From Paenibacillus sp. FSL R5-0766 (GTDB lineage: Bacteria > Bacillota > Bacilli > Paenibacillales > Paenibacillaceae), in NCBI RefSeq assembly GCF_037971845.1, contig NZ_CP150227.1, positions 1,550,001 to 1,614,000 of the forward strand: a stretch of 64,000 nucleotides of DNA, written 5' to 3'. Shown here piece by piece: positions 1 through 64,000 of the stretch (its first letter is position 1; each line of letters starts with the position of its first letter). The position numbers and the translations under genes are program-made. Below the pieces are notes generated by a model. That model had not been told where the DNA came from and did no database searches. It saw nothing but the letters and a program-made list of their open reading frames with translations.

Positions 1-2218
<2,218 letters not shown>

Positions 2219-2280
2219 TAAAGAATATTGCCCATATATATCACAATATGAAACTAACGATGAAGAAAGTGGTGTACTGG

Positions 2281-3114
2281 ATGGATACCCGGATTTTTTT
2301 TGGTAAAACAGAAGAAGCTGCTCGCCTGCCGATCTATATGACCACGGTTGGTTACTGGGAACATCAATATGAAACCGAGCGTCCAGAGGGATTCCCGGAT
2401 TATCAGATCCACCAGATTATTCATGGTCAGGGGAGACTGATTATACAAGAAGACGAGTATATCGTCGGGCCGGGTGACGTTTTCTTTCTGTATCCCGATG
2501 TTCCGCATCGATATATGCCCATCAGTGACCGCTGGGAGCTGGCGTGGGTCTCGTTTCAGGGGAGAGAGGCCAGCCAGTTATTATCTTATGCGGGGATAAC
2601 CGGTTCACGCGTATGCAGACTCAGGACAGCCACGCTGCTGCGTGGCCTGGAGCAACTTCTGGTTAGAGGAGAGAATGGCGGTGATACGGATTACGCAGAT
2701 TACGATGTGGAATGCTCCAAACAATTATATGCCCTGCTGCTGGATCTGAAGCCACTGCTCATCGCATCCGCCAATTATAATGATGAACTGGAGCGCCTGA
2801 AGCCTGTGCTGCGTTATATCGCAGAGCATCTGGATCGTTCACTTTCGCTGAAGGAACTGGCCGATGTGGCTGTGGTATCTCCCCAATATTTGTGCAGGCT
2901 GTTTCAGAAGGCGCTCCATACCAGACCTGTATTTTACGTGAACCAGGAACGGATCAATCGAAGCAAACAACTTATGTTCAGTGAGAGAGAGCTTCGAATA
3001 TATGAAGTAGCTGATCGGGTGGGTTACGAGAATGCCAGTTATTTCTGTGCGATGTTCAAAAGGCATACAGGCATGAGTCCAGAGCGTTTTCGCAAACTGC
3101 ACGGGCTGAATTGA
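2281..3114 (+). CDS. AraC-family transcriptional regulator (cupin plus HTH)
   Basis: A 277-aa regulator. An AraC-type cupin sensor domain (about residues 15-150) shows the motif GPGDVFFLYPDVPHRY. Two helix-turn-helix motifs follow in the last 100 residues (SLKELADVAVVSPQYLCRLF and the closing GYENASYFCAMFKRHTG). It is head-to-head with lacZ, so control of galactoside use is likely, with the ligand being a sugar. The start is uncertain: ATG 2281 has the better upstream purine run, and in-frame ATGs lie at 2248 and 2260. Confidence 0.88.
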   Translation: MDTRIFFGKTEEAARLPIYMTTVGYWEHQYETERPEGFPDYQIHQIIHGQGRLIIQEDEYIVGPGDVFFLYPDVPHRYMPISDRWELAWVSFQGREASQLLSYAGITGSRVCRLRTATLLRGLEQLLVRGENGGDTDYADYDVECSKQLYALLLDLKPLLIASANYNDELERLKPVLRYIAEHLDRSLSLKELADVAVVSPQYLCRLFQKALHTRPVFYVNQERINRSKQLMFSERELRIYEVADRVGYENASYFCAMFKRHTGMSPERFRKLHGLN

Positions 3115-3164
3115 AAGTCTGCATGTTAATATTCATTTTGAATTTTGATCTGTTATTCATCCCA

Positions 3165-3278
3165 ATTTCAGTTTCCATTAAGGTTGGGAAGGTAAGATAA
3201 GTCTTGTAAACCCCTTCTCGTGTTAAATAGATGTGTGACTGGCCCTATCGGATTGTCCTCCGGTAGGGCACTTTTTTT
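3165..3278 (+). ncRNA. Small-RNA-like repeat unit, copy 1, ending in a terminator
   Basis: A 52-nt core (3190-3241) is identical to 7879-7930, and the flank TTTCAGYTTCYATTAAGGT upstream of it is conserved too. The core begins with AGTC-containing and ends with GACT-containing sequence that can pair to close it. A terminator hairpin follows (GCCCTATCGG...CCGGTAGGGC, 3242-3269) with a run of seven T. It contains no open reading frame. It could be a stand-alone small RNA or a conserved 3' UTR of the AraC gene ending at 3114. I do not recognise it as a known RNA family. Confidence 0.5.
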
Positions 3279-3354
3279 CTTCATTTCTTCGGTTGGTGGT
3301 ATGATAGATGAATACATAATGTGTAACCAACTCTAGTGACCGGAGGATGGAATT

Positions 3355-4290
3355 GTGGATCACAGTTTGCACCCGTTGTTTAAGCCTATTCAGATGAATG
3401 GGACGTACCCTAACAGTTATTATGTTGAGCAAATACCTGCTGCCGGCCTGATGGCTTATGTGGCCTGTTATTGGGAATCAGGATCTCTTCCGAACACATA
3501 TGCGGATTTTGCTAAGAGAGAAGGTCGAGAGCCATCGGTGATGACTGTGCCTGCCCGGGTATTGCCGGATGGTTGCACGGACATGCTGATCACATACGAC
3601 CCGGTCTGTTCAAAGCACTCCTATGCTTACTGTGGCAATTATACACAGCCGTTCGCTGTACCTGAGCCAGCCGATGATGGTTCCCCTGCTGGAGACTACA
3701 CCTTTGGTGTCCGGTTCTTCCCGGGTGGAGCGCATGTCTTCCATGGCATGCCACTGGAGTGGTTTACGGATAAGCGAATTACACTTCAGGAATGTTGGCC
3801 GGAGAAGCTGAACGGGCTTCAGGAACGGATGGCCGAAACGAATCATTTTGCAGAGCGAGTAGAGGTTATGAATGCGTACTTGAGTCCGTTGCCCGTGCAG
3901 GCAAGCACATCGGAGAACAATGTGATGAAAAACGTGCTGCACCGCATCTTTATAGATGGGGGACGTATGAGTGTCCAAGAGCTGGCGATGCGTGAAGTGA
4001 TCAGTGAACGGCAGTTGCATCGCAAGTTCTCGGAATGGGTCGGAATCAGCCCCAAGCGATTCAGTGAGGTGGTTCGTTTTCATCGTGTGCTGAGTGATAT
4101 TCATCAGGGGAACACGGCAGACTGGGCAATGCTTGCCCAGAATCATGGATTTTTTGACCAAGCCCATCTGATTCGGCAATTTCGCAAGTTTTATGGAGAG
4201 ACTCCGTTGACGGCAGCCAGGGAGCATGGCAGAATGTTGTCCGATTTGTACAATAGATCTGCAGCACCTTCGGTTATACTGAAGTCGTGA
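3355..4290 (+). CDS. AraC-family regulator with DUF6597-like N-terminus
   Basis: A 311-aa protein starting with GTG behind CGGAGGATGG. The N-terminal half carries the pattern VACYWES...VLPDGCTDMLI and ...GVRFFPGGAHVFHG, as in AraC proteins with the DUF6597 domain. The C-terminal ~90 residues are a two-helix-turn-helix AraC domain (SVQELAMREVISERQLHRKF, then GFFDQAHLIRQFRKFYGETP). It lies 27 nt before a DinB-fold gene and probably forms an operon with it, a pairing seen in other Bacillota. Target and ligand are unknown. Confidence 0.85.
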   Translation: MDHSLHPLFKPIQMNGTYPNSYYVEQIPAAGLMAYVACYWESGSLPNTYADFAKREGREPSVMTVPARVLPDGCTDMLITYDPVCSKHSYAYCGNYTQPFAVPEPADDGSPAGDYTFGVRFFPGGAHVFHGMPLEWFTDKRITLQECWPEKLNGLQERMAETNHFAERVEVMNAYLSPLPVQASTSENNVMKNVLHRIFIDGGRMSVQELAMREVISERQLHRKFSEWVGISPKRFSEVVRFHRVLSDIHQGNTADWAMLAQNHGFFDQAHLIRQFRKFYGETPLTAAREHGRMLSDLYNRSAAPSVILKS

Positions 4291-4317
4291 GAATAAAAGA
4301 TAAGGGAGACATCATAT

Positions 4318-4806
4318 ATGAATGGAACATTGCAGATTCGGGATCACTTGTTAAATGAATTAGAAACAGGCGTACGGACGGGGGCTTCGTTAATTCGCTT
4401 GATCCGTTCGGAGGATTGGTCTTATCGTCCACAGGAGAATATGCGTTCATTGGTGGAGCTAGTGCATCATTTTATCCAGATTACCGCATCCGATCTTGCC
4501 ATTATGCAGGAAAAAGGTGAAGCTGAGGTTGGGCTGGTAGAGAATAGTCTGTCGGGGATTCAGGATATCGAGAAGCTTGAAGCAACGTTATGGAGCAATT
4601 TCGAATCCTACAAAGCTTATATCACGGGATTGAGCGAGGATGACTTTTTGAATCGTTCAACAAAAGCTTTTTATATGGAACATGGTCACTTGCAGGTTCA
4701 ATGGCAGATTGAAACGGTAACGCATGTATTCCATCACCGTTCGCAGCTGTATAACTATCTCAAGCAGCAGGGCCATGAACTGAACTTTTTCATGCTGTAT
4801 GCGTAA
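4318..4806 (+). CDS. DinB-family four-helix protein
   Basis: A 162-aa protein starting with ATG behind AAGGGAGAC. It has the DinB/YfiT-like layout: a His near residue 50 (ELVHHFIQ) and a pair late in the protein (HVFHHRSQL) that form the usual metal-binding His triad. Such proteins act as thiol-dependent metalloenzymes or have unknown roles. It follows the AraC gene as its likely operon partner and is closed by a hairpin terminator. Confidence 0.85.
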   Translation: MNGTLQIRDHLLNELETGVRTGASLIRLIRSEDWSYRPQENMRSLVELVHHFIQITASDLAIMQEKGEAEVGLVENSLSGIQDIEKLEATLWSNFESYKAYITGLSEDDFLNRSTKAFYMEHGHLQVQWQIETVTHVFHHRSQLYNYLKQQGHELNFFMLYA

Positions 4807-4837
4807 TTAAACATGTAATATTAAAGTAAGCTTAGTT

Positions 4838-4870
4838 GGCTCCACCGGATGGTCCGGTGGGGCTTTTTTT
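4838..4870 (+). terminator. Rho-independent terminator after DinB gene
   Basis: The stem CTCCACCGGA / TCCGGTGGGG with a TGG loop is followed by seven T. Confidence 0.9.
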
Positions 4871-4995
4871 GCGTACATTCGTCTATCAATCTATGGAGTC
4901 TATCAAAATTGGACATTATGACACTGGTAATTCACCGTTGCTTTAATAGATTTCAAGCATAGAATACCGTATCAAAGCAAAAGGAGGTGATTTCA

Positions 4996-5283
4996 ATGGC
5001 CATCCTTTTACCGATACAAAATTACAACCTTCCTGCCGGAGTAGGCAAGTCCTACTACGAAAACCTGGCTGGAGGCACAAATGCCAGCGCTACAGTGAAC
5101 AACGTTGGACCTTTTCCGGTATCTCTCGTGATCACACGTGTTAATGAACCTGTAGTCACTTACGTTGTTCCTGTAAACAGCAGCCTTACCATTTCTGCAG
5201 GTGGAGTTCTGGTGTTTGCCTTGTTAGCTAACCTTGGAGGCGCAGCTTCCGGAACAATTCAATTCGCCGTAGGAGATTTGTAA
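4996..5283 (+). CDS. Small beta-rich protein, possible spore-surface protein
   Basis: A 95-aa protein without signal peptide or transmembrane segment. The start ATG at 4996 has a perfect AAAGGAGG seven bases upstream; an upstream GTG at 4987 lies inside that ribosome binding site and is not used. The sequence is rich in Val, Asn, Gly and Ser, with alternating beta-strand patterns (SLVITRVNEPVVTYVVPV). It shares the style and the word YY(E/A)NL with the two minus-strand genes at 6075 and 7338, which suggests the same fold class. It stands alone between terminators. The function is not recognised; the spore-surface idea is inference. Confidence 0.7.
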   Translation: MAILLPIQNYNLPAGVGKSYYENLAGGTNASATVNNVGPFPVSLVITRVNEPVVTYVVPVNSSLTISAGGVLVFALLANLGGAASGTIQFAVGDL

Positions 5284-5300
5284 TTGGTGTGGACTGGAAT

Positions 5301-5342
5301 GGCCTCTGTCGGACATTTTGTCGGCAGGGGTCTTCTTTTTTT
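5301..5342 (+). terminator. Rho-independent terminator
   Basis: The imperfect stem GGCCTCTGTCGGAC / GTCGGCAGGGGTC is followed by TTCTTTTTTT, 20 nt after the small beta-rich gene. Confidence 0.85.
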
Positions 5343-5517
5343 ATGGATATACATAGATTTAAATTAAATAAGTGGCTGGTTTACGATCATCTGTAATACG
5401 TATTACCTTTAAACTTTAACAGCGCCTTTATACAGGTTTGTTTACTTTGGCGTTCATTCGATTAATTTAAGGTATAAGCTGCACGTGAACTGGTGTTGGC
5501 ATACAGGAGGTTAGTCG

Positions 5518-6039
5518 ATGATGAACAGAACAATCTTATTTGAAACGGAACGACTGGAATGTGCGACTTGGAACGAAGGAGATCGTGCGCTGGCGTTTGC
5601 ATTGTGGGGCGATCATGAGGTTGCCAAATGGATTAGCAGCAAGGGATTTCTGAGCGAGGATGAAGTAGAAGCGCGATTGACACAGGAGATTCAAAGGCAG
5701 AAGGAAGCGGGTGTGCAATATTGGCCCCTATTCGAGAAAGAGTCGGAGGTGTTTGTTGGTTGCTGTGGCCTGCGTCCGTATTCTCCAGAAGAGGAGATCT
5801 ATGAATTGGGATTTCATCTAACCCGGGATCACTGGGGCAAAGGGTATGCTCAGGAAGCTGCGCGGGCGGTGATTGGTTATGCCTTTGACAAAATGAATGT
5901 GAAGGCACTGTTTGCCGGACATCATCCGGATAATGAAGTGTCACGTCATATTTTGATCAAGCTGGGATTTGAGTATACAGGTGATGAACGCTATGAACCG
6001 ACAGGAAAGATGCATCCATCGTATGTGCTGCGAAAATAA
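5518..6039 (+). CDS. GNAT-family N-acetyltransferase
   Basis: A 173-aa RimJ/RimL-like acetyltransferase that would transfer acetyl from acetyl-CoA to an amine. It begins FETERL and has the acetyl-CoA-binding segment HWGKGYAQEAARAV near residues 105-120 and the late motif HPDNEVSRHILIKLGFEY. The ribosome binding site AGGAGG is followed by two consecutive ATGs (5518 and 5521); either may be used. It is convergent with the 6075 gene. The substrate is unknown. Confidence 0.92.
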   Translation: MMNRTILFETERLECATWNEGDRALAFALWGDHEVAKWISSKGFLSEDEVEARLTQEIQRQKEAGVQYWPLFEKESEVFVGCCGLRPYSPEEEIYELGFHLTRDHWGKGYAQEAARAVIGYAFDKMNVKALFAGHHPDNEVSRHILIKLGFEYTGDERYEPTGKMHPSYVLRK

Positions 6040-6074
6040 GAAACCCCTGACCAATGAAGGACAGGGATTACGTG

Positions 6075-7316
6075 TTAGGCGATGCTGAATAATACGGTTT
6101 TGGCTCCGACAAGTGTAGATCCGCTGTTAACAAAATAATAGTTGGAGGCGGCATCCAGCGTTAAAGGTCCTGTCCAGGTGATCGTAGCAAACTGACTGCT
6201 GAATATGCCGGTGGGCGGGACATCGCTAAGCGCGAGTGTAACAGTCACGTCGCCATTAATTGTCGAGTTGGTGATGTGTGAGTATCCTCTGACGTTAATC
6301 GTGCTGTCCGAAGTACTATCTACCATCCGTTGAATATTCAAACCGGTATGAATCATCGTATTGATCCGACTGTGATACAGGTACGTGTTCAGATTGCCCA
6401 TATGACCGTCTTGCACGATATTTCCAACGACTCTTGCATTGAGTAACTGAAATTCAATCGTAGTAAACGGGTCGACCATGTCGACGTTCTGAAAAGAGAC
6501 GTTGCCGCTTATGATGGCGCCATCGGTGTAGTTGGTGTGTGTGCTGACCGAGGTACCATCATTGAATGTGCCAATTACGGTAACAGGCCGGGCATCAAAC
6601 GCAGGTCCTTGGACCAGATAGACATCTTCCGCGGCTTGGCTCGTCTGAATCGTGACATTACGTGGAGTAGAAGAAGCAAAGTTCGCCAGATCCGAATTTC
6701 CGAGTTGCCAGGGGCCAAGTCCCAGAATTTGCACATGTCTTGCGGGTGGAATGACAATATCTTCATCGAACGAAGAATTGCAGGCAATCAGAATAATCAA
6801 ACGGGCTCTCATGCCAAAGGTCATTGCAAGCGGGCTGCTTGTAGCTGCATCAATGGCAGCCTGAAGAGAGTTGAATGGATCAAACGGCGATCCGGTACCT
6901 GGACCAGGTGCGCTGGAATCAGCCCAGTAGATCGTCTGCCCCCACTCGAAATTCGCAGTTCCTCCTCCAGCTCCTAGCAATTCCGCTGATACCAGGCGAT
7001 GAGCAGCGACCAGTTGTCCTGCTGTATTTTTGCCCCACATCGAAATCTCAGTTGAGCTCTCCGCCAGGCCACTGGTAGTAAAAATGAATTCGAAGCCAGC
7101 CAGGTTGGCATAGTAACTTTTGGTGAAAACTTCATTGGGCCCCAGCGTAATGGCTTCCTGTACATACAAGGTTCGTGTTCCGTTCAGTACATACCCTTCG
7201 ATTAGAATATCCGAGGCGTTGACAGGATCGTGATTATCAATTTTGACGGTTACCGTTGTAGTTCTTACTCCGGCTACTAGATTATTCTCAATCGGTCCGG
7301 ATGAGATTGTGGCCAT
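6075..7316 (-). CDS. Spore-surface-like protein: beta domain fused to beta-helix-like region
   Basis: A 413-aa protein with no signal peptide. Residues 1-115 are a close paralogue of the whole protein encoded at 7338-7688 (IENNL, IEGYxLNGTRTLYV, YYANL, EIS(M/V)WGK, AHR(L/I)VS). From about residue 120 onward it has repeated short beta strands rich in N, T, S, V and I (ISGNVSFQNV, VVGNIVQDG, ITNSTINGDVTVTL), which suggests a right-handed beta-helix as in some pectate lyases and spore appendage proteins. I cannot name a family. It is probably cotranscribed with or duplicated from its 116-aa neighbour; a spore surface role is inferred from style only. Confidence 0.75.
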   Translation of the reverse strand: MATISSGPIENNLVAGVRTTTVTVKIDNHDPVNASDILIEGYVLNGTRTLYVQEAITLGPNEVFTKSYYANLAGFEFIFTTSGLAESSTEISMWGKNTAGQLVAAHRLVSAELLGAGGGTANFEWGQTIYWADSSAPGPGTGSPFDPFNSLQAAIDAATSSPLAMTFGMRARLIILIACNSSFDEDIVIPPARHVQILGLGPWQLGNSDLANFASSTPRNVTIQTSQAAEDVYLVQGPAFDARPVTVIGTFNDGTSVSTHTNYTDGAIISGNVSFQNVDMVDPFTTIEFQLLNARVVGNIVQDGHMGNLNTYLYHSRINTMIHTGLNIQRMVDSTSDSTINVRGYSHITNSTINGDVTVTLALSDVPPTGIFSSQFATITWTGPLTLDAASNYYFVNSGSTLVGAKTVLFSIA

Positions 7317-7337
7317 CTGATTTCCCCCCCCTTTTTT

Positions 7338-7688
7338 TTATAGAGTTAGTTCATTCGAAACAATGCGATGTGCGGTGACGATTTGCCCGGCGCTGTCTTT
7401 TCCCCACACTGAAATTTCAGTCAATGCGGCTGCGTCTCCACTCGTTGTGAATACATATTCGTATCCATCCAGGTTGGCATAGTAGGTTTGAGAGAAGACT
7501 TGCCCGGGGGTCAGATTGACGGATTGAAGCACGTATAAGGTCCTCGTTCCATTCAGTGAATAACCTTCAATGAGTACATTGGACGTATTGATGGAATCGG
7601 TGTTTACGATTAGGATCGTGACTTGTTGTGTAGGCCTGCTGCCACCAGAGAGGTTGTTCTCGATCGGGCCTGTAGAAAGGACTGCCAT
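7338..7688 (-). CDS. Small beta-domain protein, paralogue of the neighbour's N-terminus
   Basis: A 116-aa protein starting with ATG behind AAAAAAGGAG. It aligns over its whole length with residues 1-115 of the gene at 6075-7316, so the longer gene looks like this domain plus a beta-helix extension, or this one is a domain-only duplicate. The two are only 21 nt apart on the same strand and probably form one transcript. There is no signal peptide, Cys or catalytic motif, which suits a structural protein. Function unknown. Confidence 0.75.
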   Translation of the reverse strand: MAVLSTGPIENNLSGGSRPTQQVTILIVNTDSINTSNVLIEGYSLNGTRTLYVLQSVNLTPGQVFSQTYYANLDGYEYVFTTSGDAAALTEISVWGKDSAGQIVTAHRIVSNELTL

Positions 7689-7851
7689 AGGTTCAACTCC
7701 TTTTTTATGAATGACTTTCCCTGAGAAAAGCTAGAATAGCATATGTTAGAATCGACAAAAGCGTTTGGACAGAGAGATAGATGTACTGAATGAAAAGGAG
7801 GTACTCAATCTTCTGTCCAAGGGGATATATGTTTTCATGCTTTTTTTATTT

Positions 7852-7964
7852 CGCTTTCAGCTTCTATTAAGGTAGCAGAGGTAAGATAAGTCTTGTAAAC
7901 CCCTTCTCGTGTTAAATAGATGTGTGACTGACCCCGCCGGGCGCCGGTGGGGTATTTTTTTGTT
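7852..7964 (+). ncRNA. Small-RNA-like repeat unit, copy 2, ending in a terminator
   Basis: Second copy of the unit at 3165-3278. The 52-nt core (7879-7930) is identical, and the flank TTTCAG-CTTCTATTAAGGT is conserved. Its terminator stem differs in sequence from copy 1 (ACCCCGCCGG / CCGGTGGGGT) but keeps the hairpin and the seven-T tail. It lies on the plus strand between two divergent genes, so no upstream gene could supply it as a 3' UTR. The next gene, rhaD, has its own consensus promoter downstream. This makes an independent small transcript likely. Confidence 0.55.
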
Positions 7965-7974
7965 TTATTTTCAA

Positions 7975-8054
7975 ATAAACAAAGCTAAACAAAAATAAAT
8001 AAAAGATCATTTCTGTGTTTTTTATTGACTACCAAAGATAAACAAAGGTATAAT
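7975..8054 (+). promoter_or_regulatory. rhaD promoter with repeated operator-like motif
   Basis: TTGACT (8025-8030) is followed by an 18-nt spacer and TATAAT (8049-8054). The 10-mer ATAAACAAAG occurs at 7975-7984 and again at 8038-8047 against the -10, a layout typical of a repressor site. In Bacillota, rhamnose genes are often controlled by DeoR- or AraC-type proteins; which one acts here cannot be told. Confidence 0.65.
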
Positions 8055-8124
8055 GAATGTGAAATAAAGAACTTACTATGTACGTGGCAAGCCATTTGAT
8101 TTTCAATATAAGGAGAGATTGATC

Positions 8125-8970
8125 ATGAACGTGACCCTTACCAATGAAACAACGCAGACTGCAGGTTTCCATATTCCATTTGTCCGTGAGATGGCTGAGA
8201 TTACACAACATATGTGGAAAAATGGCTGGGATGAGCGTAATGGCGGTAATGTCAGCTATCTGCTGGAGGAAGAGGAAGTTGCCCAATATATTGATATCCA
8301 TCATGTGATTCGCAAGATCAAACCGGCATTTTCGGTGCAAGAGCTGGCAGGCAAGTATTTTATCGTAACCGCATCGGGCAAATATTTCAAAAATGTACTC
8401 GCTGATCCCGAAAGCAATCTGGGGTTGCTACGTGTATCGCAAGATGGTCAGGAACTGGAAGTGCTGTGGGGATTGAAGTCGGGGGCGAACCCAACAAGTG
8501 AATTGCCTACACATTTCATGAGCCATATTGAACGTCTGAAATTGGACCCGAACCACCGTGTTGTTATGCACAATCATGCGACTCATGTGCTGGCGATGAC
8601 GTTTATCCACGAATTGGATGAGGCAACATTCACGAAGACGTTGTGGCAGATGTGCACGGAGTGTGTGGTTGTATTCCCGGATGGAATTGGCATTATTCCA
8701 TGGATGATTCCTGGATCGAATGAGATTGGCCGCGAAACGGCTGAGAAAATGAAAGAATATCACGCGGTCATCTGGCCGCAACATGGCATCTTTGGAACAG
8801 GCACAACGATTGATGAGGCTTTTGGTCTGATTGAGACGATTGAGAAGGCAGCCCAGGTGTTTATGCTGGTTGCCGGTCACGAGATCCGGCAGAGAATTAC
8901 GGATGAGCAGCTGACCACACTGGCGCAAGCATTTGGTGTTACCCCTCGTCCCGGAATTCTGGGCAGTTAA
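8125..8970 (+). CDS. rhaD: Rhamnulose-1-phosphate aldolase
   Basis: A 281-aa class II (zinc) aldolase that splits L-rhamnulose 1-phosphate into dihydroxyacetone phosphate and L-lactaldehyde. The start ATG at 8125 follows AAGGAGAG; a TTG at 8119 is too close to that site. It has the family motifs [12 protein letters not shown] near the N-terminus, PTSELPTH with the catalytic Glu, the zinc ligands in MHNHATH and the third His in WPQHGIFG. The length matches E. coli RhaD (274 aa). Unusually, no rhamnose isomerase, kinase or regulator is adjacent. It ends at a strong terminator. Confidence 0.94.
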
Positions 8971-8989
8971 AATAGTCAACGCATAGATC

Positions 8990-9039
8990 AAGGAAGTGGT
9001 CTTTGGTTCATTGAACCGAAGCCCATTTCCTTTTTTTTT
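8990..9039 (+). terminator. Rho-independent terminator after rhaD
   Basis: The long stem AAGGAAGTGG...CCCATTTCCTT, with the inner pair TGGTTC/GAACC, is followed by nine T. Confidence 0.9.
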
Positions 9040-9226
9040 GACGAACAATCGTCATTTTGGTTCAAAAAAGTTCAAATTGCTGAACAAGAATGGCTTTGTT
9101 ATCGATTATTGAATCGTAGAATGCATTATCACGCGCTGGCGAATTTCGGGTGAGCTGACGTATTGTCAATGGCTCTGCGATTTTGCATAATAACAATGCT
9201 TCACAGATGAGAGACGGAAGGAAGTT
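9040..9226 (+). other. Leader region of the KimA gene
   Basis: A 187-nt gene-free stretch. It has a cluster of related pentamers (TTCAA at 9060 and 9071, then TGAAC) spaced 11 nt apart, which may be a protein site. I do not see the conserved blocks of the ydaO/c-di-AMP riboswitch that precedes kimA in B. subtilis. Confidence 0.35.
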
Positions 9227-11050
9227 ATGATCATGCTTGGCAAAATGAAGAGAATCTTAATAGGCAAGCCCATGAAATCGGCTGAACTGGATGGAGAAAA
9301 ATTGGGGAAATGGAAGGCACTCGCCATCCTGTCCTCAGATGCCCTATCGTCCGTTGCCTACGGTACGGAACAGATTTTGCTGGTGCTCGTTGCGGCCGGA
9401 TTCGCCGCCCTGTGGTACTCTGTTCCGATTTCCATCGCCGTGCTGGGATTACTCGTCATTTTAATTTTTTCCTATCGCCAGACGATATTTGCTTATCCAA
9501 CAGGGGGCGGCGCTTATATCGTAGCCAAGGATAACCTGGGTACAACATCCAGTCTGATTGCCGGAGGATCTCTGCTGGTCGATTATATTCTGACCGTTGC
9601 GGTAAGTTCGTCCGCAGGGACGGATGCGATTACGTCGGCTTTTCCTATGCTGCATGACTACAGTGTTGTGATTGCTCTGATTATGATAGTTTTTCTAACG
9701 ATTATGAATTTGCGGGGAGTAACGGAGTCAGCGTCTGTGCTGGCGATCCCGATTTATCTCTTTATCTTTTCGATTGCGGTTCTGATTATCTCGGGCGGAA
9801 TCAAATTTCTTGCCGGGGGGATGGAAGCAGCTGCACCTGAATTCGGAACAAGTCTATCCCATGTAAGTATGTTTCTATTATTGAAAGCATTCAGCTCCGG
9901 TTGTTCGGCCTTGACTGGTGTGGAAGCGGTAAGTAACGCAATCCCGAACTTCAAGCAGCCAGCCGAGAAAAATGCCGCAGGTACATTACTGCTTATGGGT
10001 TGTATATTGGGAGCCATGTTCATCGGCATCACTTTACTGGCTTATGGATATGGAGTGAAGCCTGATCCCAAAGCAACGGTCATTTCCCAGATTGCTGAAG
10101 CAACATTTGGCAGGGGCACGATGTATTTTATCATCCAGGGTGTAACGGCACTGATCCTGTTCCTGGCAGCCAACACAGCTTATTCGGCTTTTCCGCTGTT
10201 ATCCTTCATGATGGCAAAGGATAAATACATGCCGCATGCATTTATGGTCAGAGGTGACCGGCTTGGTTTCTCAAACGGGATCATTTTCCTCAGTGTGATG
10301 TCTGCGCTACTGGTGGTCGGGTTCAAAGGAAATACGGAAAGCCTGATTCCGCTCTATGCGGTAGGGGTGTTCATTCCATTTACCCTGTCACAGCTCGGTA
10401 TGATGATTCGCTGGATCAAAGTGAAGCCATCTGGCTGGCAGATGAAGTTACTGGTCAATACCGTCGGTATGCTGACTACATTATCGATTACCCTGATCTT
10501 TATTTTCACCAAGTTCACGCAGACATGGGTCATCTTTATCTTTTTGCCACTCGTTGTTTATGTGTTCATGCGTATTCACCGTCATTATTGCAACATCGCC
10601 GATGAGCTGCGGATTGATATTCAGGTAGATAAGCCAGCCAAGAAAGGCAATACGATAGTCATTCCTGTTGCGGGCATTACCCGGGTCGTCATGAATACGA
10701 TCAGTTACGCCCAGACGATGTCGGATCACGTGGTCGCACTCTACATTGGCTTCGATGATGAGGCGATACGCAAGATGGAGCAGAAGTGGGAGGAGTGGAA
10801 TCCAGGTGTTCGTCTGGTTGTGATCAAATCGAGATACCGCAGCATTATGGGGCCGCTCAAGAAATTCATTGATACCGTAGAGTGGAAAACGGCTGAGACC
10901 GATCACATCACCGTATTAATCCCGCAATTCATCACCAAGCACTGGTGGCAAAATGTACTGCACAACCAGACCAGCTTCATGATCCGGGCCTATCTGATCA
11001 ATTACAAAGACGTGATTGTCACCACGGTGCCATATCATCTTAATCGTTAA
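9227..11050 (+). CDS. kimA: KimA-type high-affinity potassium importer (APC superfamily)
   Basis: A 607-aa membrane protein, the same length as B. subtilis KimA (YdaO), which imports K+ with protons and is inhibited by c-di-AMP. It shows the family signatures LSSDALSSVAYGTEQIL near residue 35, YPTGGGAYIV, GGSLLVDYILTVAVS and SAGTDAITSAFP, about twelve hydrophobic segments up to residue 450, and a soluble C-terminal domain of about 150 residues (PVAGITRVVMNTISYA) like the KimA regulatory domain. The start ATG follows GGAAGGAAG. Many homologues are annotated only as amino-acid permease; the KimA motif match supports potassium. Confidence 0.88.
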   Translation: MIMLGKMKRILIGKPMKSAELDGEKLGKWKALAILSSDALSSVAYGTEQILLVLVAAGFAALWYSVPISIAVLGLLVILIFSYRQTIFAYPTGGGAYIVAKDNLGTTSSLIAGGSLLVDYILTVAVSSSAGTDAITSAFPMLHDYSVVIALIMIVFLTIMNLRGVTESASVLAIPIYLFIFSIAVLIISGGIKFLAGGMEAAAPEFGTSLSHVSMFLLLKAFSSGCSALTGVEAVSNAIPNFKQPAEKNAAGTLLLMGCILGAMFIGITLLAYGYGVKPDPKATVISQIAEATFGRGTMYFIIQGVTALILFLAANTAYSAFPLLSFMMAKDKYMPHAFMVRGDRLGFSNGIIFLSVMSALLVVGFKGNTESLIPLYAVGVFIPFTLSQLGMMIRWIKVKPSGWQMKLLVNTVGMLTTLSITLIFIFTKFTQTWVIFIFLPLVVYVFMRIHRHYCNIADELRIDIQVDKPAKKGNTIVIPVAGITRVVMNTISYAQTMSDHVVALYIGFDDEAIRKMEQKWEEWNPGVRLVVIKSRYRSIMGPLKKFIDTVEWKTAETDHITVLIPQFITKHWWQNVLHNQTSFMIRAYLINYKDVIVTTVPYHLNR

Positions 11051-11153
11051 CTCAAACGGTTAATCGCTTAACCGGGGTTGAAAGATTTACAGATTATTGT
11101 AAAATGAGTCACTTTCATTAATAGGCAAACGTTCATATTCCATTTACACATCC

Positions 11154-11198
11154 AACTGCAGGGACATCTCCAAACAGGGGAGTTCTTGCGGTTTTTTG
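11154..11198 (+). terminator. Rho-independent terminator after kimA
   Basis: The stem AACTGCA...TGCGGTT, with inner CTCC/GGGG pairing, is followed by six T. Confidence 0.75.
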
Positions 11199-11393
11199 TC
11201 ATGAAATCCGGTCTGGATACCGCTTTCGAATGGATACACATTTCCGTAAAGTCCCTTGTCCATGATTAACGTTACGTTGATTCAGAATGAATTTTGCAGT
11301 GACATTTGACTCGTACACTAGATAACGTGGTGCTGAAGTTAATATAACATTTCACACACACTGAATGCGTGAAACAAGGGGGAAGAAAATCCG
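11199..11393 (+). other. Upstream region of the ABC transporter operon
   Basis: 195 nt without a gene. A TTGACT at 11308-11313 has no good -10 at normal spacing. I see no clear operator or riboswitch. Confidence 0.3.
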
Positions 11394-12356
11394 ATGAGTG
11401 AGCTTGATAACCGGATCAGCTTGCCCGCCGCCAAACGGCGCGTATCCGGTACGAGTGCGCGCCGGACAGCCTCGCTGCGTGTGCAGCGAATGCGGGAGAA
11501 TCTGCTGGCCTATGGTTTCCTGGCACCATCGCTGCTTTTGTTTGCAGTGTTTCTGTTTTACCCGATGTTTAAATCTGTGTATCTCAGTCTGCATTCCACA
11601 GATCCGACGGGACAGATTGCGGCTTATGTAGGACTGGATAACTTCAAGGCTGTGTTCCAATCAGGACTGTTTATGCAAGGGATGAAAGTGACGTTACTAT
11701 TTGTGCTGTTTACAGTCCCCACAGGTATGTTGGCTGCTCTGATTCTGGCTGCACTGACTCACAACCGGTTCAAGGGAATGCGTGTGTTCCAATTTGTATT
11801 TTCTCTGCCCGTGGTGTTATCCGTCGGTTCGTCAGCGGTGATCTGGAAGTTTCTATTCCATCCGACCCTGGGCATGCTGAATTATCTGCTTGGCAAAGTA
11901 GGTATTGATCCAATTCCTTGGCTTACCAGCCCGGATTGGGCGTTGATCTCGATCTCCATCATGACAATCTGGATGAATCTAGGGTTCAACTACATTATTC
12001 TATCCAGTGGTCTGGCAGGCATCCCGGATGAGATCTATGAAAGTGCCAAGATTGACGGTGCAGGACCATTGCTGACGTTTCGCAAAATTTCGATGCCGCT
12101 ACTGTCACCAACGTTATTCTTTGTCACGGTTGTATCGATCATTGGTGCTTTTCAATCGTTCGGTCAGATCAACATTCTAACCCGGGGTGGCCCGATGGAC
12201 AGTACAAATGTTTTTGTATATTCCATCTATCAGGAAGCCTTCGTTAATTTCCGCTTTGGTACAGGTAGTGCACAGGCGCTGATCCTGTTTGTGGTGATTA
12301 TGCTGCTGACCCTGATCCAGTTCAAATGGGTAGAAAGGAAAGTGCATTACCAATGA
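11394..12356 (+). CDS. Sugar / glycerol-phosphate ABC transporter permease (UgpA/MalF type)
   Basis: A 320-aa inner-membrane permease of the CUT1 carbohydrate family. A short basic N-terminus is followed by six predicted transmembrane segments. The EAA loop that docks the ATPase is near residue 215 (DEIYESAKIDGAGPLLTFRKISMPLL). The ATG start lies behind AAGGGGGAAG. It overlaps the second permease by ATGA, so the two are translationally coupled. There is no ATPase gene nearby; such systems usually share an MsmX-type ATPase encoded elsewhere. The downstream binding protein resembles UgpB, which hints at glycerol-3-phosphate or its diesters. Confidence 0.9.
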   Translation: MSELDNRISLPAAKRRVSGTSARRTASLRVQRMRENLLAYGFLAPSLLLFAVFLFYPMFKSVYLSLHSTDPTGQIAAYVGLDNFKAVFQSGLFMQGMKVTLLFVLFTVPTGMLAALILAALTHNRFKGMRVFQFVFSLPVVLSVGSSAVIWKFLFHPTLGMLNYLLGKVGIDPIPWLTSPDWALISISIMTIWMNLGFNYIILSSGLAGIPDEIYESAKIDGAGPLLTFRKISMPLLSPTLFFVTVVSIIGAFQSFGQINILTRGGPMDSTNVFVYSIYQEAFVNFRFGTGSAQALILFVVIMLLTLIQFKWVERKVHYQ

Positions 12357-13174
12357 GTGCGACATGGACCAAAACGCTGTTGTATGTATTACTGACGATC
12401 TGTGCAGCGCTTGTATTGTATCCGGTGATGTACACCTTTTTCATGGCCGTGATGACGCCGGAAGATGCGAGTGCTTATCCGCCGCATATCATTCCAAATT
12501 CAATCGATCTGTCCAACTTTAGCGAAGTATTCGATATTGTTCCGATCGGTCGATTTATCGGCAATACCTTTCTTGTCGCAGGACTGACAACGCTTGGTCA
12601 ATTGATTACAGCGAGTATGGCAGCCTATGCTTTTGCGAAAATGCAGTTCAAAGGCAAAAACTTCATCTTCAGCATGTTTGTCGCAACGATGATGATTCCA
12701 TGGGAAGTGACGATGATCCCCAACTACCTGACAGTTCGCAGCTGGGGCTGGCTGGATAGTTACCAGGGGCTTACCGTGCCGTTTCTGGCAACGGCGTTTG
12801 GTACATTCCTGCTGAGACAGTTCTTCATGCAACTGCCCAAGGAATTGTTCGAGGCAGCGAGGATCGACGGTTGTGGTCATATCCGCTATTTTATATCGCA
12901 CGTCTTGCCATTGTCCCGTCCGGCACTTGGAACACTGGCAATCTATTCATTCTTAAGCATGTACAATTCGTATCTCTGGCCGCTGCTGGTGACAAATACA
13001 CCAGAAATGAGAACCGCACAGATCGGGATCTCGATGCTGGAGTTCCAGGAATCCACGGCGTGGAATCTTGTATTTGCCGGAACAGCAATGGTCATTCTAC
13101 CATCCTTGCTGTTATTGATCTTCGGGTTGAAACAGCTTGTCCGCGGAATGGCCGCAGGCGCGCTGAAGGGGTAA
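12353..13174 (+). CDS. Sugar / glycerol-phosphate ABC transporter permease (UgpE/MalG type)
   Basis: A 273-aa partner of the upstream permease, starting at ATG 12353 inside the ATGA overlap; an upstream in-frame GTG-like start is less likely. Six hydrophobic segments are visible. The EAA loop KELFEAARIDGCGHIRYFISHVLPLSRPAL lies near residue 165. It forms the membrane channel together with the first permease. About 380 nt separate it from the binding-protein gene, and that gap holds a short tandem repeat, a stem-loop and one copy of the dispersed palindromic element. Confidence 0.9.
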   Translation: MSATWTKTLLYVLLTICAALVLYPVMYTFFMAVMTPEDASAYPPHIIPNSIDLSNFSEVFDIVPIGRFIGNTFLVAGLTTLGQLITASMAAYAFAKMQFKGKNFIFSMFVATMMIPWEVTMIPNYLTVRSWGWLDSYQGLTVPFLATAFGTFLLRQFFMQLPKELFEAARIDGCGHIRYFISHVLPLSRPALGTLAIYSFLSMYNSYLWPLLVTNTPEMRTAQIGISMLEFQESTAWNLVFAGTAMVILPSLLLLIFGLKQLVRGMAAGALKG

Positions 13175-13223
13175 GAGGGGTAAGTTTTAATACTATTTAA
13201 TTGAATTGAAGTGGAAGCTCTGA

Positions 13224-13265
13224 AGGTTTTGATCTAAAGATTTTAATTTAGAGGTTTTGAATTAA
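13224..13265 (+). repeat. Three tandem 14-bp repeats
   Basis: Three abutting imperfect 14-mers read AGGTTTTGATCTAA, AGATTTTAATTTAG and AGGTTTTGAATTAA. They lie between the permease and binding-protein genes, directly before a stem-loop. Purpose unknown; a protein-binding array is possible. Confidence 0.55.
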
Positions 13266-13287
13266 ACCTTGTATTTTCGTACAAGGT
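13266..13287 (+). other. Stem-loop with TTCG-containing loop
   Basis: A perfect 8-bp stem ACCTTGTA / TACAAGGT has the loop TTTTCG. No T-run follows, so it is more likely an mRNA stabiliser or processing site than a terminator. Confidence 0.5.
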
Positions 13288-13351
13288 CTACAGTTTTAGA
13301 TACCAGGAGCGAATAAAATGAGGCTCGTGCTTCAAATAAAATGTTGAAATG

Positions 13352-13506
13352 AACGACGGTAGTAGTGGAGGGGACGAAATCGATTCTGAAGAAGCAAAGC
13401 GTTCGCCTTTATCACCGGATTTTCCCCTTTGAAAGGGGGGATGAAAAAATCCGGGGATAACAGCGATCAAAAGAACGATTCGTAACCGTAACGGCCACAC
13501 CGCGTC
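13352..13506 (+). repeat. Dispersed palindromic element, copy A
   Basis: Shares with the copies at 38.2, 46.3 and 54.9 kb the core AGCGTTCGCCTTTATC...CCGGATTTT...GGGGATAACAGCGATC, arranged as a long imperfect hairpin. The outer arms differ from the other copies but still pair: GACGAAATCGATTCT with AGAACGATTCGT. The inner hairpin is CCGGATTTTCCCC / GGGGGGATGAAAAAATCCGG. It sits 50 nt before the start of the binding-protein gene, within a presumed operon. Confidence 0.75.
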
Positions 13507-13557
13507 ATCCCCAAGATTTTATTGTACGCGAGCCATATAAAAGGAGAGCGATTTCGT

Positions 13558-14916
13558 TTGAAAAAAAGGGGAACATTTGCATTAATGCTGGCTGCACTCA
13601 TGTTGGTCATCTCCGCTTGCGGAACAAAAGCTGAAACAAGCAGCCCGGCAAGTGGAGCACCAGCAGAAGCAGCTGCAGCTGAAACAACACAATTGACGTG
13701 GTGGCACTCCATGTCTGGCGCAGGGGAGAAAGCCATTAACCAACTCGCTTCCGACTTTAACGCTAGCCATCCGGAAATTCAGGTAAAACCCATCTATCAA
13801 GGGAAGTACGATGAAAGTCTGAACAAGCTCAAAGCATCCATGGGCTCAGACAGCGGTCCTGACATTATCCAGGTCTACGAGATCGGTAGCAAGTTCATGA
13901 TTGATTCAGGCATGATTACGCCAGTACAACAGTTCATCGACAAGGATCAGTTCGACCTGTCCCAACTGGAGCCAAACATCATCCGATACTACACCATCGA
14001 TGGCAAATTGAACGCGATGCCGTTTAACACATCGAACCCGATTCTGTACTACAACAAGGATATGTTCAAAGCAGCAGGTTTGGACCCGGAGAACCCGCCG
14101 AAGACGTATGAAGAGTTTGAACAAGCGGCAAAAGCATTGGCGAAAGATGGTAAGCCAGGTGCATCCATGGCGATCTACGGCTGGTTTATGGAACAGTTCT
14201 TCGCAAACCAGAATGCAGATTATGTAAACAATGGAAACGGAAGAACCGAAGCAGCTACAGAGTCTCTGCTGAACTCCGAAGCTGGAGTGAAGACATTAAC
14301 GTGGTGGAAAAAGATGATCGACGAGAAAACCCTCTCCAATTTGGGGCGTAGCACAGACGATACGACAGCAGCATTTACAGCACAACAAATCGGTATGACC
14401 CTCGATTCCACTGCTGGCCTGCGTAAAATCGTAGAAGGTTCAGGTGGGAAGTTTGAACTGGGAACAGGCTTCCTGCCTCGTCCAGCGGATGCCAAAGAAG
14501 GCGGCGTTGTGGTGGGTGGAGCAAGCTTGTACATCATGAACAACAAATCGGAAGCACAACAACAAGCGGCATGGGAATTCATAAAGTACTTGGCTACACC
14601 AGAGGTGCAAGCGAACTGGAGTGTTGCGACAGGATACTTCCCTATTACGACAGCAGCCTACAATGAGCAAGTATTAAAGGATAATATGGCGAAGTACCCG
14701 CAATTCCAGACAGCAGTCGATCAATTGCACGCTTCCGCCGATTCGACAGCAACATCCGGGGCATTAATGGGTGTATTCCCGGAAGCGAGACAACTTGTCG
14801 AAGGAGCGATTGAAACGGTCCTGAATGGACAAGGTACACCACAGGAAGCATTGGATGCAGCAGCCAAACAAATTACAGACAAGATTGCGCAATATAACAG
14901 TACGGTGAAGAAATAA
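13558..14916 (+). CDS. UgpB-like ABC transporter substrate-binding lipoprotein
   Basis: A 452-aa extracellular lipoprotein. The start is TTG at 13558 behind AAAAGGAGAG, giving a basic and hydrophobic signal peptide that ends in the lipobox VISAC (Cys near residue 21). An Ala/Glu/Thr-rich linker comes next, then the bacterial binding-protein family 1 fold. Its opening TWWHSMSGAGEKAINQLA matches the start of mature UgpB, the glycerol-3-phosphate binding protein. It delivers substrate to the two upstream permeases. Separate high expression is expected for a binding protein, and the hairpin-rich region before it may help. It ends in a terminator at 14939-14984. Confidence 0.9.
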   Translation: MKKRGTFALMLAALMLVISACGTKAETSSPASGAPAEAAAAETTQLTWWHSMSGAGEKAINQLASDFNASHPEIQVKPIYQGKYDESLNKLKASMGSDSGPDIIQVYEIGSKFMIDSGMITPVQQFIDKDQFDLSQLEPNIIRYYTIDGKLNAMPFNTSNPILYYNKDMFKAAGLDPENPPKTYEEFEQAAKALAKDGKPGASMAIYGWFMEQFFANQNADYVNNGNGRTEAATESLLNSEAGVKTLTWWKKMIDEKTLSNLGRSTDDTTAAFTAQQIGMTLDSTAGLRKIVEGSGGKFELGTGFLPRPADAKEGGVVVGGASLYIMNNKSEAQQQAAWEFIKYLATPEVQANWSVATGYFPITTAAYNEQVLKDNMAKYPQFQTAVDQLHASADSTATSGALMGVFPEARQLVEGAIETVLNGQGTPQEALDAAAKQITDKIAQYNSTVKK

Positions 14917-14938
14917 TTGTAGACGCTTTGGATTAAAA

Positions 14939-14984
14939 ACAGATGCGGCGCTTATTAATGATCGTCGCATCTGTTGTAATTTTA
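14939..14984 (+). terminator. Hairpin terminator after binding-protein gene
   Basis: The stem ACAGATGCGGCG / CGTCGCATCTGT is 12 bp with one wobble pair, followed by TTGTAATTTT. Confidence 0.75.
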
Positions 14985-15391
14985 TGATATCCTCTGAGAC
15001 CTGAGACGGATTTTTCTTAATGTACAACCTGTTTGAACAAATGATTGCAACGTTGATAACAAGATGAACGTTAACAGGTTATGTCAGATCACAGGCCAAG
15101 TAACAAAAGTATGGCTTAAAAGGTTGAGGGATTGTATGTCGAAGTAAAAGATATCTGATAAACTTGTGTCAATAGTTCGGTTTCATATACCACGGATAGG
15201 CCTAAAGTCGAGATGACGATTTATGTAAAAAATCCTCCTACTCGCTAACAATCGGCAAAACCTACGAATAATTGCAGGATGTATTCATTCTCCAGACGTG
15301 ATATAGCTTAGAAAGATTTCGCGAAAATCAGCGGGTATTGTAAAAATTAGTTCTCTATAGGCAAATGAATATAATATGTTTAACGCCCTAG
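14985..15391. other. Gene-free stretch
   Basis: About 400 nt with many stops in all frames. The only features I see are a possible TTAGTT / TATAAT pair (17-nt spacing) ending at about 15376, just before a strong terminator, which could make a very short transcript. Nothing else is supported. Confidence 0.4.
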
Positions 15392-15431
15392 AAACAGCAT
15401 GCAGACTTCCATCTGCATGCTGTTTTTTTTA
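15392..15431 (+). terminator. Strong Rho-independent terminator
   Basis: The perfect 13-bp stem AACAGCATGCAGA / TCTGCATGCTGTT is followed by eight T. No gene lies within 470 nt upstream on the plus strand, which leaves its transcript unknown. Confidence 0.9.
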
Positions 15432-15504
15432 CTAATTTGTGCCTGTTAATTTTCACCAATTGAAGGTATAGTAGACAGGATTATATTGAAGGAGTGTTGA
15501 CGAC

Positions 15505-15717
15505 ATGCAAGAACAACCCGTTTTAATCGCGCTATTTGCCATAGCGGCAGGAATTTTTAGTTTACTCGGTGGTATCAACAATTGGGATTGGTTTATGAAG
15601 AGTTTCAGAGCAGGAATTTTTGTGAAGACTATTGGAAGACAGGGCGCAAGAGTGGTATATGGTATTCTCGGTGTTGTCATGATTGTCATTGGTGTACTAC
15701 TGTTACTGATCGGATAG
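15505..15717 (+). CDS. Imm17-like small membrane protein
   Basis: A 70-aa protein starting with ATG behind AAGGAGTG. It has two hydrophobic segments (about residues 5-22 and 50-69) around a short polar loop with NWDWFMKS and FVKTIGRQGARVVYGILG. This matches what I know of the immunity-17 family, small membrane proteins proposed as immunity factors of polymorphic toxins. No toxin gene is nearby, so any immunity role is doubtful here, and a general membrane role is as likely. Confidence 0.7.
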   Translation: MQEQPVLIALFAIAAGIFSLLGGINNWDWFMKSFRAGIFVKTIGRQGARVVYGILGVVMIVIGVLLLLIG

Positions 15718-15902
15718 ATATTGGAAATGAACGAACTCACCAAGTATCATCTACATACGATGTTCATGAGCGAAGGCGAAGTAAGAGGATATGTGAGAAG
15801 AGTCAAATGGAAAAAGCGTGTGAATGCTTAAAGTAGCAGTATGCAGTATGACCAGGATAGAATATCAAATCAAATAGCATGCCTGAAAAAATCATAGTCA
15901 AA

Positions 15903-15938
15903 ACAAAAGACCACCGAAAAATTTCGGTGGTCTTTTTA
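15903..15938. terminator. Bidirectional terminator
   Basis: The stem AAAGACCACCGAAA / TTTCGGTGGTCTTT is flanked by A and T runs. It lies just past the 3' end of the minus-strand osmoprotectant permease gene and can also stop plus-strand transcription. Confidence 0.9.
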
Positions 15939-15969
15939 CCAAATTCAGGTTTATCCATCTCAATCTGGT

Positions 15970-18558
15970 TTAATTATCTTTTAAGTCTTCAACAGAGTTG
16001 ATATCCATATACGTTGGAACAACCAGACCTTGCTTGACTCCAGTCATACTGACAGCGATATCTTCGATCTTGTCTCCATATGTTTTCCAGTAGTCTCCAT
16101 GTGTAAGCGGGAGCCATACGGCTGGAGAAGCATCGATATCACCTGCTGCCAAGCCTGCCCACATGGGGCCAGCTTCAACTTGTAGTGCTTTGACGGTATA
16201 ACCGAGATCTGTCTCCAGCACATACTTCATCAGGTTGGTACTCGCAATCTCAGAGTCCCATGCAACATAACCGAGACGTAAATTGTCACCTTTAACAGGG
16301 GTTAACCCTTTGGTCCACTCTTCAATTTGGTCCGGATGTTTTTCTGCATAAGTCTTGGCAGCTTCTTCAGGCGAAACGCCCTTTTGAATGTCTACCATGA
16401 TTTCACTCATTTGATCCGCAGTCCAATTAAAACGAGAGAAGAACTCATAGGCAACGGGATGATCTTCTTTGATTCCCTTACGTCCAACCGTGTGAACTTC
16501 CTCTGCATCGCCAAAAATCAAGTCGGGGTCGTCCAAATACTTCAGATCATACTGATTGAACATCCAGTGCGGAGTCCAACCCGTAACGATGATTGGTTCT
16601 TCATTTTTATAAGCTTTGTCCAGCGATGCAGTCATCGCGGCTCCAGAGCCTTCAATCAGATTCCAGTTAGACAAATCATAATGCTTAATGGCGTTTGCTG
16701 TGGCCTTCATCAGACCTGCACCTGGATCAATACCAACGATTTGGTGATTAACCTCTTCACCCACATTAGCACTTGCCGATGGAGTGGAAGAAGCGGCACC
16801 TGTCTCCAGATCTGCAATCGAATTGACTTCGGTCATGTAACTAGGAACCACGAGGCCTGTACGTACACCTGTCATATTGGCCCCCAGATCGTCCACCTGG
16901 TCTTTGTAACGTTCCCAGTAGTCTGCGTGTGTCAATGGCAGCCAAGCTGCTGGAGAGGCATCTACGTCGCCTGAGGCAACACCCGTCCACATCGGTCCGG
17001 CTTCGACTTGCAGAGCGTTAACTTTATAACCCAATTCGTTTTCCATCACATATTTCAGCAAGTTGGTACTTGCGATTTCGGAATCCCAAGCCACATAGCT
17101 CAGTTTGAATGCATCACCGTTCACTGGAGTCAGACCTTTGGTCCACTCAGCAATCTGATCGGCATGTTTCTCGGCATAAGCTTTAGCTGCTTCTTCTGCG
17201 GATGTGCCACCCTGGATAGCAGTCATCATTTCACCCATTTCATCCGAGGTCCATTGGAAACGGGACAGGAATTCAAACGCAACAGGGTGATCTTCTTTCA
17301 GACCTTTACGGGCGATGGTATGAATTTCTTCAGCATCACCGAAAGATTTCTCAGGGTCTTCCAGATATTTCAGATCATACTTGTTGAACATCCAGTGTGG
17401 AGTCCAACCTGTAATAATGATTGGATCTTCATTTTTGATCGCTTTGTCCAGTGTGGCCGTCATGGCTGCACCAGATCCTTCAATCAGAGTCCAGTCAGTC
17501 AATTTATAGTCTTCGATCGCTTTTGCAGCAGACTTCATGATACCAGCCCCTGGATCGATACCAATAATCTGGTAGCTCACTTCTTGACCTACAGCATTGG
17601 CTGCTGAATTGTTGCCACCAGCCGAAGTTGTGCCACCAACGAAGTATTGTGAGAAACCAGCTACAAGCACAAGGAATGTTGCCGCAGCAGTGATCCATGC
17701 TTTTTGCTTGGCTGTAATACGTGAGGTCTTTTTGCGACCTGGCATAAACACATTTTGTGTAAAACGGTCCAGAACAATCGCGAGTACAACAACGGCCAGA
17801 CCGGCTTCGAAACCTTTACCGATTTGTAGTTGTGTTACAGCACGATAGACTTCCGCACCAATACCTTGTGCACCGATCATGGATGCAATAACAACCATGG
17901 ATAGTGACAACATGATGGTCTGGTTAATACCGGACATCACGGTAGGCAAAGCGAGTGGAAGTTGTACTTTGAACAACTTTTGCATGGAAGTTGAGCCGAA
18001 TGCATCGGCTGCTTCAACCAATTCACCAGATACCTGTCTGATACCCAGGTGAGTCAGACGAATCGTTGGGGGAATCGCAAATATAACAGACGCGATAACA
18101 CCTGGAACGACACCTAGACTAAAGAATGTAACCGCAGGCAGCAAGTAGACAAATGCAGGCATTGTCTGCATGAAGTCAAGCAGCGGTGTAATGATACGCG
18201 CCGCAGTTTTACTGTATGCAAGCCAGATTCCGACAGGCACACCAAGCAGGATCGAAACCAATCCTGAAGTGATAACCAGACCGAGTGTGTCCATCGATTG
18301 GGACCAGTATCCCAAGTTATCTACGAGCAAGAACCCGATAACCGTAAATAGTGTCAGTGGGAGTCGTCCTACGAGGAATGCAAGAACACCCAATATGGCA
18401 ATGAACAGGAGCGGATGGGGCAGCAAAAACAGCCCGGAGAAATATCCGACAACCGCTTGAATAACGGTGGAAATTACATTAAACAATCCGGATAGCGAGG
18501 AGCTCATCCAGTCAACGATGGATTCAATCCACGACGCTAGTGGTATTTTGGGAATCAT
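15970..18558 (-). CDS. opuABC: Glycine betaine ABC permease fused to two substrate-binding domains
   Basis: An 862-aa fusion. Residues 1-290 are an OpuAB/ProW-type permease with the docking segment VEAADAFGSTSMQKLFKVQLPLALPTVM. A single hydrophobic anchor follows near 290-310, then two consecutive OpuAC-type binding domains (about 325-590 and 610-862), joined by a Ser/Ala-rich linker. Both keep the aromatic ligand-cage words GWTPHWMF, VAWDSEIAS and AWLPLTH. Lactococcal OpuABC is a permease with one such domain; two in tandem is unusual. The ATG is behind AAAGGAGG and overlaps the ATPase gene by 35 nt. It imports glycine betaine or related solutes under osmotic stress. Confidence 0.93.
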   Translation of the reverse strand: MIPKIPLASWIESIVDWMSSSLSGLFNVISTVIQAVVGYFSGLFLLPHPLLFIAILGVLAFLVGRLPLTLFTVIGFLLVDNLGYWSQSMDTLGLVITSGLVSILLGVPVGIWLAYSKTAARIITPLLDFMQTMPAFVYLLPAVTFFSLGVVPGVIASVIFAIPPTIRLTHLGIRQVSGELVEAADAFGSTSMQKLFKVQLPLALPTVMSGINQTIMLSLSMVVIASMIGAQGIGAEVYRAVTQLQIGKGFEAGLAVVVLAIVLDRFTQNVFMPGRKKTSRITAKQKAWITAAATFLVLVAGFSQYFVGGTTSAGGNNSAANAVGQEVSYQIIGIDPGAGIMKSAAKAIEDYKLTDWTLIEGSGAAMTATLDKAIKNEDPIIITGWTPHWMFNKYDLKYLEDPEKSFGDAEEIHTIARKGLKEDHPVAFEFLSRFQWTSDEMGEMMTAIQGGTSAEEAAKAYAEKHADQIAEWTKGLTPVNGDAFKLSYVAWDSEIASTNLLKYVMENELGYKVNALQVEAGPMWTGVASGDVDASPAAWLPLTHADYWERYKDQVDDLGANMTGVRTGLVVPSYMTEVNSIADLETGAASSTPSASANVGEEVNHQIVGIDPGAGLMKATANAIKHYDLSNWNLIEGSGAAMTASLDKAYKNEEPIIVTGWTPHWMFNQYDLKYLDDPDLIFGDAEEVHTVGRKGIKEDHPVAYEFFSRFNWTADQMSEIMVDIQKGVSPEEAAKTYAEKHPDQIEEWTKGLTPVKGDNLRLGYVAWDSEIASTNLMKYVLETDLGYTVKALQVEAGPMWAGLAAGDIDASPAVWLPLTHGDYWKTYGDKIEDIAVSMTGVKQGLVVPTYMDINSVEDLKDN

Positions 18559-19753
18559 TCACAAGTTCCTCCTTTACTGCAACTTCACCGCTAAGTGCAC
18601 CCAGCAGGGCACCGCGGACGATAACACCTTGCAGACGGCCATTCTCACCAACAACAGCGAGAGGCACATGGGCTGAACTTACAATTTCGAACAATTCATG
18701 AATCAGGGTCTCAGGCGACACAGTAGGCCCGTCCGTGATCAGAATGTCTTTTAATACTTTGTTTTCACGCATCGCACGAGAAGCGTCTTCTGCTGTAATG
18801 ACACCAAGCAGCTTCTTCGAACGGTCAATGACAAACAGGTTGGAAACGCCACTTTCGCGCATTAATTCGAGGGCAACGCGAGGTCCGCGGTCAAGCGTGA
18901 TTGTTTCAGGGCGACGCATTACGTGAGATGCTGTAAGGACCTTGGACAGATCCACGTCTTCGACGAAGCGGGCCACATATGAGTTGGCCGGTTGAATCAT
19001 GATTTCTTCCGGTGTACCGATCTGCACAACTGCGCCGTCTTTCATGAGGGCAATACGATCGCCGATGCGCAGCGCTTCGTCCAAGTCATGGGTAATGAAA
19101 ATAATGGTCTTTTTCATTTTATCCTGAAGCTCGATCAACTCATCTTGCATATCACGACGAATCAATGGATCAAGTGCACTGAAGGCTTCATCCATCAGTA
19201 GTACTTCCGGGTCATTGGCAAGTGCACGCGCTAAGCCGACACGTTGCTGCATCCCGCCACTGAGTTCATCTGGCATTTTGTCTTCCCAGCCCTTAAGGCC
19301 AACCAGCTCAAGTGAGGTTTTTGCCTTCTCCCGGCGTACTTCCTTATCTACTTTTTGTATTTCCAATCCATACTCCACATTATCAAGAACGGTACGGTGC
19401 GGGAATAACGCAAACTTCTGGAAGACCATGCTAATCGTTTTCCGGCGCACTTCGCGCAATTGTTCTTTGTTCATCTTGCGTAGATCCTTACCATGGACCA
19501 GAATTTCTCCGGATGTTGGTTCAATCAGACGATTGAACATCCGAACCAGTGTGGATTTACCACTACCAGACAGCCCCATAATAACGAAAATTTCGCCTTC
19601 CTTAATGTCCATGTTGACCCGGTTGACACCAACCGTTATCTGTTTTTCTTTGGCCAACTTTTCTTTACCCCAACCTTGCTCCAGTAATTGCAGACCTTGC
19701 TCGGTTTGGGGTCCAAACAATTTACTTACGTTTCTCACTTCAAGTATGGTCAT
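18524..19753 (-). CDS. opuAA: Glycine betaine/proline ABC transporter ATPase with CBS domains
   Basis: A 409-aa ATPase. The start is the ATG at 19753 behind GAAGGGGTG; the frame stays open upstream but lacks a ribosome binding site. It has Walker A GLSGSGKS, a Q-loop (VFQKFALFPHRTV), the signature LSGGMQQR and Walker B VLLMDEAFSALD. After about residue 280 two CBS domains follow (MRESGVSNLFVID, VSSAHVPLAVV), which in OpuA-type systems sense ionic strength or c-di-AMP. It is the first gene of the operon, controlled from a promoter overlapped by a palindrome, with the GbsR-type gene divergent. Confidence 0.94.
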   Translation of the reverse strand: MTILEVRNVSKLFGPQTEQGLQLLEQGWGKEKLAKEKQITVGVNRVNMDIKEGEIFVIMGLSGSGKSTLVRMFNRLIEPTSGEILVHGKDLRKMNKEQLREVRRKTISMVFQKFALFPHRTVLDNVEYGLEIQKVDKEVRREKAKTSLELVGLKGWEDKMPDELSGGMQQRVGLARALANDPEVLLMDEAFSALDPLIRRDMQDELIELQDKMKKTIIFITHDLDEALRIGDRIALMKDGAVVQIGTPEEIMIQPANSYVARFVEDVDLSKVLTASHVMRRPETITLDRGPRVALELMRESGVSNLFVIDRSKKLLGVITAEDASRAMRENKVLKDILITDGPTVSPETLIHELFEIVSSAHVPLAVVGENGRLQGVIVRGALLGALSGEVAVKEELVNDSQNTTSVVD

Positions 19754-19928
19754 GTTTTCACCCCTTCTGATGTGTTGTGCACTTCGAACGGCTTTCAGCA
19801 TCCATAAGCCCATACACTTATGCGCCCAGCCACGAAATCCGGTAGTTGTTGCTTCGCTTCCCGTCTTTCTGGGTAACGAGTTTAATACTAACAATACTTA
19901 ACCAGTATATCAACCGAATAAACAGTAC

Positions 19929-19958
19929 ATAATGTTTGTACAGTAAAAACTGTACAAA
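19929..19958 (-). promoter_or_regulatory. opu operon promoter overlapped by GbsR-type operator
   Basis: On the minus strand TTGTAC (19952-19957), a 17-nt spacer and CATTAT (19929-19934) form a promoter. A perfect 10-bp inverted repeat TTTGTACAGT-aaaa-ACTGTACAAA (19935-19958) fills the -35 and spacer, so a bound dimer would block polymerase. The neighbouring GbsR-type regulator is the obvious candidate. Confidence 0.75.
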
Positions 19959-20254
19959 GTTTTTCGTCCAAATACTCCGTCATTCTCCTTATTCTGGCTA
20001 ATAAGGCAGCTTTACATTTGACATTGCTTTTCCTACAATAGAAAATGAGCTGAATTGAAGCTGAATTTTTTGGTTAAAAGATAGTCATAGGCAATTGTAG
20101 CCTGGTAAAGTTCCCATTTTCATACATTGGGTGAATGAAAGCCCTCTGGCATATATGATGTCCGGTCGAGAGCTTTCCCATGTAAGCAGGACTTTTAAAG
20201 TGTTGCAATGATTTCGCCAAAGACTGTGGAATGTTCAGAATGGAGGTTGCAAGC

Positions 20255-20830
20255 ATGGGCTTGGACCATTTACAAGAGGAACAGCAGGCAACCGTGCTGA
20301 AGATTCGTAAACGCGTCATTGAAGCCATTGGACGTAATATGGATCTTTACGGCGTTACGCTGTCAACGGGACACTTATATGGATTGCTATTTTTTGCAGA
20401 CAAACCAATGACCCTTGACGATATGGGACGGGAAATGGAAATGAGCAAAACGAGTATGAGTACAGGTGTACGAACACTGCTGGATTTGAAAATGGTAAAT
20501 AAAGTGTGGAGCAAGGGCTCCAGAAAAGACCTATATGAAGTCGAATATGACTGGCATCAGACGTTTACGGATTATTTTGCAATTAAGTGGAGAAAAGCCG
20601 TGGAGAGTAACCTTCAGATTCTACGCAAATCAATTGATGAACTGAATCGATTAGTCGAAGATCTGGATGAAGAGGCGGATGCTGAACTTATCCACATCCT
20701 GATGGAAGACAAACACAAAGTTTTGCAAGCGGAAGCATATTACAAATGGTTGGATCGGTTGATTGATACCATGGAAGATGAAGAGATATACAAGCTGGTT
20801 CCGAAAGAAGAGATTAAGGAACATTCATAA
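20255..20830 (+). CDS. gbsR: GbsR/MarR-type regulator of osmoprotectant genes
   Basis: A 191-aa winged-helix protein related to B. subtilis GbsR, the choline-responsive repressor of opuB and gbsAB. The start ATG at 20255 follows TGGAGG. The DNA-binding segment is PMTLDDMGREMEMSKTSMSTGVRTLL (residues 53-78), followed by the wing and a long helical C-terminus with the acidic stretch LVEDLDEEADAEL. It is divergent from the opu operon, whose promoter carries a perfect palindrome, so it is probably the repressor of betaine/choline uptake here. A terminator follows. Confidence 0.88.
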   Translation: MGLDHLQEEQQATVLKIRKRVIEAIGRNMDLYGVTLSTGHLYGLLFFADKPMTLDDMGREMEMSKTSMSTGVRTLLDLKMVNKVWSKGSRKDLYEVEYDWHQTFTDYFAIKWRKAVESNLQILRKSIDELNRLVEDLDEEADAELIHILMEDKHKVLQAEAYYKWLDRLIDTMEDEEIYKLVPKEEIKEHS

Positions 20831-20838
20831 TTACATGC

Positions 20839-20874
20839 AAAGGGCCCTTTCTGTTATAGGAGAGGGCCCTTTGG
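20839..20874. terminator. Terminator between convergent genes
   Basis: The perfect stem AAAGGGCCCTTTC...GAGAGGGCCCTTT lies between the gbsR-type gene and the converging AraC gene. The T tract is short. Confidence 0.7.
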
Positions 20875-20957
20875 TCTGTGCAATATCTTACTGATTTATA
20901 ATGAAGGAACACGATGTAAAAGATAATCTTGCCCATCGTATCAACCTATGTTCACAT

Positions 20958-22589
20958 CTAATGTCCGATCAAACCTGCCTGAGGAAAGACTTCAGACTGC
21001 TGAGCAATCTGTTCCAGTTCGTTCAGAATCTGCAACCGGCCAGCCGGGGTCCAGCATAACCGTTGCCAGTTCGAAATATCGTGAACGTTACCATACAATA
21101 CAGCAGGGGATCGATTCCATGAAGCCGTTTGTTTCATGCGTCGGAACAGCTTTTCATTGGCAGGCTGAAGCGAAGCACGATGGATCAACAGGTAATCTGT
21201 GTCCAGCACCGGGATACTATCCGCAACATACTCATTTCTGGAACTTTCGGGAGATACAAGCTCAGCAGGCTGAAGTCCCAATTCAGCATACAACAAGTGA
21301 TTTAATGGATGCTCGCCAGTCCCTTGCAAGCGAATGAACTGATTCGTAACCTCCATCAGAGCCAATCTGTTTTGTCCGAAATAGGGTTGCAGGTTCAGGC
21401 TTGCTTCAAGCTTGCGAAATTCAAGTTCTTTGAAATTCAGCAACGCTTGTTTCTCACGTCCGACCAGTTCGGCGATGCGAACATGGTTCTCTTTCCAGTC
21501 ATCAGTGGACTCCAAGATGATGGTAGGTGCAATACTTTTCAGGCGATCGTAATAGGGCTTGTGGTAAAAGTCACCGATGATCAAGTCTGGCTTCGCCTGC
21601 CGAAGTTGATCGAATTGTCTGGTTAACCGGCGTTCTTGTTCATATTCATCCGCTTCTCGGTCAAACACACCTTCACCTTCCAACACAGCTACCGGACGCA
21701 GTCCAAGCGAGGCCAAGTTCTCATGGAATCCCATAATGGATGCCGTAGCTACGCGAAGTTGATCTCTTTTCATATATACGCTGGGAGCAATCCCCAAGGT
21801 TTGTTTGAATTTGCGGTTAAAATAATACTCATTGCCATACCCGACAGATACCGCGACGTCTTTGAGGACACAGGATTCCTCTGTCAGCTGTTTTTTGGCT
21901 TCGTTTATACGTAAACGATTCAGGTAATCGGTGGGTGACATGCCTTTGGCCTTCTTGAAACTGCGTGAATAGGAGCTAGGTGTCAGTCCAGCGATCTTGG
22001 CAAGCTGATCCATGCTAATTCCTTCACTCATGTAACGTCGCATATACATAATACTGCGTTCCAAGGCAGGGTCCACTTTCTCATGATTGGCTTCCAGCCT
22101 GTTTTCCGAGAGAAACTGCAGCAGCTCATGCAGCTGGCTATGTATGCTGATAAAGTGATCCGGTTGAAGACCGCGATAGGTTTCATACAGTTGTTCCAAA
22201 CGTAATACAGCCTGCTGCTCATGACGAACCAGCAACCTGCCTGTCTCCCAATCCAGCGGGAAGGCGGGTGAAGAGGTTATTTTCCATTCACCGCGCACTT
22301 GCTGCAAACAAACCGTATCCATGCTTAGTAATATACATTCGGTCATATTCGAGCGTGCAGCGGCCTCAATGGTTGTTCCTGACTTCAGTACAAACAAGCT
22401 GCCCGCTTGCGCCGTGTAGACTGTATCATTCAGGACCAGAACACCGTCTCCCTGCAAAATAAGACATAGCATGGGCCGTGACACCGTCTTGCCTTGCACA
22501 CGGAAATTCTCCCCACGACGCACACGGCACATGGAGGAGAGGAGCGGTAGAGATGAGGTTTCAGCAATGAAGGGAAACTGTTCAGTCAT
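20958..22589 (-). CDS. Btr-like AraC regulator fused to a siderophore-binding domain
   Basis: A 543-aa protein. It consists of an N-terminal cupin-like region, an AraC DNA-binding domain at about residues 170-275 (SMDQLAKIAGLTPSSYSRSF, then VGYGNEYYFNRKFKQTLG), and a C-terminal domain like iron-siderophore binding proteins (VATASIMGFHENLASLGLRPVAVLEG, KPDLIIGDFYHKPYYDRL, APTIILES). B. subtilis Btr, with this layout, binds bacillibactin and activates its uptake genes. The start ATG at 22589 follows AAAAGGA; an in-frame ATG at 22598 overlaps that site. A near-perfect Fur box lies 30 nt upstream. No uptake genes are adjacent, so the targets lie elsewhere. Confidence 0.88.
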   Translation of the reverse strand: MTEQFPFIAETSSLPLLSSMCRVRRGENFRVQGKTVSRPMLCLILQGDGVLVLNDTVYTAQAGSLFVLKSGTTIEAAARSNMTECILLSMDTVCLQQVRGEWKITSSPAFPLDWETGRLLVRHEQQAVLRLEQLYETYRGLQPDHFISIHSQLHELLQFLSENRLEANHEKVDPALERSIMYMRRYMSEGISMDQLAKIAGLTPSSYSRSFKKAKGMSPTDYLNRLRINEAKKQLTEESCVLKDVAVSVGYGNEYYFNRKFKQTLGIAPSVYMKRDQLRVATASIMGFHENLASLGLRPVAVLEGEGVFDREADEYEQERRLTRQFDQLRQAKPDLIIGDFYHKPYYDRLKSIAPTIILESTDDWKENHVRIAELVGREKQALLNFKELEFRKLEASLNLQPYFGQNRLALMEVTNQFIRLQGTGEHPLNHLLYAELGLQPAELVSPESSRNEYVADSIPVLDTDYLLIHRASLQPANEKLFRRMKQTASWNRSPAVLYGNVHDISNWQRLCWTPAGRLQILNELEQIAQQSEVFPQAGLIGH

Positions 22590-22619
22590 ACGGACCATCC
22601 TTTTGTCTTATTTTCTTAA

Positions 22620-22634
22620 TGATAACAATTATCA
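22620..22634 (-). promoter_or_regulatory. Fur box upstream of the Btr-like gene
   Basis: TGATAACAATTATCA matches the 7-1-7 Fur consensus TGATAATNATTATCA at 14 of 15 positions. It lies 31 nt before the start codon, so iron-dependent repression is expected. Confidence 0.8.
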
Positions 22635-22678
22635 TTCTCATATGGAAGATGTTTTTTGAAAAATAGTTTTCGACAACC

Positions 22679-22725
22679 AAAAAAGGACTACCAGGAGCCA
22701 TTATGGCTGCAAGGTAATCCTTTTT
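22679..22725 (-). terminator. Terminator of the secreted protein gene at 22776
   Basis: The stem AAAGGACTACC / GGTAATCCTTT, with an inner GAGCCAT/ATGGCT pair, has a T-run on the minus strand. Confidence 0.8.
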
Positions 22726-22775
22726 GTTACGGACAAGTCCGTTGAATGGGCTGTACGCCTGAATCAACATATATG

Positions 22776-24062
22776 TTAGTACGGTGTCACCAATAGAATA
22801 TTGTCTAGGAAAACGTCACTCATTACTTTTTTCCCTGTTCCACCCGTTTGCACATGATACAAGCGATACTGATCTTTGGCATTGATGTAGAACAGGCCGG
22901 CAACATCATCTCTGATATGGAATGCATCCCATTCGTCACTGGTAAGTTTGGTTACCTTGAGAGCAGTATTGACCGAATAGAGACCGTTGTTGCCCGAGAT
23001 GTAAGCAGCGGTAGATGTACCATTGGTCAACTGATTCGCCACATACGTTACATTTGTCAGGTTCAGGTTGGCGGACTTGGTCACTTTGTTGCCGGAGACC
23101 GTTTTGGCATAAGCCTTTTTGTCTGCATCAATAAGGATAACCTTGTCTGTACCGAGTGCACTTACTTCCCGGACGCTCTTGTTGTGAAGCTGAAGTGTTT
23201 TGGCTGAAGTCGTTAACGCAAACGCTTTGCCTTTGGCATAATTGTAATCCTTATTGCTGTCGAGAACGATTCCTTTGTTATACACGTAAAGATTGTTTCC
23301 CCAACCACCGGAATATACAGCATTCACATCCAGTTTTGCTTTGGGATTAACCGCAGTTGCTTTGCCAGTGTTGTAGTTCACCTTATACATGACAACAGCA
23401 TTGGTCGAGTAAAACTCCTCGTAGGGGTCTGTATTTACCATCAGTTGCAGTTCGTTTTTGGATTGATTTGTAAAATAACGTCCTTCGACTGCACCTGCGG
23501 CAATCCGCTGCACAGCGCCAGAACCGTTGGACGTTTTGGACACGATCCACGTGTTTCCATTAACCAACGCATTATAGTAGGCACGCCCTTTGGTTACCAG
23601 GAGGAATGGGAAGTCGGTATCGGCCTTGTCAGCAATCTTGGTGACAGCTGAAGCGTCACTATTGCCATTCGCGCGATAAATGGTACCTGTAGCATCCAGA
23701 TAATAGATGAATCCGTTATCCGTATAATAGCTGAGTACATCTGTAGCAAATGTCTCTGCCGCATCGCTGGACCCGTCATTTGGAACCCGAAGCAGTGTTG
23801 TGGAAGAAGCCGTCTGCGTGTAGTAGAGATAAGAGCCTGCCGCGTGCAAGTCCACACCTTGGAAATCAATTAATACTTCTGTTGTATTGCTGCCATCCGC
23901 GGATACTTTGTACAAAACGCCGTCGGACTCATAATACACTGTGGATTGGCTAAGTGAAGCTGCCTCGGCTGCGGTTCCACCTCCCAATGTCACTGCTGCA
24001 ATGAGTGTAAATAACAGCAATGTACAGATAGTGCGTTGTAAGTATGTATACCCTGTTTTCAT
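22776..24062 (-). CDS. Secreted DUF5050-like beta-propeller protein
   Basis: A 428-aa exported protein. The ATG follows GAAGGGG. The signal peptide is hydrophobic to about residue 33 and is cleaved near AEAA-SL. The mature part has repeats of about 45 residues with the pattern YYxxxGxLYKVSADGSNTTEVL, DLHAAGSYLYYT and GFIYYLDATGTIYRANG, typical of DUF5050/YWTD-like propellers in Paenibacillus and Clostridium surface proteins. There are no catalytic residues and no anchor. It probably binds a wall or ligand component. It is monocistronic, with a terminator. Confidence 0.75.
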   Translation of the reverse strand: MKTGYTYLQRTICTLLLFTLIAAVTLGGGTAAEAASLSQSTVYYESDGVLYKVSADGSNTTEVLIDFQGVDLHAAGSYLYYTQTASSTTLLRVPNDGSSDAAETFATDVLSYYTDNGFIYYLDATGTIYRANGNSDASAVTKIADKADTDFPFLLVTKGRAYYNALVNGNTWIVSKTSNGSGAVQRIAAGAVEGRYFTNQSKNELQLMVNTDPYEEFYSTNAVVMYKVNYNTGKATAVNPKAKLDVNAVYSGGWGNNLYVYNKGIVLDSNKDYNYAKGKAFALTTSAKTLQLHNKSVREVSALGTDKVILIDADKKAYAKTVSGNKVTKSANLNLTNVTYVANQLTNGTSTAAYISGNNGLYSVNTALKVTKLTSDEWDAFHIRDDVAGLFYINAKDQYRLYHVQTGGTGKKVMSDVFLDNILLVTPY

Positions 24063-24327
24063 TCGTTCATCGTCCCCTTCGTTCTTCTATATGTATGTCG
24101 TTAATTCCTTATGTTATATCGGTAAACTATGGAAGATATGTTAGCTCTCAAACATGAAAAAAAGAAGAGGATGAAATTGAATTTCATAGTCATTCAAACC
24201 TGATATTGAATTGCGCATGATGCTGCCAATCCCGTCCCAAAGCGTTCTCCGCCTGACATGATCGTGATAACATTACACTCAACCAGAGCGAGGCCAACGG
24301 ACAAACCAACGACAGGAGAGAAACGAT

Positions 24328-25317
24328 ATGATGAATATAGCAACGATTGGTACAGGGTCCATTGTGGATGCCATTTTATCTGCGATCAATGAACTGGAAG
24401 ATGTTACGTGTACAGCGATGTACTCCCGGAAGAGAGAAACAGCCCAGGAACTTGCGGGTAAACATGGGGTAAGTACCATCTATACGGACCTGGAATCCCT
24501 ATTTTCAGATACAAATGTAGATCTAGTATATATTGCTTCACCAAACAGCATGCACTATGAACAGGCCTATCAGGCACTTCAACATGGCAAACATGTTGTC
24601 TGCGAAAAACCGTTCACGTCCACGCTTCAGGAAGCAGAAAGGCTGATTGCACTTGCAAAAGAAAAGAATCTGTTGTTGTTTGAAGCCATCTCCAACATTC
24701 ATCTGCCCAATATTAAAGTCATACAGGAGCAACTACCAAAGCTTGGTCCGATCAAACTCATCCAGTGTAATTACAGTCAATACTCGCGCAAATACAATGA
24801 TCTGCTTGCAGGGGAAACGCCGAACGTATTCAATCCACAATTCTCTGGTGGAGCGCTGATGGATATCAATATTTATAATCTGCATCTGGTCATGAATCTG
24901 TTTGGCAGTCCGAATACCGTATCGTATACCGCGAACCAGCATGCAAACGGCATTGATACGTCAGGTGTTGTGGTTCTCCAGTATCCGGAGTTTATTGCGG
25001 AATGTGTAGGTGCCAAAGACACAAACAGTATGAACTTTGTGCTCATTCAGGGTGAGAAAGGTTATCTTCAGGTTGTGGGAGGAGCAAACGGTTGCCGGGA
25101 GATCAAGCTTCAGATCGGGAACGAGCTTGCTGAGGCGTATAATGCCCAGAGCCAATCCAATTGGCTGTACTATGAGTGGGAAGCGTTCAGGGACATCCAT
25201 GGAAATGGGGATTACAAAAGGTGTTACGAACTGCTCGAACACAGCCATTCTGTAATGAGTGTACTTATGAGTGCACGTAAGGATGCCGGGATCGTATTTG
25301 CAGCGGACCAGCGTTAA
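24328..25317 (+). CDS. Gfo/Idh/MocA-family oxidoreductase
   Basis: A 329-aa NAD(P)-dependent dehydrogenase. The Rossmann start is MNIATIGTGSIVDAILSAI, then VDLVYIASPNSMHYEQAYQAL and the family signature GKHVVCEKPFTST with its conserved Glu-Lys-Pro near residue 95. The C-terminal substrate domain contains GGALMDINIYNLHLVMNLFG. The start ATG follows ACAGGAGAG. It converges with an RpiR-type sugar-phosphate regulator 3 nt away, which suggests sugar or inositol metabolism. The substrate is not deducible. Confidence 0.92.
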   Translation: MMNIATIGTGSIVDAILSAINELEDVTCTAMYSRKRETAQELAGKHGVSTIYTDLESLFSDTNVDLVYIASPNSMHYEQAYQALQHGKHVVCEKPFTSTLQEAERLIALAKEKNLLLFEAISNIHLPNIKVIQEQLPKLGPIKLIQCNYSQYSRKYNDLLAGETPNVFNPQFSGGALMDINIYNLHLVMNLFGSPNTVSYTANQHANGIDTSGVVVLQYPEFIAECVGAKDTNSMNFVLIQGEKGYLQVVGGANGCREIKLQIGNELAEAYNAQSQSNWLYYEWEAFRDIHGNGDYKRCYELLEHSHSVMSVLMSARKDAGIVFAADQR

Positions 25318-25320
25318 TCG

Positions 25321-26118
25321 TTAATACGTATCGCTAATGCTGCCCATGTATAACATGTCGAAAAGATAGAGTACCGAGACCATCGAAGACATTTTGGACA
25401 GCCTTAATTGTTCATTGTATCCGTAAGCCAGTAACGTTTCATCACAATGTCTGGACAGGGTTGAATGGTTGTTGCCCGTGACCGCGATGACTTTCATCTG
25501 TTTGTTGCTCAGCACTTTGGCGGCTTCAATCATGGATTGGTTCTCACCTGTGTGTGATATAACAAAAGAGAGCGTCAGGTTATTGGGATTCATCGTGTTC
25601 AAATAATGCATGTTCGGACTATTATGAGCAATGGCAGATATGCCGAGTTCATTCCACTTGGCACAAGCCTGTTGAGCCAGATAATAATTCATATCACTGC
25701 CATAGACATCAATGCGTACGGATTCTTTGACCCAGTTCGCGATTCGTAACAAAACAGGAGCGTTTAACATCCGGCGGGTATCCTCCAGCGCCTGCTGGTA
25801 CAGGTAAGGAACCGAGTCGATGGCAGCCAGCACGTTGCCTTGTTCTGCAATTGCATGATCATCCTGCGTCTGCAACGCGGAAGGTATCTGTTGATATTCA
25901 AGAGCAAGCTTGAGCTGAAAGTCTGGGTACCCCTTGGTACCCAGCTTTTTGCATAAGCGAACAATGGTGGATGAGCTTGTATAGGTCTGCTGAGCCAGTT
26001 CATGGGCTGTAGAATCAAATACAACTTCGGGATTGTTCAGGATATAGTCCACAATATGTTTCTCCTGTGCCGTTAATTGTGAAGCATATTTTAATTTTTG
26101 AAGTAGTTTGGATTCCAT
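25321..26118 (-). CDS. MurR/RpiR-family transcriptional regulator
   Basis: A 265-aa regulator. The N-terminal RpiR HTH (LTAQEKHIVDYILNNPEVVFDSTAHELAQQTYTSSSTIVRLCKKLG) is followed by a SIS sugar-phosphate-binding domain from about residue 115 (VRIDVYGSDMNYYLAQQACAKWNELG, LSFVISHTGENQSMIEAAKVL). The ATG at 26118 is the start where homology begins; the frame is open for another 26 codons without a good ribosome binding site. It converges with the Gfo/Idh gene. Its ligand is probably a phosphosugar. Confidence 0.9.
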   Translation of the reverse strand: MESKLLQKLKYASQLTAQEKHIVDYILNNPEVVFDSTAHELAQQTYTSSSTIVRLCKKLGTKGYPDFQLKLALEYQQIPSALQTQDDHAIAEQGNVLAAIDSVPYLYQQALEDTRRMLNAPVLLRIANWVKESVRIDVYGSDMNYYLAQQACAKWNELGISAIAHNSPNMHYLNTMNPNNLTLSFVISHTGENQSMIEAAKVLSNKQMKVIAVTGNNHSTLSRHCDETLLAYGYNEQLRLSKMSSMVSVLYLFDMLYMGSISDTY

Positions 26119-26254
26119 GCGGTTGTTCCATTCCTCTCTAAAATCATCCCATAACATATATCTCCACATCATAACCCGCGTATATTTATTTCTCAATCTG
26201 TGTAGCGGAGCGACAGTGTAATCTGTTGAATTTCGTCGCTACACTCCACATCAT

Positions 26255-27088
26255 TCAGATCTGACTTTCCGCCAGTTGCTGACGACTATTCCACGATGTG
26301 ACCAGGCGAAGAAGAACCAAACTTATGAGCAGGAGCACAGCTCCAATCATGAGTAAGATCCAAGGACCAATCAGCAGCATGCCACTGGCTTGACCAGCGA
26401 CTAAGGCGATGAGGGGAAGGACAATTAATCCGCCGAGCTGATAGGCTTCCTGGAACCCACGGACCTTGGCCGAGATCAGCACGTTTAGTAAAATGACCAT
26501 AAGACTGCAAGCGGGAACAACCCACACCACAAGTATGATCCAGTTCAGATTGGGAAACATCAACGTTCCAAACATGGGGTACATCAGAATATTGGCAATG
26601 ATTCCATAGATCAGGAAAGTAACCCAGGATAATAGAATGGAAGGGATCAGGGCAGCTAGCACTTTGCCTTTAAAAAGAGTGCTCATACTGATCGGTGTGA
26701 ACAACAATCCTTCCAGCGTCTTGCGTTCCTTCTCACCAGCGAAACTATTGGCCGTCAGAATACTGGAGGCCATCACCGGAATGATGAGAAACAAGGGAGC
26801 GAACATATACATGGCCAAATAATAGACAATACGATGATTATCTGTAGGCATGGAAGCAAGCTGAGGAATCTGTCCACCATGGGTTAACGCATCCAATGAT
26901 TCGAGCAGAAAGCTGATGTTGCCCACAGAACGGAGTTCCATTCTGGAGGCCGCCCACAGGAGTGCAGAGGGCATAATGATTCCGATAATCAGTGGAACAA
27001 TCAACATGGGCAACCAGAGCTGAACGCTGGCTGTGACAGACCGGATATCTTTACGTACCAGTGCACGTATGGCTTGGCGGTTATTCAT
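26255..27088 (-). CDS. ABC-2 type exporter permease
   Basis: A 277-aa membrane protein with about six hydrophobic segments. After the second segment it carries the typical NatB/ABC-2 motif SFAGEKERKTLEGLLFTPISM (Glu-Lys-Glu-Arg region). The ATG follows AAGGGAGG and overlaps the ATPase gene by 8 nt, so the two are coupled. Together they form an exporter whose cargo (drug, peptide or ion) cannot be told. There is no regulator of the GntR type beside it. Confidence 0.9.
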   Translation of the reverse strand: MNNRQAIRALVRKDIRSVTASVQLWLPMLIVPLIIGIIMPSALLWAASRMELRSVGNISFLLESLDALTHGGQIPQLASMPTDNHRIVYYLAMYMFAPLFLIIPVMASSILTANSFAGEKERKTLEGLLFTPISMSTLFKGKVLAALIPSILLSWVTFLIYGIIANILMYPMFGTLMFPNLNWIILVVWVVPACSLMVILLNVLISAKVRGFQEAYQLGGLIVLPLIALVAGQASGMLLIGPWILLMIGAVLLLISLVLLRLVTSWNSRQQLAESQI

Positions 27089-27986
27089 GGTGGTGTGCCT
27101 CCCTTATGGCAAAATAGATAATTTCCAGATCACTGCCCGTGATGCGGGCCTGATAGACTTGACCATGCTCCGTTAATTGCCTTAGCAGTAATGGAATATC
27201 TTCACGCGATGTAAGCTGAAATGTCGCTTGATGTGCGGAGATTATTTCAGGTGTAAAGTCGGTTGCCATGTGCCATCCATCGGGCATGTCGGCTTCTACT
27301 TCGAGCTTCGGATTGGACAGGTACCGGCTAACAATCGCCTGTTCCGTCCCTTCCTCCACGATGCGCCCCTTTTCCATGAAAATATAATGATCACAGACGG
27401 CTGACAGCTGGGACAGCACATGGGATGAGACCAGGATTGTCATCTTTTCTTCCTTATTTAACTGACGGATAATGCGCAGCACCATCTGAATTCCATCCGG
27501 ATCCAGGCCATTGGTGGGCTCATCCAGAAACAGGATGGAAGGACGGTGCAGGAGTACTCGTGCAAGGCCCAAGCGTTTTTTCATGCCTGTGCTATAGGTG
27601 CCGACTTTTCGATGCTGATAATCCTGCAACTCAAACAGAGTTACAAGCTCGTCGATTCGTTTCTTGGCATGCTTCAGGCCAAAAACATCTGCAAAGAAAG
27701 TCAGATTGTCACGCCCGCTCATATTTTCATATAATCCACTTTGCTCGGTAAGGGTGCCACACATGGCCAGTACTTTCTCCGCCTCACAAGCGGCGTCCAA
27801 CCCGTTAATGGTTACCTGTCCAGCGGAAGCGCCCAAGACCCCATTCATGATACGGATCAGTGTGGTTTTGCCCGAACCGTTGGGTCCAATCAACCCGGTG
27901 ACACTGCCTTGTTTAACTGTGAAACTGACATCATGCAGTGCTTGATGCACCTTGAATTGCTTGGATATGTTGCGTACTTCAATCAT
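27081..27986 (-). CDS. ABC exporter ATPase
   Basis: A 301-aa ATPase with Walker A GPNGSGKT (residues 34-41), the signature YSTGMKKRLGLARVLL, Walker B ILFLDEPTNGLDPDG and the H-loop VSSHVLSQL. A C-terminal ~80-residue extension is typical of NatA/CcmA-like subunits. The ATG follows GGACGGTGA. It is the first gene of the two-gene operon with the permease at 26255. Confidence 0.93.
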   Translation of the reverse strand: MIEVRNISKQFKVHQALHDVSFTVKQGSVTGLIGPNGSGKTTLIRIMNGVLGASAGQVTINGLDAACEAEKVLAMCGTLTEQSGLYENMSGRDNLTFFADVFGLKHAKKRIDELVTLFELQDYQHRKVGTYSTGMKKRLGLARVLLHRPSILFLDEPTNGLDPDGIQMVLRIIRQLNKEEKMTILVSSHVLSQLSAVCDHYIFMEKGRIVEEGTEQAIVSRYLSNPKLEVEADMPDGWHMATDFTPEIISAHQATFQLTSREDIPLLLRQLTEHGQVYQARITGSDLEIIYFAIREAHHHE

Positions 27987-28431
27987 GTATATTCACCGTC
28001 CGATCTGAGTTTGGAGATTATACGTGCGGTCGGCTGATATCGTTCAAATGGACGACAAAAAAGATATTTTCCTCCTTCAATAGTCCCGAATGTAGGATGC
28101 ACATTTACCCTGAAGTCTGCCTGAAATCGGGTCTCAGGTTTGTTTTCACTCTGTCTTGTAACATGTATCCTTATTTTAGGGTAGAACATCCGTTTCATTG
28201 CTATTTATAACGTGGTAATGAAAGATAAGGCCATACGTCTCATGAATGCCTGAAATATGCATATAACGCCGGTCTTGGTTATCCAGGGCCGGCTTGACGT
28301 GATGTTGTGGCGCCCCTGTCACGGGGAACGTCTGTTTCTAACGATTACATAATGAATTCGTCTAACACATCCATATGAATACATCATATGGGTACATATT
28401 GTGTTTGGACGTAGAGGAAGGTGAGTGAGTC
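27987..28431. other. 445-nt gene-free region between divergent operons
   Basis: Holds the promoters of the ABC exporter (minus) and the Hsp90-like operon (plus). I see a hairpin GCCGG...CCGGC (28268-28293) and a second one around CGCCCCTGTCACGGGG (28312-28327), but no clear -35/-10 pair and no known riboswitch. Confidence 0.35.
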
Positions 28432-30267
28432 ATGACAGCATCCAATGAATATCGTTTTCAAGTGAATCTGAGCGGGATGATCCAGATTTTATCCAACCAT
28501 CTATATAGCAGTCCTAAAGTGTTCTTGCGAGAACTGATGCAGAATGCGACGGATGCGATTACCGCACGAACGGAGGCGGAGCCAGGGTATCAGGGTGAAG
28601 TGCGAGTTGAACTGACGGGAACAGGTGAGCAATTGACCATGATGGTGGAGGACAACGGCATCGGCTTGACTGAAGCTGACATCCATGAATTCCTGGCCAT
28701 GATTGGACAATCCTCGAAGCGCGGACAGCAAGCAATGCTGGATGGAGAGTCTTCGTTTATCGGGCGTTTCGGGATTGGGTTGTTATCCTGTTTCATGGTG
28801 AGTCACGAAATCGTCATGCTGACGCAATCCGCGAAGGGCGGCCCTTCGATGGAGTGGCGGGGCAAGCCGGATGGCACCTATACGATTCGACAGTTGGACA
28901 CACAGCTGTCCCCGGGGACCAAAGTATATCTGCGTTGCACACCGGACGCGGCGCACTACTTTGAACCAGATTATGTGAAAGAAGCTCTGTTCTATTACGG
29001 AGCGTTATTGCCGTATCCGGTCACGTTGCATCATGACGGCGCGCAACATGTGGTGAATAGCGAGACACCGATCTGGCTGATGGACCCTGCGCTCGCACGT
29101 TCACGCAGATCAGAGGTATTGGCATTTGGTGAACGTCTGCTTGGCGAGCAGTTCCAAGACTTCATTCCGTTGACGACAGCTTCAGGCCGTACCGGAGGTA
29201 TTGCTTTTGTACTGCCACACGCGGTTAATCTCAATGCCAAGCGTTCTCACCGGGTTTACCTGAAGCGAATGCTGATTTCGGAGAAGGCTGAGAACATTTT
29301 GCCAGAGTGGGCTTTCTTCGTGAAATGTCTGATCTGGACAGATGAGCTTCAACCGACGGCATCACGGGAACATTTTTATGAAAATGAGAAGCTGGAGGAA
29401 GTTCGCTCCGAACTCGGAGACGCACTTCGCAAGGGACTGGCCGACATGGCTGAGAGCCAGACGGAACGGCTACAGAAGCTGATTCGCCTGCATGCCCTGT
29501 CCATGAAGGCACTAGCTGTACAGGATCAGGCATTCTACGCGATGATTCATCGCTGGCTGCCTTTTGAGAGCACGAGGGGTCACCGTGAACTGGGTGAGCT
29601 AATTGATGAAGGAGAGACATTGTATTTCACGTCCTCTGTTGATGAGTACCGTCAGATTCATCATGTGGCATCCGCACAATCGATGCTGGTGATTAATGGT
29701 GGTTACATCTATGACAGCGAGTTGATGGCTACACTGCCGATGACTGTGCACAACGTACGCACGGAGCGGCTACAGCCGGATCAGGTCTCGATGAGTTTCA
29801 CCGATGTGCCACCCGCTGAGCGTAATCAGTATTACGATGCGTTGCGACTGGCCGATTCTGCCTTACAGCGCTTCCGTTGTCGGGCTGAGGTGAAAGGTTT
29901 TAAGCCATCGGATCTGCCAGTGTTGTTCACGCTGTCTCAGGAATCCTCAACACTTCGTGCGCTTGAAAAAGCAAGCGAGGAGAGCACGGAATTGTTCTCG
30001 TCTGTTCTGGGTTCATTGTCTTCTGGCATGAGTTCAGCAGGGTACTCAACCTTGTATTTGAACGTGAGTAATCCGATCATTCAGCGGGTACTGACATCAC
30101 CGGATGACCAGATGACACCGATTGCCATCGAAATGTTATACGTCAATGCACTGATGATGGGGCATTATGCCATGAGCAAGCAGGAGCTTGAAGTGTTAAA
30201 TCAGGGCATTGTTCGTTTTATTGATTGGGGTTTGCGTGCAAATACAGATCGTAAGGGGGATGCCTGA
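28432..30267 (+). CDS. Hsp90-family ATPase (HtpG-like, divergent)
   Basis: A 611-aa GHKL ATPase. The Bergerat motifs are clear: LRELMQNATDAI (residues 34-45, ATP-coordinating Asn), VEDNGIGLT and FIGRFGIGLLSCFMV. The middle domain has the HtpG-like words VYLKRMLISEKAENILPEWAFFVKCLIWTDELQPTASREHFYE, including the Arg used in ATP hydrolysis. The last 200 residues do not resemble the HtpG dimerisation domain closely. Its stop overlaps the start of a helical-repeat gene (TGATG), so the two products probably work as a pair. It belongs to a side branch of Hsp90 proteins, not the main chaperone. Confidence 0.9.
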   Translation: MTASNEYRFQVNLSGMIQILSNHLYSSPKVFLRELMQNATDAITARTEAEPGYQGEVRVELTGTGEQLTMMVEDNGIGLTEADIHEFLAMIGQSSKRGQQAMLDGESSFIGRFGIGLLSCFMVSHEIVMLTQSAKGGPSMEWRGKPDGTYTIRQLDTQLSPGTKVYLRCTPDAAHYFEPDYVKEALFYYGALLPYPVTLHHDGAQHVVNSETPIWLMDPALARSRRSEVLAFGERLLGEQFQDFIPLTTASGRTGGIAFVLPHAVNLNAKRSHRVYLKRMLISEKAENILPEWAFFVKCLIWTDELQPTASREHFYENEKLEEVRSELGDALRKGLADMAESQTERLQKLIRLHALSMKALAVQDQAFYAMIHRWLPFESTRGHRELGELIDEGETLYFTSSVDEYRQIHHVASAQSMLVINGGYIYDSELMATLPMTVHNVRTERLQPDQVSMSFTDVPPAERNQYYDALRLADSALQRFRCRAEVKGFKPSDLPVLFTLSQESSTLRALEKASEESTELFSSVLGSLSSGMSSAGYSTLYLNVSNPIIQRVLTSPDDQMTPIAIEMLYVNALMMGHYAMSKQELEVLNQGIVRFIDWGLRANTDRKGDA

Positions 30268-31316
30268 TGAAGACAGAGATGGATTTTGAAGAACTGATGG
30301 ACGAGGCCTATGGTTTGCCCAATGGTCCGGCGAAGCTTGGTATGCTGGAGGAAGCGGCAAGAGTTGCCGATGTGAACGGCATGGAGGAAGAGGCATACGA
30401 AGCAAGATCGGAGATTGTGGAGACAGCAACATTCTGTGGTTATCCGATGAAAGCGCTGATTGCTTTTTCCTGGCAGCTGGGCAAGTTCGACCAACAGCCC
30501 GAAGAATATGATGAAGAAACGTTAATGTGGTCGTACAAATGGATATTGGGCAAGATGCCCGACTTCCCGGAAATATCACGTGAGAAGATCCTGGAGCTGT
30601 TGGAGGATTTTGGACGGCGTTTCAAGTCCTACGGTTACAGCGAACGCTCCTACTGGTATTATCGGTTCCGGATCTTTATGGATTTTGGGGAGCTGGAGGA
30701 AGCGGGACGCAGTTATGATCGATTCAGAACGATGGATCGTGACTTTATGAGTGATTGCGAAGCCTGTGAGCAGGATGAGATTATGCGTTATTTCTTGTTA
30801 AAAGGAGACGATGAGAAGGTATTGGAGGCGGCACAGCCTATCCTGAAAGGGCGTATGAGCTGTGCAGAGATTCCGCATCTGACTTTGTCTGAAATTTTGA
30901 TGCCACTATATCGGTTGGGACGGACTGCGGAAGCAGATAAACATCAGACCAAGGGATATCGCCTGATTAAAGGCCAGAACGATTTTGTGCAGAGTTTTGC
31001 GGAGCAGATGGATTATCTCACACGTACGAATCCGGCAAAAGGCATTGATGTGCTGGAGGAAACACTGGTGTTTGCTGCTGATCATGAAGATCCTTACGCC
31101 AAAATGTTGTTCTATGCCAGAGCAGCATCGTTGCTTCGCCGCTGGGTGGAGGAATCTCCAGAATACCGATTGCGTCTGCCAGCATCCTTCCCGTATGAAG
31201 GTGACCCGGGCGACCTGCTCAAGCTGGCCGATTACTTTGCGGAGTATGCTCAGACCGCTGCAGCCAAGTTTGATCAGCGCAACGGGAACCACCATGTATC
31301 TTCGTTGATCGAATAG
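30267..31316 (+). CDS. TPR-like helical-repeat partner of the Hsp90-like ATPase
   Basis: A 349-aa soluble protein, all alpha-helical in appearance. It has repeating helix pairs (GMEEEAYEARSEIVETATFCGYPMKALIAFSW, ELEEAGRSYDRFRTMD, RLGRTAEADKHQTKGYRLI) that resemble tetratricopeptide repeats without the strict consensus. The ATG overlaps the stop of the Hsp90-like gene and uses the AAGGGGGA just before it. In eukaryotes TPR proteins are classic Hsp90 co-chaperones; a matching bacterial pairing in one operon is suggestive. It ends at a strong terminator. Function not established. Confidence 0.75.
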   Translation: MKTEMDFEELMDEAYGLPNGPAKLGMLEEAARVADVNGMEEEAYEARSEIVETATFCGYPMKALIAFSWQLGKFDQQPEEYDEETLMWSYKWILGKMPDFPEISREKILELLEDFGRRFKSYGYSERSYWYYRFRIFMDFGELEEAGRSYDRFRTMDRDFMSDCEACEQDEIMRYFLLKGDDEKVLEAAQPILKGRMSCAEIPHLTLSEILMPLYRLGRTAEADKHQTKGYRLIKGQNDFVQSFAEQMDYLTRTNPAKGIDVLEETLVFAADHEDPYAKMLFYARAASLLRRWVEESPEYRLRLPASFPYEGDPGDLLKLADYFAEYAQTAAAKFDQRNGNHHVSSLIE

Positions 31317-31368
31317 AGACGGATATAACTGAGTAACAGATCGCTATAATAAGTTATGAAAAGTAACG

Positions 31369-31419
31369 AAACAGGCTTGTTCGAGAAGGATCGTACCCTT
31401 CTGAACAAGCCTGTTTTTT
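31369..31419. terminator. Strong bidirectional terminator
   Basis: The stem AACAGGCTTGTTC-GAGAAGG / CCTTCT-GAACAAGCCTGTT is followed by six T. It serves the convergent helical-repeat and SLH-hydrolase genes. Confidence 0.93.
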
Positions 31420-31468
31420 CTTGCATCATAAGCATGATCAATCTAATCGGTATGAAGATGTTTTATTT

Positions 31469-33676
31469 TTATTGTGCTGAAGTCGCAGAAGGGACCGGCG
31501 CTGGTACTGGAACCGGTGCAGTTTCAGATGTCTCCTCTGCAGCTTCGGCTTCTTCAGCAGGTTCCGCTTGCGGCTGCTGAGCAGCCATCAGTTCAGCGAC
31601 GATTTGATCTGTTGGTTGGGTAAGCAGCGCATACATGATCGCAGCCTCTTCCTGACGAATCAGAGGTTTGCGGGAAAGGAAATCAACGGATCCATCTTCC
31701 AGCACTTTTACCTCAGGTCCATGGATACCAAGCTTCGCCATCATCTGAACGGCTGGTACAGCCCATGGGTCCGTGTGTCCCGCAAGTTTGACATCCGTGA
31801 ACAGTTCACTAGGATATTGCAGTTGCAGAATTCTCCACATCATGACCATGGCTTCCTGTCGGATAATCACTTGATCCGGCTTAAACTGTTGTTCGTCCGT
31901 CCCAGTAATCATACCCATTTCATATCCGAGTTGAATATATCCGGCTGCTGCATGATCTGCCCAGTCGGTGCCAGCAGGAGGCGTAGTTTTGCTGGGCTTC
32001 AATCCACTCAGTTTAAGGGTGTTCTCAATAAATTCAGCTCGTGTCACACCTGTTTTTGGTTGGAAAGACTTGTTGCCATCATTCTCATAATATCCAAGAG
32101 ATTGTATGGCGTAGATGGCTTCAGCATAAGGACTGTTCTCACGAACATCCCGGAAGCCCATAGGCTTTTGACCTTTTTTCTCATAGCCCATAGGGTTGAG
32201 GTAAGGTTCTTTCATGTATGTGGTGCCATCTGCATATTCTTTGAATGCTGTGAATTGACCAGTCAATTCATCTTTGAAGAGATTATCCTCCACTTGAATC
32301 AGGTTGCGTTGACCCAGGAATACATCGTTAATACTTAGTTGTCCTGGCTTATCCCCGCCACCTTTCAAGGAACTTACAATCGTGCTAAGTCGAAGATCCG
32401 CGTACAATCCGGTGAAGCGTTGCAGCTCAGCTGCGGATTGCGGCGTGTAATCCTTGAACTGTACAGGCTCTGCATATTGTGGGAAGAAGCTCTGAATGAA
32501 TGCAGGGTAGAACAGATTACGAAGTGCTCCATTTTGATTATACGTCAGGAAAACGCCTGTATTTTGCTCGGGAATAAGGAAGAGATAAGAGCTGAATCCG
32601 GTCAGGTCGCCTGCTTTTGTAATAACTTTTGGACTACTTCCTGCACCGGGAAGCTGAAATGCAGCTTCGAATCCATAGGTGGTGTTTGGTAACAGTGGAT
32701 GAATGGAAGAACGGTACTGTTCCATGCTTTTCACCGTGGATTCCTTGAGAATCCGCTCGTTGTCCTTCACGCCATCATTCAGGAAAGCGATCATGAACTT
32801 CCCAATGTCTTCTGCGGTAGACAACATGCCGCCTTGAGGCATAGGTGTTGGAGCAATAGTGTACAGATCAAGCGGATTGTGTGCCGCATCATAGCCTGTA
32901 GCCAGCTGATTTTGGAACTTTTTGTCCAGCATGAAACTGCTGTTATCCATTCCCAACGGTTTGAAGATATGTTGTTGCATGTAGGATTCAAAAGGCTCGC
33001 CGCTTACATTCTCAACAATCATGCCAAGCAGCAAAAATGAGAAATTATCGTACATGTAGGCGGTACCAGGCTCTCGAACGACAGGAGGCATATGTTGCTG
33101 TGCGTAATCCTCCATCGCTATGTACTTGTCAAAATCAGTATGGATGTCTTCCTGCTGCGGATCACGGATCTCGAATCCGGTCGTGTGTGTGAGCAGGTTC
33201 TCCACAGTTACAGGTTTGTCAAAAGGATTATCAAATTGGAGCCCTTTCACATAGGTCTGAAAGTCAGCTTGCAGATCAACCTTGCCTTGCTCTACCAGCT
33301 GCATTACAGCTGCTGACGTGAACGTTTTGGAGACAGAGGCTACACGGAAGGCCGTATTTTTCGGATCGATCGCTGTTTTGCTCTCCACATCGGAGAAGCC
33401 ATATCCTTTTTCCGCCAGTACTTTGCCATCTTTCACAACAACGACGGAGGCTCCCACATAATGGGCTTTTGCCTCAGGTGAATCGAAGAATGAATCCAGA
33501 AATGCTGTAGCTGATTCGGTTGTCAGCGCTTTCGTCTTTCCTTGTTCAGCAGCTACTGGAGTTGCGGTCTCCGCCTGAACTGCGGGTACCCACAGACTGA
33601 GAGACAGAACCACAGCCATAAAAGCTCCTGTTAGGGAGGTGAACCTGAAACGGGTCTTTCGTTTGGATAAATGCAT
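31469..33676 (-). CDS. Secreted class C beta-lactamase-like hydrolase with SLH domains
   Basis: A 735-aa exported serine hydrolase. The signal peptide is cleaved near VQA-ET (residue 36). The penicillin-binding-like fold carries SVSK (Ser114 nucleophile, Lys117) and the YDN triad tyrosine motif near residue 205. After about residue 520 surface-layer homology repeats appear (YAEAIYAIQSLGYYENDGNKSFQPKTGVTRAEFIE; GYIQLGYEMGMITGTDEQQFKPDQVIIRQEAMVMM), which tether it to the cell wall. The end is a low-complexity Glu/Ala/Pro tail. It probably acts on peptidoglycan stems or D-amino-acid peptides or esters, not mainly on beta-lactams. Confidence 0.9.
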   Translation of the reverse strand: MHLSKRKTRFRFTSLTGAFMAVVLSLSLWVPAVQAETATPVAAEQGKTKALTTESATAFLDSFFDSPEAKAHYVGASVVVVKDGKVLAEKGYGFSDVESKTAIDPKNTAFRVASVSKTFTSAAVMQLVEQGKVDLQADFQTYVKGLQFDNPFDKPVTVENLLTHTTGFEIRDPQQEDIHTDFDKYIAMEDYAQQHMPPVVREPGTAYMYDNFSFLLLGMIVENVSGEPFESYMQQHIFKPLGMDNSSFMLDKKFQNQLATGYDAAHNPLDLYTIAPTPMPQGGMLSTAEDIGKFMIAFLNDGVKDNERILKESTVKSMEQYRSSIHPLLPNTTYGFEAAFQLPGAGSSPKVITKAGDLTGFSSYLFLIPEQNTGVFLTYNQNGALRNLFYPAFIQSFFPQYAEPVQFKDYTPQSAAELQRFTGLYADLRLSTIVSSLKGGGDKPGQLSINDVFLGQRNLIQVEDNLFKDELTGQFTAFKEYADGTTYMKEPYLNPMGYEKKGQKPMGFRDVRENSPYAEAIYAIQSLGYYENDGNKSFQPKTGVTRAEFIENTLKLSGLKPSKTTPPAGTDWADHAAAGYIQLGYEMGMITGTDEQQFKPDQVIIRQEAMVMMWRILQLQYPSELFTDVKLAGHTDPWAVPAVQMMAKLGIHGPEVKVLEDGSVDFLSRKPLIRQEEAAIMYALLTQPTDQIVAELMAAQQPQAEPAEEAEAAEETSETAPVPVPAPVPSATSAQ

Positions 33677-33726
33677 GCAAACACTCCTTTATGAAAATAT
33701 TTACAAAATAGTTACCTAACCATGTA

Positions 33727-34497
33727 TTACTGATTACTCGCACGATAGGTTTCACGATAATAGATTCCGATGTTGGCAATCCAGATTACAGAGAGCATTA
33801 CAATTGGGAATGGAGCAAAGGTAAAGAGCATCGAATATAGAACCATAGAGACCATTCCAACACCAAGAAGTACATTCATCATCTGAAAAGAACGATAGGC
33901 TGCACGATAGACAATCCATTTCTCGCCTTCATCCAGCTTCTCAAAATGATCTTTCTTCATATTGCGCGAGTTCAGATCCAGAGTGCGTTCAGGATAATAA
34001 CGGTTGTATCGCTTCACAGTCAGAGTTTGCACGACCACAACGATGATAATAGAGATACACGAAGCAACGAGATTCAAGAGGTTGAACAGTTCTGGAGAAT
34101 TCTGCATGGTTCGGTTGGATGCATACAAGGACAAGGCAAGTGCTGCCCAGGTAAACGTAAGAATAACGCTGAATCCGCTGAGTATCATCGCTTTTCCGAG
34201 GGAGCGCTCTGCGGGAGAGATGAGTGAATCGGAATCTCCATAAGCATCATTTTCCATGGGAGGGACAGATGGTGTGCGGGAGAGACTGAAGATGTTCCAC
34301 ACCGTCATAACTACCACAAGAGCCGCCAGGATTGCGAATAAAAGATCATAGTCATAATACACGGACAGCGTCCAGTTCAAGTCAGAAGGGAGTTTACTGA
34401 CTCCGCTAGCGCCGAGAAAACCAACTACAGCGCCACCGGCTGCATACAAGGGAAGACGCAACCGCTTTTTAATGGACGAGGATGATGAATTTTTCAT
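33727..34497 (-). CDS. DUF3169-like membrane protein
   Basis: A 256-aa integral membrane protein with about six hydrophobic segments in pairs. The start is the ATG at 34497, 1 nt after the stop of the XRE-type regulator, using the ribosome binding site GGTGGAG inside that gene's end. It matches my memory of DUF3169 proteins, which travel with a small XRE-type regulator in Bacillota. Function unknown. Confidence 0.75.
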   Translation of the reverse strand: MKNSSSSSIKKRLRLPLYAAGGAVVGFLGASGVSKLPSDLNWTLSVYYDYDLLFAILAALVVVMTVWNIFSLSRTPSVPPMENDAYGDSDSLISPAERSLGKAMILSGFSVILTFTWAALALSLYASNRTMQNSPELFNLLNLVASCISIIIVVVVQTLTVKRYNRYYPERTLDLNSRNMKKDHFEKLDEGEKWIVYRAAYRSFQMMNVLLGVGMVSMVLYSMLFTFAPFPIVMLSVIWIANIGIYYRETYRASNQ

Positions 34498-34498
34498 T

Positions 34499-34708
34499 TT
34501 AATCTCCACCTTTCAGTTCAAAGATTTTTTCGACAGGTTCACGAAATACATGTGCTATTTTTAGTGCCAGAACGACCGACGGAGAGTAATCTCCGCGCTC
34601 AATCAGGGCAATGGTTTGACGGGATGCACCAATGAGTTTGGCTAGTTCTGCTTGGGATAGCCGGTCTCTGGCTCGTAACTCCCGAACGTGATTGTGTAAT
34701 TCTTCCAC
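34499..34708 (-). CDS. Small XRE-family regulator
   Basis: A 69-aa Cro/C1-type helix-turn-helix protein (LSQAELAKLIGASRQTIALIERGDYSPS) with the closing FREPVEKIFELK typical of the YozG/YvaO-like group. The start is GTG at 34708 behind GGAGGTGA. It is in an operon with the DUF3169-like membrane protein, with no room between the genes. The AT-rich region upstream (34735-34795) holds repeated ATGTAAA/TTTACAT-like words and may be its own operator. Confidence 0.88.
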   Translation of the reverse strand: MEELHNHVRELRARDRLSQAELAKLIGASRQTIALIERGDYSPSVVLALKIAHVFREPVEKIFELKGGD

Positions 34709-34812
34709 TTGCTCACCTCCATGAACCTAATGTACATGATATTTTACTAAATGTAAACTATAACATACAAAATGTTAAAGATCATTTACTTCTAAACGTT
34801 GATCATGGACAT

Positions 34813-34837
34813 GAAAAAGAGAGCCAGTTGGGCTCCC
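34813..34837 (-). terminator. Small terminator after the MFS gene
   Basis: The stem GAGCC / GGCTC is followed on the minus strand by a five-T run, about 45 nt past the MFS stop codon. Confidence 0.55.
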
Positions 34838-34882
34838 TAGGATGATTATTTTGTTGTCCGAAAAGTTGCCAGAAAAGTGAAA

Positions 34883-36133
34883 TCAAGATGCATCTGCACA
34901 CGGCAGATGTTGATTCTGTTCCTCTGCCTTCCGAAGTAACATTCGGAAAAAGATGAGCGCTCCAAGCCCCATCAGGACATACAGGCCAGCCATCGCATAG
35001 GAGGGAAGAAAGGCTCCAATGGTTAACCCGAGACTGCCAAGAAGGGCAGCAGCGTTGTAACTCAACCCGTCAGCAGCCATATAGGCAGCACGGTCCGAAT
35101 CTGGAATCATACCCGCGAGCATGACCTGACGAACAGGGGCGTACATCAACTCTCCAATGGTTAGCAATATAGCGGATGAGATGAGTAACCAGGCCCAGTT
35201 ACTGAAAGCAAGTACGGTGAAACCTGCGGTGTAGAGGAGCATACCAACAGTCATAATAGATCGGGACTGGAAGCGACCTATCCATCTGGAGAATGGAATG
35301 GCAACCAAGGCGACCATTACGGTGTTGATGACCATGATCAGGCTGAACATATGCAGACCTGAGACATCTGAGCCGAACAGTTGAGCGGTGAATTCATTTT
35401 TTAGCCGAACAGCGATGTATTTATCCAACTGAAATTCCAGGGAGACTGCAAGTACAGTAGCCGTGAAAAATATCATGAAACGTTTGTCCTGAAAGACCGC
35501 CCAGTACGTTTTCAGTATGTTCCTCTGGATGGGAGTATCGTCACAACCAAATACACGTTTATCCATTGTTTCACGAATCATAAAGATCAAAATAAACAGG
35601 GTAGCTAGGCTTTCAAGGCATACCAGACTGAACAATAGGAAACGAAATGATTCGAAAAATAGCCCGCCCATCAGTGCACCAAAAGTTACAGCAACGTTTG
35701 TTGTCCAATATTGCAACCCATATACATAATGACGTTCATGTTCACTGCTCACGTCGACAATCATGGCATTAGCAATCGGCACGGTAATTCCTGAACTGAG
35801 ACTGCTGAGCAGAAACATGAGACAAGTGACGATGATCGAATCCATCCACGGCGAGTTGGCGATGGCTAAGCCGAGTAGAGCCACGACCTGGAGACTTTGT
35901 GCGATCACCATCAATTTCTTCCGTCCAATCCGGTCAGACCAATATCCTGCCCACAATCCCACAATCATGGACGCCACAATATTGACAGTCAATAACAACC
36001 CCGCCAAACCTGCGCCAATCTGAATACTCAGATAGATCGCCATGAATGGAATGATGGACTTCTGGGTCAGATCGGTGAAAAAATCAGTAATGATACGTAT
36101 CCTGATGTTCGGGTGCAGATCGGCGTATTTCAT
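34883..36133 (-). CDS. Major facilitator superfamily transporter
   Basis: A 416-aa, twelve-segment MFS protein. The loop 2-3 motif GYWSDRIGRKKLMV is clear, as is the early segment FFTDLTQKSIIPFMAIYLS common to MdtH/YqgA-like drug exporters. The start is the ATG at 36133 behind GGAAGGAAG; the frame is open for 28 more codons without a usable ribosome binding site. It is divergent from an SgrR-like gene 123 nt away, an arrangement often found with sugar or drug efflux pumps. The substrate is unknown. Confidence 0.9.
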   Translation of the reverse strand: MKYADLHPNIRIRIITDFFTDLTQKSIIPFMAIYLSIQIGAGLAGLLLTVNIVASMIVGLWAGYWSDRIGRKKLMVIAQSLQVVALLGLAIANSPWMDSIIVTCLMFLLSSLSSGITVPIANAMIVDVSSEHERHYVYGLQYWTTNVAVTFGALMGGLFFESFRFLLFSLVCLESLATLFILIFMIRETMDKRVFGCDDTPIQRNILKTYWAVFQDKRFMIFFTATVLAVSLEFQLDKYIAVRLKNEFTAQLFGSDVSGLHMFSLIMVINTVMVALVAIPFSRWIGRFQSRSIMTVGMLLYTAGFTVLAFSNWAWLLISSAILLTIGELMYAPVRQVMLAGMIPDSDRAAYMAADGLSYNAAALLGSLGLTIGAFLPSYAMAGLYVLMGLGALIFFRMLLRKAEEQNQHLPCADAS

Positions 36134-36256
36134 AAGTCGTTTTTCTTCCTTCCCACTGGTCATGTTGATATAACTGAGTATAATGGAGGAAAACCTGAAG
36201 AAAAACTGTAGAAGCATCCGGATGGATTTCGTATTTTAGCAGAAGGTAGGGCATAT

Positions 36257-38140
36257 ATGGACGTATCAGAACATTACATTCAACTGCGAGTAAACTTTCC
36301 ACATGTGCAAGATGAACAAGAAGTACATACGAAGATAGGTGAACTTGCCGATCTATTATGTTGTACCATGCGCAATATGAACCTCATTATGAACAAATTC
36401 AAGGAGAATGGATGGGTCAGGTGGAACCCGCAGCGCGGAAGAGGCAAAAAATCGATGCTGGTATTTTGTGTCCCGTTGCTTGAAGTGGCGCGTGAACGAT
36501 TTGACCATCTCCTGGATGGGAACAGGATGGAGGACGCCTATGAACTGGCTGCCACCTTGCCAATTACGATGAGAGAACATCTGATGCAGCAAATGCAGCA
36601 GCAATTCGGTCTGCGTTCGAATAAAGGGGACAGAGGACGAGTGGATACATTGCGGATTCCACGGAATATCCCTTTTAAGACATTGGATCCCACGCAGACG
36701 GCTATGTGGGGAGAAGTTTTTATTGTTGCGGAGGTTTTTGATTGTTTGGTTCGCTATAATGCTGAACACCAGGTCTGTGAACCGAGTCTGGCTGTGGCAT
36801 GGGAGAGTCATTCGGAGGGGAGGGAATGGACCTTTTATCTGCACAAAGGTATACCATTTCATCATGGCAGAATATTGGATGCAGAGGACGTGAAGTTTAC
36901 CTTTGATCGCATTATCTCTGACAATAGTAACCCGTGCAGGCCTCTGTTTGGATCTATTGAGCGCATAGAGACGTTGGACGAATTGACTGTACGTTTTGTG
37001 TTAAACAAGCCAAACTTCATGTTCCCGGATCTGATGAGCAGTATGTCTGCATCGATCTTGCCGAGAGATGTGGAGATGAATCCGCTCCATCCGATTGGAA
37101 CAGGACCTTATCGGTTGACGCGGCATGATTCCAAGCTGCTTGTGTTGGAAGTATTCCCTTCCTACTTCCGAGGCCGAGCCTATATTGACCGCGTTGAAAT
37201 ATGGCAACTTCCCCATTCTGGGAGGGTGGAGTCCGTCATCAAGCATAATATATTTCCGGATGCGGAGCCTCGTGCCGTGCAGCATGAGATGCAGGGTGGC
37301 ATGTATATGACGTTTAATATGCAGAAGGAAGGGCCACAGCATGATGTGAATTTTCGCCGGGCTGTTCAACAGCTATTGAATGCGAAGGAGTTGTCACAAG
37401 TGCTCGGAAGCACGAACACGCAGGCTGCCTATAGTCTGATTCGAGGACGAGTACAGCAACCTTTAAAGGTGGGTTCAGATCAAGGGGAGCCATGGAAACA
37501 GCAATCGGAACAACCGGATGGTTCGGTCACACCTGTACCTGAACTTTCCTTGGAGACCTCACTGGCGCGGGCCTCAGCATTATTGCGTCATAGCTCTTAT
37601 CAAGGGCAGAGTTTAAGTCTGTGGGTGGAAGAAGGCGAGAAGCTGGAGGCAGATATGGTCTGGTTTGCAGAGAGAAGTAGACAGATTGGCCTACATATCA
37701 ACATTATGCAGGGAGATCCGATCCATGCCGTCTATCAAGATGGGTTCGGGGATTGTGATCTGATCTATACAGGAGAAATCTTCAATGATCATGTCGTGCT
37801 GAGTCTCGTGACGATGTACACCTTCCAGAACACGTTATTCCTGATTGCGATGAATGATTACTGGAGACATGAACTGGAACAGGAATGTGGACGAGTGGTC
37901 ATGATCCAGGAACCTGCGGAGCGGTTGAGTAGATTGATTCGGCTAGAAGATCGACTGATTCAGGAGGCGTTACTTCTGCCCACATACAGCTTCAAGGAAG
38001 AACACGCCCATCATGATTCGTTGCGAGATTATCGTCTTGCGGGGTATGGTCTGCCTGATCTGCGCAGATTGTGGGTGAAGAGAAGCCCTGGGGCCGCTGA
38101 AGAGGATACGAGTTATCCGGTGTATATTCCGTTGTGGTAG
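36257..38140 (+). CDS. SgrR-like regulator with periplasmic-binding-protein domain
   Basis: A 627-aa cytoplasmic protein. The N-terminal ~110 residues are a winged-helix DNA-binding domain (GELADLLCCTMRNMNLIMNKFKENGWVRWNPQRGRGK) and the rest is an oligopeptide-binding-protein fold used as a sensor (FDCLVRYNAEHQVCEPSLAVAWE, FYLHKGIPFHHGRILDAEDVKFTFDRI, HPIGTGPYRLTR). E. coli SgrR has this design. It has no signal peptide. The start ATG follows AGAAGGTAGG. It most likely controls the divergent MFS gene. Confidence 0.9.
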   Translation: MDVSEHYIQLRVNFPHVQDEQEVHTKIGELADLLCCTMRNMNLIMNKFKENGWVRWNPQRGRGKKSMLVFCVPLLEVARERFDHLLDGNRMEDAYELAATLPITMREHLMQQMQQQFGLRSNKGDRGRVDTLRIPRNIPFKTLDPTQTAMWGEVFIVAEVFDCLVRYNAEHQVCEPSLAVAWESHSEGREWTFYLHKGIPFHHGRILDAEDVKFTFDRIISDNSNPCRPLFGSIERIETLDELTVRFVLNKPNFMFPDLMSSMSASILPRDVEMNPLHPIGTGPYRLTRHDSKLLVLEVFPSYFRGRAYIDRVEIWQLPHSGRVESVIKHNIFPDAEPRAVQHEMQGGMYMTFNMQKEGPQHDVNFRRAVQQLLNAKELSQVLGSTNTQAAYSLIRGRVQQPLKVGSDQGEPWKQQSEQPDGSVTPVPELSLETSLARASALLRHSSYQGQSLSLWVEEGEKLEADMVWFAERSRQIGLHINIMQGDPIHAVYQDGFGDCDLIYTGEIFNDHVVLSLVTMYTFQNTLFLIAMNDYWRHELEQECGRVVMIQEPAERLSRLIRLEDRLIQEALLLPTYSFKEEHAHHDSLRDYRLAGYGLPDLRRLWVKRSPGAAEEDTSYPVYIPLW

Positions 38141-38176
38141 GATTAGCTGCCACAACGGAAATGAATCAGGCGTTTT

Positions 38177-38372
38177 CTATATAAATTGAACTAAACATTT
38201 ATACAAAACGGAGAGGACAGAAATAACCTGAGGAAGCAGAGCGTTCGCCTTTATCCCCGGATTTTCACTTTATGAAAAGAAATCAAAAAAATCTGGGGAT
38301 AACAGCGATCAGAAGGTTGTTCTGTCATCGGAGTGACCAGTGTAAATATATTCATTAGTTCAATTTATATAG
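38177..38372. repeat. Dispersed palindromic element, copy B, with perfect 18-bp outer arms
   Basis: Outer arms CTATATAAATTGAACTAA (38177-38194) and TTAGTTCAATTTATATAG (38355-38372) are perfect inverted repeats. Inside are ATTTATAC/GTGTAAAT, GACAGAA-N-AACC / GGTT-GTTCTGTC and the core AGCGTTCGCCTTTATCCCCGG...GGGGATAACAGCGATC. The whole can fold back as one ~95-bp imperfect hairpin. It lies between the convergent SgrR-like and serine-hydrolase genes and is the shortest full copy. Confidence 0.8.
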
Positions 38373-38383
38373 GTTCAGATCAT

Positions 38384-39877
38384 TTACGAAACCCTGGTGA
38401 ATTCAATAGGCTTTGTACCCGGTTCAAGCAACAAAGGAATGGAGATGGATTGAGCAACTTCTGAAGATTCATTGAGGGTAAACGTATACGTGATCTTCAG
38501 ACCGAATAACACAAATTCGACGGAAAACGTATCTTTCCCCGTGTATTCCATGGGCATTTCAATGGCGTTAAAGGTTGCTTGCAACCCGTCCGTTGTCTCT
38601 TGAATCGACATCTCGCCATAACCAGGATGCGTGTAAATACCCGCATAAGAGGTGTAAGGGCGATCACAAGGTATGATGTGAGGTTCTTCAATATTTTCCT
38701 CAACGGCAGTGTCTGCTTGAATAGGCACTTCCAGAGGATTCTCCGGATTAGCCTCCGTTTCTGTTGATTCTTTCCCCATTAATTTGCTCAATTTGAAACT
38801 CCAATTGACGGGCTCTAATCCAAGCAGTTGATCCATGATATGAAAAGCAACCGTATACGGAATTATACTTCCGTTGGTATTACTCAGAACCACGATTCCA
38901 ATCTGCTCCTCTGGCAAAAAGGCAACTTGTGATGCAAAGCCATCAATAGCCCCACCATGATGAATCATGGCATGTCCACGATAAGGCTCAATCATCCAAC
39001 CCAGACCATATGTACTCATAGGCAGTTCTTGGCTTATAAACGGCGAATCACTGGGCATCTGAGGACTATGCATAATCTTCATCTGTTCCTTAGATATCAA
39101 TGACGTTCCTTCCCATTGACCTTGATGCAACTGGAATTGAAGCCATGCAATCATATCGATTAGATTGCTGTTAATGGAACCAGCAGGTCCTATGGCATCA
39201 ATGGCTCGAAAAGGTATTCTCGTATTCTGACCATCCTTCTCCATATAAGGGTAAGCATAGTCAGGCTGAAGTTGCATTTTTTCAACAGAGAACAGACTTG
39301 AGTTCATACCCAACGGATTAAATAGAGTCTTATGAACCATCTGCTCCCACGAAGTTTCATTGAGCTGTCCAACCAGATAACCTGCCGTCATGTACATCAG
39401 GTTCTGATACTGCCATTTGTTTCGGAAATCCTGATTTGGCTCCAGATACTGTAATGTTCGAACAAGTTCTTCTCTTGTACGCGGGGAGTTGTACCATACC
39501 AACTCATGCCTTGGAAGACCGGAACGATGACACAGCATGTCGCGAATAGTTATACGTTCTGTTGCGATCGGATCAAACATCTTGAAGTCTTTCATATACG
39601 ACTTCACAGGGGTATCCCAGTCGAGTATCCCCTGATCCACAAGCAGAGCAGCGGTTGCTGCGGTAAAGGCTTTGGTACTTGAACCGATGGCAAACAACGT
39701 ATTAGGGGTAACTTTAAGTTTGGATTCCATGTCACGATAACCGTAGCCCTTTTGCCAGATGACTTCATCCTTATGGATCACAGCCACCGCTGTGCCGACA
39801 CCATTCCATAATTGAAGCTGCTCGTCGATGAATTCATCCATTCCTTCCAGTGATGTGCGAAGCTTTGTTGTCGTCAT
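38384..39877 (-). CDS. Serine hydrolase, beta-lactamase/D-aminopeptidase family
   Basis: A 497-aa protein without a signal peptide. The class C fold has SSTK (Ser66, Lys69), the YQN tyrosine motif near residue 158, and HHGGAIDGFAS near 310 as the KTG-equivalent. The C-terminal ~100 residues look like the DUF3471 lipocalin-like domain (YAGIYTHPGYGEMSIQET). The ATG is behind TAGGAGG. Likely a peptidase or esterase. The lack of export signal separates it from the SLH-bearing hydrolase at 31469. Confidence 0.9.
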   Translation of the reverse strand: MTTTKLRTSLEGMDEFIDEQLQLWNGVGTAVAVIHKDEVIWQKGYGYRDMESKLKVTPNTLFAIGSSTKAFTAATAALLVDQGILDWDTPVKSYMKDFKMFDPIATERITIRDMLCHRSGLPRHELVWYNSPRTREELVRTLQYLEPNQDFRNKWQYQNLMYMTAGYLVGQLNETSWEQMVHKTLFNPLGMNSSLFSVEKMQLQPDYAYPYMEKDGQNTRIPFRAIDAIGPAGSINSNLIDMIAWLQFQLHQGQWEGTSLISKEQMKIMHSPQMPSDSPFISQELPMSTYGLGWMIEPYRGHAMIHHGGAIDGFASQVAFLPEEQIGIVVLSNTNGSIIPYTVAFHIMDQLLGLEPVNWSFKLSKLMGKESTETEANPENPLEVPIQADTAVEENIEEPHIIPCDRPYTSYAGIYTHPGYGEMSIQETTDGLQATFNAIEMPMEYTGKDTFSVEFVLFGLKITYTFTLNESSEVAQSISIPLLLEPGTKPIEFTRVS

Positions 39878-40125
39878 ACCTTTTCCTCCTAATATCCAAT
39901 AAAAAGAATAATCTCCTACAATTCACTATGCCTTTTCTGGATAAAGTTAACATCCTCCCTGAGACTGATTTTGCGTAGCAATGCCGTATTAACGGACTTC
40001 ACCGATTGCTTGTCAAACTAGTCCGCATATATCGAACAAGTCCCTCATAACATGTACTAATCAAGTAGGGATTCTGCTGCAAGCACAATCCTGAAGTGAA
40101 AACATGTGCTAAAGGGGATGATGTC

Positions 40126-41322
40126 ATGCGCCGAATATCATGGATGCTTGCCATGGTATTGGTCTTATCGGCCTTACTTGCCGCCTGCGGGAAGAAGGAT
40201 GCGGCAGCTGTGGTCAAAGATCTGAACGAAGTCGTAGGAGAGATGGAAAGTTACCAGGGGGCAGGCGTGATGACGCTGCATACCGGAGATACGCCGCAGC
40301 AGTACAAGGTCGAGGTATGGCATCAGAAGCCTTCCTATTATCGTATTGCGTTAACGAATGCCAAAAAGGATGTAACACAGATTGTACTGCGTAACGATGA
40401 AGGTGTGTTTGTTCTGACGCCGAGCCAGAACAAGAGCTTCCGTTTTCAGAGCAATTGGCCAGATAATCAGGGACAGGTATATCTCTATGAAACATTGATT
40501 CGGAGCATTACGGGGGATACAACCCGTCAGTTTGCGGATGAGAAGGAGAGCTATGTTTTTGATGTAGCTGCCAATTATAATACACATGCACTCGTCAGAC
40601 AGAAGATCTGGCTGAACAAAAGTGATTACGCACCGAAACAGGTTGAGGTATCCGACTCCAATGCCAATGTGGTCGTGGATGTGAAGTTTGATTCCTTCAA
40701 ATTTGGTGCTGCATTTGAGAAAGACGCCTTTGACATGCAACGTAACATGACAGCAGCTACAAAAGAGGGCGGCCAAACAGGAACGGATTCTGGTGTAACT
40801 CCTGCGGAGCAAACAGGTGAGGGCGGTAAAGAACCTGCCAATCCTCAGACTGCGCCTGAACCTGATGGAGCCGTTACTGATGGACAGACGGGTGTAGGTG
40901 GGGACACAGAGCAGCAAGGTACAGAAGGTGCTGCAACAGGTCAGGAAGGCGAAGAGCCAACACTCGCAGAACCGGAAGGTGCAGACAGCTTCGGAGTAAT
41001 TCAGCCGACCTATGCGCCAGAAGGTGTGCAGCTCAAGGACGATCAGATTCTGGAAGAAGCGGGAGACTATTCGGTTATGCTTCGTTATGAAGGAACATAT
41101 AATTACACGATATTCGAAGCCAGACCACAGGATCGAGCTGTATCACTTGCTCCATCCAGTGTAGTAGATCTTGGATTCACACTGGGGATGATCAGCGGAG
41201 ATGCATTGAAGACTCTGACATGGATGACAGATGGCATAGAATATCGGATCACCAGTGCCGACCTGCCTCAGAACGAAATGGCACGCATTGCAACATCGAT
41301 GCAGGAAGAGTCAGGCAAATGA
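40126..41322 (+). CDS. YdcC-like sporulation lipoprotein (LolA-like fold)
   Basis: A 398-aa lipoprotein. The ATG at 40126 follows AAAGGGGATG; the signal peptide ends at the lipobox LLAAC (Cys near 22). Residues 25-215 resemble the LolA/GerS-like outer-leaflet domain of B. subtilis YdcC, and the C-terminal part (SYSVMLRYEGTYNYTIFEA-like segment) is a DUF4367-type domain. Between them lies a Gly/Thr/Glu/Gln-rich low-complexity linker (about 215-300). The gene order lipoprotein-alr-ndoAI-ndoA is that of B. subtilis, which supports the assignment. A hairpin terminator follows. Confidence 0.85.
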   Translation: MRRISWMLAMVLVLSALLAACGKKDAAAVVKDLNEVVGEMESYQGAGVMTLHTGDTPQQYKVEVWHQKPSYYRIALTNAKKDVTQIVLRNDEGVFVLTPSQNKSFRFQSNWPDNQGQVYLYETLIRSITGDTTRQFADEKESYVFDVAANYNTHALVRQKIWLNKSDYAPKQVEVSDSNANVVVDVKFDSFKFGAAFEKDAFDMQRNMTAATKEGGQTGTDSGVTPAEQTGEGGKEPANPQTAPEPDGAVTDGQTGVGGDTEQQGTEGAATGQEGEEPTLAEPEGADSFGVIQPTYAPEGVQLKDDQILEEAGDYSVMLRYEGTYNYTIFEARPQDRAVSLAPSSVVDLGFTLGMISGDALKTLTWMTDGIEYRITSADLPQNEMARIATSMQEESGK

Positions 41323-41367
41323 TTTTTGAACAAATGAACGAATAGTAGCATAAACATAAGGAATGCT

Positions 41368-41402
41368 AAGAAGCATCGGAGACCTGTTCTCCGGTGCTTT
41401 GC
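41368..41402 (+). terminator. Hairpin terminator after the lipoprotein gene
   Basis: The stem AAGCATCGGAGA / TCTCCGGTGCTT is 12 bp with one wobble pair; the T tract is interrupted (TGCTTTG). Confidence 0.6.
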
Positions 41403-41639
41403 TTTGATGTAAGACAGGTATTCATCTGGCGCCGTTTTTCTTACCCGATACACTCAATAATGCAAAATGCGCTTCTACGCAGAGGGAACCGGGTAAATAA
41501 TCGATATAAGCAGATTTTGCTGGGGTGGAAAGTGGAATTTTGCCCTGCCAATCTCGCTTATCGGTCTTCTTCTGTGTTCGCATTTGTTCCTCAAACGGCG
41601 CACCTTACATCTGTTTTTGAATGCGAAACTTCGGTTCAT

Positions 41640-41668
41640 TTGACAGTCACATGCTGGAGCATTACGAT
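41640..41668 (+). promoter_or_regulatory. Probable alr promoter
   Basis: A perfect TTGACA (41640-41645), 17-nt spacer and TACGAT (41663-41668) lie 48 nt before the GTG start. The 230 nt before it (41403-41639) hold nothing I can identify. Confidence 0.6.
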
Positions 41669-41716
41669 GGAGTCTGACGTGAGCCGGATTAAGATGATTA
41701 GAGAAGGTGACTTAAC

Positions 41717-42904
41717 GTGCAAGGACAATATCGGCCGACCCAAGCGGAGATCAATTTGGATCATTTGTGTACTAACGTAGAAGCTTTCCGCGAGGCATTG
41801 CCTCAGGGCATGAAATTCCTCGCCTGTGTGAAGGCCAATGCCTATGGACATGGAGCGGTGGAGACGGCTAGGGAACTGGAACGAGTGGGTGTGGATTACT
41901 TAAGTGTAGCTTTTCTTGACGAAGCTCTGGAACTGCGACAACATGGGATTACGATTCCAATCCTGGTACTGGGATATACGCCGCCTGAAGGGATCGCTGT
42001 TGCATGGCAACATGATGTGACCGTCACACTGTTCAGCAGGGAAGTGCTTGACGCCATTCGAGATCTGGATGCGAGCACATTTGCTAACCAACTGAAGGTC
42101 CATATTAAAATCGACAGCGGCATGGGCCGATTAGGTCTGTTGCCTGGCGATGAGGCATTGGCTTTCATTCAGGAAGTAGCTTCGCTCAATCAGGTGATGC
42201 TGGAAGGCATGTTTACCCATTTTGCCAGAGCAGATGAAGAAGACAAAACCTATACACTGGAGCAGTATAGACGGTTCCAAAGCGTGGTTCATGCGCTCAG
42301 GGATCAGGGATGTTCCATCCCGATTATACATACGGCGAACAGCGCCGCTGCCATTGATACACCGGAATTGTCCTATGATATGGTACGTGTGGGAATAAGC
42401 CTGTACGGACTGTATCCTTCGGCTGAGGTGAATCATCAGGTGGTGAAGTTGTCCCCGGTATTGACGCTGAAGACAAAAGCGGTTCTGGTCAAAACACTGC
42501 CACCCCATTGGGGGATCAGTTACGGAACCCGTTATTTTACGCAAGGGTATGAACGAATAGCGACCCTACCGATCGGATATGCAGACGGATTCTCCAGAAT
42601 GCTGACAGGTAAAGCACAAGTGCTTGTACGCGGCCACCGCGTCCCTGTCGTCGGTACAATCTGCATGGATCAGTGTATGGTGTCGTTACAATCTTTCGCG
42701 GAAGACGCGGAAGAAATTCAAGTCGGCGAAGAGGTTGTCCTCATCGGTCATCAGTCTGGTGGTGTAATAACTGCAGACGAGGTGGCATCTCAGCTCGGTA
42801 CGATTGCTTATGAAGTGATCTGCATGATGGCGCACCGCATTCCACGGGTATATACCCGCGGGGGAGCAGTAGTCGCCAGAATCAATCCACTTCTGACATC
42901 CTGA
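41717..42904 (+). CDS. alr: Alanine racemase
   Basis: A 395-aa pyridoxal-phosphate enzyme that interconverts L- and D-alanine for peptidoglycan. It has the PLP lysine in CVKANAYGHGA (Lys39), the motif IDSGMGRLG, and the second catalytic base tyrosine in ISYGTRY near residue 262. The GTG start is behind AGAAGGTGA. It lies upstream of the ndoAI-ndoA toxin-antitoxin genes, as in B. subtilis. A 260-nt gap separates it from them, holding a possible promoter but no gene. Confidence 0.96.
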   Translation: MQGQYRPTQAEINLDHLCTNVEAFREALPQGMKFLACVKANAYGHGAVETARELERVGVDYLSVAFLDEALELRQHGITIPILVLGYTPPEGIAVAWQHDVTVTLFSREVLDAIRDLDASTFANQLKVHIKIDSGMGRLGLLPGDEALAFIQEVASLNQVMLEGMFTHFARADEEDKTYTLEQYRRFQSVVHALRDQGCSIPIIHTANSAAAIDTPELSYDMVRVGISLYGLYPSAEVNHQVVKLSPVLTLKTKAVLVKTLPPHWGISYGTRYFTQGYERIATLPIGYADGFSRMLTGKAQVLVRGHRVPVVGTICMDQCMVSLQSFAEDAEEIQVGEEVVLIGHQSGGVITADEVASQLGTIAYEVICMMAHRIPRVYTRGGAVVARINPLLTS

Positions 42905-43164
42905 TAGGTAAACTGGACGTCATTACCAATAAACTTTTTTTCAGAACAGAAGGAAAACTGTCGGAGCATCTCGAATTATGTATGACAGTAAGGATTTAAT
43001 TCCTGAATTGAGATGTTTGGTCTGTACGAATATTGTTCCCCGTGTTTATAATGGAGTACAGCATACTTGATATACTCGGGGCATATATATTCCTTTGTAT
43101 AAAAGTTCTGGAAAAACGTAATACTGGTTCACAATGGCGAAAGGTTTGTGGGGGTGGAAGAAAG

Positions 43165-43446
43165 GTGGCCAACTTGCAGAACACGAAGCGGATCATGATC
43201 AGTTTACCTGATTATCTTTTGCAGGAAGTGGATGGCATCGTAGCGCTGGAGAATTCCAACCGCAGCGAATTGATTAGGCAGGCTATGAAGCTGTATTTAA
43301 CGGAGCGTAAGAAACGTTACATCCGTGAAACGATGCAGCGAGGGTACATGGAGATGGCAAAAATCAATCTGACCATGGCATCCGAAGCCTTTCATGCGGA
43401 GGAAGATGCGGACAGCACTCTGGACCGCTTAGTTAGCGGGGTGTAG
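43165..43446 (+). CDS. ndoAI: EndoAI antitoxin (CopG/RHH type)
   Basis: A 93-aa ribbon-helix-helix antitoxin that binds DNA and neutralises EndoA. The start is GTG at 43165 behind GGGGTGGAAG, giving MANLQNTKRIMISLPDYLL, the standard beginning of this family. The frame is open 44 codons further upstream but that part is not family sequence. The N-terminal RHH is followed by an acidic tail (HAEEDADSTLDRL) that wraps the toxin. The stop is 3 nt from the toxin start. Confidence 0.94.
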   Translation: MANLQNTKRIMISLPDYLLQEVDGIVALENSNRSELIRQAMKLYLTERKKRYIRETMQRGYMEMAKINLTMASEAFHAEEDADSTLDRLVSGV

Positions 43447-43449
43447 ACA

Positions 43450-43800
43450 TTGATCGTAAAACGTGGTGACGTTTTTTTTGCGGATCTTTCTCCCGTTGTC
43501 GGTTCCGAGCAAGGTGGAGTCAGGCCGGTTCTGGTGATCCAGAATGATATCGGCAACCGGTTCAGTCCAACTTGTATTGTGGCGGCTATCACCGCCCAAA
43601 TCCAGAAGGCAAAGCTGCCAACGCATGTTGAAATTGATGCGGCGGCACACGGCTTTGACCGGGACTCGGTTATTTTGCTCGAACAAATACGGACGATTGA
43701 TAAACAGAGGCTGACTGACAAGATTACCCATCTGGACGAGGAGACCATGAAACTGGTCAACGAAGCCTTACAGATCAGCCTTGGTTTAATCGATTTTTAA
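43450..43800 (+). CDS. ndoA: EndoA / MazF-type mRNA interferase
   Basis: A 116-aa toxin that cuts single-stranded mRNA at short U-rich sites (UACAU in B. subtilis). It has the MazF signature [27 protein letters not shown] and the C-terminal [14 protein letters not shown] (with the catalytic Arg/Thr region RPVLVIQND...AAIT). The length equals B. subtilis EndoA. The start is TTG at 43450. It is coupled to ndoAI. Two hairpins follow (43801-43829 and 43889-43931), the second with T-run. Confidence 0.95.
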
Positions 43801-43888
43801 GGCAGCAACCAGCGTCTTGCACGCTGCCCTGCCGTCCGTTGGCAATGGATGTTCCTGTAAGGGAACACACTGAATTCAGACTGTAACC

Positions 43889-43931
43889 AAAAGAGCGTAT
43901 GACATCCTTCGGGCTGTTATGCGCTCTTTTG
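43889..43931 (+). terminator. Rho-independent terminator after ndoA
   Basis: The stem AAAAGAGCGTATGACA...TGTTATGCGCTCTTTT lies 90 nt after the stop, past a first hairpin GGCAGC...GCTGCC (43801-43829) without T-run. Confidence 0.8.
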
Positions 43932-43974
43932 ATTAAAGCTTAATGAAAGCGTAGAACATTGGCGATCTTTTCGC

Positions 43975-44002
43975 TATAATGAAACCTGAGAAACCGGTTA
44001 CC
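43975..44002 (+). promoter_or_regulatory. Alpha-galactosidase promoter -10 and cre-like site
   Basis: TATAAT at 43975-43980 is followed after 8 nt by AGAAACCGGTTACC (43989-44002), which fits the CcpA cre consensus TGWAANCGNTNWCA except at the two end bases. The position just after the transcription start suits roadblock repression by glucose. Confidence 0.6.
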
Positions 44003-44035
44003 CGAAAGACCTATATATAGAGGTGGAGGAGACAT

Positions 44036-46225
44036 ATGAGCATTTACATCAATCAAAAGAAACTTCAGTTTCATTTACAGACCCGCGAGGCCAGTTACGT
44101 ATTCCAAGTACTGCCCTCAGGATATTTGGTGCATTTGTATTATGGCAAAAAATTACGCGACACCGATCTGAGCTGGTTGCATGTTCGTACAGAACGAGCA
44201 TCTTTCAGTCCGAACCCGGTACCAGAGGACCGTACAATTTCATTTGATACATTGGCAGTGGAACTACCCGTGTATGGCACGAGTGATTTCCGTAATCCTG
44301 CAATCCAATTGGAACTTGAGAATGGCTCGACAGTTTCGGAGTTTACGTATACAGACCATCGATTGGTCAAAGGAAAGACAGCGCTTACCGGACTGCCAGC
44401 AACGTATGTTGAATCCGATGATGAAGCAGAGACGCTGGTTATTGAGTTGGAAGACCGCGTTGCAGGCATTAAAATCGAGCTTTCCTATACAGCCTTTACG
44501 GCATTTAATGCGATTACACGCTCCATGCGTATCGTTAATGAGAGCGCTACCTCAGTGAATGTGGTGCGCGCGCTCAGTTCTTCTGTTGATTTCCCGCATG
44601 CAGATTATGAATTGTTGCAATTGTCAGGAGCTTGGACACGGGAACGTGATATCGTTCGCAGACCGCTTGCGTCAGGCCTGCAAGGGATTGAGAGCCGTCG
44701 CGGTTCAAGCAGTCACCAGCAGAATCCATTTATTGCGCTGATGACACCAGGCACGGATGAAGACCAAGGTGAAGTTTACGGATTCAGTCTCGTCTATAGT
44801 GGCAGTTTCACTGCACAGGCTGAAGTGGATCAGTTCCACACGACCCGTGTGTCACTCGGAATCAATCCGTTCGAGTTCAGCTGGAAGCTGGAGCCGCAAG
44901 AAGCGTTCCAGACACCTGAGACGGTTATGGTGTACTCGGCTGCAGGTTTGGACGGCATGTCACAGTCCTACCACGAATTGTATCGGGAGCGTCTTGCGCG
45001 TGGTAAGTTCCGTAATGCGGAACGTCCGGTTCTGGTCAATAACTGGGAAGCAACCTACTTTGGATTCAATGCGGACAAGATTGAACAGATCGCTCGTGCT
45101 GGACAGAAGCTGGGTATTGAGCTGTTTGTCTTGGATGATGGCTGGTTTGGACACCGGGACAGTGACAACTCCTCGCTGGGGGACTGGATTGTAGATAAAA
45201 ACAAATTGCCACAGGGACTGGATGATCTGGCTAACCGCGTAACAGGTCTGGATATGCAGTTTGGATTGTGGTTTGAGCCTGAGATGATCTCACCAGACAG
45301 TGAGCTGTACCGAGCGCACCCGGACTGGTGTCTGCATGTGCCAGATCGTCGCCGGACAGAAGGACGTCAACAACTGGTACTCGACTTCTCTCGTCAGGAT
45401 GTACGTGATGAGATTGTGCGCATGTTAACAGACGTACTTGGTTCTGCACCAATCACTTATGTGAAATGGGACATGAACCGCAATATGACGGAAGTGGGTT
45501 CTGCGTTGCTTCCGGCAGATAGACAGCGTGAGACCGCGCATCGTTACATGCTCGGACTGTATGACGTTATGGAACGAATCACTTCGGCGTTCCCGAACAT
45601 TCTGTTCGAAAGCTGTTCAGGTGGTGGTGGCCGCTTCGATCCAGGTATGCTGTATTACATGCCACAGACGTGGACAAGTGATAACACGGATGCTATATCT
45701 CGCCTGCGGATTCAATACGGTACGAGTCTTGTATACCCGGTAAGTTCGATGGGATCGCATATCTCAGCGGTACCGAATCATCAGGTCAACCGGATCACTT
45801 CGCTTGAGATTCGGGGACATGTTGCGATGTCGGGCAACTTTGGGTACGAGCTGGACCTGACAAAATTCACGGAGGAAGAGAACGACATCGTGAAAGCCCA
45901 GGTTGAGCTGTACAAGGAGATTCGTGGAACGGTTCAATATGGAACATTCCGCCGTTTGCTCAGTCCATTTGAAGGCAATGAGACGGCGTGGATGTTTATT
46001 GCACCGGACGGAAGCGAAGCTGTTGTATTCTACTTCCGCGTGCTCTCTGAGCCTAATGCGCCACTTCAGCGCCTGAAGTTGAAAGGATTGGACCCTAATG
46101 CAGATTACCGTCTGAAAGGCGGATCGGAGACCTTTACCGGCGATGCCCTCATGTATGGCGGTATTTCGGTAGGCAGTGCATCAGGAGACTATCTGAGCGA
46201 AATGTTCCGGTTCGAGCGCGTCTAG
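44036..46225 (+). CDS. agaN: Alpha-galactosidase, GH36
   Basis: A 729-aa cytoplasmic enzyme that removes alpha-1,6-galactose from melibiose and raffinose sugars. The N-terminal beta-sandwich is followed by a TIM barrel with LFVLDDGWFGHRDSD, the nucleophile Asp479 in YVKWDMNRN and the acid/base Asp549 in WTSDNTD after the CSGGGGRFD loop. The length and spacing match Geobacillus AgaN/AgaB (729-730 aa). The ATG is behind GTGGAGGAG. It is a lone gene with no transporter beside it. Catabolite control is likely from the cre-like site upstream. Confidence 0.95.
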   Translation: MSIYINQKKLQFHLQTREASYVFQVLPSGYLVHLYYGKKLRDTDLSWLHVRTERASFSPNPVPEDRTISFDTLAVELPVYGTSDFRNPAIQLELENGSTVSEFTYTDHRLVKGKTALTGLPATYVESDDEAETLVIELEDRVAGIKIELSYTAFTAFNAITRSMRIVNESATSVNVVRALSSSVDFPHADYELLQLSGAWTRERDIVRRPLASGLQGIESRRGSSSHQQNPFIALMTPGTDEDQGEVYGFSLVYSGSFTAQAEVDQFHTTRVSLGINPFEFSWKLEPQEAFQTPETVMVYSAAGLDGMSQSYHELYRERLARGKFRNAERPVLVNNWEATYFGFNADKIEQIARAGQKLGIELFVLDDGWFGHRDSDNSSLGDWIVDKNKLPQGLDDLANRVTGLDMQFGLWFEPEMISPDSELYRAHPDWCLHVPDRRRTEGRQQLVLDFSRQDVRDEIVRMLTDVLGSAPITYVKWDMNRNMTEVGSALLPADRQRETAHRYMLGLYDVMERITSAFPNILFESCSGGGGRFDPGMLYYMPQTWTSDNTDAISRLRIQYGTSLVYPVSSMGSHISAVPNHQVNRITSLEIRGHVAMSGNFGYELDLTKFTEEENDIVKAQVELYKEIRGTVQYGTFRRLLSPFEGNETAWMFIAPDGSEAVVFYFRVLSEPNAPLQRLKLKGLDPNADYRLKGGSETFTGDALMYGGISVGSASGDYLSEMFRFERV

Positions 46226-46243
46226 ATAAGTGAACTACATTTT

Positions 46244-46474
46244 ATTTACACGGATACTACGATGACAGAACAACCTTCCAATCGCTGTTATCCCCAGATT
46301 TTTCGATTCCCTTTTCTCAAGGGAAAATCCGGAGATAGCATATGCTTCCGATGTAGCTTTCTTTCAGAAAGCTTTTAGGCGAGTATATGCTTTCGAAGTA
46401 GCTTTCTACAGAAAGCTTGTAGCTTCGCTTTTTCAGGATTTTTCTGTCCTCTCCGTTATCGTGTAAATGAGCAG
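46244..46474 (-). repeat. Dispersed palindromic element, copy C, with doubled internal module
   Basis: Read on the minus strand it begins TTTACACGATAACGGAGAGGACAGAA and ends TTCTGTCATCGTAGTATCC-GTGTAAA, with the GGGATAACAGCGATTGG core. Two tandem modules of 41 and 44 bp (46338-46378, 46379-46422), each built round AGCTTTCT...AGAAAGCT, are inserted before the inner CCGGATTTTCCC hairpin. Same modular layout as copy D. It lies after the alpha-galactosidase gene. Confidence 0.8.
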
Positions 46475-46520
46475 GTTTACTTATTAGATTGCTATTGTAT
46501 TTAAAGTTTTAATTTAAGGA

Positions 46521-46563
46521 AGGACCGAGGAGCGTCGTGTTGACGTTTTTCGGTCTTTTTTTG
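46521..46563 (+). terminator. Rho-independent terminator
   Basis: The stem GGACCGA...TCGGTC, with an inner CGTC/GACG pair, is followed by seven T. It ends the alpha-galactosidase transcript after the palindromic element. Confidence 0.8.
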
Positions 46564-46763
46564 ACGTATTGGGGAAGGCTGGAGGATGACATCATTCTGT
46601 CAGAACTTGTATGCTTGCGGATTGATGGAAATCTGGACGTGATTCTGTGATAATATAGGGTAGAGTGGAAGAAACAAATGGTTCAACTATACTGTAATTA
46701 CAGCAGCAAAGCTGCCCTGAAATGATTGTAACGAACGATTCAGGAAGGAAAGAGGGATTTATT

Positions 46764-48986
46764 TTGTCTGAACAGGAAACGGTTCTGGAACCCAATGAAG
46801 AAACAATAAAGGCAGAACGCCATGAACGAATCATCAAACAGGTAGCCAAGGAACTGTCACTGTCCTTGAAGCAGGTCCGTACAACGTCGGAGCTTCTGGA
46901 CGAAGGCAATACGATTCCATTTATCGCCCGCTACCGTAAAGAAATGACTGGAGAGCTGGATGAGAACCAGCTGCGATCGATTGAAGAACGCATTGTTTAT
47001 CTGCGCAATCTTGAGGATCGCAAATTGGAAGTCATCCGTATTATAGAGGAACAGGGCAAGCTGACAGGAGAACTGAAGCAATCCATTACCCAGGCTGTGA
47101 AGCTGCAGGAAGTGGAAGATCTGTATCGACCTTACCGTCAGAAGCGGAAAACGCGTGCCAGTGTGGCCAAGGAGAAAGGTCTTGAGCCCCTTGCTGTATG
47201 GATCTGGGGTCAACCGAAACAAGGAGATGCACTCCAGGAAGCTGCGAAATATATCAATGCTGAACTGGGTGTAGAAGATGCGGAGGCGGCGCTTCAGGGA
47301 GCCAAAGACATTCTCGCGGAGAACATCGCAGATGATGCTGCCATTCGTGCCTGGATTCGTCGGTACACCTTGGATCACGGCATGCTGACTTCAGAAGCGA
47401 AGGATGCTCAAGAAGAGTCCGTGTACGAGAATTATTATGATTACCGCGAACTAGCCAAAAAGATGCCCCCACACCGTATTCTCGCAATTAATCGCGGTGA
47501 ACGTGAGAGTATTCTGAAAGTCGGCCTGGACGTACAGGCAGAACCGGCCCATCGCCATATGGAAGGACAGATCATTCGTGGTGCTTCTGCCGTGCAGGAT
47601 ATCCTGCGTGATGTGATTGAAGATGCTTACAAGCGGCTGATTGCGCCTTCCATTGAGCGAGAAGTTCGGGGAGAACTTACGGAAAAAGGTGAAAATCAGG
47701 CCATATCGGTATTCTCGGCCAATCTGCGTAACCTGTTGCTTCAACCGCCGATTCATGGCAAACGTGTGCTGGGTGTCGATCCTGCCTATCGTACCGGTTG
47801 TAAACTGGCTGTAGTAGATGATACGGGCAAGCTGCTTGAAGTGGCTGTGACCTACCCAACGCCACCACACAACAAGAAACGTGAAGCTGCGGAAGTATTC
47901 CATCGGATGATCAAGCAATATGATATCGGACTGATCGTCATTGGTAATGGTACCGGATCACGTGAGACGGAGCAGTTTGTTGCCGAGATCATTCAGGAGA
48001 ACGGTGATGAAAGTCTTGTGTATCTGATTGTTAACGAAGCAGGTGCGAGTGTATATTCTGCATCTAAGCTGGCCCAGGAAGAGTTCCCGGATCTGGATGT
48101 TGCGGAGCGCAGTGCAGCTTCCATTGCACGTCGTGTACAAGACCCGCTGGCGGAGTTGGTTAAGATTGATCCAAAAGCCATTGGCGTGGGTCAATATCAG
48201 CATGACGTCTCCCAGAAGATTCTCGAAGAAAGCCTGAAGGCTGTCGTGGAATCCGCAGTTAACCATGTGGGTGTGGATGTGAATACAGCATCACCTTCGT
48301 TGCTGTCATATGTTGCCGGAGTTAACGCTACGATTGCCAAAAACATCGTGAAGTACCGTGAAGAAAATGGCCGGTTTACGAACCGCCGTCAGCTTCAGAA
48401 GGTGCCACGTCTGGGTGCGAAGACTTATGAACAGTGCGTAGGATTTATGCGTATTGGTGAGGGCGAGAATCCATTGGATCGTACACCGATTCACCCTGAG
48501 TCCTACAAGGTGGTGGATCAGCTTTTCAAGGAGCTTCAGGTTGCACTGGACAAGCTGGGAAGCAAGGAACTGTCGGTGTTACTGTCGGAGCAACAGCCAG
48601 AGCAATTGGCCGTGAAATTGGACGTAGGTGTGCCTACATTGCGTGACATTCTGGACAGCTTGCAGCGTCCGGGTCGTGACCCGCGTGAAGAAATGCCGTT
48701 GCCAATCTTCCGTACAGATGTATTGAAAATTGAGGATCTGGTGGAAGGCATGGAGCTGCAAGGTACGGTTCGGAACGTTATTGATTTTGGTGCCTTTGTT
48801 GATATTGGGATCAAGAGTGATGGGCTTGTCCATATTTCACAGCTCAGCAACGGGTATGTTAAACACCCGATGGACGTTGTGTCTGTCGGGGATAATGTAA
48901 CGGTCTGGGTTATGAGTGTGGATACCAAAAAAGGCCGTGTCGGCCTGACGATGAAGAAGCCTGCTTCTGCGCAACAGTCTTCTTAA
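46764..48986 (+). CDS. tex: Tex-family RNA-binding transcription accessory protein
   Basis: A 740-aa nucleic-acid-binding protein. The start is TTG at 46764 behind AAGAGGGAT; an upstream ATG at 46722 has no ribosome binding site. Tex domains in order: N-terminal helical region (TTSELLDEGNTIPFIARYRKE), YqgF-like RNase H fold (GVDPAYRTGCKLAVVD), helix-hairpin-helix pair (YVAGVNATIAKNIVKYREENGRF, VPRLGAKTYEQCVGF) and a C-terminal S1 domain (GMELQGTVRNVIDFGAFVDIGIKSDGLVH). The downstream cmpA and sprT order is as in Bacillus. Confidence 0.96.
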   Translation: MSEQETVLEPNEETIKAERHERIIKQVAKELSLSLKQVRTTSELLDEGNTIPFIARYRKEMTGELDENQLRSIEERIVYLRNLEDRKLEVIRIIEEQGKLTGELKQSITQAVKLQEVEDLYRPYRQKRKTRASVAKEKGLEPLAVWIWGQPKQGDALQEAAKYINAELGVEDAEAALQGAKDILAENIADDAAIRAWIRRYTLDHGMLTSEAKDAQEESVYENYYDYRELAKKMPPHRILAINRGERESILKVGLDVQAEPAHRHMEGQIIRGASAVQDILRDVIEDAYKRLIAPSIEREVRGELTEKGENQAISVFSANLRNLLLQPPIHGKRVLGVDPAYRTGCKLAVVDDTGKLLEVAVTYPTPPHNKKREAAEVFHRMIKQYDIGLIVIGNGTGSRETEQFVAEIIQENGDESLVYLIVNEAGASVYSASKLAQEEFPDLDVAERSAASIARRVQDPLAELVKIDPKAIGVGQYQHDVSQKILEESLKAVVESAVNHVGVDVNTASPSLLSYVAGVNATIAKNIVKYREENGRFTNRRQLQKVPRLGAKTYEQCVGFMRIGEGENPLDRTPIHPESYKVVDQLFKELQVALDKLGSKELSVLLSEQQPEQLAVKLDVGVPTLRDILDSLQRPGRDPREEMPLPIFRTDVLKIEDLVEGMELQGTVRNVIDFGAFVDIGIKSDGLVHISQLSNGYVKHPMDVVSVGDNVTVWVMSVDTKKGRVGLTMKKPASAQQSS

Positions 48987-49001
48987 ATAGTAGGATTGGA
49001 G

Positions 49002-49036
49002 AACAGCCTTCCCTAACCAGGAAGGCTGTTTGTTGT
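49002..49036 (+). terminator. Terminator after tex
   Basis: The stem AACAGCCTTCC / GGAAGGCTGTT with loop CTAACCA is followed by TGTTGT. It lies between the convergent tex and cmpA genes. Confidence 0.75.
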
Positions 49037-49166
49037 CGACAGTAATAGTCCCGTTATCCGTTCTAATTCCTCTAGTAAGTACGGTGGGCAATATGTGCAT
49101 TTTCTTAAAGTGCGTGTTCAAAAGGCCATCTTTCGTAATCCAATGCAGACTTTTATGAACAACCTC

Positions 49167-49310
49167 TTAAAGTTCGTTCTCCGCGCTGCGTGGTGTGCCA
49201 TTTGCTGGTTTGTTACGATAAAAGAACCAGCATTCGTTCAGCAACTTGATTTGCCGGCTGTCCTTTTTGTGAAATGCACGCATCAGTTGATTGCAAAGCC
49301 ATTGAGGCAA
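49167..49310 (-). CDS. cmpA: Cortex morphogenetic protein CmpA
   Basis: A 47-aa protein starting with TTG at 49310, seven bases after GAGGAGATA, a near-ideal ribosome binding site. Read MPQWLCNQLMRAFHKKDS...RQIKLLNECWFFYRNK, it matches the small CmpA family (37 aa in B. subtilis), which controls the spore cortex checkpoint by handing SpoIVA to ClpXP. The position on the opposite strand between tex and sprT is the same as in Bacillus. The C-terminal 12 residues (ANGTPRSAENEL) are an extension. Mother-cell expression during sporulation is expected from the family. Confidence 0.9.
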   Translation of the reverse strand: MPQWLCNQLMRAFHKKDSRQIKLLNECWFFYRNKPANGTPRSAENEL

Positions 49311-49416
49311 GGGTATCTCCTCCTCTTGCATAATTCATCTGTACGTTAGCATATGTGGCAATAGCCTGGACTGTGCGGGATAAGTGGAGGCCTCCGGCAA
49401 ATCAATCTTGTTCACT

Positions 49417-49457
49417 CAAAAAAAAGCACAAATCCCAATTCAGGGAAATGTGCTTTT
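49417..49457 (-). terminator. Terminator of the 49493 gene
   Basis: The stem AAAAGCACA / TGTGCTTTT has an eight-T run on the minus strand, 36 nt past the stop codon. Confidence 0.85.
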
Positions 49458-49492
49458 CGTTCTCATCATTATACAATGATAACTGCGGTGAA

Positions 49493-49876
49493 TTAGAGAG
49501 CTTCCATCTCTTCTTCATACCATTGTTCCAATTGGGCCTGAAGAGCTCGGATTTCGGTAAGCAGAGAAATCAAGGGATAATGGCTTTCACGTAATGCTGC
49601 AAAAGATTCTTCAAGCGCATTGATATAATCAAGGCCGCCGATGATAGTAAGATTTTCGTTTAGGAGATCGAGGCTGTCACATTCGGCGATCGCCCAAGGC
49701 AGGACAGGGACATCTGCTGCAGTGAGTTTATCAATTTCCTTGTGCAGGCGCAGGTTGAGCGCACTGAGTTGATAGGCGTAATCTGCGGGCATTTCCACGA
49801 ACTGCAATTGTTGTTCCTGCTGCAGGATGACATAGCGCATTGTAGGCATAACGAGTAATAATCTCCCCTCATACAT
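49493..49876 (-). CDS. Conserved-looking small hypothetical protein
   Basis: A protein of 127 aa from ATG 49876, or 118 aa from ATG 49849. Neither start is ideal: an AGGGGAG lies 13 nt before the second, and none before the first. It is soluble, acidic and mainly helical, with a coiled-coil-like C-terminus (EIRALQAQLEQWYEEEMEAL) and no signal or transmembrane segment. It has its own terminator and is divergent from the SprT-like gene. I do not recognise the family. Confidence 0.6.
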   Translation of the reverse strand: MYEGRLLLVMPTMRYVILQQEQQLQFVEMPADYAYQLSALNLRLHKEIDKLTAADVPVLPWAIAECDSLDLLNENLTIIGGLDYINALEESFAALRESHYPLISLLTEIRALQAQLEQWYEEEMEAL

Positions 49877-49968
49877 TCTACTTGACAGTGTAGCCTACGA
49901 AACGGTTAAAATTCAAGTATTATGCCGGAAAAACAAATGCTCCGAGGGGGTGCAAGGAGAGGATACCG

Positions 49969-50430
49969 ATGGAAAATGAGGAATTGCAACAATGGATTGA
50001 ACAGGTATCACTGGATCATTTCGGAGTGCCGTTCACCCATGAAGCGTTGTTTAACAGTCGCCTGACCACGACAGGTGGGCGTTATATGCTCAAAAGTCAC
50101 CGGATTGAGATCAATCCGCATCAACTCGAAGCCTATGGGCGAGATGAGGTTGAGAAAATCATCAAGCATGAGCTGTGTCACTATCATCTGCATATTCGTG
50201 GGCGCGGCTATCAGCATCGTGACCCGGAATTCAAGGCTTTATTGCAGAAGGTAGGTGGCTCGCGTTACTGCCAATCACTTCCTGACGGCAAAGGCAGAAA
50301 GCCGCTACCCTATCGTTATAAGCTGGTATGCAAGAGCTGTGGTACGGAATATTTGCGCAAGCGGAAAATAGATCCGAAGCGTTACCGATGTGGTCGTTGT
50401 GCGGGAAAACTGGGGCTTCACGACATATAG
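49969..50430 (+). CDS. SprT-like zinc protein (YdcK family)
   Basis: A 153-aa SprT-like protein. The zinc metalloprotease-like motif HELCHYH is at residues 67-73, followed by the basic RGRGYQHRDPEFKALL. A C-terminal zinc ribbon has two Cys pairs (CKSCGTEYLRKRKIDPKRYRCGRC). B. subtilis YdcK lies at the same position near tex and cmpA. SprT-like domains act in DNA-protein crosslink repair in eukaryotes; the bacterial role is not settled. The ATG is behind AAGGAGAGG. Confidence 0.93.
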   Translation: MENEELQQWIEQVSLDHFGVPFTHEALFNSRLTTTGGRYMLKSHRIEINPHQLEAYGRDEVEKIIKHELCHYHLHIRGRGYQHRDPEFKALLQKVGGSRYCQSLPDGKGRKPLPYRYKLVCKSCGTEYLRKRKIDPKRYRCGRCAGKLGLHDI

Positions 50431-50567
50431 TAATTTTGTTTTGGAGTATAGAGCGGATGGAGCTTAAGAAATTTGTAAATCTTTTGTTGGATTTCCTGTC
50501 ATTTATCTGATGTAAACTGTTCATCAGTCCACATAATCCAGTTTAAATGAAAAGGAGGAGTGACCCT

Positions 50568-51275
50568 TTGAAGGCCCACAGTGTATTGGTTGTTGATGAT
50601 GATCCCGATATCAGCAATGCGATCGAAATTTTTTTGCGTAGTGAAGGAATCGGGGTCTACAAGGCGTCAAATGGGGAAGAGGCATTGCAAAAGCTCCAGG
50701 CTCATTCTGTTCAGCTCATTATTATGGATATTATGATGCCTGGATTGGATGGGCTGCAGACGACACTGGAAATTCGTGAAACCTGTAATGTGCCAATTAT
50801 AATGTTGTCTGCCAGAACAGAGGATTATGATAAAATCGTAGGTTTGAACATCGGTGCGGATGATTACATAGCCAAGCCATTCAACCCATTGGAGCTTATG
50901 GCAAGGGTAAAGTCCCAGTTACGACGCTTCACCGGCCTGGGTGCGCAGATACATCAAAGTTCCGAAGATGCAGAACAGGAGATTCAGGTTCGTGGCCTGG
51001 TATATAACAAACAGAAGAAAACAATGACCTTGGAAGGAGAAGATGTTAGGCTGACGCCAACCGAATTTCACATACTTAGGCTTTTTATGGAGAATAAGGG
51101 CCGGATCTTTGCTATTGATGAAATCTATGAACGTGTATGGAAAGAGCCTGCCTTTCAACCGGAAAATACAGTCGCTGTTCACATCCGCAGAATCCGTGAG
51201 AAGATTGAATTTAATCCCAGAGAGCCCAAATATATAAAGGTGGTGTGGGGTATTGGTTACAAACTGGAAGAATAA
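50568..51275 (+). CDS. OmpR/PhoB-family response regulator (VanR-like)
   Basis: A 235-aa regulator starting with TTG at 50568 behind AAAAGGAGG. The receiver domain has the acidic pocket VVDDDPD, the phosphoacceptor Asp near residue 53 in IIMDIMMPGLDG, the Ser/Thr in MLSART and the Lys in YIAKPF. The C-terminal winged helix (LTPTEFHILRLFMENKGRIF, HIRRIREKIEFNPREPKYIKVVWGIGYKL) is typical. Its stop is one base before the kinase start, so the two form an operon. The VanR resemblance is general; no vanHAX genes are present. Confidence 0.93.
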   Translation: MKAHSVLVVDDDPDISNAIEIFLRSEGIGVYKASNGEEALQKLQAHSVQLIIMDIMMPGLDGLQTTLEIRETCNVPIIMLSARTEDYDKIVGLNIGADDYIAKPFNPLELMARVKSQLRRFTGLGAQIHQSSEDAEQEIQVRGLVYNKQKKTMTLEGEDVRLTPTEFHILRLFMENKGRIFAIDEIYERVWKEPAFQPENTVAVHIRRIREKIEFNPREPKYIKVVWGIGYKLEE

Positions 51276-51276
51276 T

Positions 51277-52869
51277 ATGCTGGCTTACGGAGTTAGGATA
51301 GCAGCGATGATTTGTTTTACACTGGTGTTTATGAAGCTTGCTTCATTGAGGTATGAGATGCGATTCATTTATAAAGATTGGAATGTATCTGGTGTTATAC
51401 CTTTGATCCTGCTCTTAGTCATTGGTACGGCGTTACTTGTGACTGCAAATCGTATACCTTTGCCTGAGAATAGCAAATATCGGAAGGTGACAATCTGGTG
51501 GAGTGAAAAACTTTCCTTGGATGCACATTTTATTACCTTATGTATAGGGTCCTTTCTACTGTTAAAAGTACTAAACGGGGTGACTTCAGATTATGGGATA
51601 ACTCCTTACTTTTTCACTCGTCGATGGATAAATGATATTTTTGTTTATTTTATAGGCATGTTCATCGCTGGTCTCGGAGTGTGGTTTGTTGGTGTGCATG
51701 TAAGAGGGGCTGTCCGGTATATCGGGAATATGTCCAGCCATAGGCCAATACGAAACGAGATATGGGTATGGAAATGGTACAGTTTGGTGAAAAAGATTTT
51801 GGAGCAAGGCGAGCCGACTGACAAAAAAAGAATTCAGCGTTTAATCTTATTATGTATGGTGCAATGTCTTATGCAATTAGCGGTTATTTCTCTCGCGTCC
51901 ATTAAGTCTTCAATGGTCACTCCATTTGTGTTTTTGACAGTTCTTATTAGTGTTTTCTTGGTATATAGTATGTTTCAACTGATTCATGTGGCGCAGCAAC
52001 TTACGCAAGCGGCTAAGGAAATGGGAGAAGGCCGGTTCAATGTGCAGTTCCCAGAGCATGTAACAGGCATAATGCAACCATTGGTGACACAGATGAGCGG
52101 AATGAGACAAGGGCTCCAGAATGCAATTAAAGAACAGGTTACGAGCCAACGTATGAAATCCGAGTTGATCGCTAACGTTTCTCATGATCTGAAAACACCT
52201 GTAACCTCTTTGGTTAGTTATATCGATCTGCTTAAGCGCGATGAGGGCACAAAGGAGGAGAAGGCTGGATACATTCAAGTTCTGGAGCGGAAAACGCAGC
52301 GTCTGTGTTTGTTGGTGGAGGACTTATTTGAAGCAGCGAAAATGGCGAGCGGAGATGTGGAACTTCATTTAAAACAGATAGACATGGGGGAGTTACTTCG
52401 ACAGGCTGTAGCAGAATATAGTGATTCGTTCGAGCAGGCAAAGTTACAGATAAGGATTCGAGAGGAGACTGAGCCTGTATACGCAATGGTGGACGGCAGC
52501 CGGATGTGGCGTGTTATGGAGAATATGTTGGGAAACGTTTTGAAATATGGTCTGCCCCAATCCAGGGTCTATATTGAACTGATCGAACAAGGAAATCAAC
52601 TGGAGTTTACGATCAAAAATGTATCCGCATACGAGATGGAGTTCTCATCGGATGAGATTTTTGAACGTTTTAAGCGTGGGGACCGTTCCCGTTCAACGGA
52701 GGGTTCAGGTCTAGGCTTGTCCATCGCCAGAAGCATTGTTGAATTGCATGAAGGTTCTATGGGAATACAAGTGGATGGAGACGTATTCAAAGTAAGTGTT
52801 TGCCTTCCACGAGTAGACAGGGACATGATCCAAAATACTACCCAACTGGCGATGACCTCTTCCTTCTGA
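51277..52869 (+). CDS. Membrane sensor histidine kinase (VanS-like)
   Basis: A 530-aa kinase starting at ATG 51277 right after the regulator stop. It has about six hydrophobic segments, more than the usual two (clear ones near residues 5-25, 38-57, 85-103, 118-138, 200-220 and 222-242). A HAMP-like stretch follows, then the HisKA box NVSHDLKTPVTSLVSYIDLL with the phosphorylated His near residue 305, and an ATPase domain with NMLGNVLKYG, the D/G box and RSTEGSGLGLSIARSIVELH. The many-segment sensor part suggests a membrane stimulus such as cell-wall stress. No target gene is adjacent. Confidence 0.92.
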   Translation: MLAYGVRIAAMICFTLVFMKLASLRYEMRFIYKDWNVSGVIPLILLLVIGTALLVTANRIPLPENSKYRKVTIWWSEKLSLDAHFITLCIGSFLLLKVLNGVTSDYGITPYFFTRRWINDIFVYFIGMFIAGLGVWFVGVHVRGAVRYIGNMSSHRPIRNEIWVWKWYSLVKKILEQGEPTDKKRIQRLILLCMVQCLMQLAVISLASIKSSMVTPFVFLTVLISVFLVYSMFQLIHVAQQLTQAAKEMGEGRFNVQFPEHVTGIMQPLVTQMSGMRQGLQNAIKEQVTSQRMKSELIANVSHDLKTPVTSLVSYIDLLKRDEGTKEEKAGYIQVLERKTQRLCLLVEDLFEAAKMASGDVELHLKQIDMGELLRQAVAEYSDSFEQAKLQIRIREETEPVYAMVDGSRMWRVMENMLGNVLKYGLPQSRVYIELIEQGNQLEFTIKNVSAYEMEFSSDEIFERFKRGDRSRSTEGSGLGLSIARSIVELHEGSMGIQVDGDVFKVSVCLPRVDRDMIQNTTQLAMTSSF

Positions 52870-52898
52870 GAGGAAGAAAGCAATACAATTAGGAAATC

Positions 52899-52939
52899 TT
52901 GACAGGTCTGTTGACTTGGATTATTAATCATGATAGATT
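52899..52939 (+). promoter_or_regulatory. Two overlapping promoters for the tRNA-Asn/Ser genes
   Basis: TTGACA (52899) with a 17-nt spacer to TATTAA (52922-52927), and TTGACT (52911) with a 17-nt spacer to TAGATT (52934-52939). Both point at the tRNA genes. Confidence 0.65.
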
Positions 52940-52959
52940 AATCTTATTCAAGTTAATTT

Positions 52960-53035
52960 TCCCTGATAGCTCAGTTGGTAGAGCACTCGACTGTTAATCG
53001 AGTTGTCACAGGTTCGAGCCCTGTTCGGGGAGCCA
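52960..53035 (+). tRNA. tRNA-Asn (GTT)
   Basis: A 76-nt cloverleaf with encoded CCA. The acceptor pair is TCCCTGA / TCGGGGA, the anticodon loop is CTGTTAA with GTT, and the TPsiC arm contains GGTTCGAGCC. Confidence 0.97.
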
Positions 53036-53041
53036 TTTCTT

Positions 53042-53130
53042 GGAGAGATACCCAAGTGGCTATAAGGGGACCCTCTGCTAAGGGGTTAGACTGCGTAAGC
53101 GGTGCGAGGGTTCGAATCCCTCTCTCTCCG
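53042..53130 (+). tRNA. tRNA-Ser (GCT)
   Basis: An 89-nt class II tRNA with a long variable arm and no encoded CCA. The acceptor pair is GGAGAGA / TCTCTCC, with anticodon GCT in CTGCTAA. It lies 6 nt after tRNA-Asn, in one transcript. Confidence 0.97.
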
Positions 53131-53217
53131 TTAGGTTCGTCGGAGCATAAGCTTTGTTAGCAATACTTCGCAGTCTCGAACGAAGTGAGAGTACCCCTCT
53201 CTCCGTTCTGATTGCAC
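53131..53217. other. Spacer with a repeat of the tRNA-Ser 3' end
   Basis: CCCTCTCTCCGTT occurs at the tRNA-Ser 3' end and again at about 53195-53207, 13 identical bases. It could be a remnant of an integration site at the tRNA or a processing artefact; no integrase is near. Confidence 0.4.
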
Positions 53218-53272
53218 AAAAAATCCTCTTCACATTAGACTGGTTAACGGTCAGTGTGAAGGGGATTTTTTG
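53218..53272. terminator. Strong bidirectional terminator
   Basis: The stem AAAAATCCTCTTCACA / TGTGAAGGGGATTTTT with long A and T runs ends the tRNA transcript and the convergent ArsR-type gene. Confidence 0.93.
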
Positions 53273-53312
53273 CGTTTACTGATCTTCGGTTATTCCTCGT
53301 ATACGCTTCTGC

Positions 53313-54011
53313 TTAAAGTGTAATGCTTAACACCTCGTATAAACCTTTCTTGCCTGCTTCCGTTACTTCGACAGAGCGACTTCCTGTTTTTTGACGAATC
53401 CAGTCCAGTTCCGCTAACCGATGTCTGAGTTGTTCCCCAAGCATACCTGAGAGATGATGACGGCGTTCGCTCCAATCCAGACATTTGCGAGCGATGGCCC
53501 GGCGTGATCCCGGCTTCATCTGAAGTTCAATTCCGAACGTAGTGAACCACTGTATTCCTTTCTCTGTAACTTGATAATCCTTGCTGTGTGCCTCTTCGGG
53601 CTCTGAAAGATACCCCTTCTGTACTAACGCTTCACAGAGCGAGATTCCCAATTTCCCGGCCAGATGACCATAACAGGTCCGTGCATGACTCAGTTGTTGA
53701 AGCTGATTGGATTGTTTGAGAGAACGGATCTGTACAGGCGGAGCAATACTGGCCATCGTTTCAATCAGATTAGCAATTTCTTTGTTTGCCAGACGGTAGT
53801 ATCGATGGCGTCCTTGTTGTTCAACTTCAAGTAATCCTCCCTCTACGAGTTTAGCTAGATGGCTGCTTGCCGTCTGGGGAGTGACACTTGCCATATGAGC
53901 AAGCTCTCCTGCGGGCAACGCACGCCCATCTAGCAAGGATGACAGAAAAATAGCACGGCTTGGATCAGCGATTAACGACGCAATAACAGTAATATTCGGA
54001 TATACATTCAT
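53313..54011 (-). CDS. ArsR-family transcriptional regulator
   Basis: A 232-aa protein. The N-terminal ~90 residues are an ArsR winged helix (ADPSRAIFLSSLLDGRALPAGELAHMASVTPQTASSHLAKL and a wing ending QGRHRYYRL). The long C-terminal part has no metal-binding Cys cluster and includes YQVTEKGIQWF, typical of the YdfF-like group in Bacillota. It is divergent from a flavin-reductase-like gene 107 nt away, which it probably controls. The ATG start has a weak ribosome binding site. Confidence 0.88.
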   Translation of the reverse strand: MNVYPNITVIASLIADPSRAIFLSSLLDGRALPAGELAHMASVTPQTASSHLAKLVEGGLLEVEQQGRHRYYRLANKEIANLIETMASIAPPVQIRSLKQSNQLQQLSHARTCYGHLAGKLGISLCEALVQKGYLSEPEEAHSKDYQVTEKGIQWFTTFGIELQMKPGSRRAIARKCLDWSERRHHLSGMLGEQLRHRLAELDWIRQKTGSRSVEVTEAGKKGLYEVLSITL

Positions 54012-54118
54012 ACTTCGATCATATCTGAACTATTACTGTATTACAATCCAGTTGTATCGTCCCATATGGGTCAGATTGAGCTTATAAATCATTGGAATGG
54101 GAACAGGAGAGGTACAGG

Positions 54119-54778
54119 ATGAAAAAGATAACGAAACAGGACTTTGCTACAGGGCAGTTGTCCGAGAGTCCAGCAGTGATTCAACATGAAACGATTAATC
54201 CCAGTATTTTATATTATGGTACGCCTGTATTGCTGCTAAGCACATTAAATGAGGATGGGTCAACCAACCTGTCACCATTATCTTCGTCTTGGGCGCTTGG
54301 AGACTGTCTGGTTCTCGGTCTAGGTACTCAAGGCAAAGCCTATGAAAATCTGAGTCGACATCGGGAGTGTGTGATTAATTTGCCGGATGCGACTATGTGG
54401 AAACAGGTTGAGGCATTGGGTCGTTATACGGGAGTTAGCCCGGTTCCTGAGGAGAAAAGGCAGATGGGCTATGAATATTGTCATGATAAATTCACCGTAG
54501 CTGGACTGACATCTGAATCATCGGTTCAGGTGGCTCCAGATAAAATAGCTGAATGTCCGCTCCAGATTGAAGCGGCTGTACAACACATACGTATTCCCGA
54601 ACATACACCGTTCATGGCGATTGTGGAAGTGAAAGCGGTGAAGGTGCACGCGCACACAAGGCTAATATCTGGACCGAACAAGATTAATCCAGAAGAATGG
54701 CATCCGCTGATATATAATTTCAGACATTATTACGGATTGGGAGAGAGACAAGGGGGCAATTTTCGGGCAGAGAATTGA
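54119..54778 (+). CDS. Flavin reductase-like (split-barrel FMN) protein
   Basis: A 219-aa protein with the FMN-binding split-barrel fold of the DIM6/NTAB flavin reductases (PVLLLSTLNEDGSTNLSPLSSSWALGDCLVLGLGTQGKAYENLSRHRECVINLP). The ATG at 54119 follows CAGGAGAGG. It probably reduces or binds flavin for another enzyme. It pairs with the divergent ArsR-type gene. The dispersed palindromic element, copy D, starts 40 nt after its stop. Confidence 0.88.
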   Translation: MKKITKQDFATGQLSESPAVIQHETINPSILYYGTPVLLLSTLNEDGSTNLSPLSSSWALGDCLVLGLGTQGKAYENLSRHRECVINLPDATMWKQVEALGRYTGVSPVPEEKRQMGYEYCHDKFTVAGLTSESSVQVAPDKIAECPLQIEAAVQHIRIPEHTPFMAIVEVKAVKVHAHTRLISGPNKINPEEWHPLIYNFRHYYGLGERQGGNFRAEN

Positions 54779-54817
54779 CCTGAGTAGAGGCTTTTTATTA
54801 TAAAAGATGAATTAATC

Positions 54818-55045
54818 ATTTACACGATAACGGAGAGGACAGAAAAAAACTGAAAAAGCGAAGCTAAAAGCTTTCTGAAAGAAAGCTACTTCGAAAGCAC
54901 ACACTCGCCTAAAAGCTTTCTGAAAGAAAGCTACATCGGAAGCATACGCTATCACCGGATTTTCCCCTTTAGGAAAGGGAATAGAAAAAATCTGGGGATA
55001 ACAGCGATTGGAAGGTTGTTCTGTCATCGTAGTGCCAGTGTAAAT
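54818..55045 (+). repeat. Dispersed palindromic element, copy D, with doubled internal module
   Basis: Begins ATTTACACGATAACGGAGAGGACAGAA and ends TTCTGTCATCGTAGTGCC-AGTGTAAAT. The inner core is CCGGATTTTCCCCTTT...AAATCTGGGGATAACAGCGATTGG. Two tandem modules (54864-54908 and 54909-54949) repeat CTAAAAGCTTTCTGAAAG / AAAGCTACWTCG. Weaker pairing continues outward to about 54797 and 55068. Copies C and D are about 85-90 per cent alike by eye and lie in opposite orientation 8 kb apart. Confidence 0.82.
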
Positions 55046-55138
55046 AATCTTTAGTTCAACTTATATGGTCAGTGAAAGATTGGGTAATAGTAAAGATAGA
55101 CTCATGTAAGCATATACATAATGAAAGAGGTGATGTGC

Positions 55139-55810
55139 ATGGAAGTGGAATATTTGATGCGTGTACTCATAGCTGGAATATGTGGTGTGCTAATCGGATA
55201 TGAGCGGAAGAATCGAATGAAAGAAGCGGGAATCCGTACTCATTTTGTGGTCGCCGTTGGTGCTGCCCTGATGATGATTGTATCGAAATACGGATTCCAG
55301 GATCAGGCTGGCTGGGACAATCTGTCCCTTGACCCTTCAAGGATCGCTGCACAAGTCGTTAGCGGTGTGGGGTTCATTGGAGCGGGCATGATCTTCACAC
55401 AGCGTCACACGGTCAGGGGATTAACCACAGCAGCTGGCATATGGGCTACGGCGGGCATGGGACTTGCCGTGGGTTCAGGTCTGTATTGGACGGGTGCGGG
55501 CGTGACACTGCTTATTGTCGTGGCACAGATGTTACTGCATAGACCCACACGCTGGCTGGTATCCGCCCGAACAGAGACGTTAACCATCCATCTGCAAAAT
55601 GAGGGAGAGGCCCTGAAGACTGTTTTGGCACTGCTGGGGCAGGAGAAGATATCAGTCATCGGATTTAAGACAGAACAGCAAACAAGCACAGACTCCGTGG
55701 AAGAGACTGTGCTTGAGTTCACGTTGCAACTGCCGGGTTCATACCGGGGCGAGCAACTGATTATTTTGTTACAGGATGTGCCTCACGTTCGATCTGCTGA
55801 GTTAAAATAA
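55139..55810 (+). CDS. MgtC/SapB-family membrane protein
   Basis: A 223-aa protein. The ATG at 55139 follows AAAGAGGTGA; an upstream in-frame ATG at 55121 overlaps that site. The MgtC fold has an N-terminal membrane domain of four to five segments with the signature AGICGVLIGYERKNRMKEAGIRTHFVVAVGAALMM and VVSGVGFIGAGMIF, and a C-terminal soluble ACT-like domain (TLTIHLQNEG, ISVIGFKTE). It has been linked to magnesium stress and membrane ATPase control in other bacteria. No M-box is seen upstream. Confidence 0.92.
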   Translation: MEVEYLMRVLIAGICGVLIGYERKNRMKEAGIRTHFVVAVGAALMMIVSKYGFQDQAGWDNLSLDPSRIAAQVVSGVGFIGAGMIFTQRHTVRGLTTAAGIWATAGMGLAVGSGLYWTGAGVTLLIVVAQMLLHRPTRWLVSARTETLTIHLQNEGEALKTVLALLGQEKISVIGFKTEQQTSTDSVEETVLEFTLQLPGSYRGEQLIILLQDVPHVRSAELK

Positions 55811-55816
55811 AGAGAA

Positions 55817-55846
55817 CCTGCATGGATCAACAGGTGACCATGCAGG
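55817..55846. terminator. Hairpin between convergent genes
   Basis: The stem CCTGCATGG / CCATGCAGG, 9 bp perfect, has no T-run. It lies between the convergent MgtC-like and HAD genes. Confidence 0.45.
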
Positions 55847-55874
55847 GTCAGTGCTTAATTCAGTATGGGTTCAA

Positions 55875-56771
55875 TTACTGACCTTCTCCGACAGTCGTTT
55901 CTGGGCGGGATACCGGTTTACCTTCAAGCAGGCACTCAATGGCATGGGCAACACCGTGCTCCACATTGGTTAGCGTTATGGCTTTGGCTAATGCCTGGAT
56001 TTCGGGTTCGCCATTACCCATGGCGATGCCGAGTCCTGCCATTTTTAACATGGAGACATCGTTGAAGTTATCACCGATCGCTACTGTATCTTCCATGGAG
56101 ATGTTCAGGTGAGCCGCCAGTTTGGTGAGTGCATTACCTTTGGATACGTCCGGGTGCTGCATTTCGAAGTTATGCTCAAAGGATACAACCATGGCGACAT
56201 CGGATCGGGATGCGAAGTATTCTCGTCCTGTCTTTACTTTGTCCGGATTCATGGAGAAGGCCATAATATTATAGATGTAGGCTTCTGCCGGAATTTCCAG
56301 ATGGCTGTTTACGCGGTGGTAGTCTTTTTTGTCATAGTGTTTCTTGATGGAGCGAATCATGCGTGCAATGTCCTCACCAGGGTTCGAACCAAGAACACGT
56401 TCCATCTCGGCGAGCAAGGTCTCATGACTGCTACGCGGGGCATAGATGCCTTGTTGCGTTGAAGCCTCATAATAGACATCATGATCTTCCAGCCACTGCA
56501 TGACGGAAGCTGCTGTATCACGCTCAAGCGGAAGATGGAATAAACGTTCACCGTCTGCATCATGAATTGTCGCTCCGTTAGAGCCGATAATTGGGGTTTT
56601 GATTCCGCCTTCGCGGCTGATGGTCACAACATCGGAATAGACGCGTCCTGTAGCAATGGTAACCTTCATACCGGATTGCTGGGCCTTTTGGATGGCTGCG
56701 GCGTTCTCCGGGCTAATCTGGCTATCTATGTTCAACAAAGTTCCATCTAAATCTGTGGCAAATAATTTCAT
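55875..56771 (-). CDS. Cof-type HAD-IIB sugar-phosphatase
   Basis: A 298-aa phosphatase. The start ATG at 56771 follows AAGGAG. HAD motifs: the nucleophile Asp in LFATDLDGTLLN (residues 3-14), the Thr in TIATGR, the conserved Lys in DVSKGNALTKL and the acidic IGDNFNDVSML. It lies 4 nt after a DeoR-type regulator, and the pair is a common unit controlling phosphosugar levels. Unlike most such phosphatases the exact substrate is unknown. Confidence 0.93.
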   Translation of the reverse strand: MKLFATDLDGTLLNIDSQISPENAAAIQKAQQSGMKVTIATGRVYSDVVTISREGGIKTPIIGSNGATIHDADGERLFHLPLERDTAASVMQWLEDHDVYYEASTQQGIYAPRSSHETLLAEMERVLGSNPGEDIARMIRSIKKHYDKKDYHRVNSHLEIPAEAYIYNIMAFSMNPDKVKTGREYFASRSDVAMVVSFEHNFEMQHPDVSKGNALTKLAAHLNISMEDTVAIGDNFNDVSMLKMAGLGIAMGNGEPEIQALAKAITLTNVEHGVAHAIECLLEGKPVSRPETTVGEGQ

Positions 56772-56775
56772 ATAT

Positions 56776-57552
56776 TTACAACTCCTTATCATCTGTTGGT
56801 TCAGGAATGAGAATCTCAACCTGTTGTTCGGCTAGAAAAACAAGCCATTCTTTGGTTGGCCATTGATCCGTAATCAATACATCCACCAATGACCAGTCGG
56901 CAAAACGATAACCATAACGTCTATCAAACTTGGATTGATCTGCAAGAACAACAACCTTCTTGGCAGCTTTCATCATTTGGTGTTTAATTTTCCCTTCCTC
57001 TTCGGAAGCGCTGAAGCCATCCATGGTGATACCGCCAATACCGATAAAGGCTTTATCTACATAATAGTGGGAGAGGGTCTCGATAACAGAGGTACCGTAG
57101 ACATAACGTTGTTCCTTATCTACTTTGCCTCCGAGCAAACGAATCTGGACAGCAGTGTGATTGGAGAGAAGATCAGCGGAATGAATCGAATTAGTAATGA
57201 TGGTACAGGATTTGCCGTTCAAGTTCTCGGCACAGGCCTGCACAGTCGTGGAAGAGTCCAGAATAATGATCTCGCCTTGCCTTACAATGGCCGCAGCGAG
57301 TTTGCCGATGGCCCTCTTTTCCTCAGATACATCGAGTAAACGGTCTTTGTAGGATCTGAATTCTTGCGGAGGAGGGGGGAGAATCGCGCCGCCACGTGTT
57401 CGGATAATGGCATCCTGTTCCTCAAGCTTGATCAGATCCCTGCGTGCAGTATCCCGTGATACATCAAACAAGGAGACAATATCATCGGCTGAGATGCGAT
57501 TGTGTTTGCGTAGATGTTCAACAATGAGCTGCATTCGTTCTTCTTGAAACAA
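56776..57552 (-). CDS. DeoR/GlpR-family transcriptional regulator
   Basis: A 258-aa repressor. The start is the TTG at 57552, seven bases past GGAGGTGA, giving MFQEERMQLIVEHLRKHN; a GTG at 57561 lies inside the ribosome binding site. The helix-turn-helix ISADDIVSLFDVSRDTARRDLIKLEEQ is followed by the GG motif RTRGGAI, then a sugar-phosphate sensor domain. It is cotranscribed with the HAD phosphatase gene. Its own promoter carries three copies of TTATAAGT in helical phase, suggesting autoregulation. Confidence 0.93.
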   Translation of the reverse strand: MFQEERMQLIVEHLRKHNRISADDIVSLFDVSRDTARRDLIKLEEQDAIIRTRGGAILPPPPQEFRSYKDRLLDVSEEKRAIGKLAAAIVRQGEIIILDSSTTVQACAENLNGKSCTIITNSIHSADLLSNHTAVQIRLLGGKVDKEQRYVYGTSVIETLSHYYVDKAFIGIGGITMDGFSASEEEGKIKHQMMKAAKKVVVLADQSKFDRRYGYRFADWSLVDVLITDQWPTKEWLVFLAEQQVEILIPEPTDDKEL

Positions 57553-57601
57553 ACATGTCACCTCCGAGTGTATGGATGACCGTACTTATACTGATACTTT
57601 A

Positions 57602-57660
57602 ATTATAAGTATTCTTAATGTGATTTGCAATATTATAAGTGAACGTAAGTTTTTATAAGT
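57602..57660 (-). promoter_or_regulatory. DeoR-operon promoter with phased TTATAAGT boxes
   Basis: The minus-strand promoter is TTGCAA (57625-57630), a 17-nt spacer and a perfect TATAAT (57602-57607). The octamer TTATAAGT (plus strand) lies at 57603-57610, 57633-57640 and 57653-57660, so 30 and 20 nt apart, on the same face of the helix. The first covers the -10 and the second abuts the -35. Confidence 0.75.
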
Positions 57661-57795
57661 GTTTTAATGAATGATTCACATTTTTCCTGCATAGTGATGA
57701 CATTGGCATGAATAGGGGAGGTGGCGAATAACGGGGCTCTGAAGAACAGTATGCAATGGACAAAAAGGCTTGAAAAATAAATTTCAAAAAAAGTA

Positions 57796-57825
57796 TTGCA
57801 AGTTCAAATTGTCCTGTGGTATACT
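57796..57825 (+). promoter_or_regulatory. Promoter for the tRNA-Glu/Lys/Leu genes
   Basis: TTGCAA (57796-57801), an 18-nt spacer and TATACT (57820-57825), 35 nt before tRNA-Glu. Confidence 0.65.
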
Positions 57826-57860
57826 CATTCTTGTCGCCAAGAAAGACAACTTGTTATTAA

Positions 57861-57932
57861 GGCCCGTTGGTCAAGGGGTTAAGACACCTCCCTTTCACGG
57901 AGGTAACAGGGGTTCGAATCCCCTACGGGTCA
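57861..57932 (+). tRNA. tRNA-Glu (TTC)
   Basis: A 72-nt cloverleaf without encoded CCA. The acceptor pair is GGCCCGT / ACGGGTC, the anticodon loop is CTTTCAC with TTC, and the TPsiC arm is GGGGTTCGAATCCCC. Confidence 0.97.
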
Positions 57933-58038
57933 TATCTTCACCACCTCATGAGATCTACATTTTCGATGAGTAATCCTCAAAGTCATTGCTCTTATAGACA
58001 AGAATGAAGCATGGCACATCCGGTGAAGTTTACAGCAA

Positions 58039-58114
58039 GAGCCATTAGCTCAGTTGGTAGAGCACCTGACTTTTAATCAGGGTGTCGAAGGTTCGAGCCC
58101 TTCATGGCTCACCA
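58039..58114 (+). tRNA. tRNA-Lys (TTT)
   Basis: A 76-nt cloverleaf with CCA. The acceptor pair is GAGCCAT / ATGGCTC and the anticodon loop is CTTTTAA with TTT. Confidence 0.97.
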
Positions 58115-58131
58115 TTTTTACAATTGAATAT

Positions 58132-58214
58132 GCGGTCGTGGTGGAATGGCAGACACGCTATCTTGAGGGGGTAGTGGGTGTATACCCGTGGAGGTTCGAG
58201 TCCTCTCGACCGCA
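58132..58214 (+). tRNA. tRNA-Leu (GAG)
   Basis: An 83-nt class II tRNA. The acceptor pair is GCGGTCG / CGACCGC, the anticodon loop is TTGAGGG with GAG, and the variable arm is GTGGGTGTATACCCGT. No CCA is encoded. Confidence 0.96.
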
Positions 58215-58383
58215 TCACAGCAACAACATAAGATAGACTTCTATGATCATTCATGGGAGTCTATCTTTGTGTTATACGATATACATCATTCTGTGCCAGG
58301 CATATAAAGGCTGAGCATTCAGGAATAATGTGGTATAATTCAAGCAGATGAGTTGATTATTACGGTTGGAAGGCGGTTCTTGT

Positions 58384-58809
58384 ATGCAGTCGATCTATGA
58401 GCGAATTGAACACCTGATTGCCGAACGAGGAATGACCAAGAAGGCTTTCTGCCAACAGCTGAAGATTAGCACAGGCAATCTGGGTGATTGGAAACGTGGC
58501 AAGTCTATTCCGAGTACGAATAAATTAATTGAGATTGCTTCGTTTTTTGATGTGAGCCTTGACTGGCTCATGATTGGACGTCCATCGAAGGAAGCGATGG
58601 TTCGGGAAAAACGGGAGGATTATTTTTTTGACGTTTTGCGGCAATTGAATTGCCAAGAAAGTGAATTATCGACTGTGGAACAGTCTTTTATCAGCGAATA
58701 TATTGAGTTCACTCGTTACCGCAAATCCAAGGAAAGCAAGGATGCAGGCGACTATCGCTATAAACCTGAGAACAAATCAGAGAACGATTCTGAGGAAAAC
58801 GAAGCGTAA
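58384..58809 (+). CDS. XRE-family regulator
   Basis: A 141-aa protein starting with ATG at 58384 behind GGAAGGCGG. The N-terminal Cro/C1 helix-turn-helix (MTKKAFCQQLKISTGNLGDWKRGKSIPSTNKLIEIASFFDVSLDWLM) is followed by a helical, then Lys/Glu/Asn-rich C-terminus. A TATAAT lies 47 nt upstream. It stands alone between the tRNA cluster and the urease operon; the target is unknown. Confidence 0.88.
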   Translation: MQSIYERIEHLIAERGMTKKAFCQQLKISTGNLGDWKRGKSIPSTNKLIEIASFFDVSLDWLMIGRPSKEAMVREKREDYFFDVLRQLNCQESELSTVEQSFISEYIEFTRYRKSKESKDAGDYRYKPENKSENDSEENEA

Positions 58810-58841
58810 GTGATATGAGCAGCATCCATAGACTGAATGTA

Positions 58842-58896
58842 CAAAAACCTCTGGACTAATCCGAACACACTCGGAGACAGTTCAGAGGTTTTTTTG
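58842..58896. terminator. Bidirectional terminator
   Basis: The stem AAAAACCTCTG / CAGAGGTTTTT, with an inner CCGA/TCGG pair, has T-runs on both strands. It ends the XRE gene and the urease operon. Confidence 0.92.
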
Positions 58897-58921
58897 TATT
58901 AACCATGCATGCTTCATGCCC

Positions 58922-59824
58922 TTATTTACGAAAGACAAGAGTTTCTTTGCCCAGCAGATGGGGGCGGAGTGTGTTCCAGATCTGAAGACACTGCTCCTGA
59001 AGCTCCCAAGCTGCCATGCCAAGGAGTCGAACGCCGATGCCTCCGGTTGCCAGCAAACTTGCACCTGCGAGCATCCGTCCATCTGGTGGCAGCGCGGATC
59101 TGACTTGCTCCAACTCCGCAGTACCAAGCCCCGGTGCGATCATCCACAACGCAGCGGTATGGGTATAGTGAAGGAGAGACGCGGAGTGTTTGGGATCATC
59201 GGTATCCGGTTCGAGTCCGAATCGATCCCAGACAGCCAGTTGTTCACCTTGCCATATCTCCGTCAAGCTGCGGTAACGCTCGAATTGGAAAGCTTCTCCC
59301 CGATGAATCCGTCCGGCAGACCAGATATCTGCATAGGCCAAGATTGCCCTTTCTTCCAGCTCAAAGGTTACAGCGAGCGAAGAAGAACTTCCTTTGAAGG
59401 GAATGACGCATTCAGGAAAGTATTCCAGCGTGGCCCCTTTTCCCAACCGAAAGTGATGATTAACGGATGAGGGAATGGAAGGTGTAGGATGAAGTCTGGT
59501 AGCAGATGTGCTGCTCAGCATGACATGGGTGCCTTCACCTAATTCCCACTCGGAATGATAATGATCCCCGTTAAGGACTCCGGGCGAGACGTCTGACGTG
59601 TACACACATAATTCGGTTCCGCCTCCGGGAGGTCGAAAGGATCGGCTAAACCGGAGAGGTGCGCTGTAATAACGATCAGTCATGACAGTCCGGTCGCCTT
59701 GAAAGGCAAAGGTGGCCCGAAGCTCGCTGCGGCGTGTGACGGGCGCACCTGCACTTTCATTCCCATTTATCTCTGTTCCCGTGGGGACAGAAGATGATTT
59801 AATGCGAGTGAGTGCCATGTTCAT
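58922..59824 (-). CDS. ureD: Urease accessory protein UreD (UreH)
   Basis: About 300 aa. UreD joins UreF and UreG to form the complex that loads nickel into urease. Family words seen: [30 protein letters not shown] near the start, [47 protein letters not shown], and [14 protein letters not shown]. The start is inside the end of ureG: ATG at 59824 or 59818, so translation is coupled. It is the last gene of the operon, before a strong terminator. Confidence 0.93.
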
Positions 59825-60518
59825 GGCTGTGTGAATGCAGATGTGCAGCGGAAGCATCGTCATCCATATATTGATGTTCAAGCCAGTGGACAATCTCGGA
59901 TACACCTTCACCGCTCATTAGATTAGACATGACATAAGGGCGGCCTTCGCGTACCCGCTCGGTATCATTTTTCATAACTTCCAGGCTTGCTCCAACGTAA
60001 GGGGCAAGGTCGGTTTTGTTGATTAACAACAGATCTGAACGCGTGATGCCAGGACCGCCTTTGCGAGGAAGTTTCTCCCCTTGGGCAACGTCGATAATGT
60101 AGATGAACACATCAGCCAGTTCCGGACTGAATGCAGCAGAGAGATTGTCGCCGCCACTCTCGATGAAGATCAGTTGCAGATCCGGGAAACGTTCAATCAA
60201 CTCGTCAACTGCTTCGAAATTCATGGAGGCATCCTCACGAATAGCCGTGTGTGGGCATCCGCCTGTCTCTACGCCAATAATACGCTCTGGTGCCAGGGCA
60301 TTCTGACGCAGCAAAATCTCGGCATCTTCCTTGGTATAAATGTCATTCGTGATGACAGCAAGGCTATAACGTGTACGCAGTGCCTTGGACAGCTTCTCCA
60401 CCAGGGCTGTTTTACCTGAGCCTACCGGTCCACCAATTCCAATTCGCATCGGACGACTCCGATCAAATGCCTTACGTTCCCACTCCGGATGATGCGTATG
60501 ATTAGCTCCTCCACACAT
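59799..60518 (-). CDS. ureG: Urease accessory GTPase UreG with His-rich ends
   Basis: A 239-aa SIMIBI GTPase that drives nickel delivery. The P-loop GPVGSGKT is at residues 30-37; then [11 protein letters not shown], the nickel-binding CPH in [19 protein letters not shown], and [16 protein letters not shown]. Both ends are His-rich: N-terminal NHTHHPEW and C-terminal [14 protein letters not shown], which may store nickel. This matters because the operon has no ureE. The ATG is behind AGGAGGAATTG. Confidence 0.96.
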
Positions 60519-60551
60519 AACAATTCCTCCTAAGTTAGATAAAAGTTGTAG

Positions 60552-61247
60552 TTAAGACATAAACAGCCGCGCGGGTAAGGTCTCATGCCGCATGGCGTAG
60601 ATTTCCTGGGCGATTCCGAAGCTGTGCATATCTTCCGGGTCGTTTTCCCGAATGAGCGCCCATTCCGCTTCGATATCGTCAAGCAGTTTTTGAATCAACA
60701 TCTGCGCTTCGGTTTGTCCGATGGGCAGCAGGCGAAGTGCGCTGTTCACATAAGCGTTCACCGAGGTATACAGATGCCCGGTAACGGCTTCATCCAATTC
60801 AATCTCCAACTGATAGTTGATATAACCGTGAATGGTCGTGATGCCGCAATACGCGCCATGTTCCCGGATGGCCTTATCAATTAGGGAAAAGTCCATCCAT
60901 GGATAGAGTGAACGGGCCAGCTTGAGCAGTCGTTTTCCCATTTTGTGGCCGCTTTCCCTGAGTTCCCGAGGGGAGCGCTGGGCGTGGACACGTTTATCAT
61001 ACAGGGCAAGTAGAGCGGCATCTTGCTGTTTTATCGCCTGATAGACGCCTTTGATGGCAAGACCATCTAGTCGTACAAGACTGGAATGAAGTTGGCTGCG
61101 AATAAACTGTTCAAGCTGCGCGGTATTTTGCACGGTGCCATCATGCGTGTAAGCTTCCAGACCGAAGGAATGGGAGAAACCACCGATAGGCAGGGCCGAA
61201 TCCAGCAGCTGAACATAACGGAGTAGCTTCGTGCCACTGTTCATCAT
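60552..61247 (-). CDS. ureF: Urease accessory protein UreF
   Basis: A 231-aa all-helical protein that gates UreG in the activation complex. It begins LLRYVQLLDSALPIGGFSHSFGLEAY, the hallmark of the family, and has ALRLLPIGQTEAQ. The start is ATG at 61247 or 61244 behind AAGGGGGCAC. It follows ureC by 33 nt, the place where ureE lies in most Bacillota operons. Confidence 0.95.
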   Translation of the reverse strand: MMNSGTKLLRYVQLLDSALPIGGFSHSFGLEAYTHDGTVQNTAQLEQFIRSQLHSSLVRLDGLAIKGVYQAIKQQDAALLALYDKRVHAQRSPRELRESGHKMGKRLLKLARSLYPWMDFSLIDKAIREHGAYCGITTIHGYINYQLEIELDEAVTGHLYTSVNAYVNSALRLLPIGQTEAQMLIQKLLDDIEAEWALIRENDPEDMHSFGIAQEIYAMRHETLPARLFMS

Positions 61248-61280
61248 GAGTGCCCCCTTATCAGCTAATCCGTATTTCTA

Positions 61281-62999
61281 TCAAAACATAAAGTACCGCT
61301 GTGCCATAGGCAACTCGTCTGCGGGTTCACAGGTGAGAAGCTCGCCGTCGGCGCGTACCTCATAGGTCTCGGGATCGACTTCAATGACAGGGGTGACGTC
61401 GTTATGAATCATGTCTTTTTTACTGACCGAGCGACAGCCCTTGACGGGTTCAACCCGCTTTTTCAGGCCCAATGACTCTTTGATCCCCGCATCTGCTGCG
61501 GCTTGGGAGACAAAGGTGATCGATCCGCTGGCAATGGCGCTACCATAAGCTCCGAACATGGGTCTGCCAAATACCGGCTGAGGTGTCGGGATGGATGCAT
61601 TGGGATCACCCATCTGGGCGAATGTAATCATGCCACCTTTGATGACAATCTCGGGTTTAACTCCGAAGTAGGCTGGTTTCCATACGATTAGATCGGCCAG
61701 CTTTCCAACTTCCACCGAACCGACGAGATGACCGATTCCGTGTGCAATAGCTGGATTGATGGTGTACTTGGCGACATATCTCTTGATCCGATCGTTATCG
61801 GAGGGTGAATCCGAGTTGAGTTCAAGTTTACCGCGCTGTTTTTTCATTTTGTCGGCTGTCTGCCAGGTACGGATAATGACTTCGCCCACTCGGCCCATGG
61901 CCTGTGAATCGGAGCTGATGATGCTGAACACGCCAAGATCATGCAAAATGTCTTCTGCTGCGATGGTTTCGGGACGAATCCGTGAATCGGCAAAAGCGAC
62001 ATCTTCCGGGATGGAAGGGTCCAGATGGTGACACACCATCAACATATCAAGGTGCTCTTCTACGGTGTTGCGTGTGTACGGTCGTGTTGGGTTGGTTGAT
62101 GAGGGGATAACGTAGGACTCCCCAGCGGCCCGGATAATATCCGGTGCGTGTCCGCCACCAGCGCCTTCCGTATGGTACGTGTGGATCGTCCGGCCGTTGA
62201 TCGCAGCCAGGGTGTTTTCGAGAAATCCGGTTTCGTTCAGTGTATCGGTGTGGATAGCGACTTGAACATCATGTTCCCCGGCGGCAGTCAGGCAAGCATC
62301 GATAGCGCTCGGCGTAGTGCCCCAATCTTCATGCAGCTTCAGGCCGATTACCCCAGCTTCAATCTGTTCAATTAAAGGTGCGGTACTGGAACTGTTGCCT
62401 TTGCCAAGGTAACCGATGTTCATGGGAAAAGCCTCTGCCGATTCTAACATCCGGTGGATGTGCCAGGCTCCTGGTGTGCAGGTGGTGGCTTTGGTTCCTG
62501 TTGCGGGTCCTGTTCCGCCGCCGATCATGGTCGTGACCCCGGAGGATAATGCAGTCTGAATCTGCTGTGGGCAGATGAAATGAATATGGGTATCAATGCC
62601 GCCAGCAGTTACAATCATGCCTTCACCAGCGATGATTTCGGTGGAAGCACCGATGACCAGAGCGGGATGAACGCCATCCATTGTATCCGGGTTACCGGAT
62701 TTGCCAATGGCGCAGATGTGACCATCCCGAATGCCGATATCCGCTTTTACAATGCCCCAATGATCGATAATGATAGCGTTGGTGATAACAGTATCAGGAG
62801 TGCCGTCACTTCGCAGAGCAGTCGTAGACTGGCCCATCCCGTCGCGGATAACCTTGCCGCCCCCGAACTTGCTCTCATCTCCGTATACGGCATAATCATG
62901 TTCAATCTCTGCCCATAGTTCGGTATCTGCAAGTCTTACGGCATCGCCGGTTGTCGGTCCAAACATGGACGCGTACTGTTCACGGCTCATTCGTTTCAT
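61281..62999 (-). CDS. ureC: Urease alpha subunit
   Basis: A 572-aa catalytic subunit that hydrolyses urea to ammonia and carbamate with two nickel ions. The nickel ligands are visible: HIH in [14 protein letters not shown], the carbamylated Lys in [15 protein letters not shown], the histidines of VAIHTDT and [15 protein letters not shown], and the late Asp in DSQAMGR; the flap Cys-His is in [13 protein letters not shown]. The length is standard. The ATG overlaps the ureB stop (ATGA). Confidence 0.98.
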
Positions 63000-63385
63000 G
63001 AAGATTCACCCCCATCTTGTATGGGAGGAGAGAACGTCTTCAGGAATGCCTCCAGTTTCAGTGGATCAGGAGCTTGATCCGCAGAGCCTTCGGTTAATCC
63101 GTTGAACCCGTGAATCTGGCGTTTGCCGCCAAAGGTTGTGAGTTCAACAGGTTTCTCTTCACCAGGTTCGAAGCGGACTGCGGTGCCTGCCGGAATGTGC
63201 AGGCGATGTCCAAAAGCTGACGTGCGATCAAAGTCCAGTGCTGCATTAACTTCATAAAAGTGAACGTGAGAGCCGACCTGGACGGGGCGGTCGCCGCGGT
63301 TAAGGACAATGAGTCGTAGGGTTAAACGATCCGGATGACAGATGATGTCGTCATCTGGCTTCAAACGGTATTCACCAGGAATCAT
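62996..63385 (-). CDS. ureB: Urease beta subunit
   Basis: A 129-aa structural subunit. Family words: [81 protein letters not shown]. It is a separate gene, not fused to ureA as in Helicobacter. Its stop overlaps the ureC ATG. Confidence 0.97.
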
Positions 63386-63402
63386 GGTTTCTCCTGCCTT
63401 TC

Positions 63403-63705
63403 TCAGCGTATAGGTTCGTGTACAGTAACCAGTTTCGTACCGTCAGGAAATGTGGCTTCTACCTGTACTTCAGGAATCATATCGGGAACACCATCCATAC
63501 AGTCTTCACGTGTCAGGATGGTGCCTCCGTATCTCATTAATTCGGCAACACTCATTCCATCCCGTGCTCGTTCCATCAGTTCGGAGGTCAACAAGGCGAT
63601 GGCTTCGGGAACATTCAACTTGAGTCCGCGTGCTCTTCGTTCACGGGCGAGGTTAGCGGCCACGGTAATCAGGAGTTTTTCCTTTTCCTGCTCAGTCCAG
63701 TGCAA
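63403..63705 (-). CDS. ureA: Urease gamma subunit
   Basis: A 100-aa subunit, first gene of the operon. The start is TTG at 63705 behind AAAGGTCGG, giving [39 protein letters not shown], followed by the family segment [27 protein letters not shown]. It is under the GlnR/TnrA-overlapped promoter at 63767-63795. Confidence 0.97.
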
Positions 63706-63758
63706 GGCAATCCGACCTTTCGCTTATAATGTCTGATATGTTCATGGATCATGTTATA

Positions 63759-63795
63759 TGTTAAATATACTCACACAGGGTGAATCCTTTGTCAA
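63759..63795 (-). promoter_or_regulatory. ure promoter with GlnR/TnrA box
   Basis: On the minus strand TTGACA (63790-63795) is followed after 17 nt by GAGTAT (63767-63772). TGTTAAATATACTCACA (63759-63775) fits the 17-bp GlnR/TnrA consensus TGTNAN7TNACA at every defined base and covers the -10. Repression in nitrogen excess is expected. Confidence 0.78.
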
Positions 63796-63852
63796 TAAGC
63801 TTCAAGGCATATTAGCAGTATGCATGAAACGAGTAGGCATGAAATAAAATTA

Positions 63853-63892
63853 TGTAAGCTATATTGACATGAAGAGTGTAACCCTCCATAAT
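63853..63892 (+). promoter_or_regulatory. Divergent promoter with second GlnR/TnrA box
   Basis: TGTAAGCTATATTGACA (63853-63869) fits TGTNAN7TNACA at every defined base. Its last six bases are the TTGACA -35 (63864-63869) of a plus-strand promoter with CATAAT (63887-63892) after 17 nt. Confidence 0.78.
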
Positions 63893-63900
63893 TTGGATCA

Positions 63901-63936
63901 ACGAACATTTCGGACGCAAATGACCTTAATGTTCGT
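63901..63936 (+). promoter_or_regulatory. CGAAC palindrome in the leader
   Basis: The inverted repeat ACGAACATT-N18-AATGTTCGT lies just downstream of the plus-strand promoter. Each arm with flank fits 11 of 13 positions of the B. subtilis PurR PurBox (AWWWCCGAACWWT), in the same head-to-head layout. It might instead be an RNA hairpin. Confidence 0.45.
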
Positions 63937-63966
63937 CAATAGACTAAAAAAAGGGAGTGTAGGCTA

Positions 63967-64000
63967 TTGAAGAAGAGGTCGGTCAAGTTATGGAGTATTT
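63967..64000 (+). CDS. Start of a plus-strand gene, possibly urea ABC binding protein (truncated)
   Basis: A TTG start at 63967 behind AAAGGGAGTG opens 11 codons (MKKRSVKLWSI), a basic start of a signal peptide, cut by the window edge. The GlnR/TnrA box on its promoter and its place opposite urease make UrtA, the urea-binding lipoprotein, a fair guess. The visible sequence cannot prove it. Confidence 0.45.
   Translation, partial: MKKRSVKLWSI

Follow-up and report, generated by a model that had tools for sequence, protein, structure and literature searches.

As far as the accessible text of the respective papers describes them, several small repeats of bacteria are close to the elements analyzed here. 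The repeat unit of pneumococcus (RUP), reported in S. pneumoniae with 108 copies, has a TA target, its TIRs resemble the ends of an IS630 element, and its mobilisation by IS630-Spn1 was proposed (PMC2229807, PMC3049150). The ERIC/IRU and NEMIS/Correia elements carry TIRs with TA at their termini; ERIC is co-transcribed with its neighbours, with an orientation-dependent effect of RNase E, and cutting by RNase III was proposed for NEMIS transcripts (PMC2229807). BOX and SPRITE of pneumococcus are transcribed repeats, BOX being modular with TIRs and duplications (PMC3049150), and REP/BIME with the RAYT transposase is a palindrome of 20-40 bp (PMC3733652). In an ncRNA survey of 50 genomes, MRSC-65-2 and other 'mobile/repeat sequence candidates' were described as a single long covarying stem, often with dozens of copies per genome, and an RNA or DNA role was left open; MRSC-65-2 was found in diverse phyla with the repeat UYCCGG (PMC11109978).

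The hairpin family of Paenibacillus sp. FSL R5-0766 is similar to RUP in being a small intergenic MITE with a TA target and IS630-like TIRs, but differs in its core, which is found across several families of an order and retains near-invariant loops where the outer ends are different, the comparison being made by description and not by sequence. Compared by description as well, ERIC/IRU and NEMIS/Correia share TIRs and TA with the family but have other hosts, whereas BOX and SPRITE differ in layout. We know of no order-wide covarying core in ERIC/IRU or NEMIS/Correia. Membership in REP/BIME with RAYT was ruled out, since the core model of 132 positions exceeds the described palindrome. In contrast to MRSC-65-2, the family was seen in one order only and has a GNA mini-hairpin and the loop AACAGCGAUCGGAAG; it may be another candidate of that survey, from which it was set apart on the main-text description only. 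Most probably, the family is an RNA module that is carried by MITEs and is under constraint in mRNA, a reading already put forward for ERIC and NEMIS.

The window, i.e., the whole analyzed stretch of 64,000 nucleotides, had been described preliminarily as holding four long imperfect palindromes between genes, at 13.4, 38.3, 46.35 and 54.9 kb. All four were confirmed, and all four are located between ORFs of at least 90 aa (Table 1). The proposed core word GGGGATAACAGCGATC was found exactly at 13453 and 38295 and with one change (final T) at 46280 (minus strand) and 54994. Allowing up to 3 mismatches, 6 matches were obtained in the window compared to 0.46 expected; besides the four copies, these were the opposite arm at 38243 and a match with 3 mismatches at 33368. 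The second word, AGCGTTCGCC, was exact in two of the four copies and is split in the 46.3-kb and 54.9-kb copies because AAAGCTTTCTGAAAGAAAGCT-type hairpin modules are inserted there. The shared ATTTACAC ends do not extend to the 13.4-kb copy, whose arm differs in sequence but remains complementary (GACGAAATCGATTCT / AGAACGATTCGT). A hairpin fold had been claimed for each copy; the three that were folded (13.4, 38 and 54.9 kb) were all more stable than shuffles. The z values were -4.6 (38-kb copy) and -3.7 (13-kb copy) for sense RNA, -3.4 and -3.3 for antisense RNA, and -6.7 (38-kb copy) and -4.2 (54.9-kb copy) for DNA.

Table 1. Features of the hairpin family in the window (CM, covariance model).
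Feature	Position	Strand	Evidence or remark
Divergent copy, structured core alone, without IS630-type TIR	13366..13497	+	CM match 127.9 bits
Left TA of target duplication, 38-kb copy	38178..38179		Right TA at 38370-38371; read from sequence
Young complete MITE copy, 190 bp, TIR TATAAATTGAACTAA / TTAGTTCAATTTATA	38180..38369	+	Absent from orthologous site in two sister genomes
Structured core of 38-kb copy	38209..38339	+	CM match 145.4 bits; fold z -4.6
Older copy, two extra hairpin modules in left loop	46226..46484	-	Ends degenerate, limits approximate
Copy whose left loop contains two tandem 45-bp hairpin modules	54801..55065	+	CM match 63.6 bits
Two tandem hairpin modules inside 54.9-kb copy	54864..54950	+	90% identical; 42 nt compared, 45-nt spacing

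The 13.4-kb copy is located upstream of a solute-binding-protein ORF (13522-14916, SBP_bac_8 match), and its site is occupied in both sister genomes, in which the 46.3-kb copy (CM match of 51.8 bits at 46251-46376) is present as well. For the 38-kb and 54.9-kb copies empty sites were found in two sister genomes. The TA at the 38-kb copy is deduced from the occupied site together with other copies of the family, because the sister sites are without a further 14 bp. The 54.9-kb copy is flanked by TA on the left (54799-54800) and TG on the right (55066-55067), and its empty site reads TTATTA/GTCGGGG in both sisters. With 190 and 265 bp, these two delimited copies are too short for a transposase gene.

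Paenibacillus copies have the terminal ends TATAARTTGAACTAA and a TA target duplication at (C)TAG. CTA..TAG junctions were identified in 25 of the 55 copies having both TIRs, out of 90 copies examined. For 24 of 91 copies of the own genome, the corresponding site was located in sister stretches; it was occupied for 12 copies, empty for 8, occupied in one sister and empty in the other for 2, and ambiguous for 2. Comparing empty and filled sites, the TA duplication was directly readable at E655435, E1405382 and E1697143 and, with one change, at E1604994; at the remaining empty sites it was not directly visible. The preliminary description had noted no transposase. With regard to DDE_3, this is true of the own genome (0 matches in a profile search with this family alone) but not of the genus, where 21 of 75 genomes had DDE_3 matches, 19 over the cut-off. 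IS630-type elements with the same ends as the hairpin family were found in sister species: at 5 of 30 DDE_3 loci both ends differed from TATATAARTTGAACTAA at no more than 2 positions (at none in one locus), in elements of about 1.17 kb from 4 genomes. The longest open stretch in these five copies was 195-236 aa, so that none of them showed an intact transposase. The copies of this genus, being short, with TIRs equal to those of an IS630-family IS and a TA duplication, are MITEs of the IS630/Tc1-mariner type, probably mobilised in trans by an IS630-type transposase.

The proposal of a dispersed family was supported by many further copies in the genome. A 15-mer core word, allowing one mismatch, had 187 matches in the 7.0-Mb genome compared to 0 for the reversed control, and at least 42 blastn matches were found across the genome (40 of 256 candidates scored). 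The 15-mer matched in 66 of 75 genus genomes, of which those with 1-5 matches are near the control level of 0-2. Within the taxa searched, the family was met in one order only. The core is present in several families of this order, often with other outer ends, which were TGTTGAAAA-type and GGTGAAA-type in other genera. The unusual part of the family, which is a MITE in this genus, is the core of about 130 nt.

The core folds into a single long stem with bulges, and its loops GRAGAAGCGNAGCGN and AACAGCGAUCGGAAG hardly vary. In alignment A4, double compensatory changes were found in 32 of 34 pairs, with a covariation score of 0.450 compared to 0.169 in shuffled and at most 0.099 in slid controls. 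In alignment A3, 95.7% of the cells were paired (75.6% when shuffled) with all 83 rows kept; A3 and A4 contain only matches chosen and aligned by the model itself, which inflates the pairing. For the 71-row count, partial antisense rows and two distorted rows were removed beforehand, and alignment A1 comprises 19 sequences, two of the 21 chosen having been dropped earlier. Over 32 pairs, G-U wobbles outnumbered A-C by 105 to 54. Without one poorly paired position (20 to 36) the counts were 85 to 18, and 48 to 18 when a G-U hot spot was also left out. This bias favours the sense strand. With covariation beyond the shuffled and slid controls and one strand favoured, the core appears to be a structured RNA family, and its function is probably exerted in RNA.

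The copies are placed sense to their flanking genes in three of four samples. Where both neighbours agreed, with neighbours assigned by a longest-ORF rule instead of the annotation, 54 of 62 copies were sense in the own genome, 49 of 61 in named Paenibacillus and 25 of 32 in a set of four genomes from other genera; among the best matches of other genera the ratio was 24 of 39 and not significant (P 0.20), and 18 of 62 of these matches overlap an ORF call of at least 70 aa. The first two samples represent one genus, and orthologous copies may be common to both. The counts left out copies less than 1.2 kb (own) or 0.9 kb (named Paenibacillus and best matches of other genera) from a locus end; in the four-genome count, two of the 22 G140 copies were dropped because they lacked a neighbour on at least one side, and G170 copies are not included.

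In one genus the core was located between citZ and icd or between ilvC and leuA, where one copy (L255) is antisense. The 9 citZ-icd orthologues show double changes in 8 pairs, a result reached in 0 of 500 shuffles. No match was found at citZ-icd in 10 of the 19 species of that genus, with apparent remnants in three (L460-L462).

The absences and remnants at citZ-icd, together with the TIRs, the TA duplication, the empty sites and a copy number that differs widely between genomes, would also fit a plain selfish MITE, in which the whole palindrome including the core is kept for mobilisation and copies are neutral once inserted. We regard this as unlikely, since an IS630-type transposase requires the ends alone, whereas the core was also found in other families and combined with different outer ends, and since the sense bias would be unexplained. 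In addition, orthologous copies are mostly better conserved in the core than in the flanks: 62 substitutions in 1855 positions were counted in the core and 427 in 7506 in the flanks (P 2.5e-5), and the core had the lower rate in 11 of the 14 pairs. For E1563453, which has two sister comparisons, the sum includes one of them. The difference between core and arms was not significant without three odd pairs (P 0.098). The core is apparently under constraint at orthologous sites, which could partly be due to gene conversion.

The fold might instead work as single-stranded DNA, for example as a signal of the attC-like or HUH type in recombination or replication, and the IS630 ends would then be a late addition. 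Hairpins of the GC-GNA-GC type are very stable in DNA, and such a triloop mini-hairpin is part of the core (GNA in 93 of 103 sequences, an AC..GU double change in 5); tandem copies occur as well. Of the 100 exact own copies listed, 75 lie on the leading strand, with origin and terminus inferred from the GC skew of the loci. However, among own copies at least 1.2 kb from a locus end, 5 of 6 between lagging-strand genes are oriented with the genes, and no clear preference (14 to 11) was seen where the flanking genes converge or diverge. An orientation directed by replication was rejected because the copies follow the genes, and the DNA reading is accordingly quite improbable. An ordinary riboswitch-like leader of one pathway, as the near-invariant loops, the covariation and the many own copies ending shortly upstream of a start codon might suggest, is hardly credible given the 187 core-word matches and the 87 own copies with a sense gene downstream in 67 and upstream in 66, which therefore form no 5'-leader class.

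An intrinsic-terminator role was also rejected, as none was found at 38.1-38.45 kb and the single terminator-like match, on the minus strand, is inside the inserted module at 54.9 kb (1 compared to 0.2 in shuffles). The string GGGGATAACAG presumably resembles 23S rRNA and the I-SceI site; this likeness was not considered further, since in other genera the majority of copies have GACAACAG at this place. The family had not been recognised as a described one, and Rfam 15 contains no relevant match: at the gathering score, the matches in the window were to tRNAs (five) and ureB (one), all of them outside the elements. In relaxed scans of 7 loci, just hairpin families below the cut-off, mostly microRNAs, matched over the element, the best being mir-1890 (34.8 of 76 bits, E 0.00096). 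One query each of plasmid and phage collections gave no match to the element. A literature string search with the core strings found no paper, and word searches gave none about the family among the matches listed; the main texts of PMC11109978, PMC10969869 and PMC8632094 do not contain 'Paenibacill'.

MITE-like elements and a structured RNA family had been proposed as alternatives. They are not mutually exclusive, and both hold together: TIRs, TA duplication, empty sites and the IS630-type elements that share these ends indicate a MITE, and an RNA is indicated by covariation, by wobbles favouring the sense strand, by sense placement in three of four samples and by slower core change. The family is thus probably a structured RNA module of about 130 nt, spread as cargo of a non-autonomous mobile MITE family and constrained in mRNA. 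An IS630-type transposase would move the copies in trans, the own genome holding no DDE_3 trace. The sense transcript of an inserted copy would fold into a bulged stem-loop between genes, to be recognised by a host factor, either a double-strand RNase or an RNA-binding protein, and this could separate or stabilise the mRNA of the neighbouring cistrons. Retention of copies acting in this way would explain the orientation bias, the core constraint and the shared sites at citZ-icd and ilvC-leuA. Only tentatively do we suggest an ancient functional RNA module of the order of Paenibacillus, repeatedly cargo of unrelated small transposons, whose transposition would have placed one regulatory RNA structure in dozens to hundreds of transcripts of a genome, with its near-invariant loops read by a dedicated host factor.

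Bacterial MITEs are mostly viewed as young, narrowly distributed and selfish. The hairpins look as if they were small hitch-hiking DNA elements spread by the transposase of another element, and the strong conservation of their folded core points to an importance of the RNA copy for the host. The value of such repeats for the host is directly testable here, because copies, empty sites and ortholog pairs exist in close sister species. If true, the order-wide core, its constraint and its different outer ends would make the family a clear example of how a regulatory RNA is distributed by a mobile element.

The four palindromic copies that the preliminary description had placed in the window were recovered at their positions. 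As had been proposed, they occur in both orientations and always between genes, each of the four occupying a gap when ORFs of 90 aa or longer are mapped. The expected hairpin folding was borne out for the three copies folded, each being more stable than its shuffles. The core word regarded as common to the copies was matched six times in the window (0.46 expected), and four of these matches are the copies themselves. The second shared word, AGCGTTCGCC, was intact in only two of the four, since the 46.3 and 54.9 kb copies have extra hairpin modules in that loop. The palindrome ends ATTTACAC hold only in part, as the 13.4 kb copy lacks them. Over the arms compared, the copies at 46.3 and 54.9 kb have a similarity to each other of 84-95%, and the 38-kb copy resembles both at 81-86% over 72-74 nt.

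Hairpin elements and other features located in the window
Feature	Position	Strand or orientation	Basis
Four element copies	~13.37-13.50, 38.18-38.37, 46.23-46.48, 54.80-55.07 kb	both orientations	sequence
Two similar intergenic segments	3143-3265 and 7832-7960		
300-nt direct repeat	16006-17133		
862-aa ORF containing the repeat	15970-18558	minus	
Rfam 5'ureB sRNA match	62552-62847	plus	
572-aa ORF opposite the match	61281-62999	minus	

The two intergenic segments are 83% identical over 103 nt. Both carry GTAAACCCCTTCTCGTG, after which come a GC hairpin resembling a terminator and a T run. Judged by sequence, they may be a pair of small RNAs that include a stretch rich in C; neither had an Rfam match at gathering score. 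The 5'ureB match (114.9 bits) may merely reflect conserved urease coding sequence, and the direct repeat (68%) is perhaps a domain duplication.

The strain's own genome (7.0 Mb, one contig) contains 187 matches to GGGGATAACAGCGAT at no more than one mismatch, whereas the control gave 0. Exact core words number 74 in the first 3.23 Mb and are absent from the next 0.7 Mb or so (3.23-3.93 Mb), where the terminus probably lies. Matches to GGGGATAACAGCGAT were found in 66 of 75 genomes of the genus, many with 50-190 each; controls reached 0-2, so genomes with few matches are uncertain on the word test alone. Named hosts among the matches listed in the pattern scan include P. amylolyticus, P. xylanexedens, P. 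taichungensis, P. pabuli and P. polymyxa. With a covariance model (R1) built from 19 own-genome copies (alignment A1), 196 of 245 genomes of the own family, in 13 of 19 genera, proved to have the element. At the order level 81 of 119 genomes have it; families f54, f56 and f60 are represented, as is f52, though weakly and by a single case. In the class, 27 of 299 genomes were positive, all from the own family, absence elsewhere being provisional because of the stricter filters in large searches. Tandem core copies were also observed, three at 182-bp spacing at locus L392 and two each at L158 and L273.

Comparison of the window with the matching stretches of two sister genomes revealed the 13.4 and 46.3 kb copies in both, while the 38.2 and 54.9 kb copies were absent from both, with the flanks meeting. 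The fetched sister stretches allowed 24 of the 91 own copies to be placed. The site was occupied for 12 of them, empty for 8 and ambiguous for 2; for the remaining 2, one sister has the copy and the other lacks it. Empty sites such as GACAACTAGACAGC, against the filled GACAAC-TA-element-TA-GACAGC, indicate a TA duplication at (C)TAG. It was read directly at three sites and with a single change at a fourth; at the others the sister sequence was too divergent to read it. Both terminal inverted repeats are present in 55 of 90 own copies, of which 25 show the junction CTA..TAG (left C in 37, right G in 37). The MITE side of the element is ordinary in kind, and it is well supported.

The DDE_3 transposase domain (PF13358) had no match in the own genome and was found in 21 of 75 genomes of the genus (19 above the cut-off). 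Five of 30 fetched DDE_3 loci, from four genomes, are elements of about 1.17 kb ending on both sides in TATATAARTTGAACTAA within two mismatches, one being exact at both ends; TATATAARTTGAACTAA is also the terminal sequence of the MITE. This relation corresponds to that described between RUP and IS630-Spn1 (PMC2229807), and we infer that such an IS mobilises the element. The five matching-end copies had no intact transposase frame, their longest open stretches being 195-236 aa. A relative, L336, with ends 3 and 2 mismatches away, has a 355-aa open frame.

The outer ends vary by genus. They are TATATAARTTGAAC-like in some copies of genera g17 and g18 (L241, L244, L257, L285) and in further copies of genome G211. 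TGTTGA precedes the core in 10 of 22 copies of genome G140, with variants in others, and some of the five copies of G155 have GGTGAAA-like ends by eye. Of 62 copies taken from genomes other than the own one, 19 have an outer inverted repeat better than any that 30 shuffles produced. Since the ends differ among genera, the core is not bound to one end set.

In A1, aligned with plain MAFFT and analyzed with RNAalifold, double changes occurred at 14 of 32 pairs. Alignment A4 (103 copies, 101 distinct), picked and aligned by the covariance model itself, showed pairing-preserving double changes at 32 of 34 pairs, 95.1% paired cells (80.4% shuffled) and a covariation score of 0.450 (0.169 shuffled, at most 0.099 with partners slid); A3 gave the same picture. 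Three parts are near-invariant: the CU/CA internal loop, the right loop AACAGCGAUCGGAAG, and the left loop GRAGAAGCGNAGCGN, which has a GC-GNA-GC mini-hairpin. In this hairpin 93 of 103 sequences read GNA, and 5 show a double change to AC..GU. Read in the sense direction, G-U pairs outnumber A-C mismatches by 105 to 54, suggesting that the sense strand is the one that folds. The trend is reversed at a single, poorly paired position (20 vs. 36), the remaining positions giving 85 vs. 18.

In own-genome copies whose two neighbouring ORFs share direction, 54 of 62 have the sense orientation; the corresponding counts are 49 of 61 for named Paenibacillus and 25 of 32 for four genomes of other genera. 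The best hits from other genera gave 24 of 39, which is not significant, and 18 of the 62 matches in that set overlap an ORF call. None of 87 own-genome copies lies within an ORF. A sense neighbour was about equally frequent upstream (66 of 87) and downstream (67 of 87). Replication-directed orientation was rejected, as orientation tracks genes.

Fourteen orthologous copy pairs, each comparing the own genome with a sister, gave substitution counts of 62/1855 for the core, 67/1021 for the outer arms and 427/7506 for the flanks. The core had changed less than the flanks in 11 of these pairs (Wilcoxon P 0.035). After removal of three odd pairs, core versus flank was still significant and core versus arms was not (P 0.098). 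Two pairs had scrambled arms and a largely retained core. Gene conversion between copies may partly lie behind the low core change.

Seven genomes of genus g156 were searched; six have 1-3 copies and one (G604) has 39. Four genomes carry the element between citZ and icd, where Pfam identified the neighbours as citrate synthase and Iso_dh. Also in four genomes, it lies between putative ilvC and leuA; at that gap (L434, L437, L448, L452) a second conserved palindrome, CACAGGGAGTGAT..CACTCCCTGTG, occurs upstream of the element. An icd-gene survey covering 19 genomes of g156 and 11 further genomes found the element at the citZ-icd site in 9 of the former and none of the latter. These nine orthologues have double changes at 8 pairs, exceeding all 500 shuffles. 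Ten g156 species gave no match there, three of them with apparent remnants, and the element is therefore not essential at this site.

What is unusual is a structured, strand-polarised core with varying ends that is spread wider than one MITE and mostly retained in place. We take it to be an RNA module that would be spread by MITEs and then constrained within mRNA. Confidence in this reading is slightly reduced because the IS copies with matching ends showed no intact transposase frame and because some controls are comparatively weak. Most likely, the core would be a processing or stability element that a host RNase or RNA-binding protein recognises, much as has been proposed for ERIC and NEMIS (PMC2229807).
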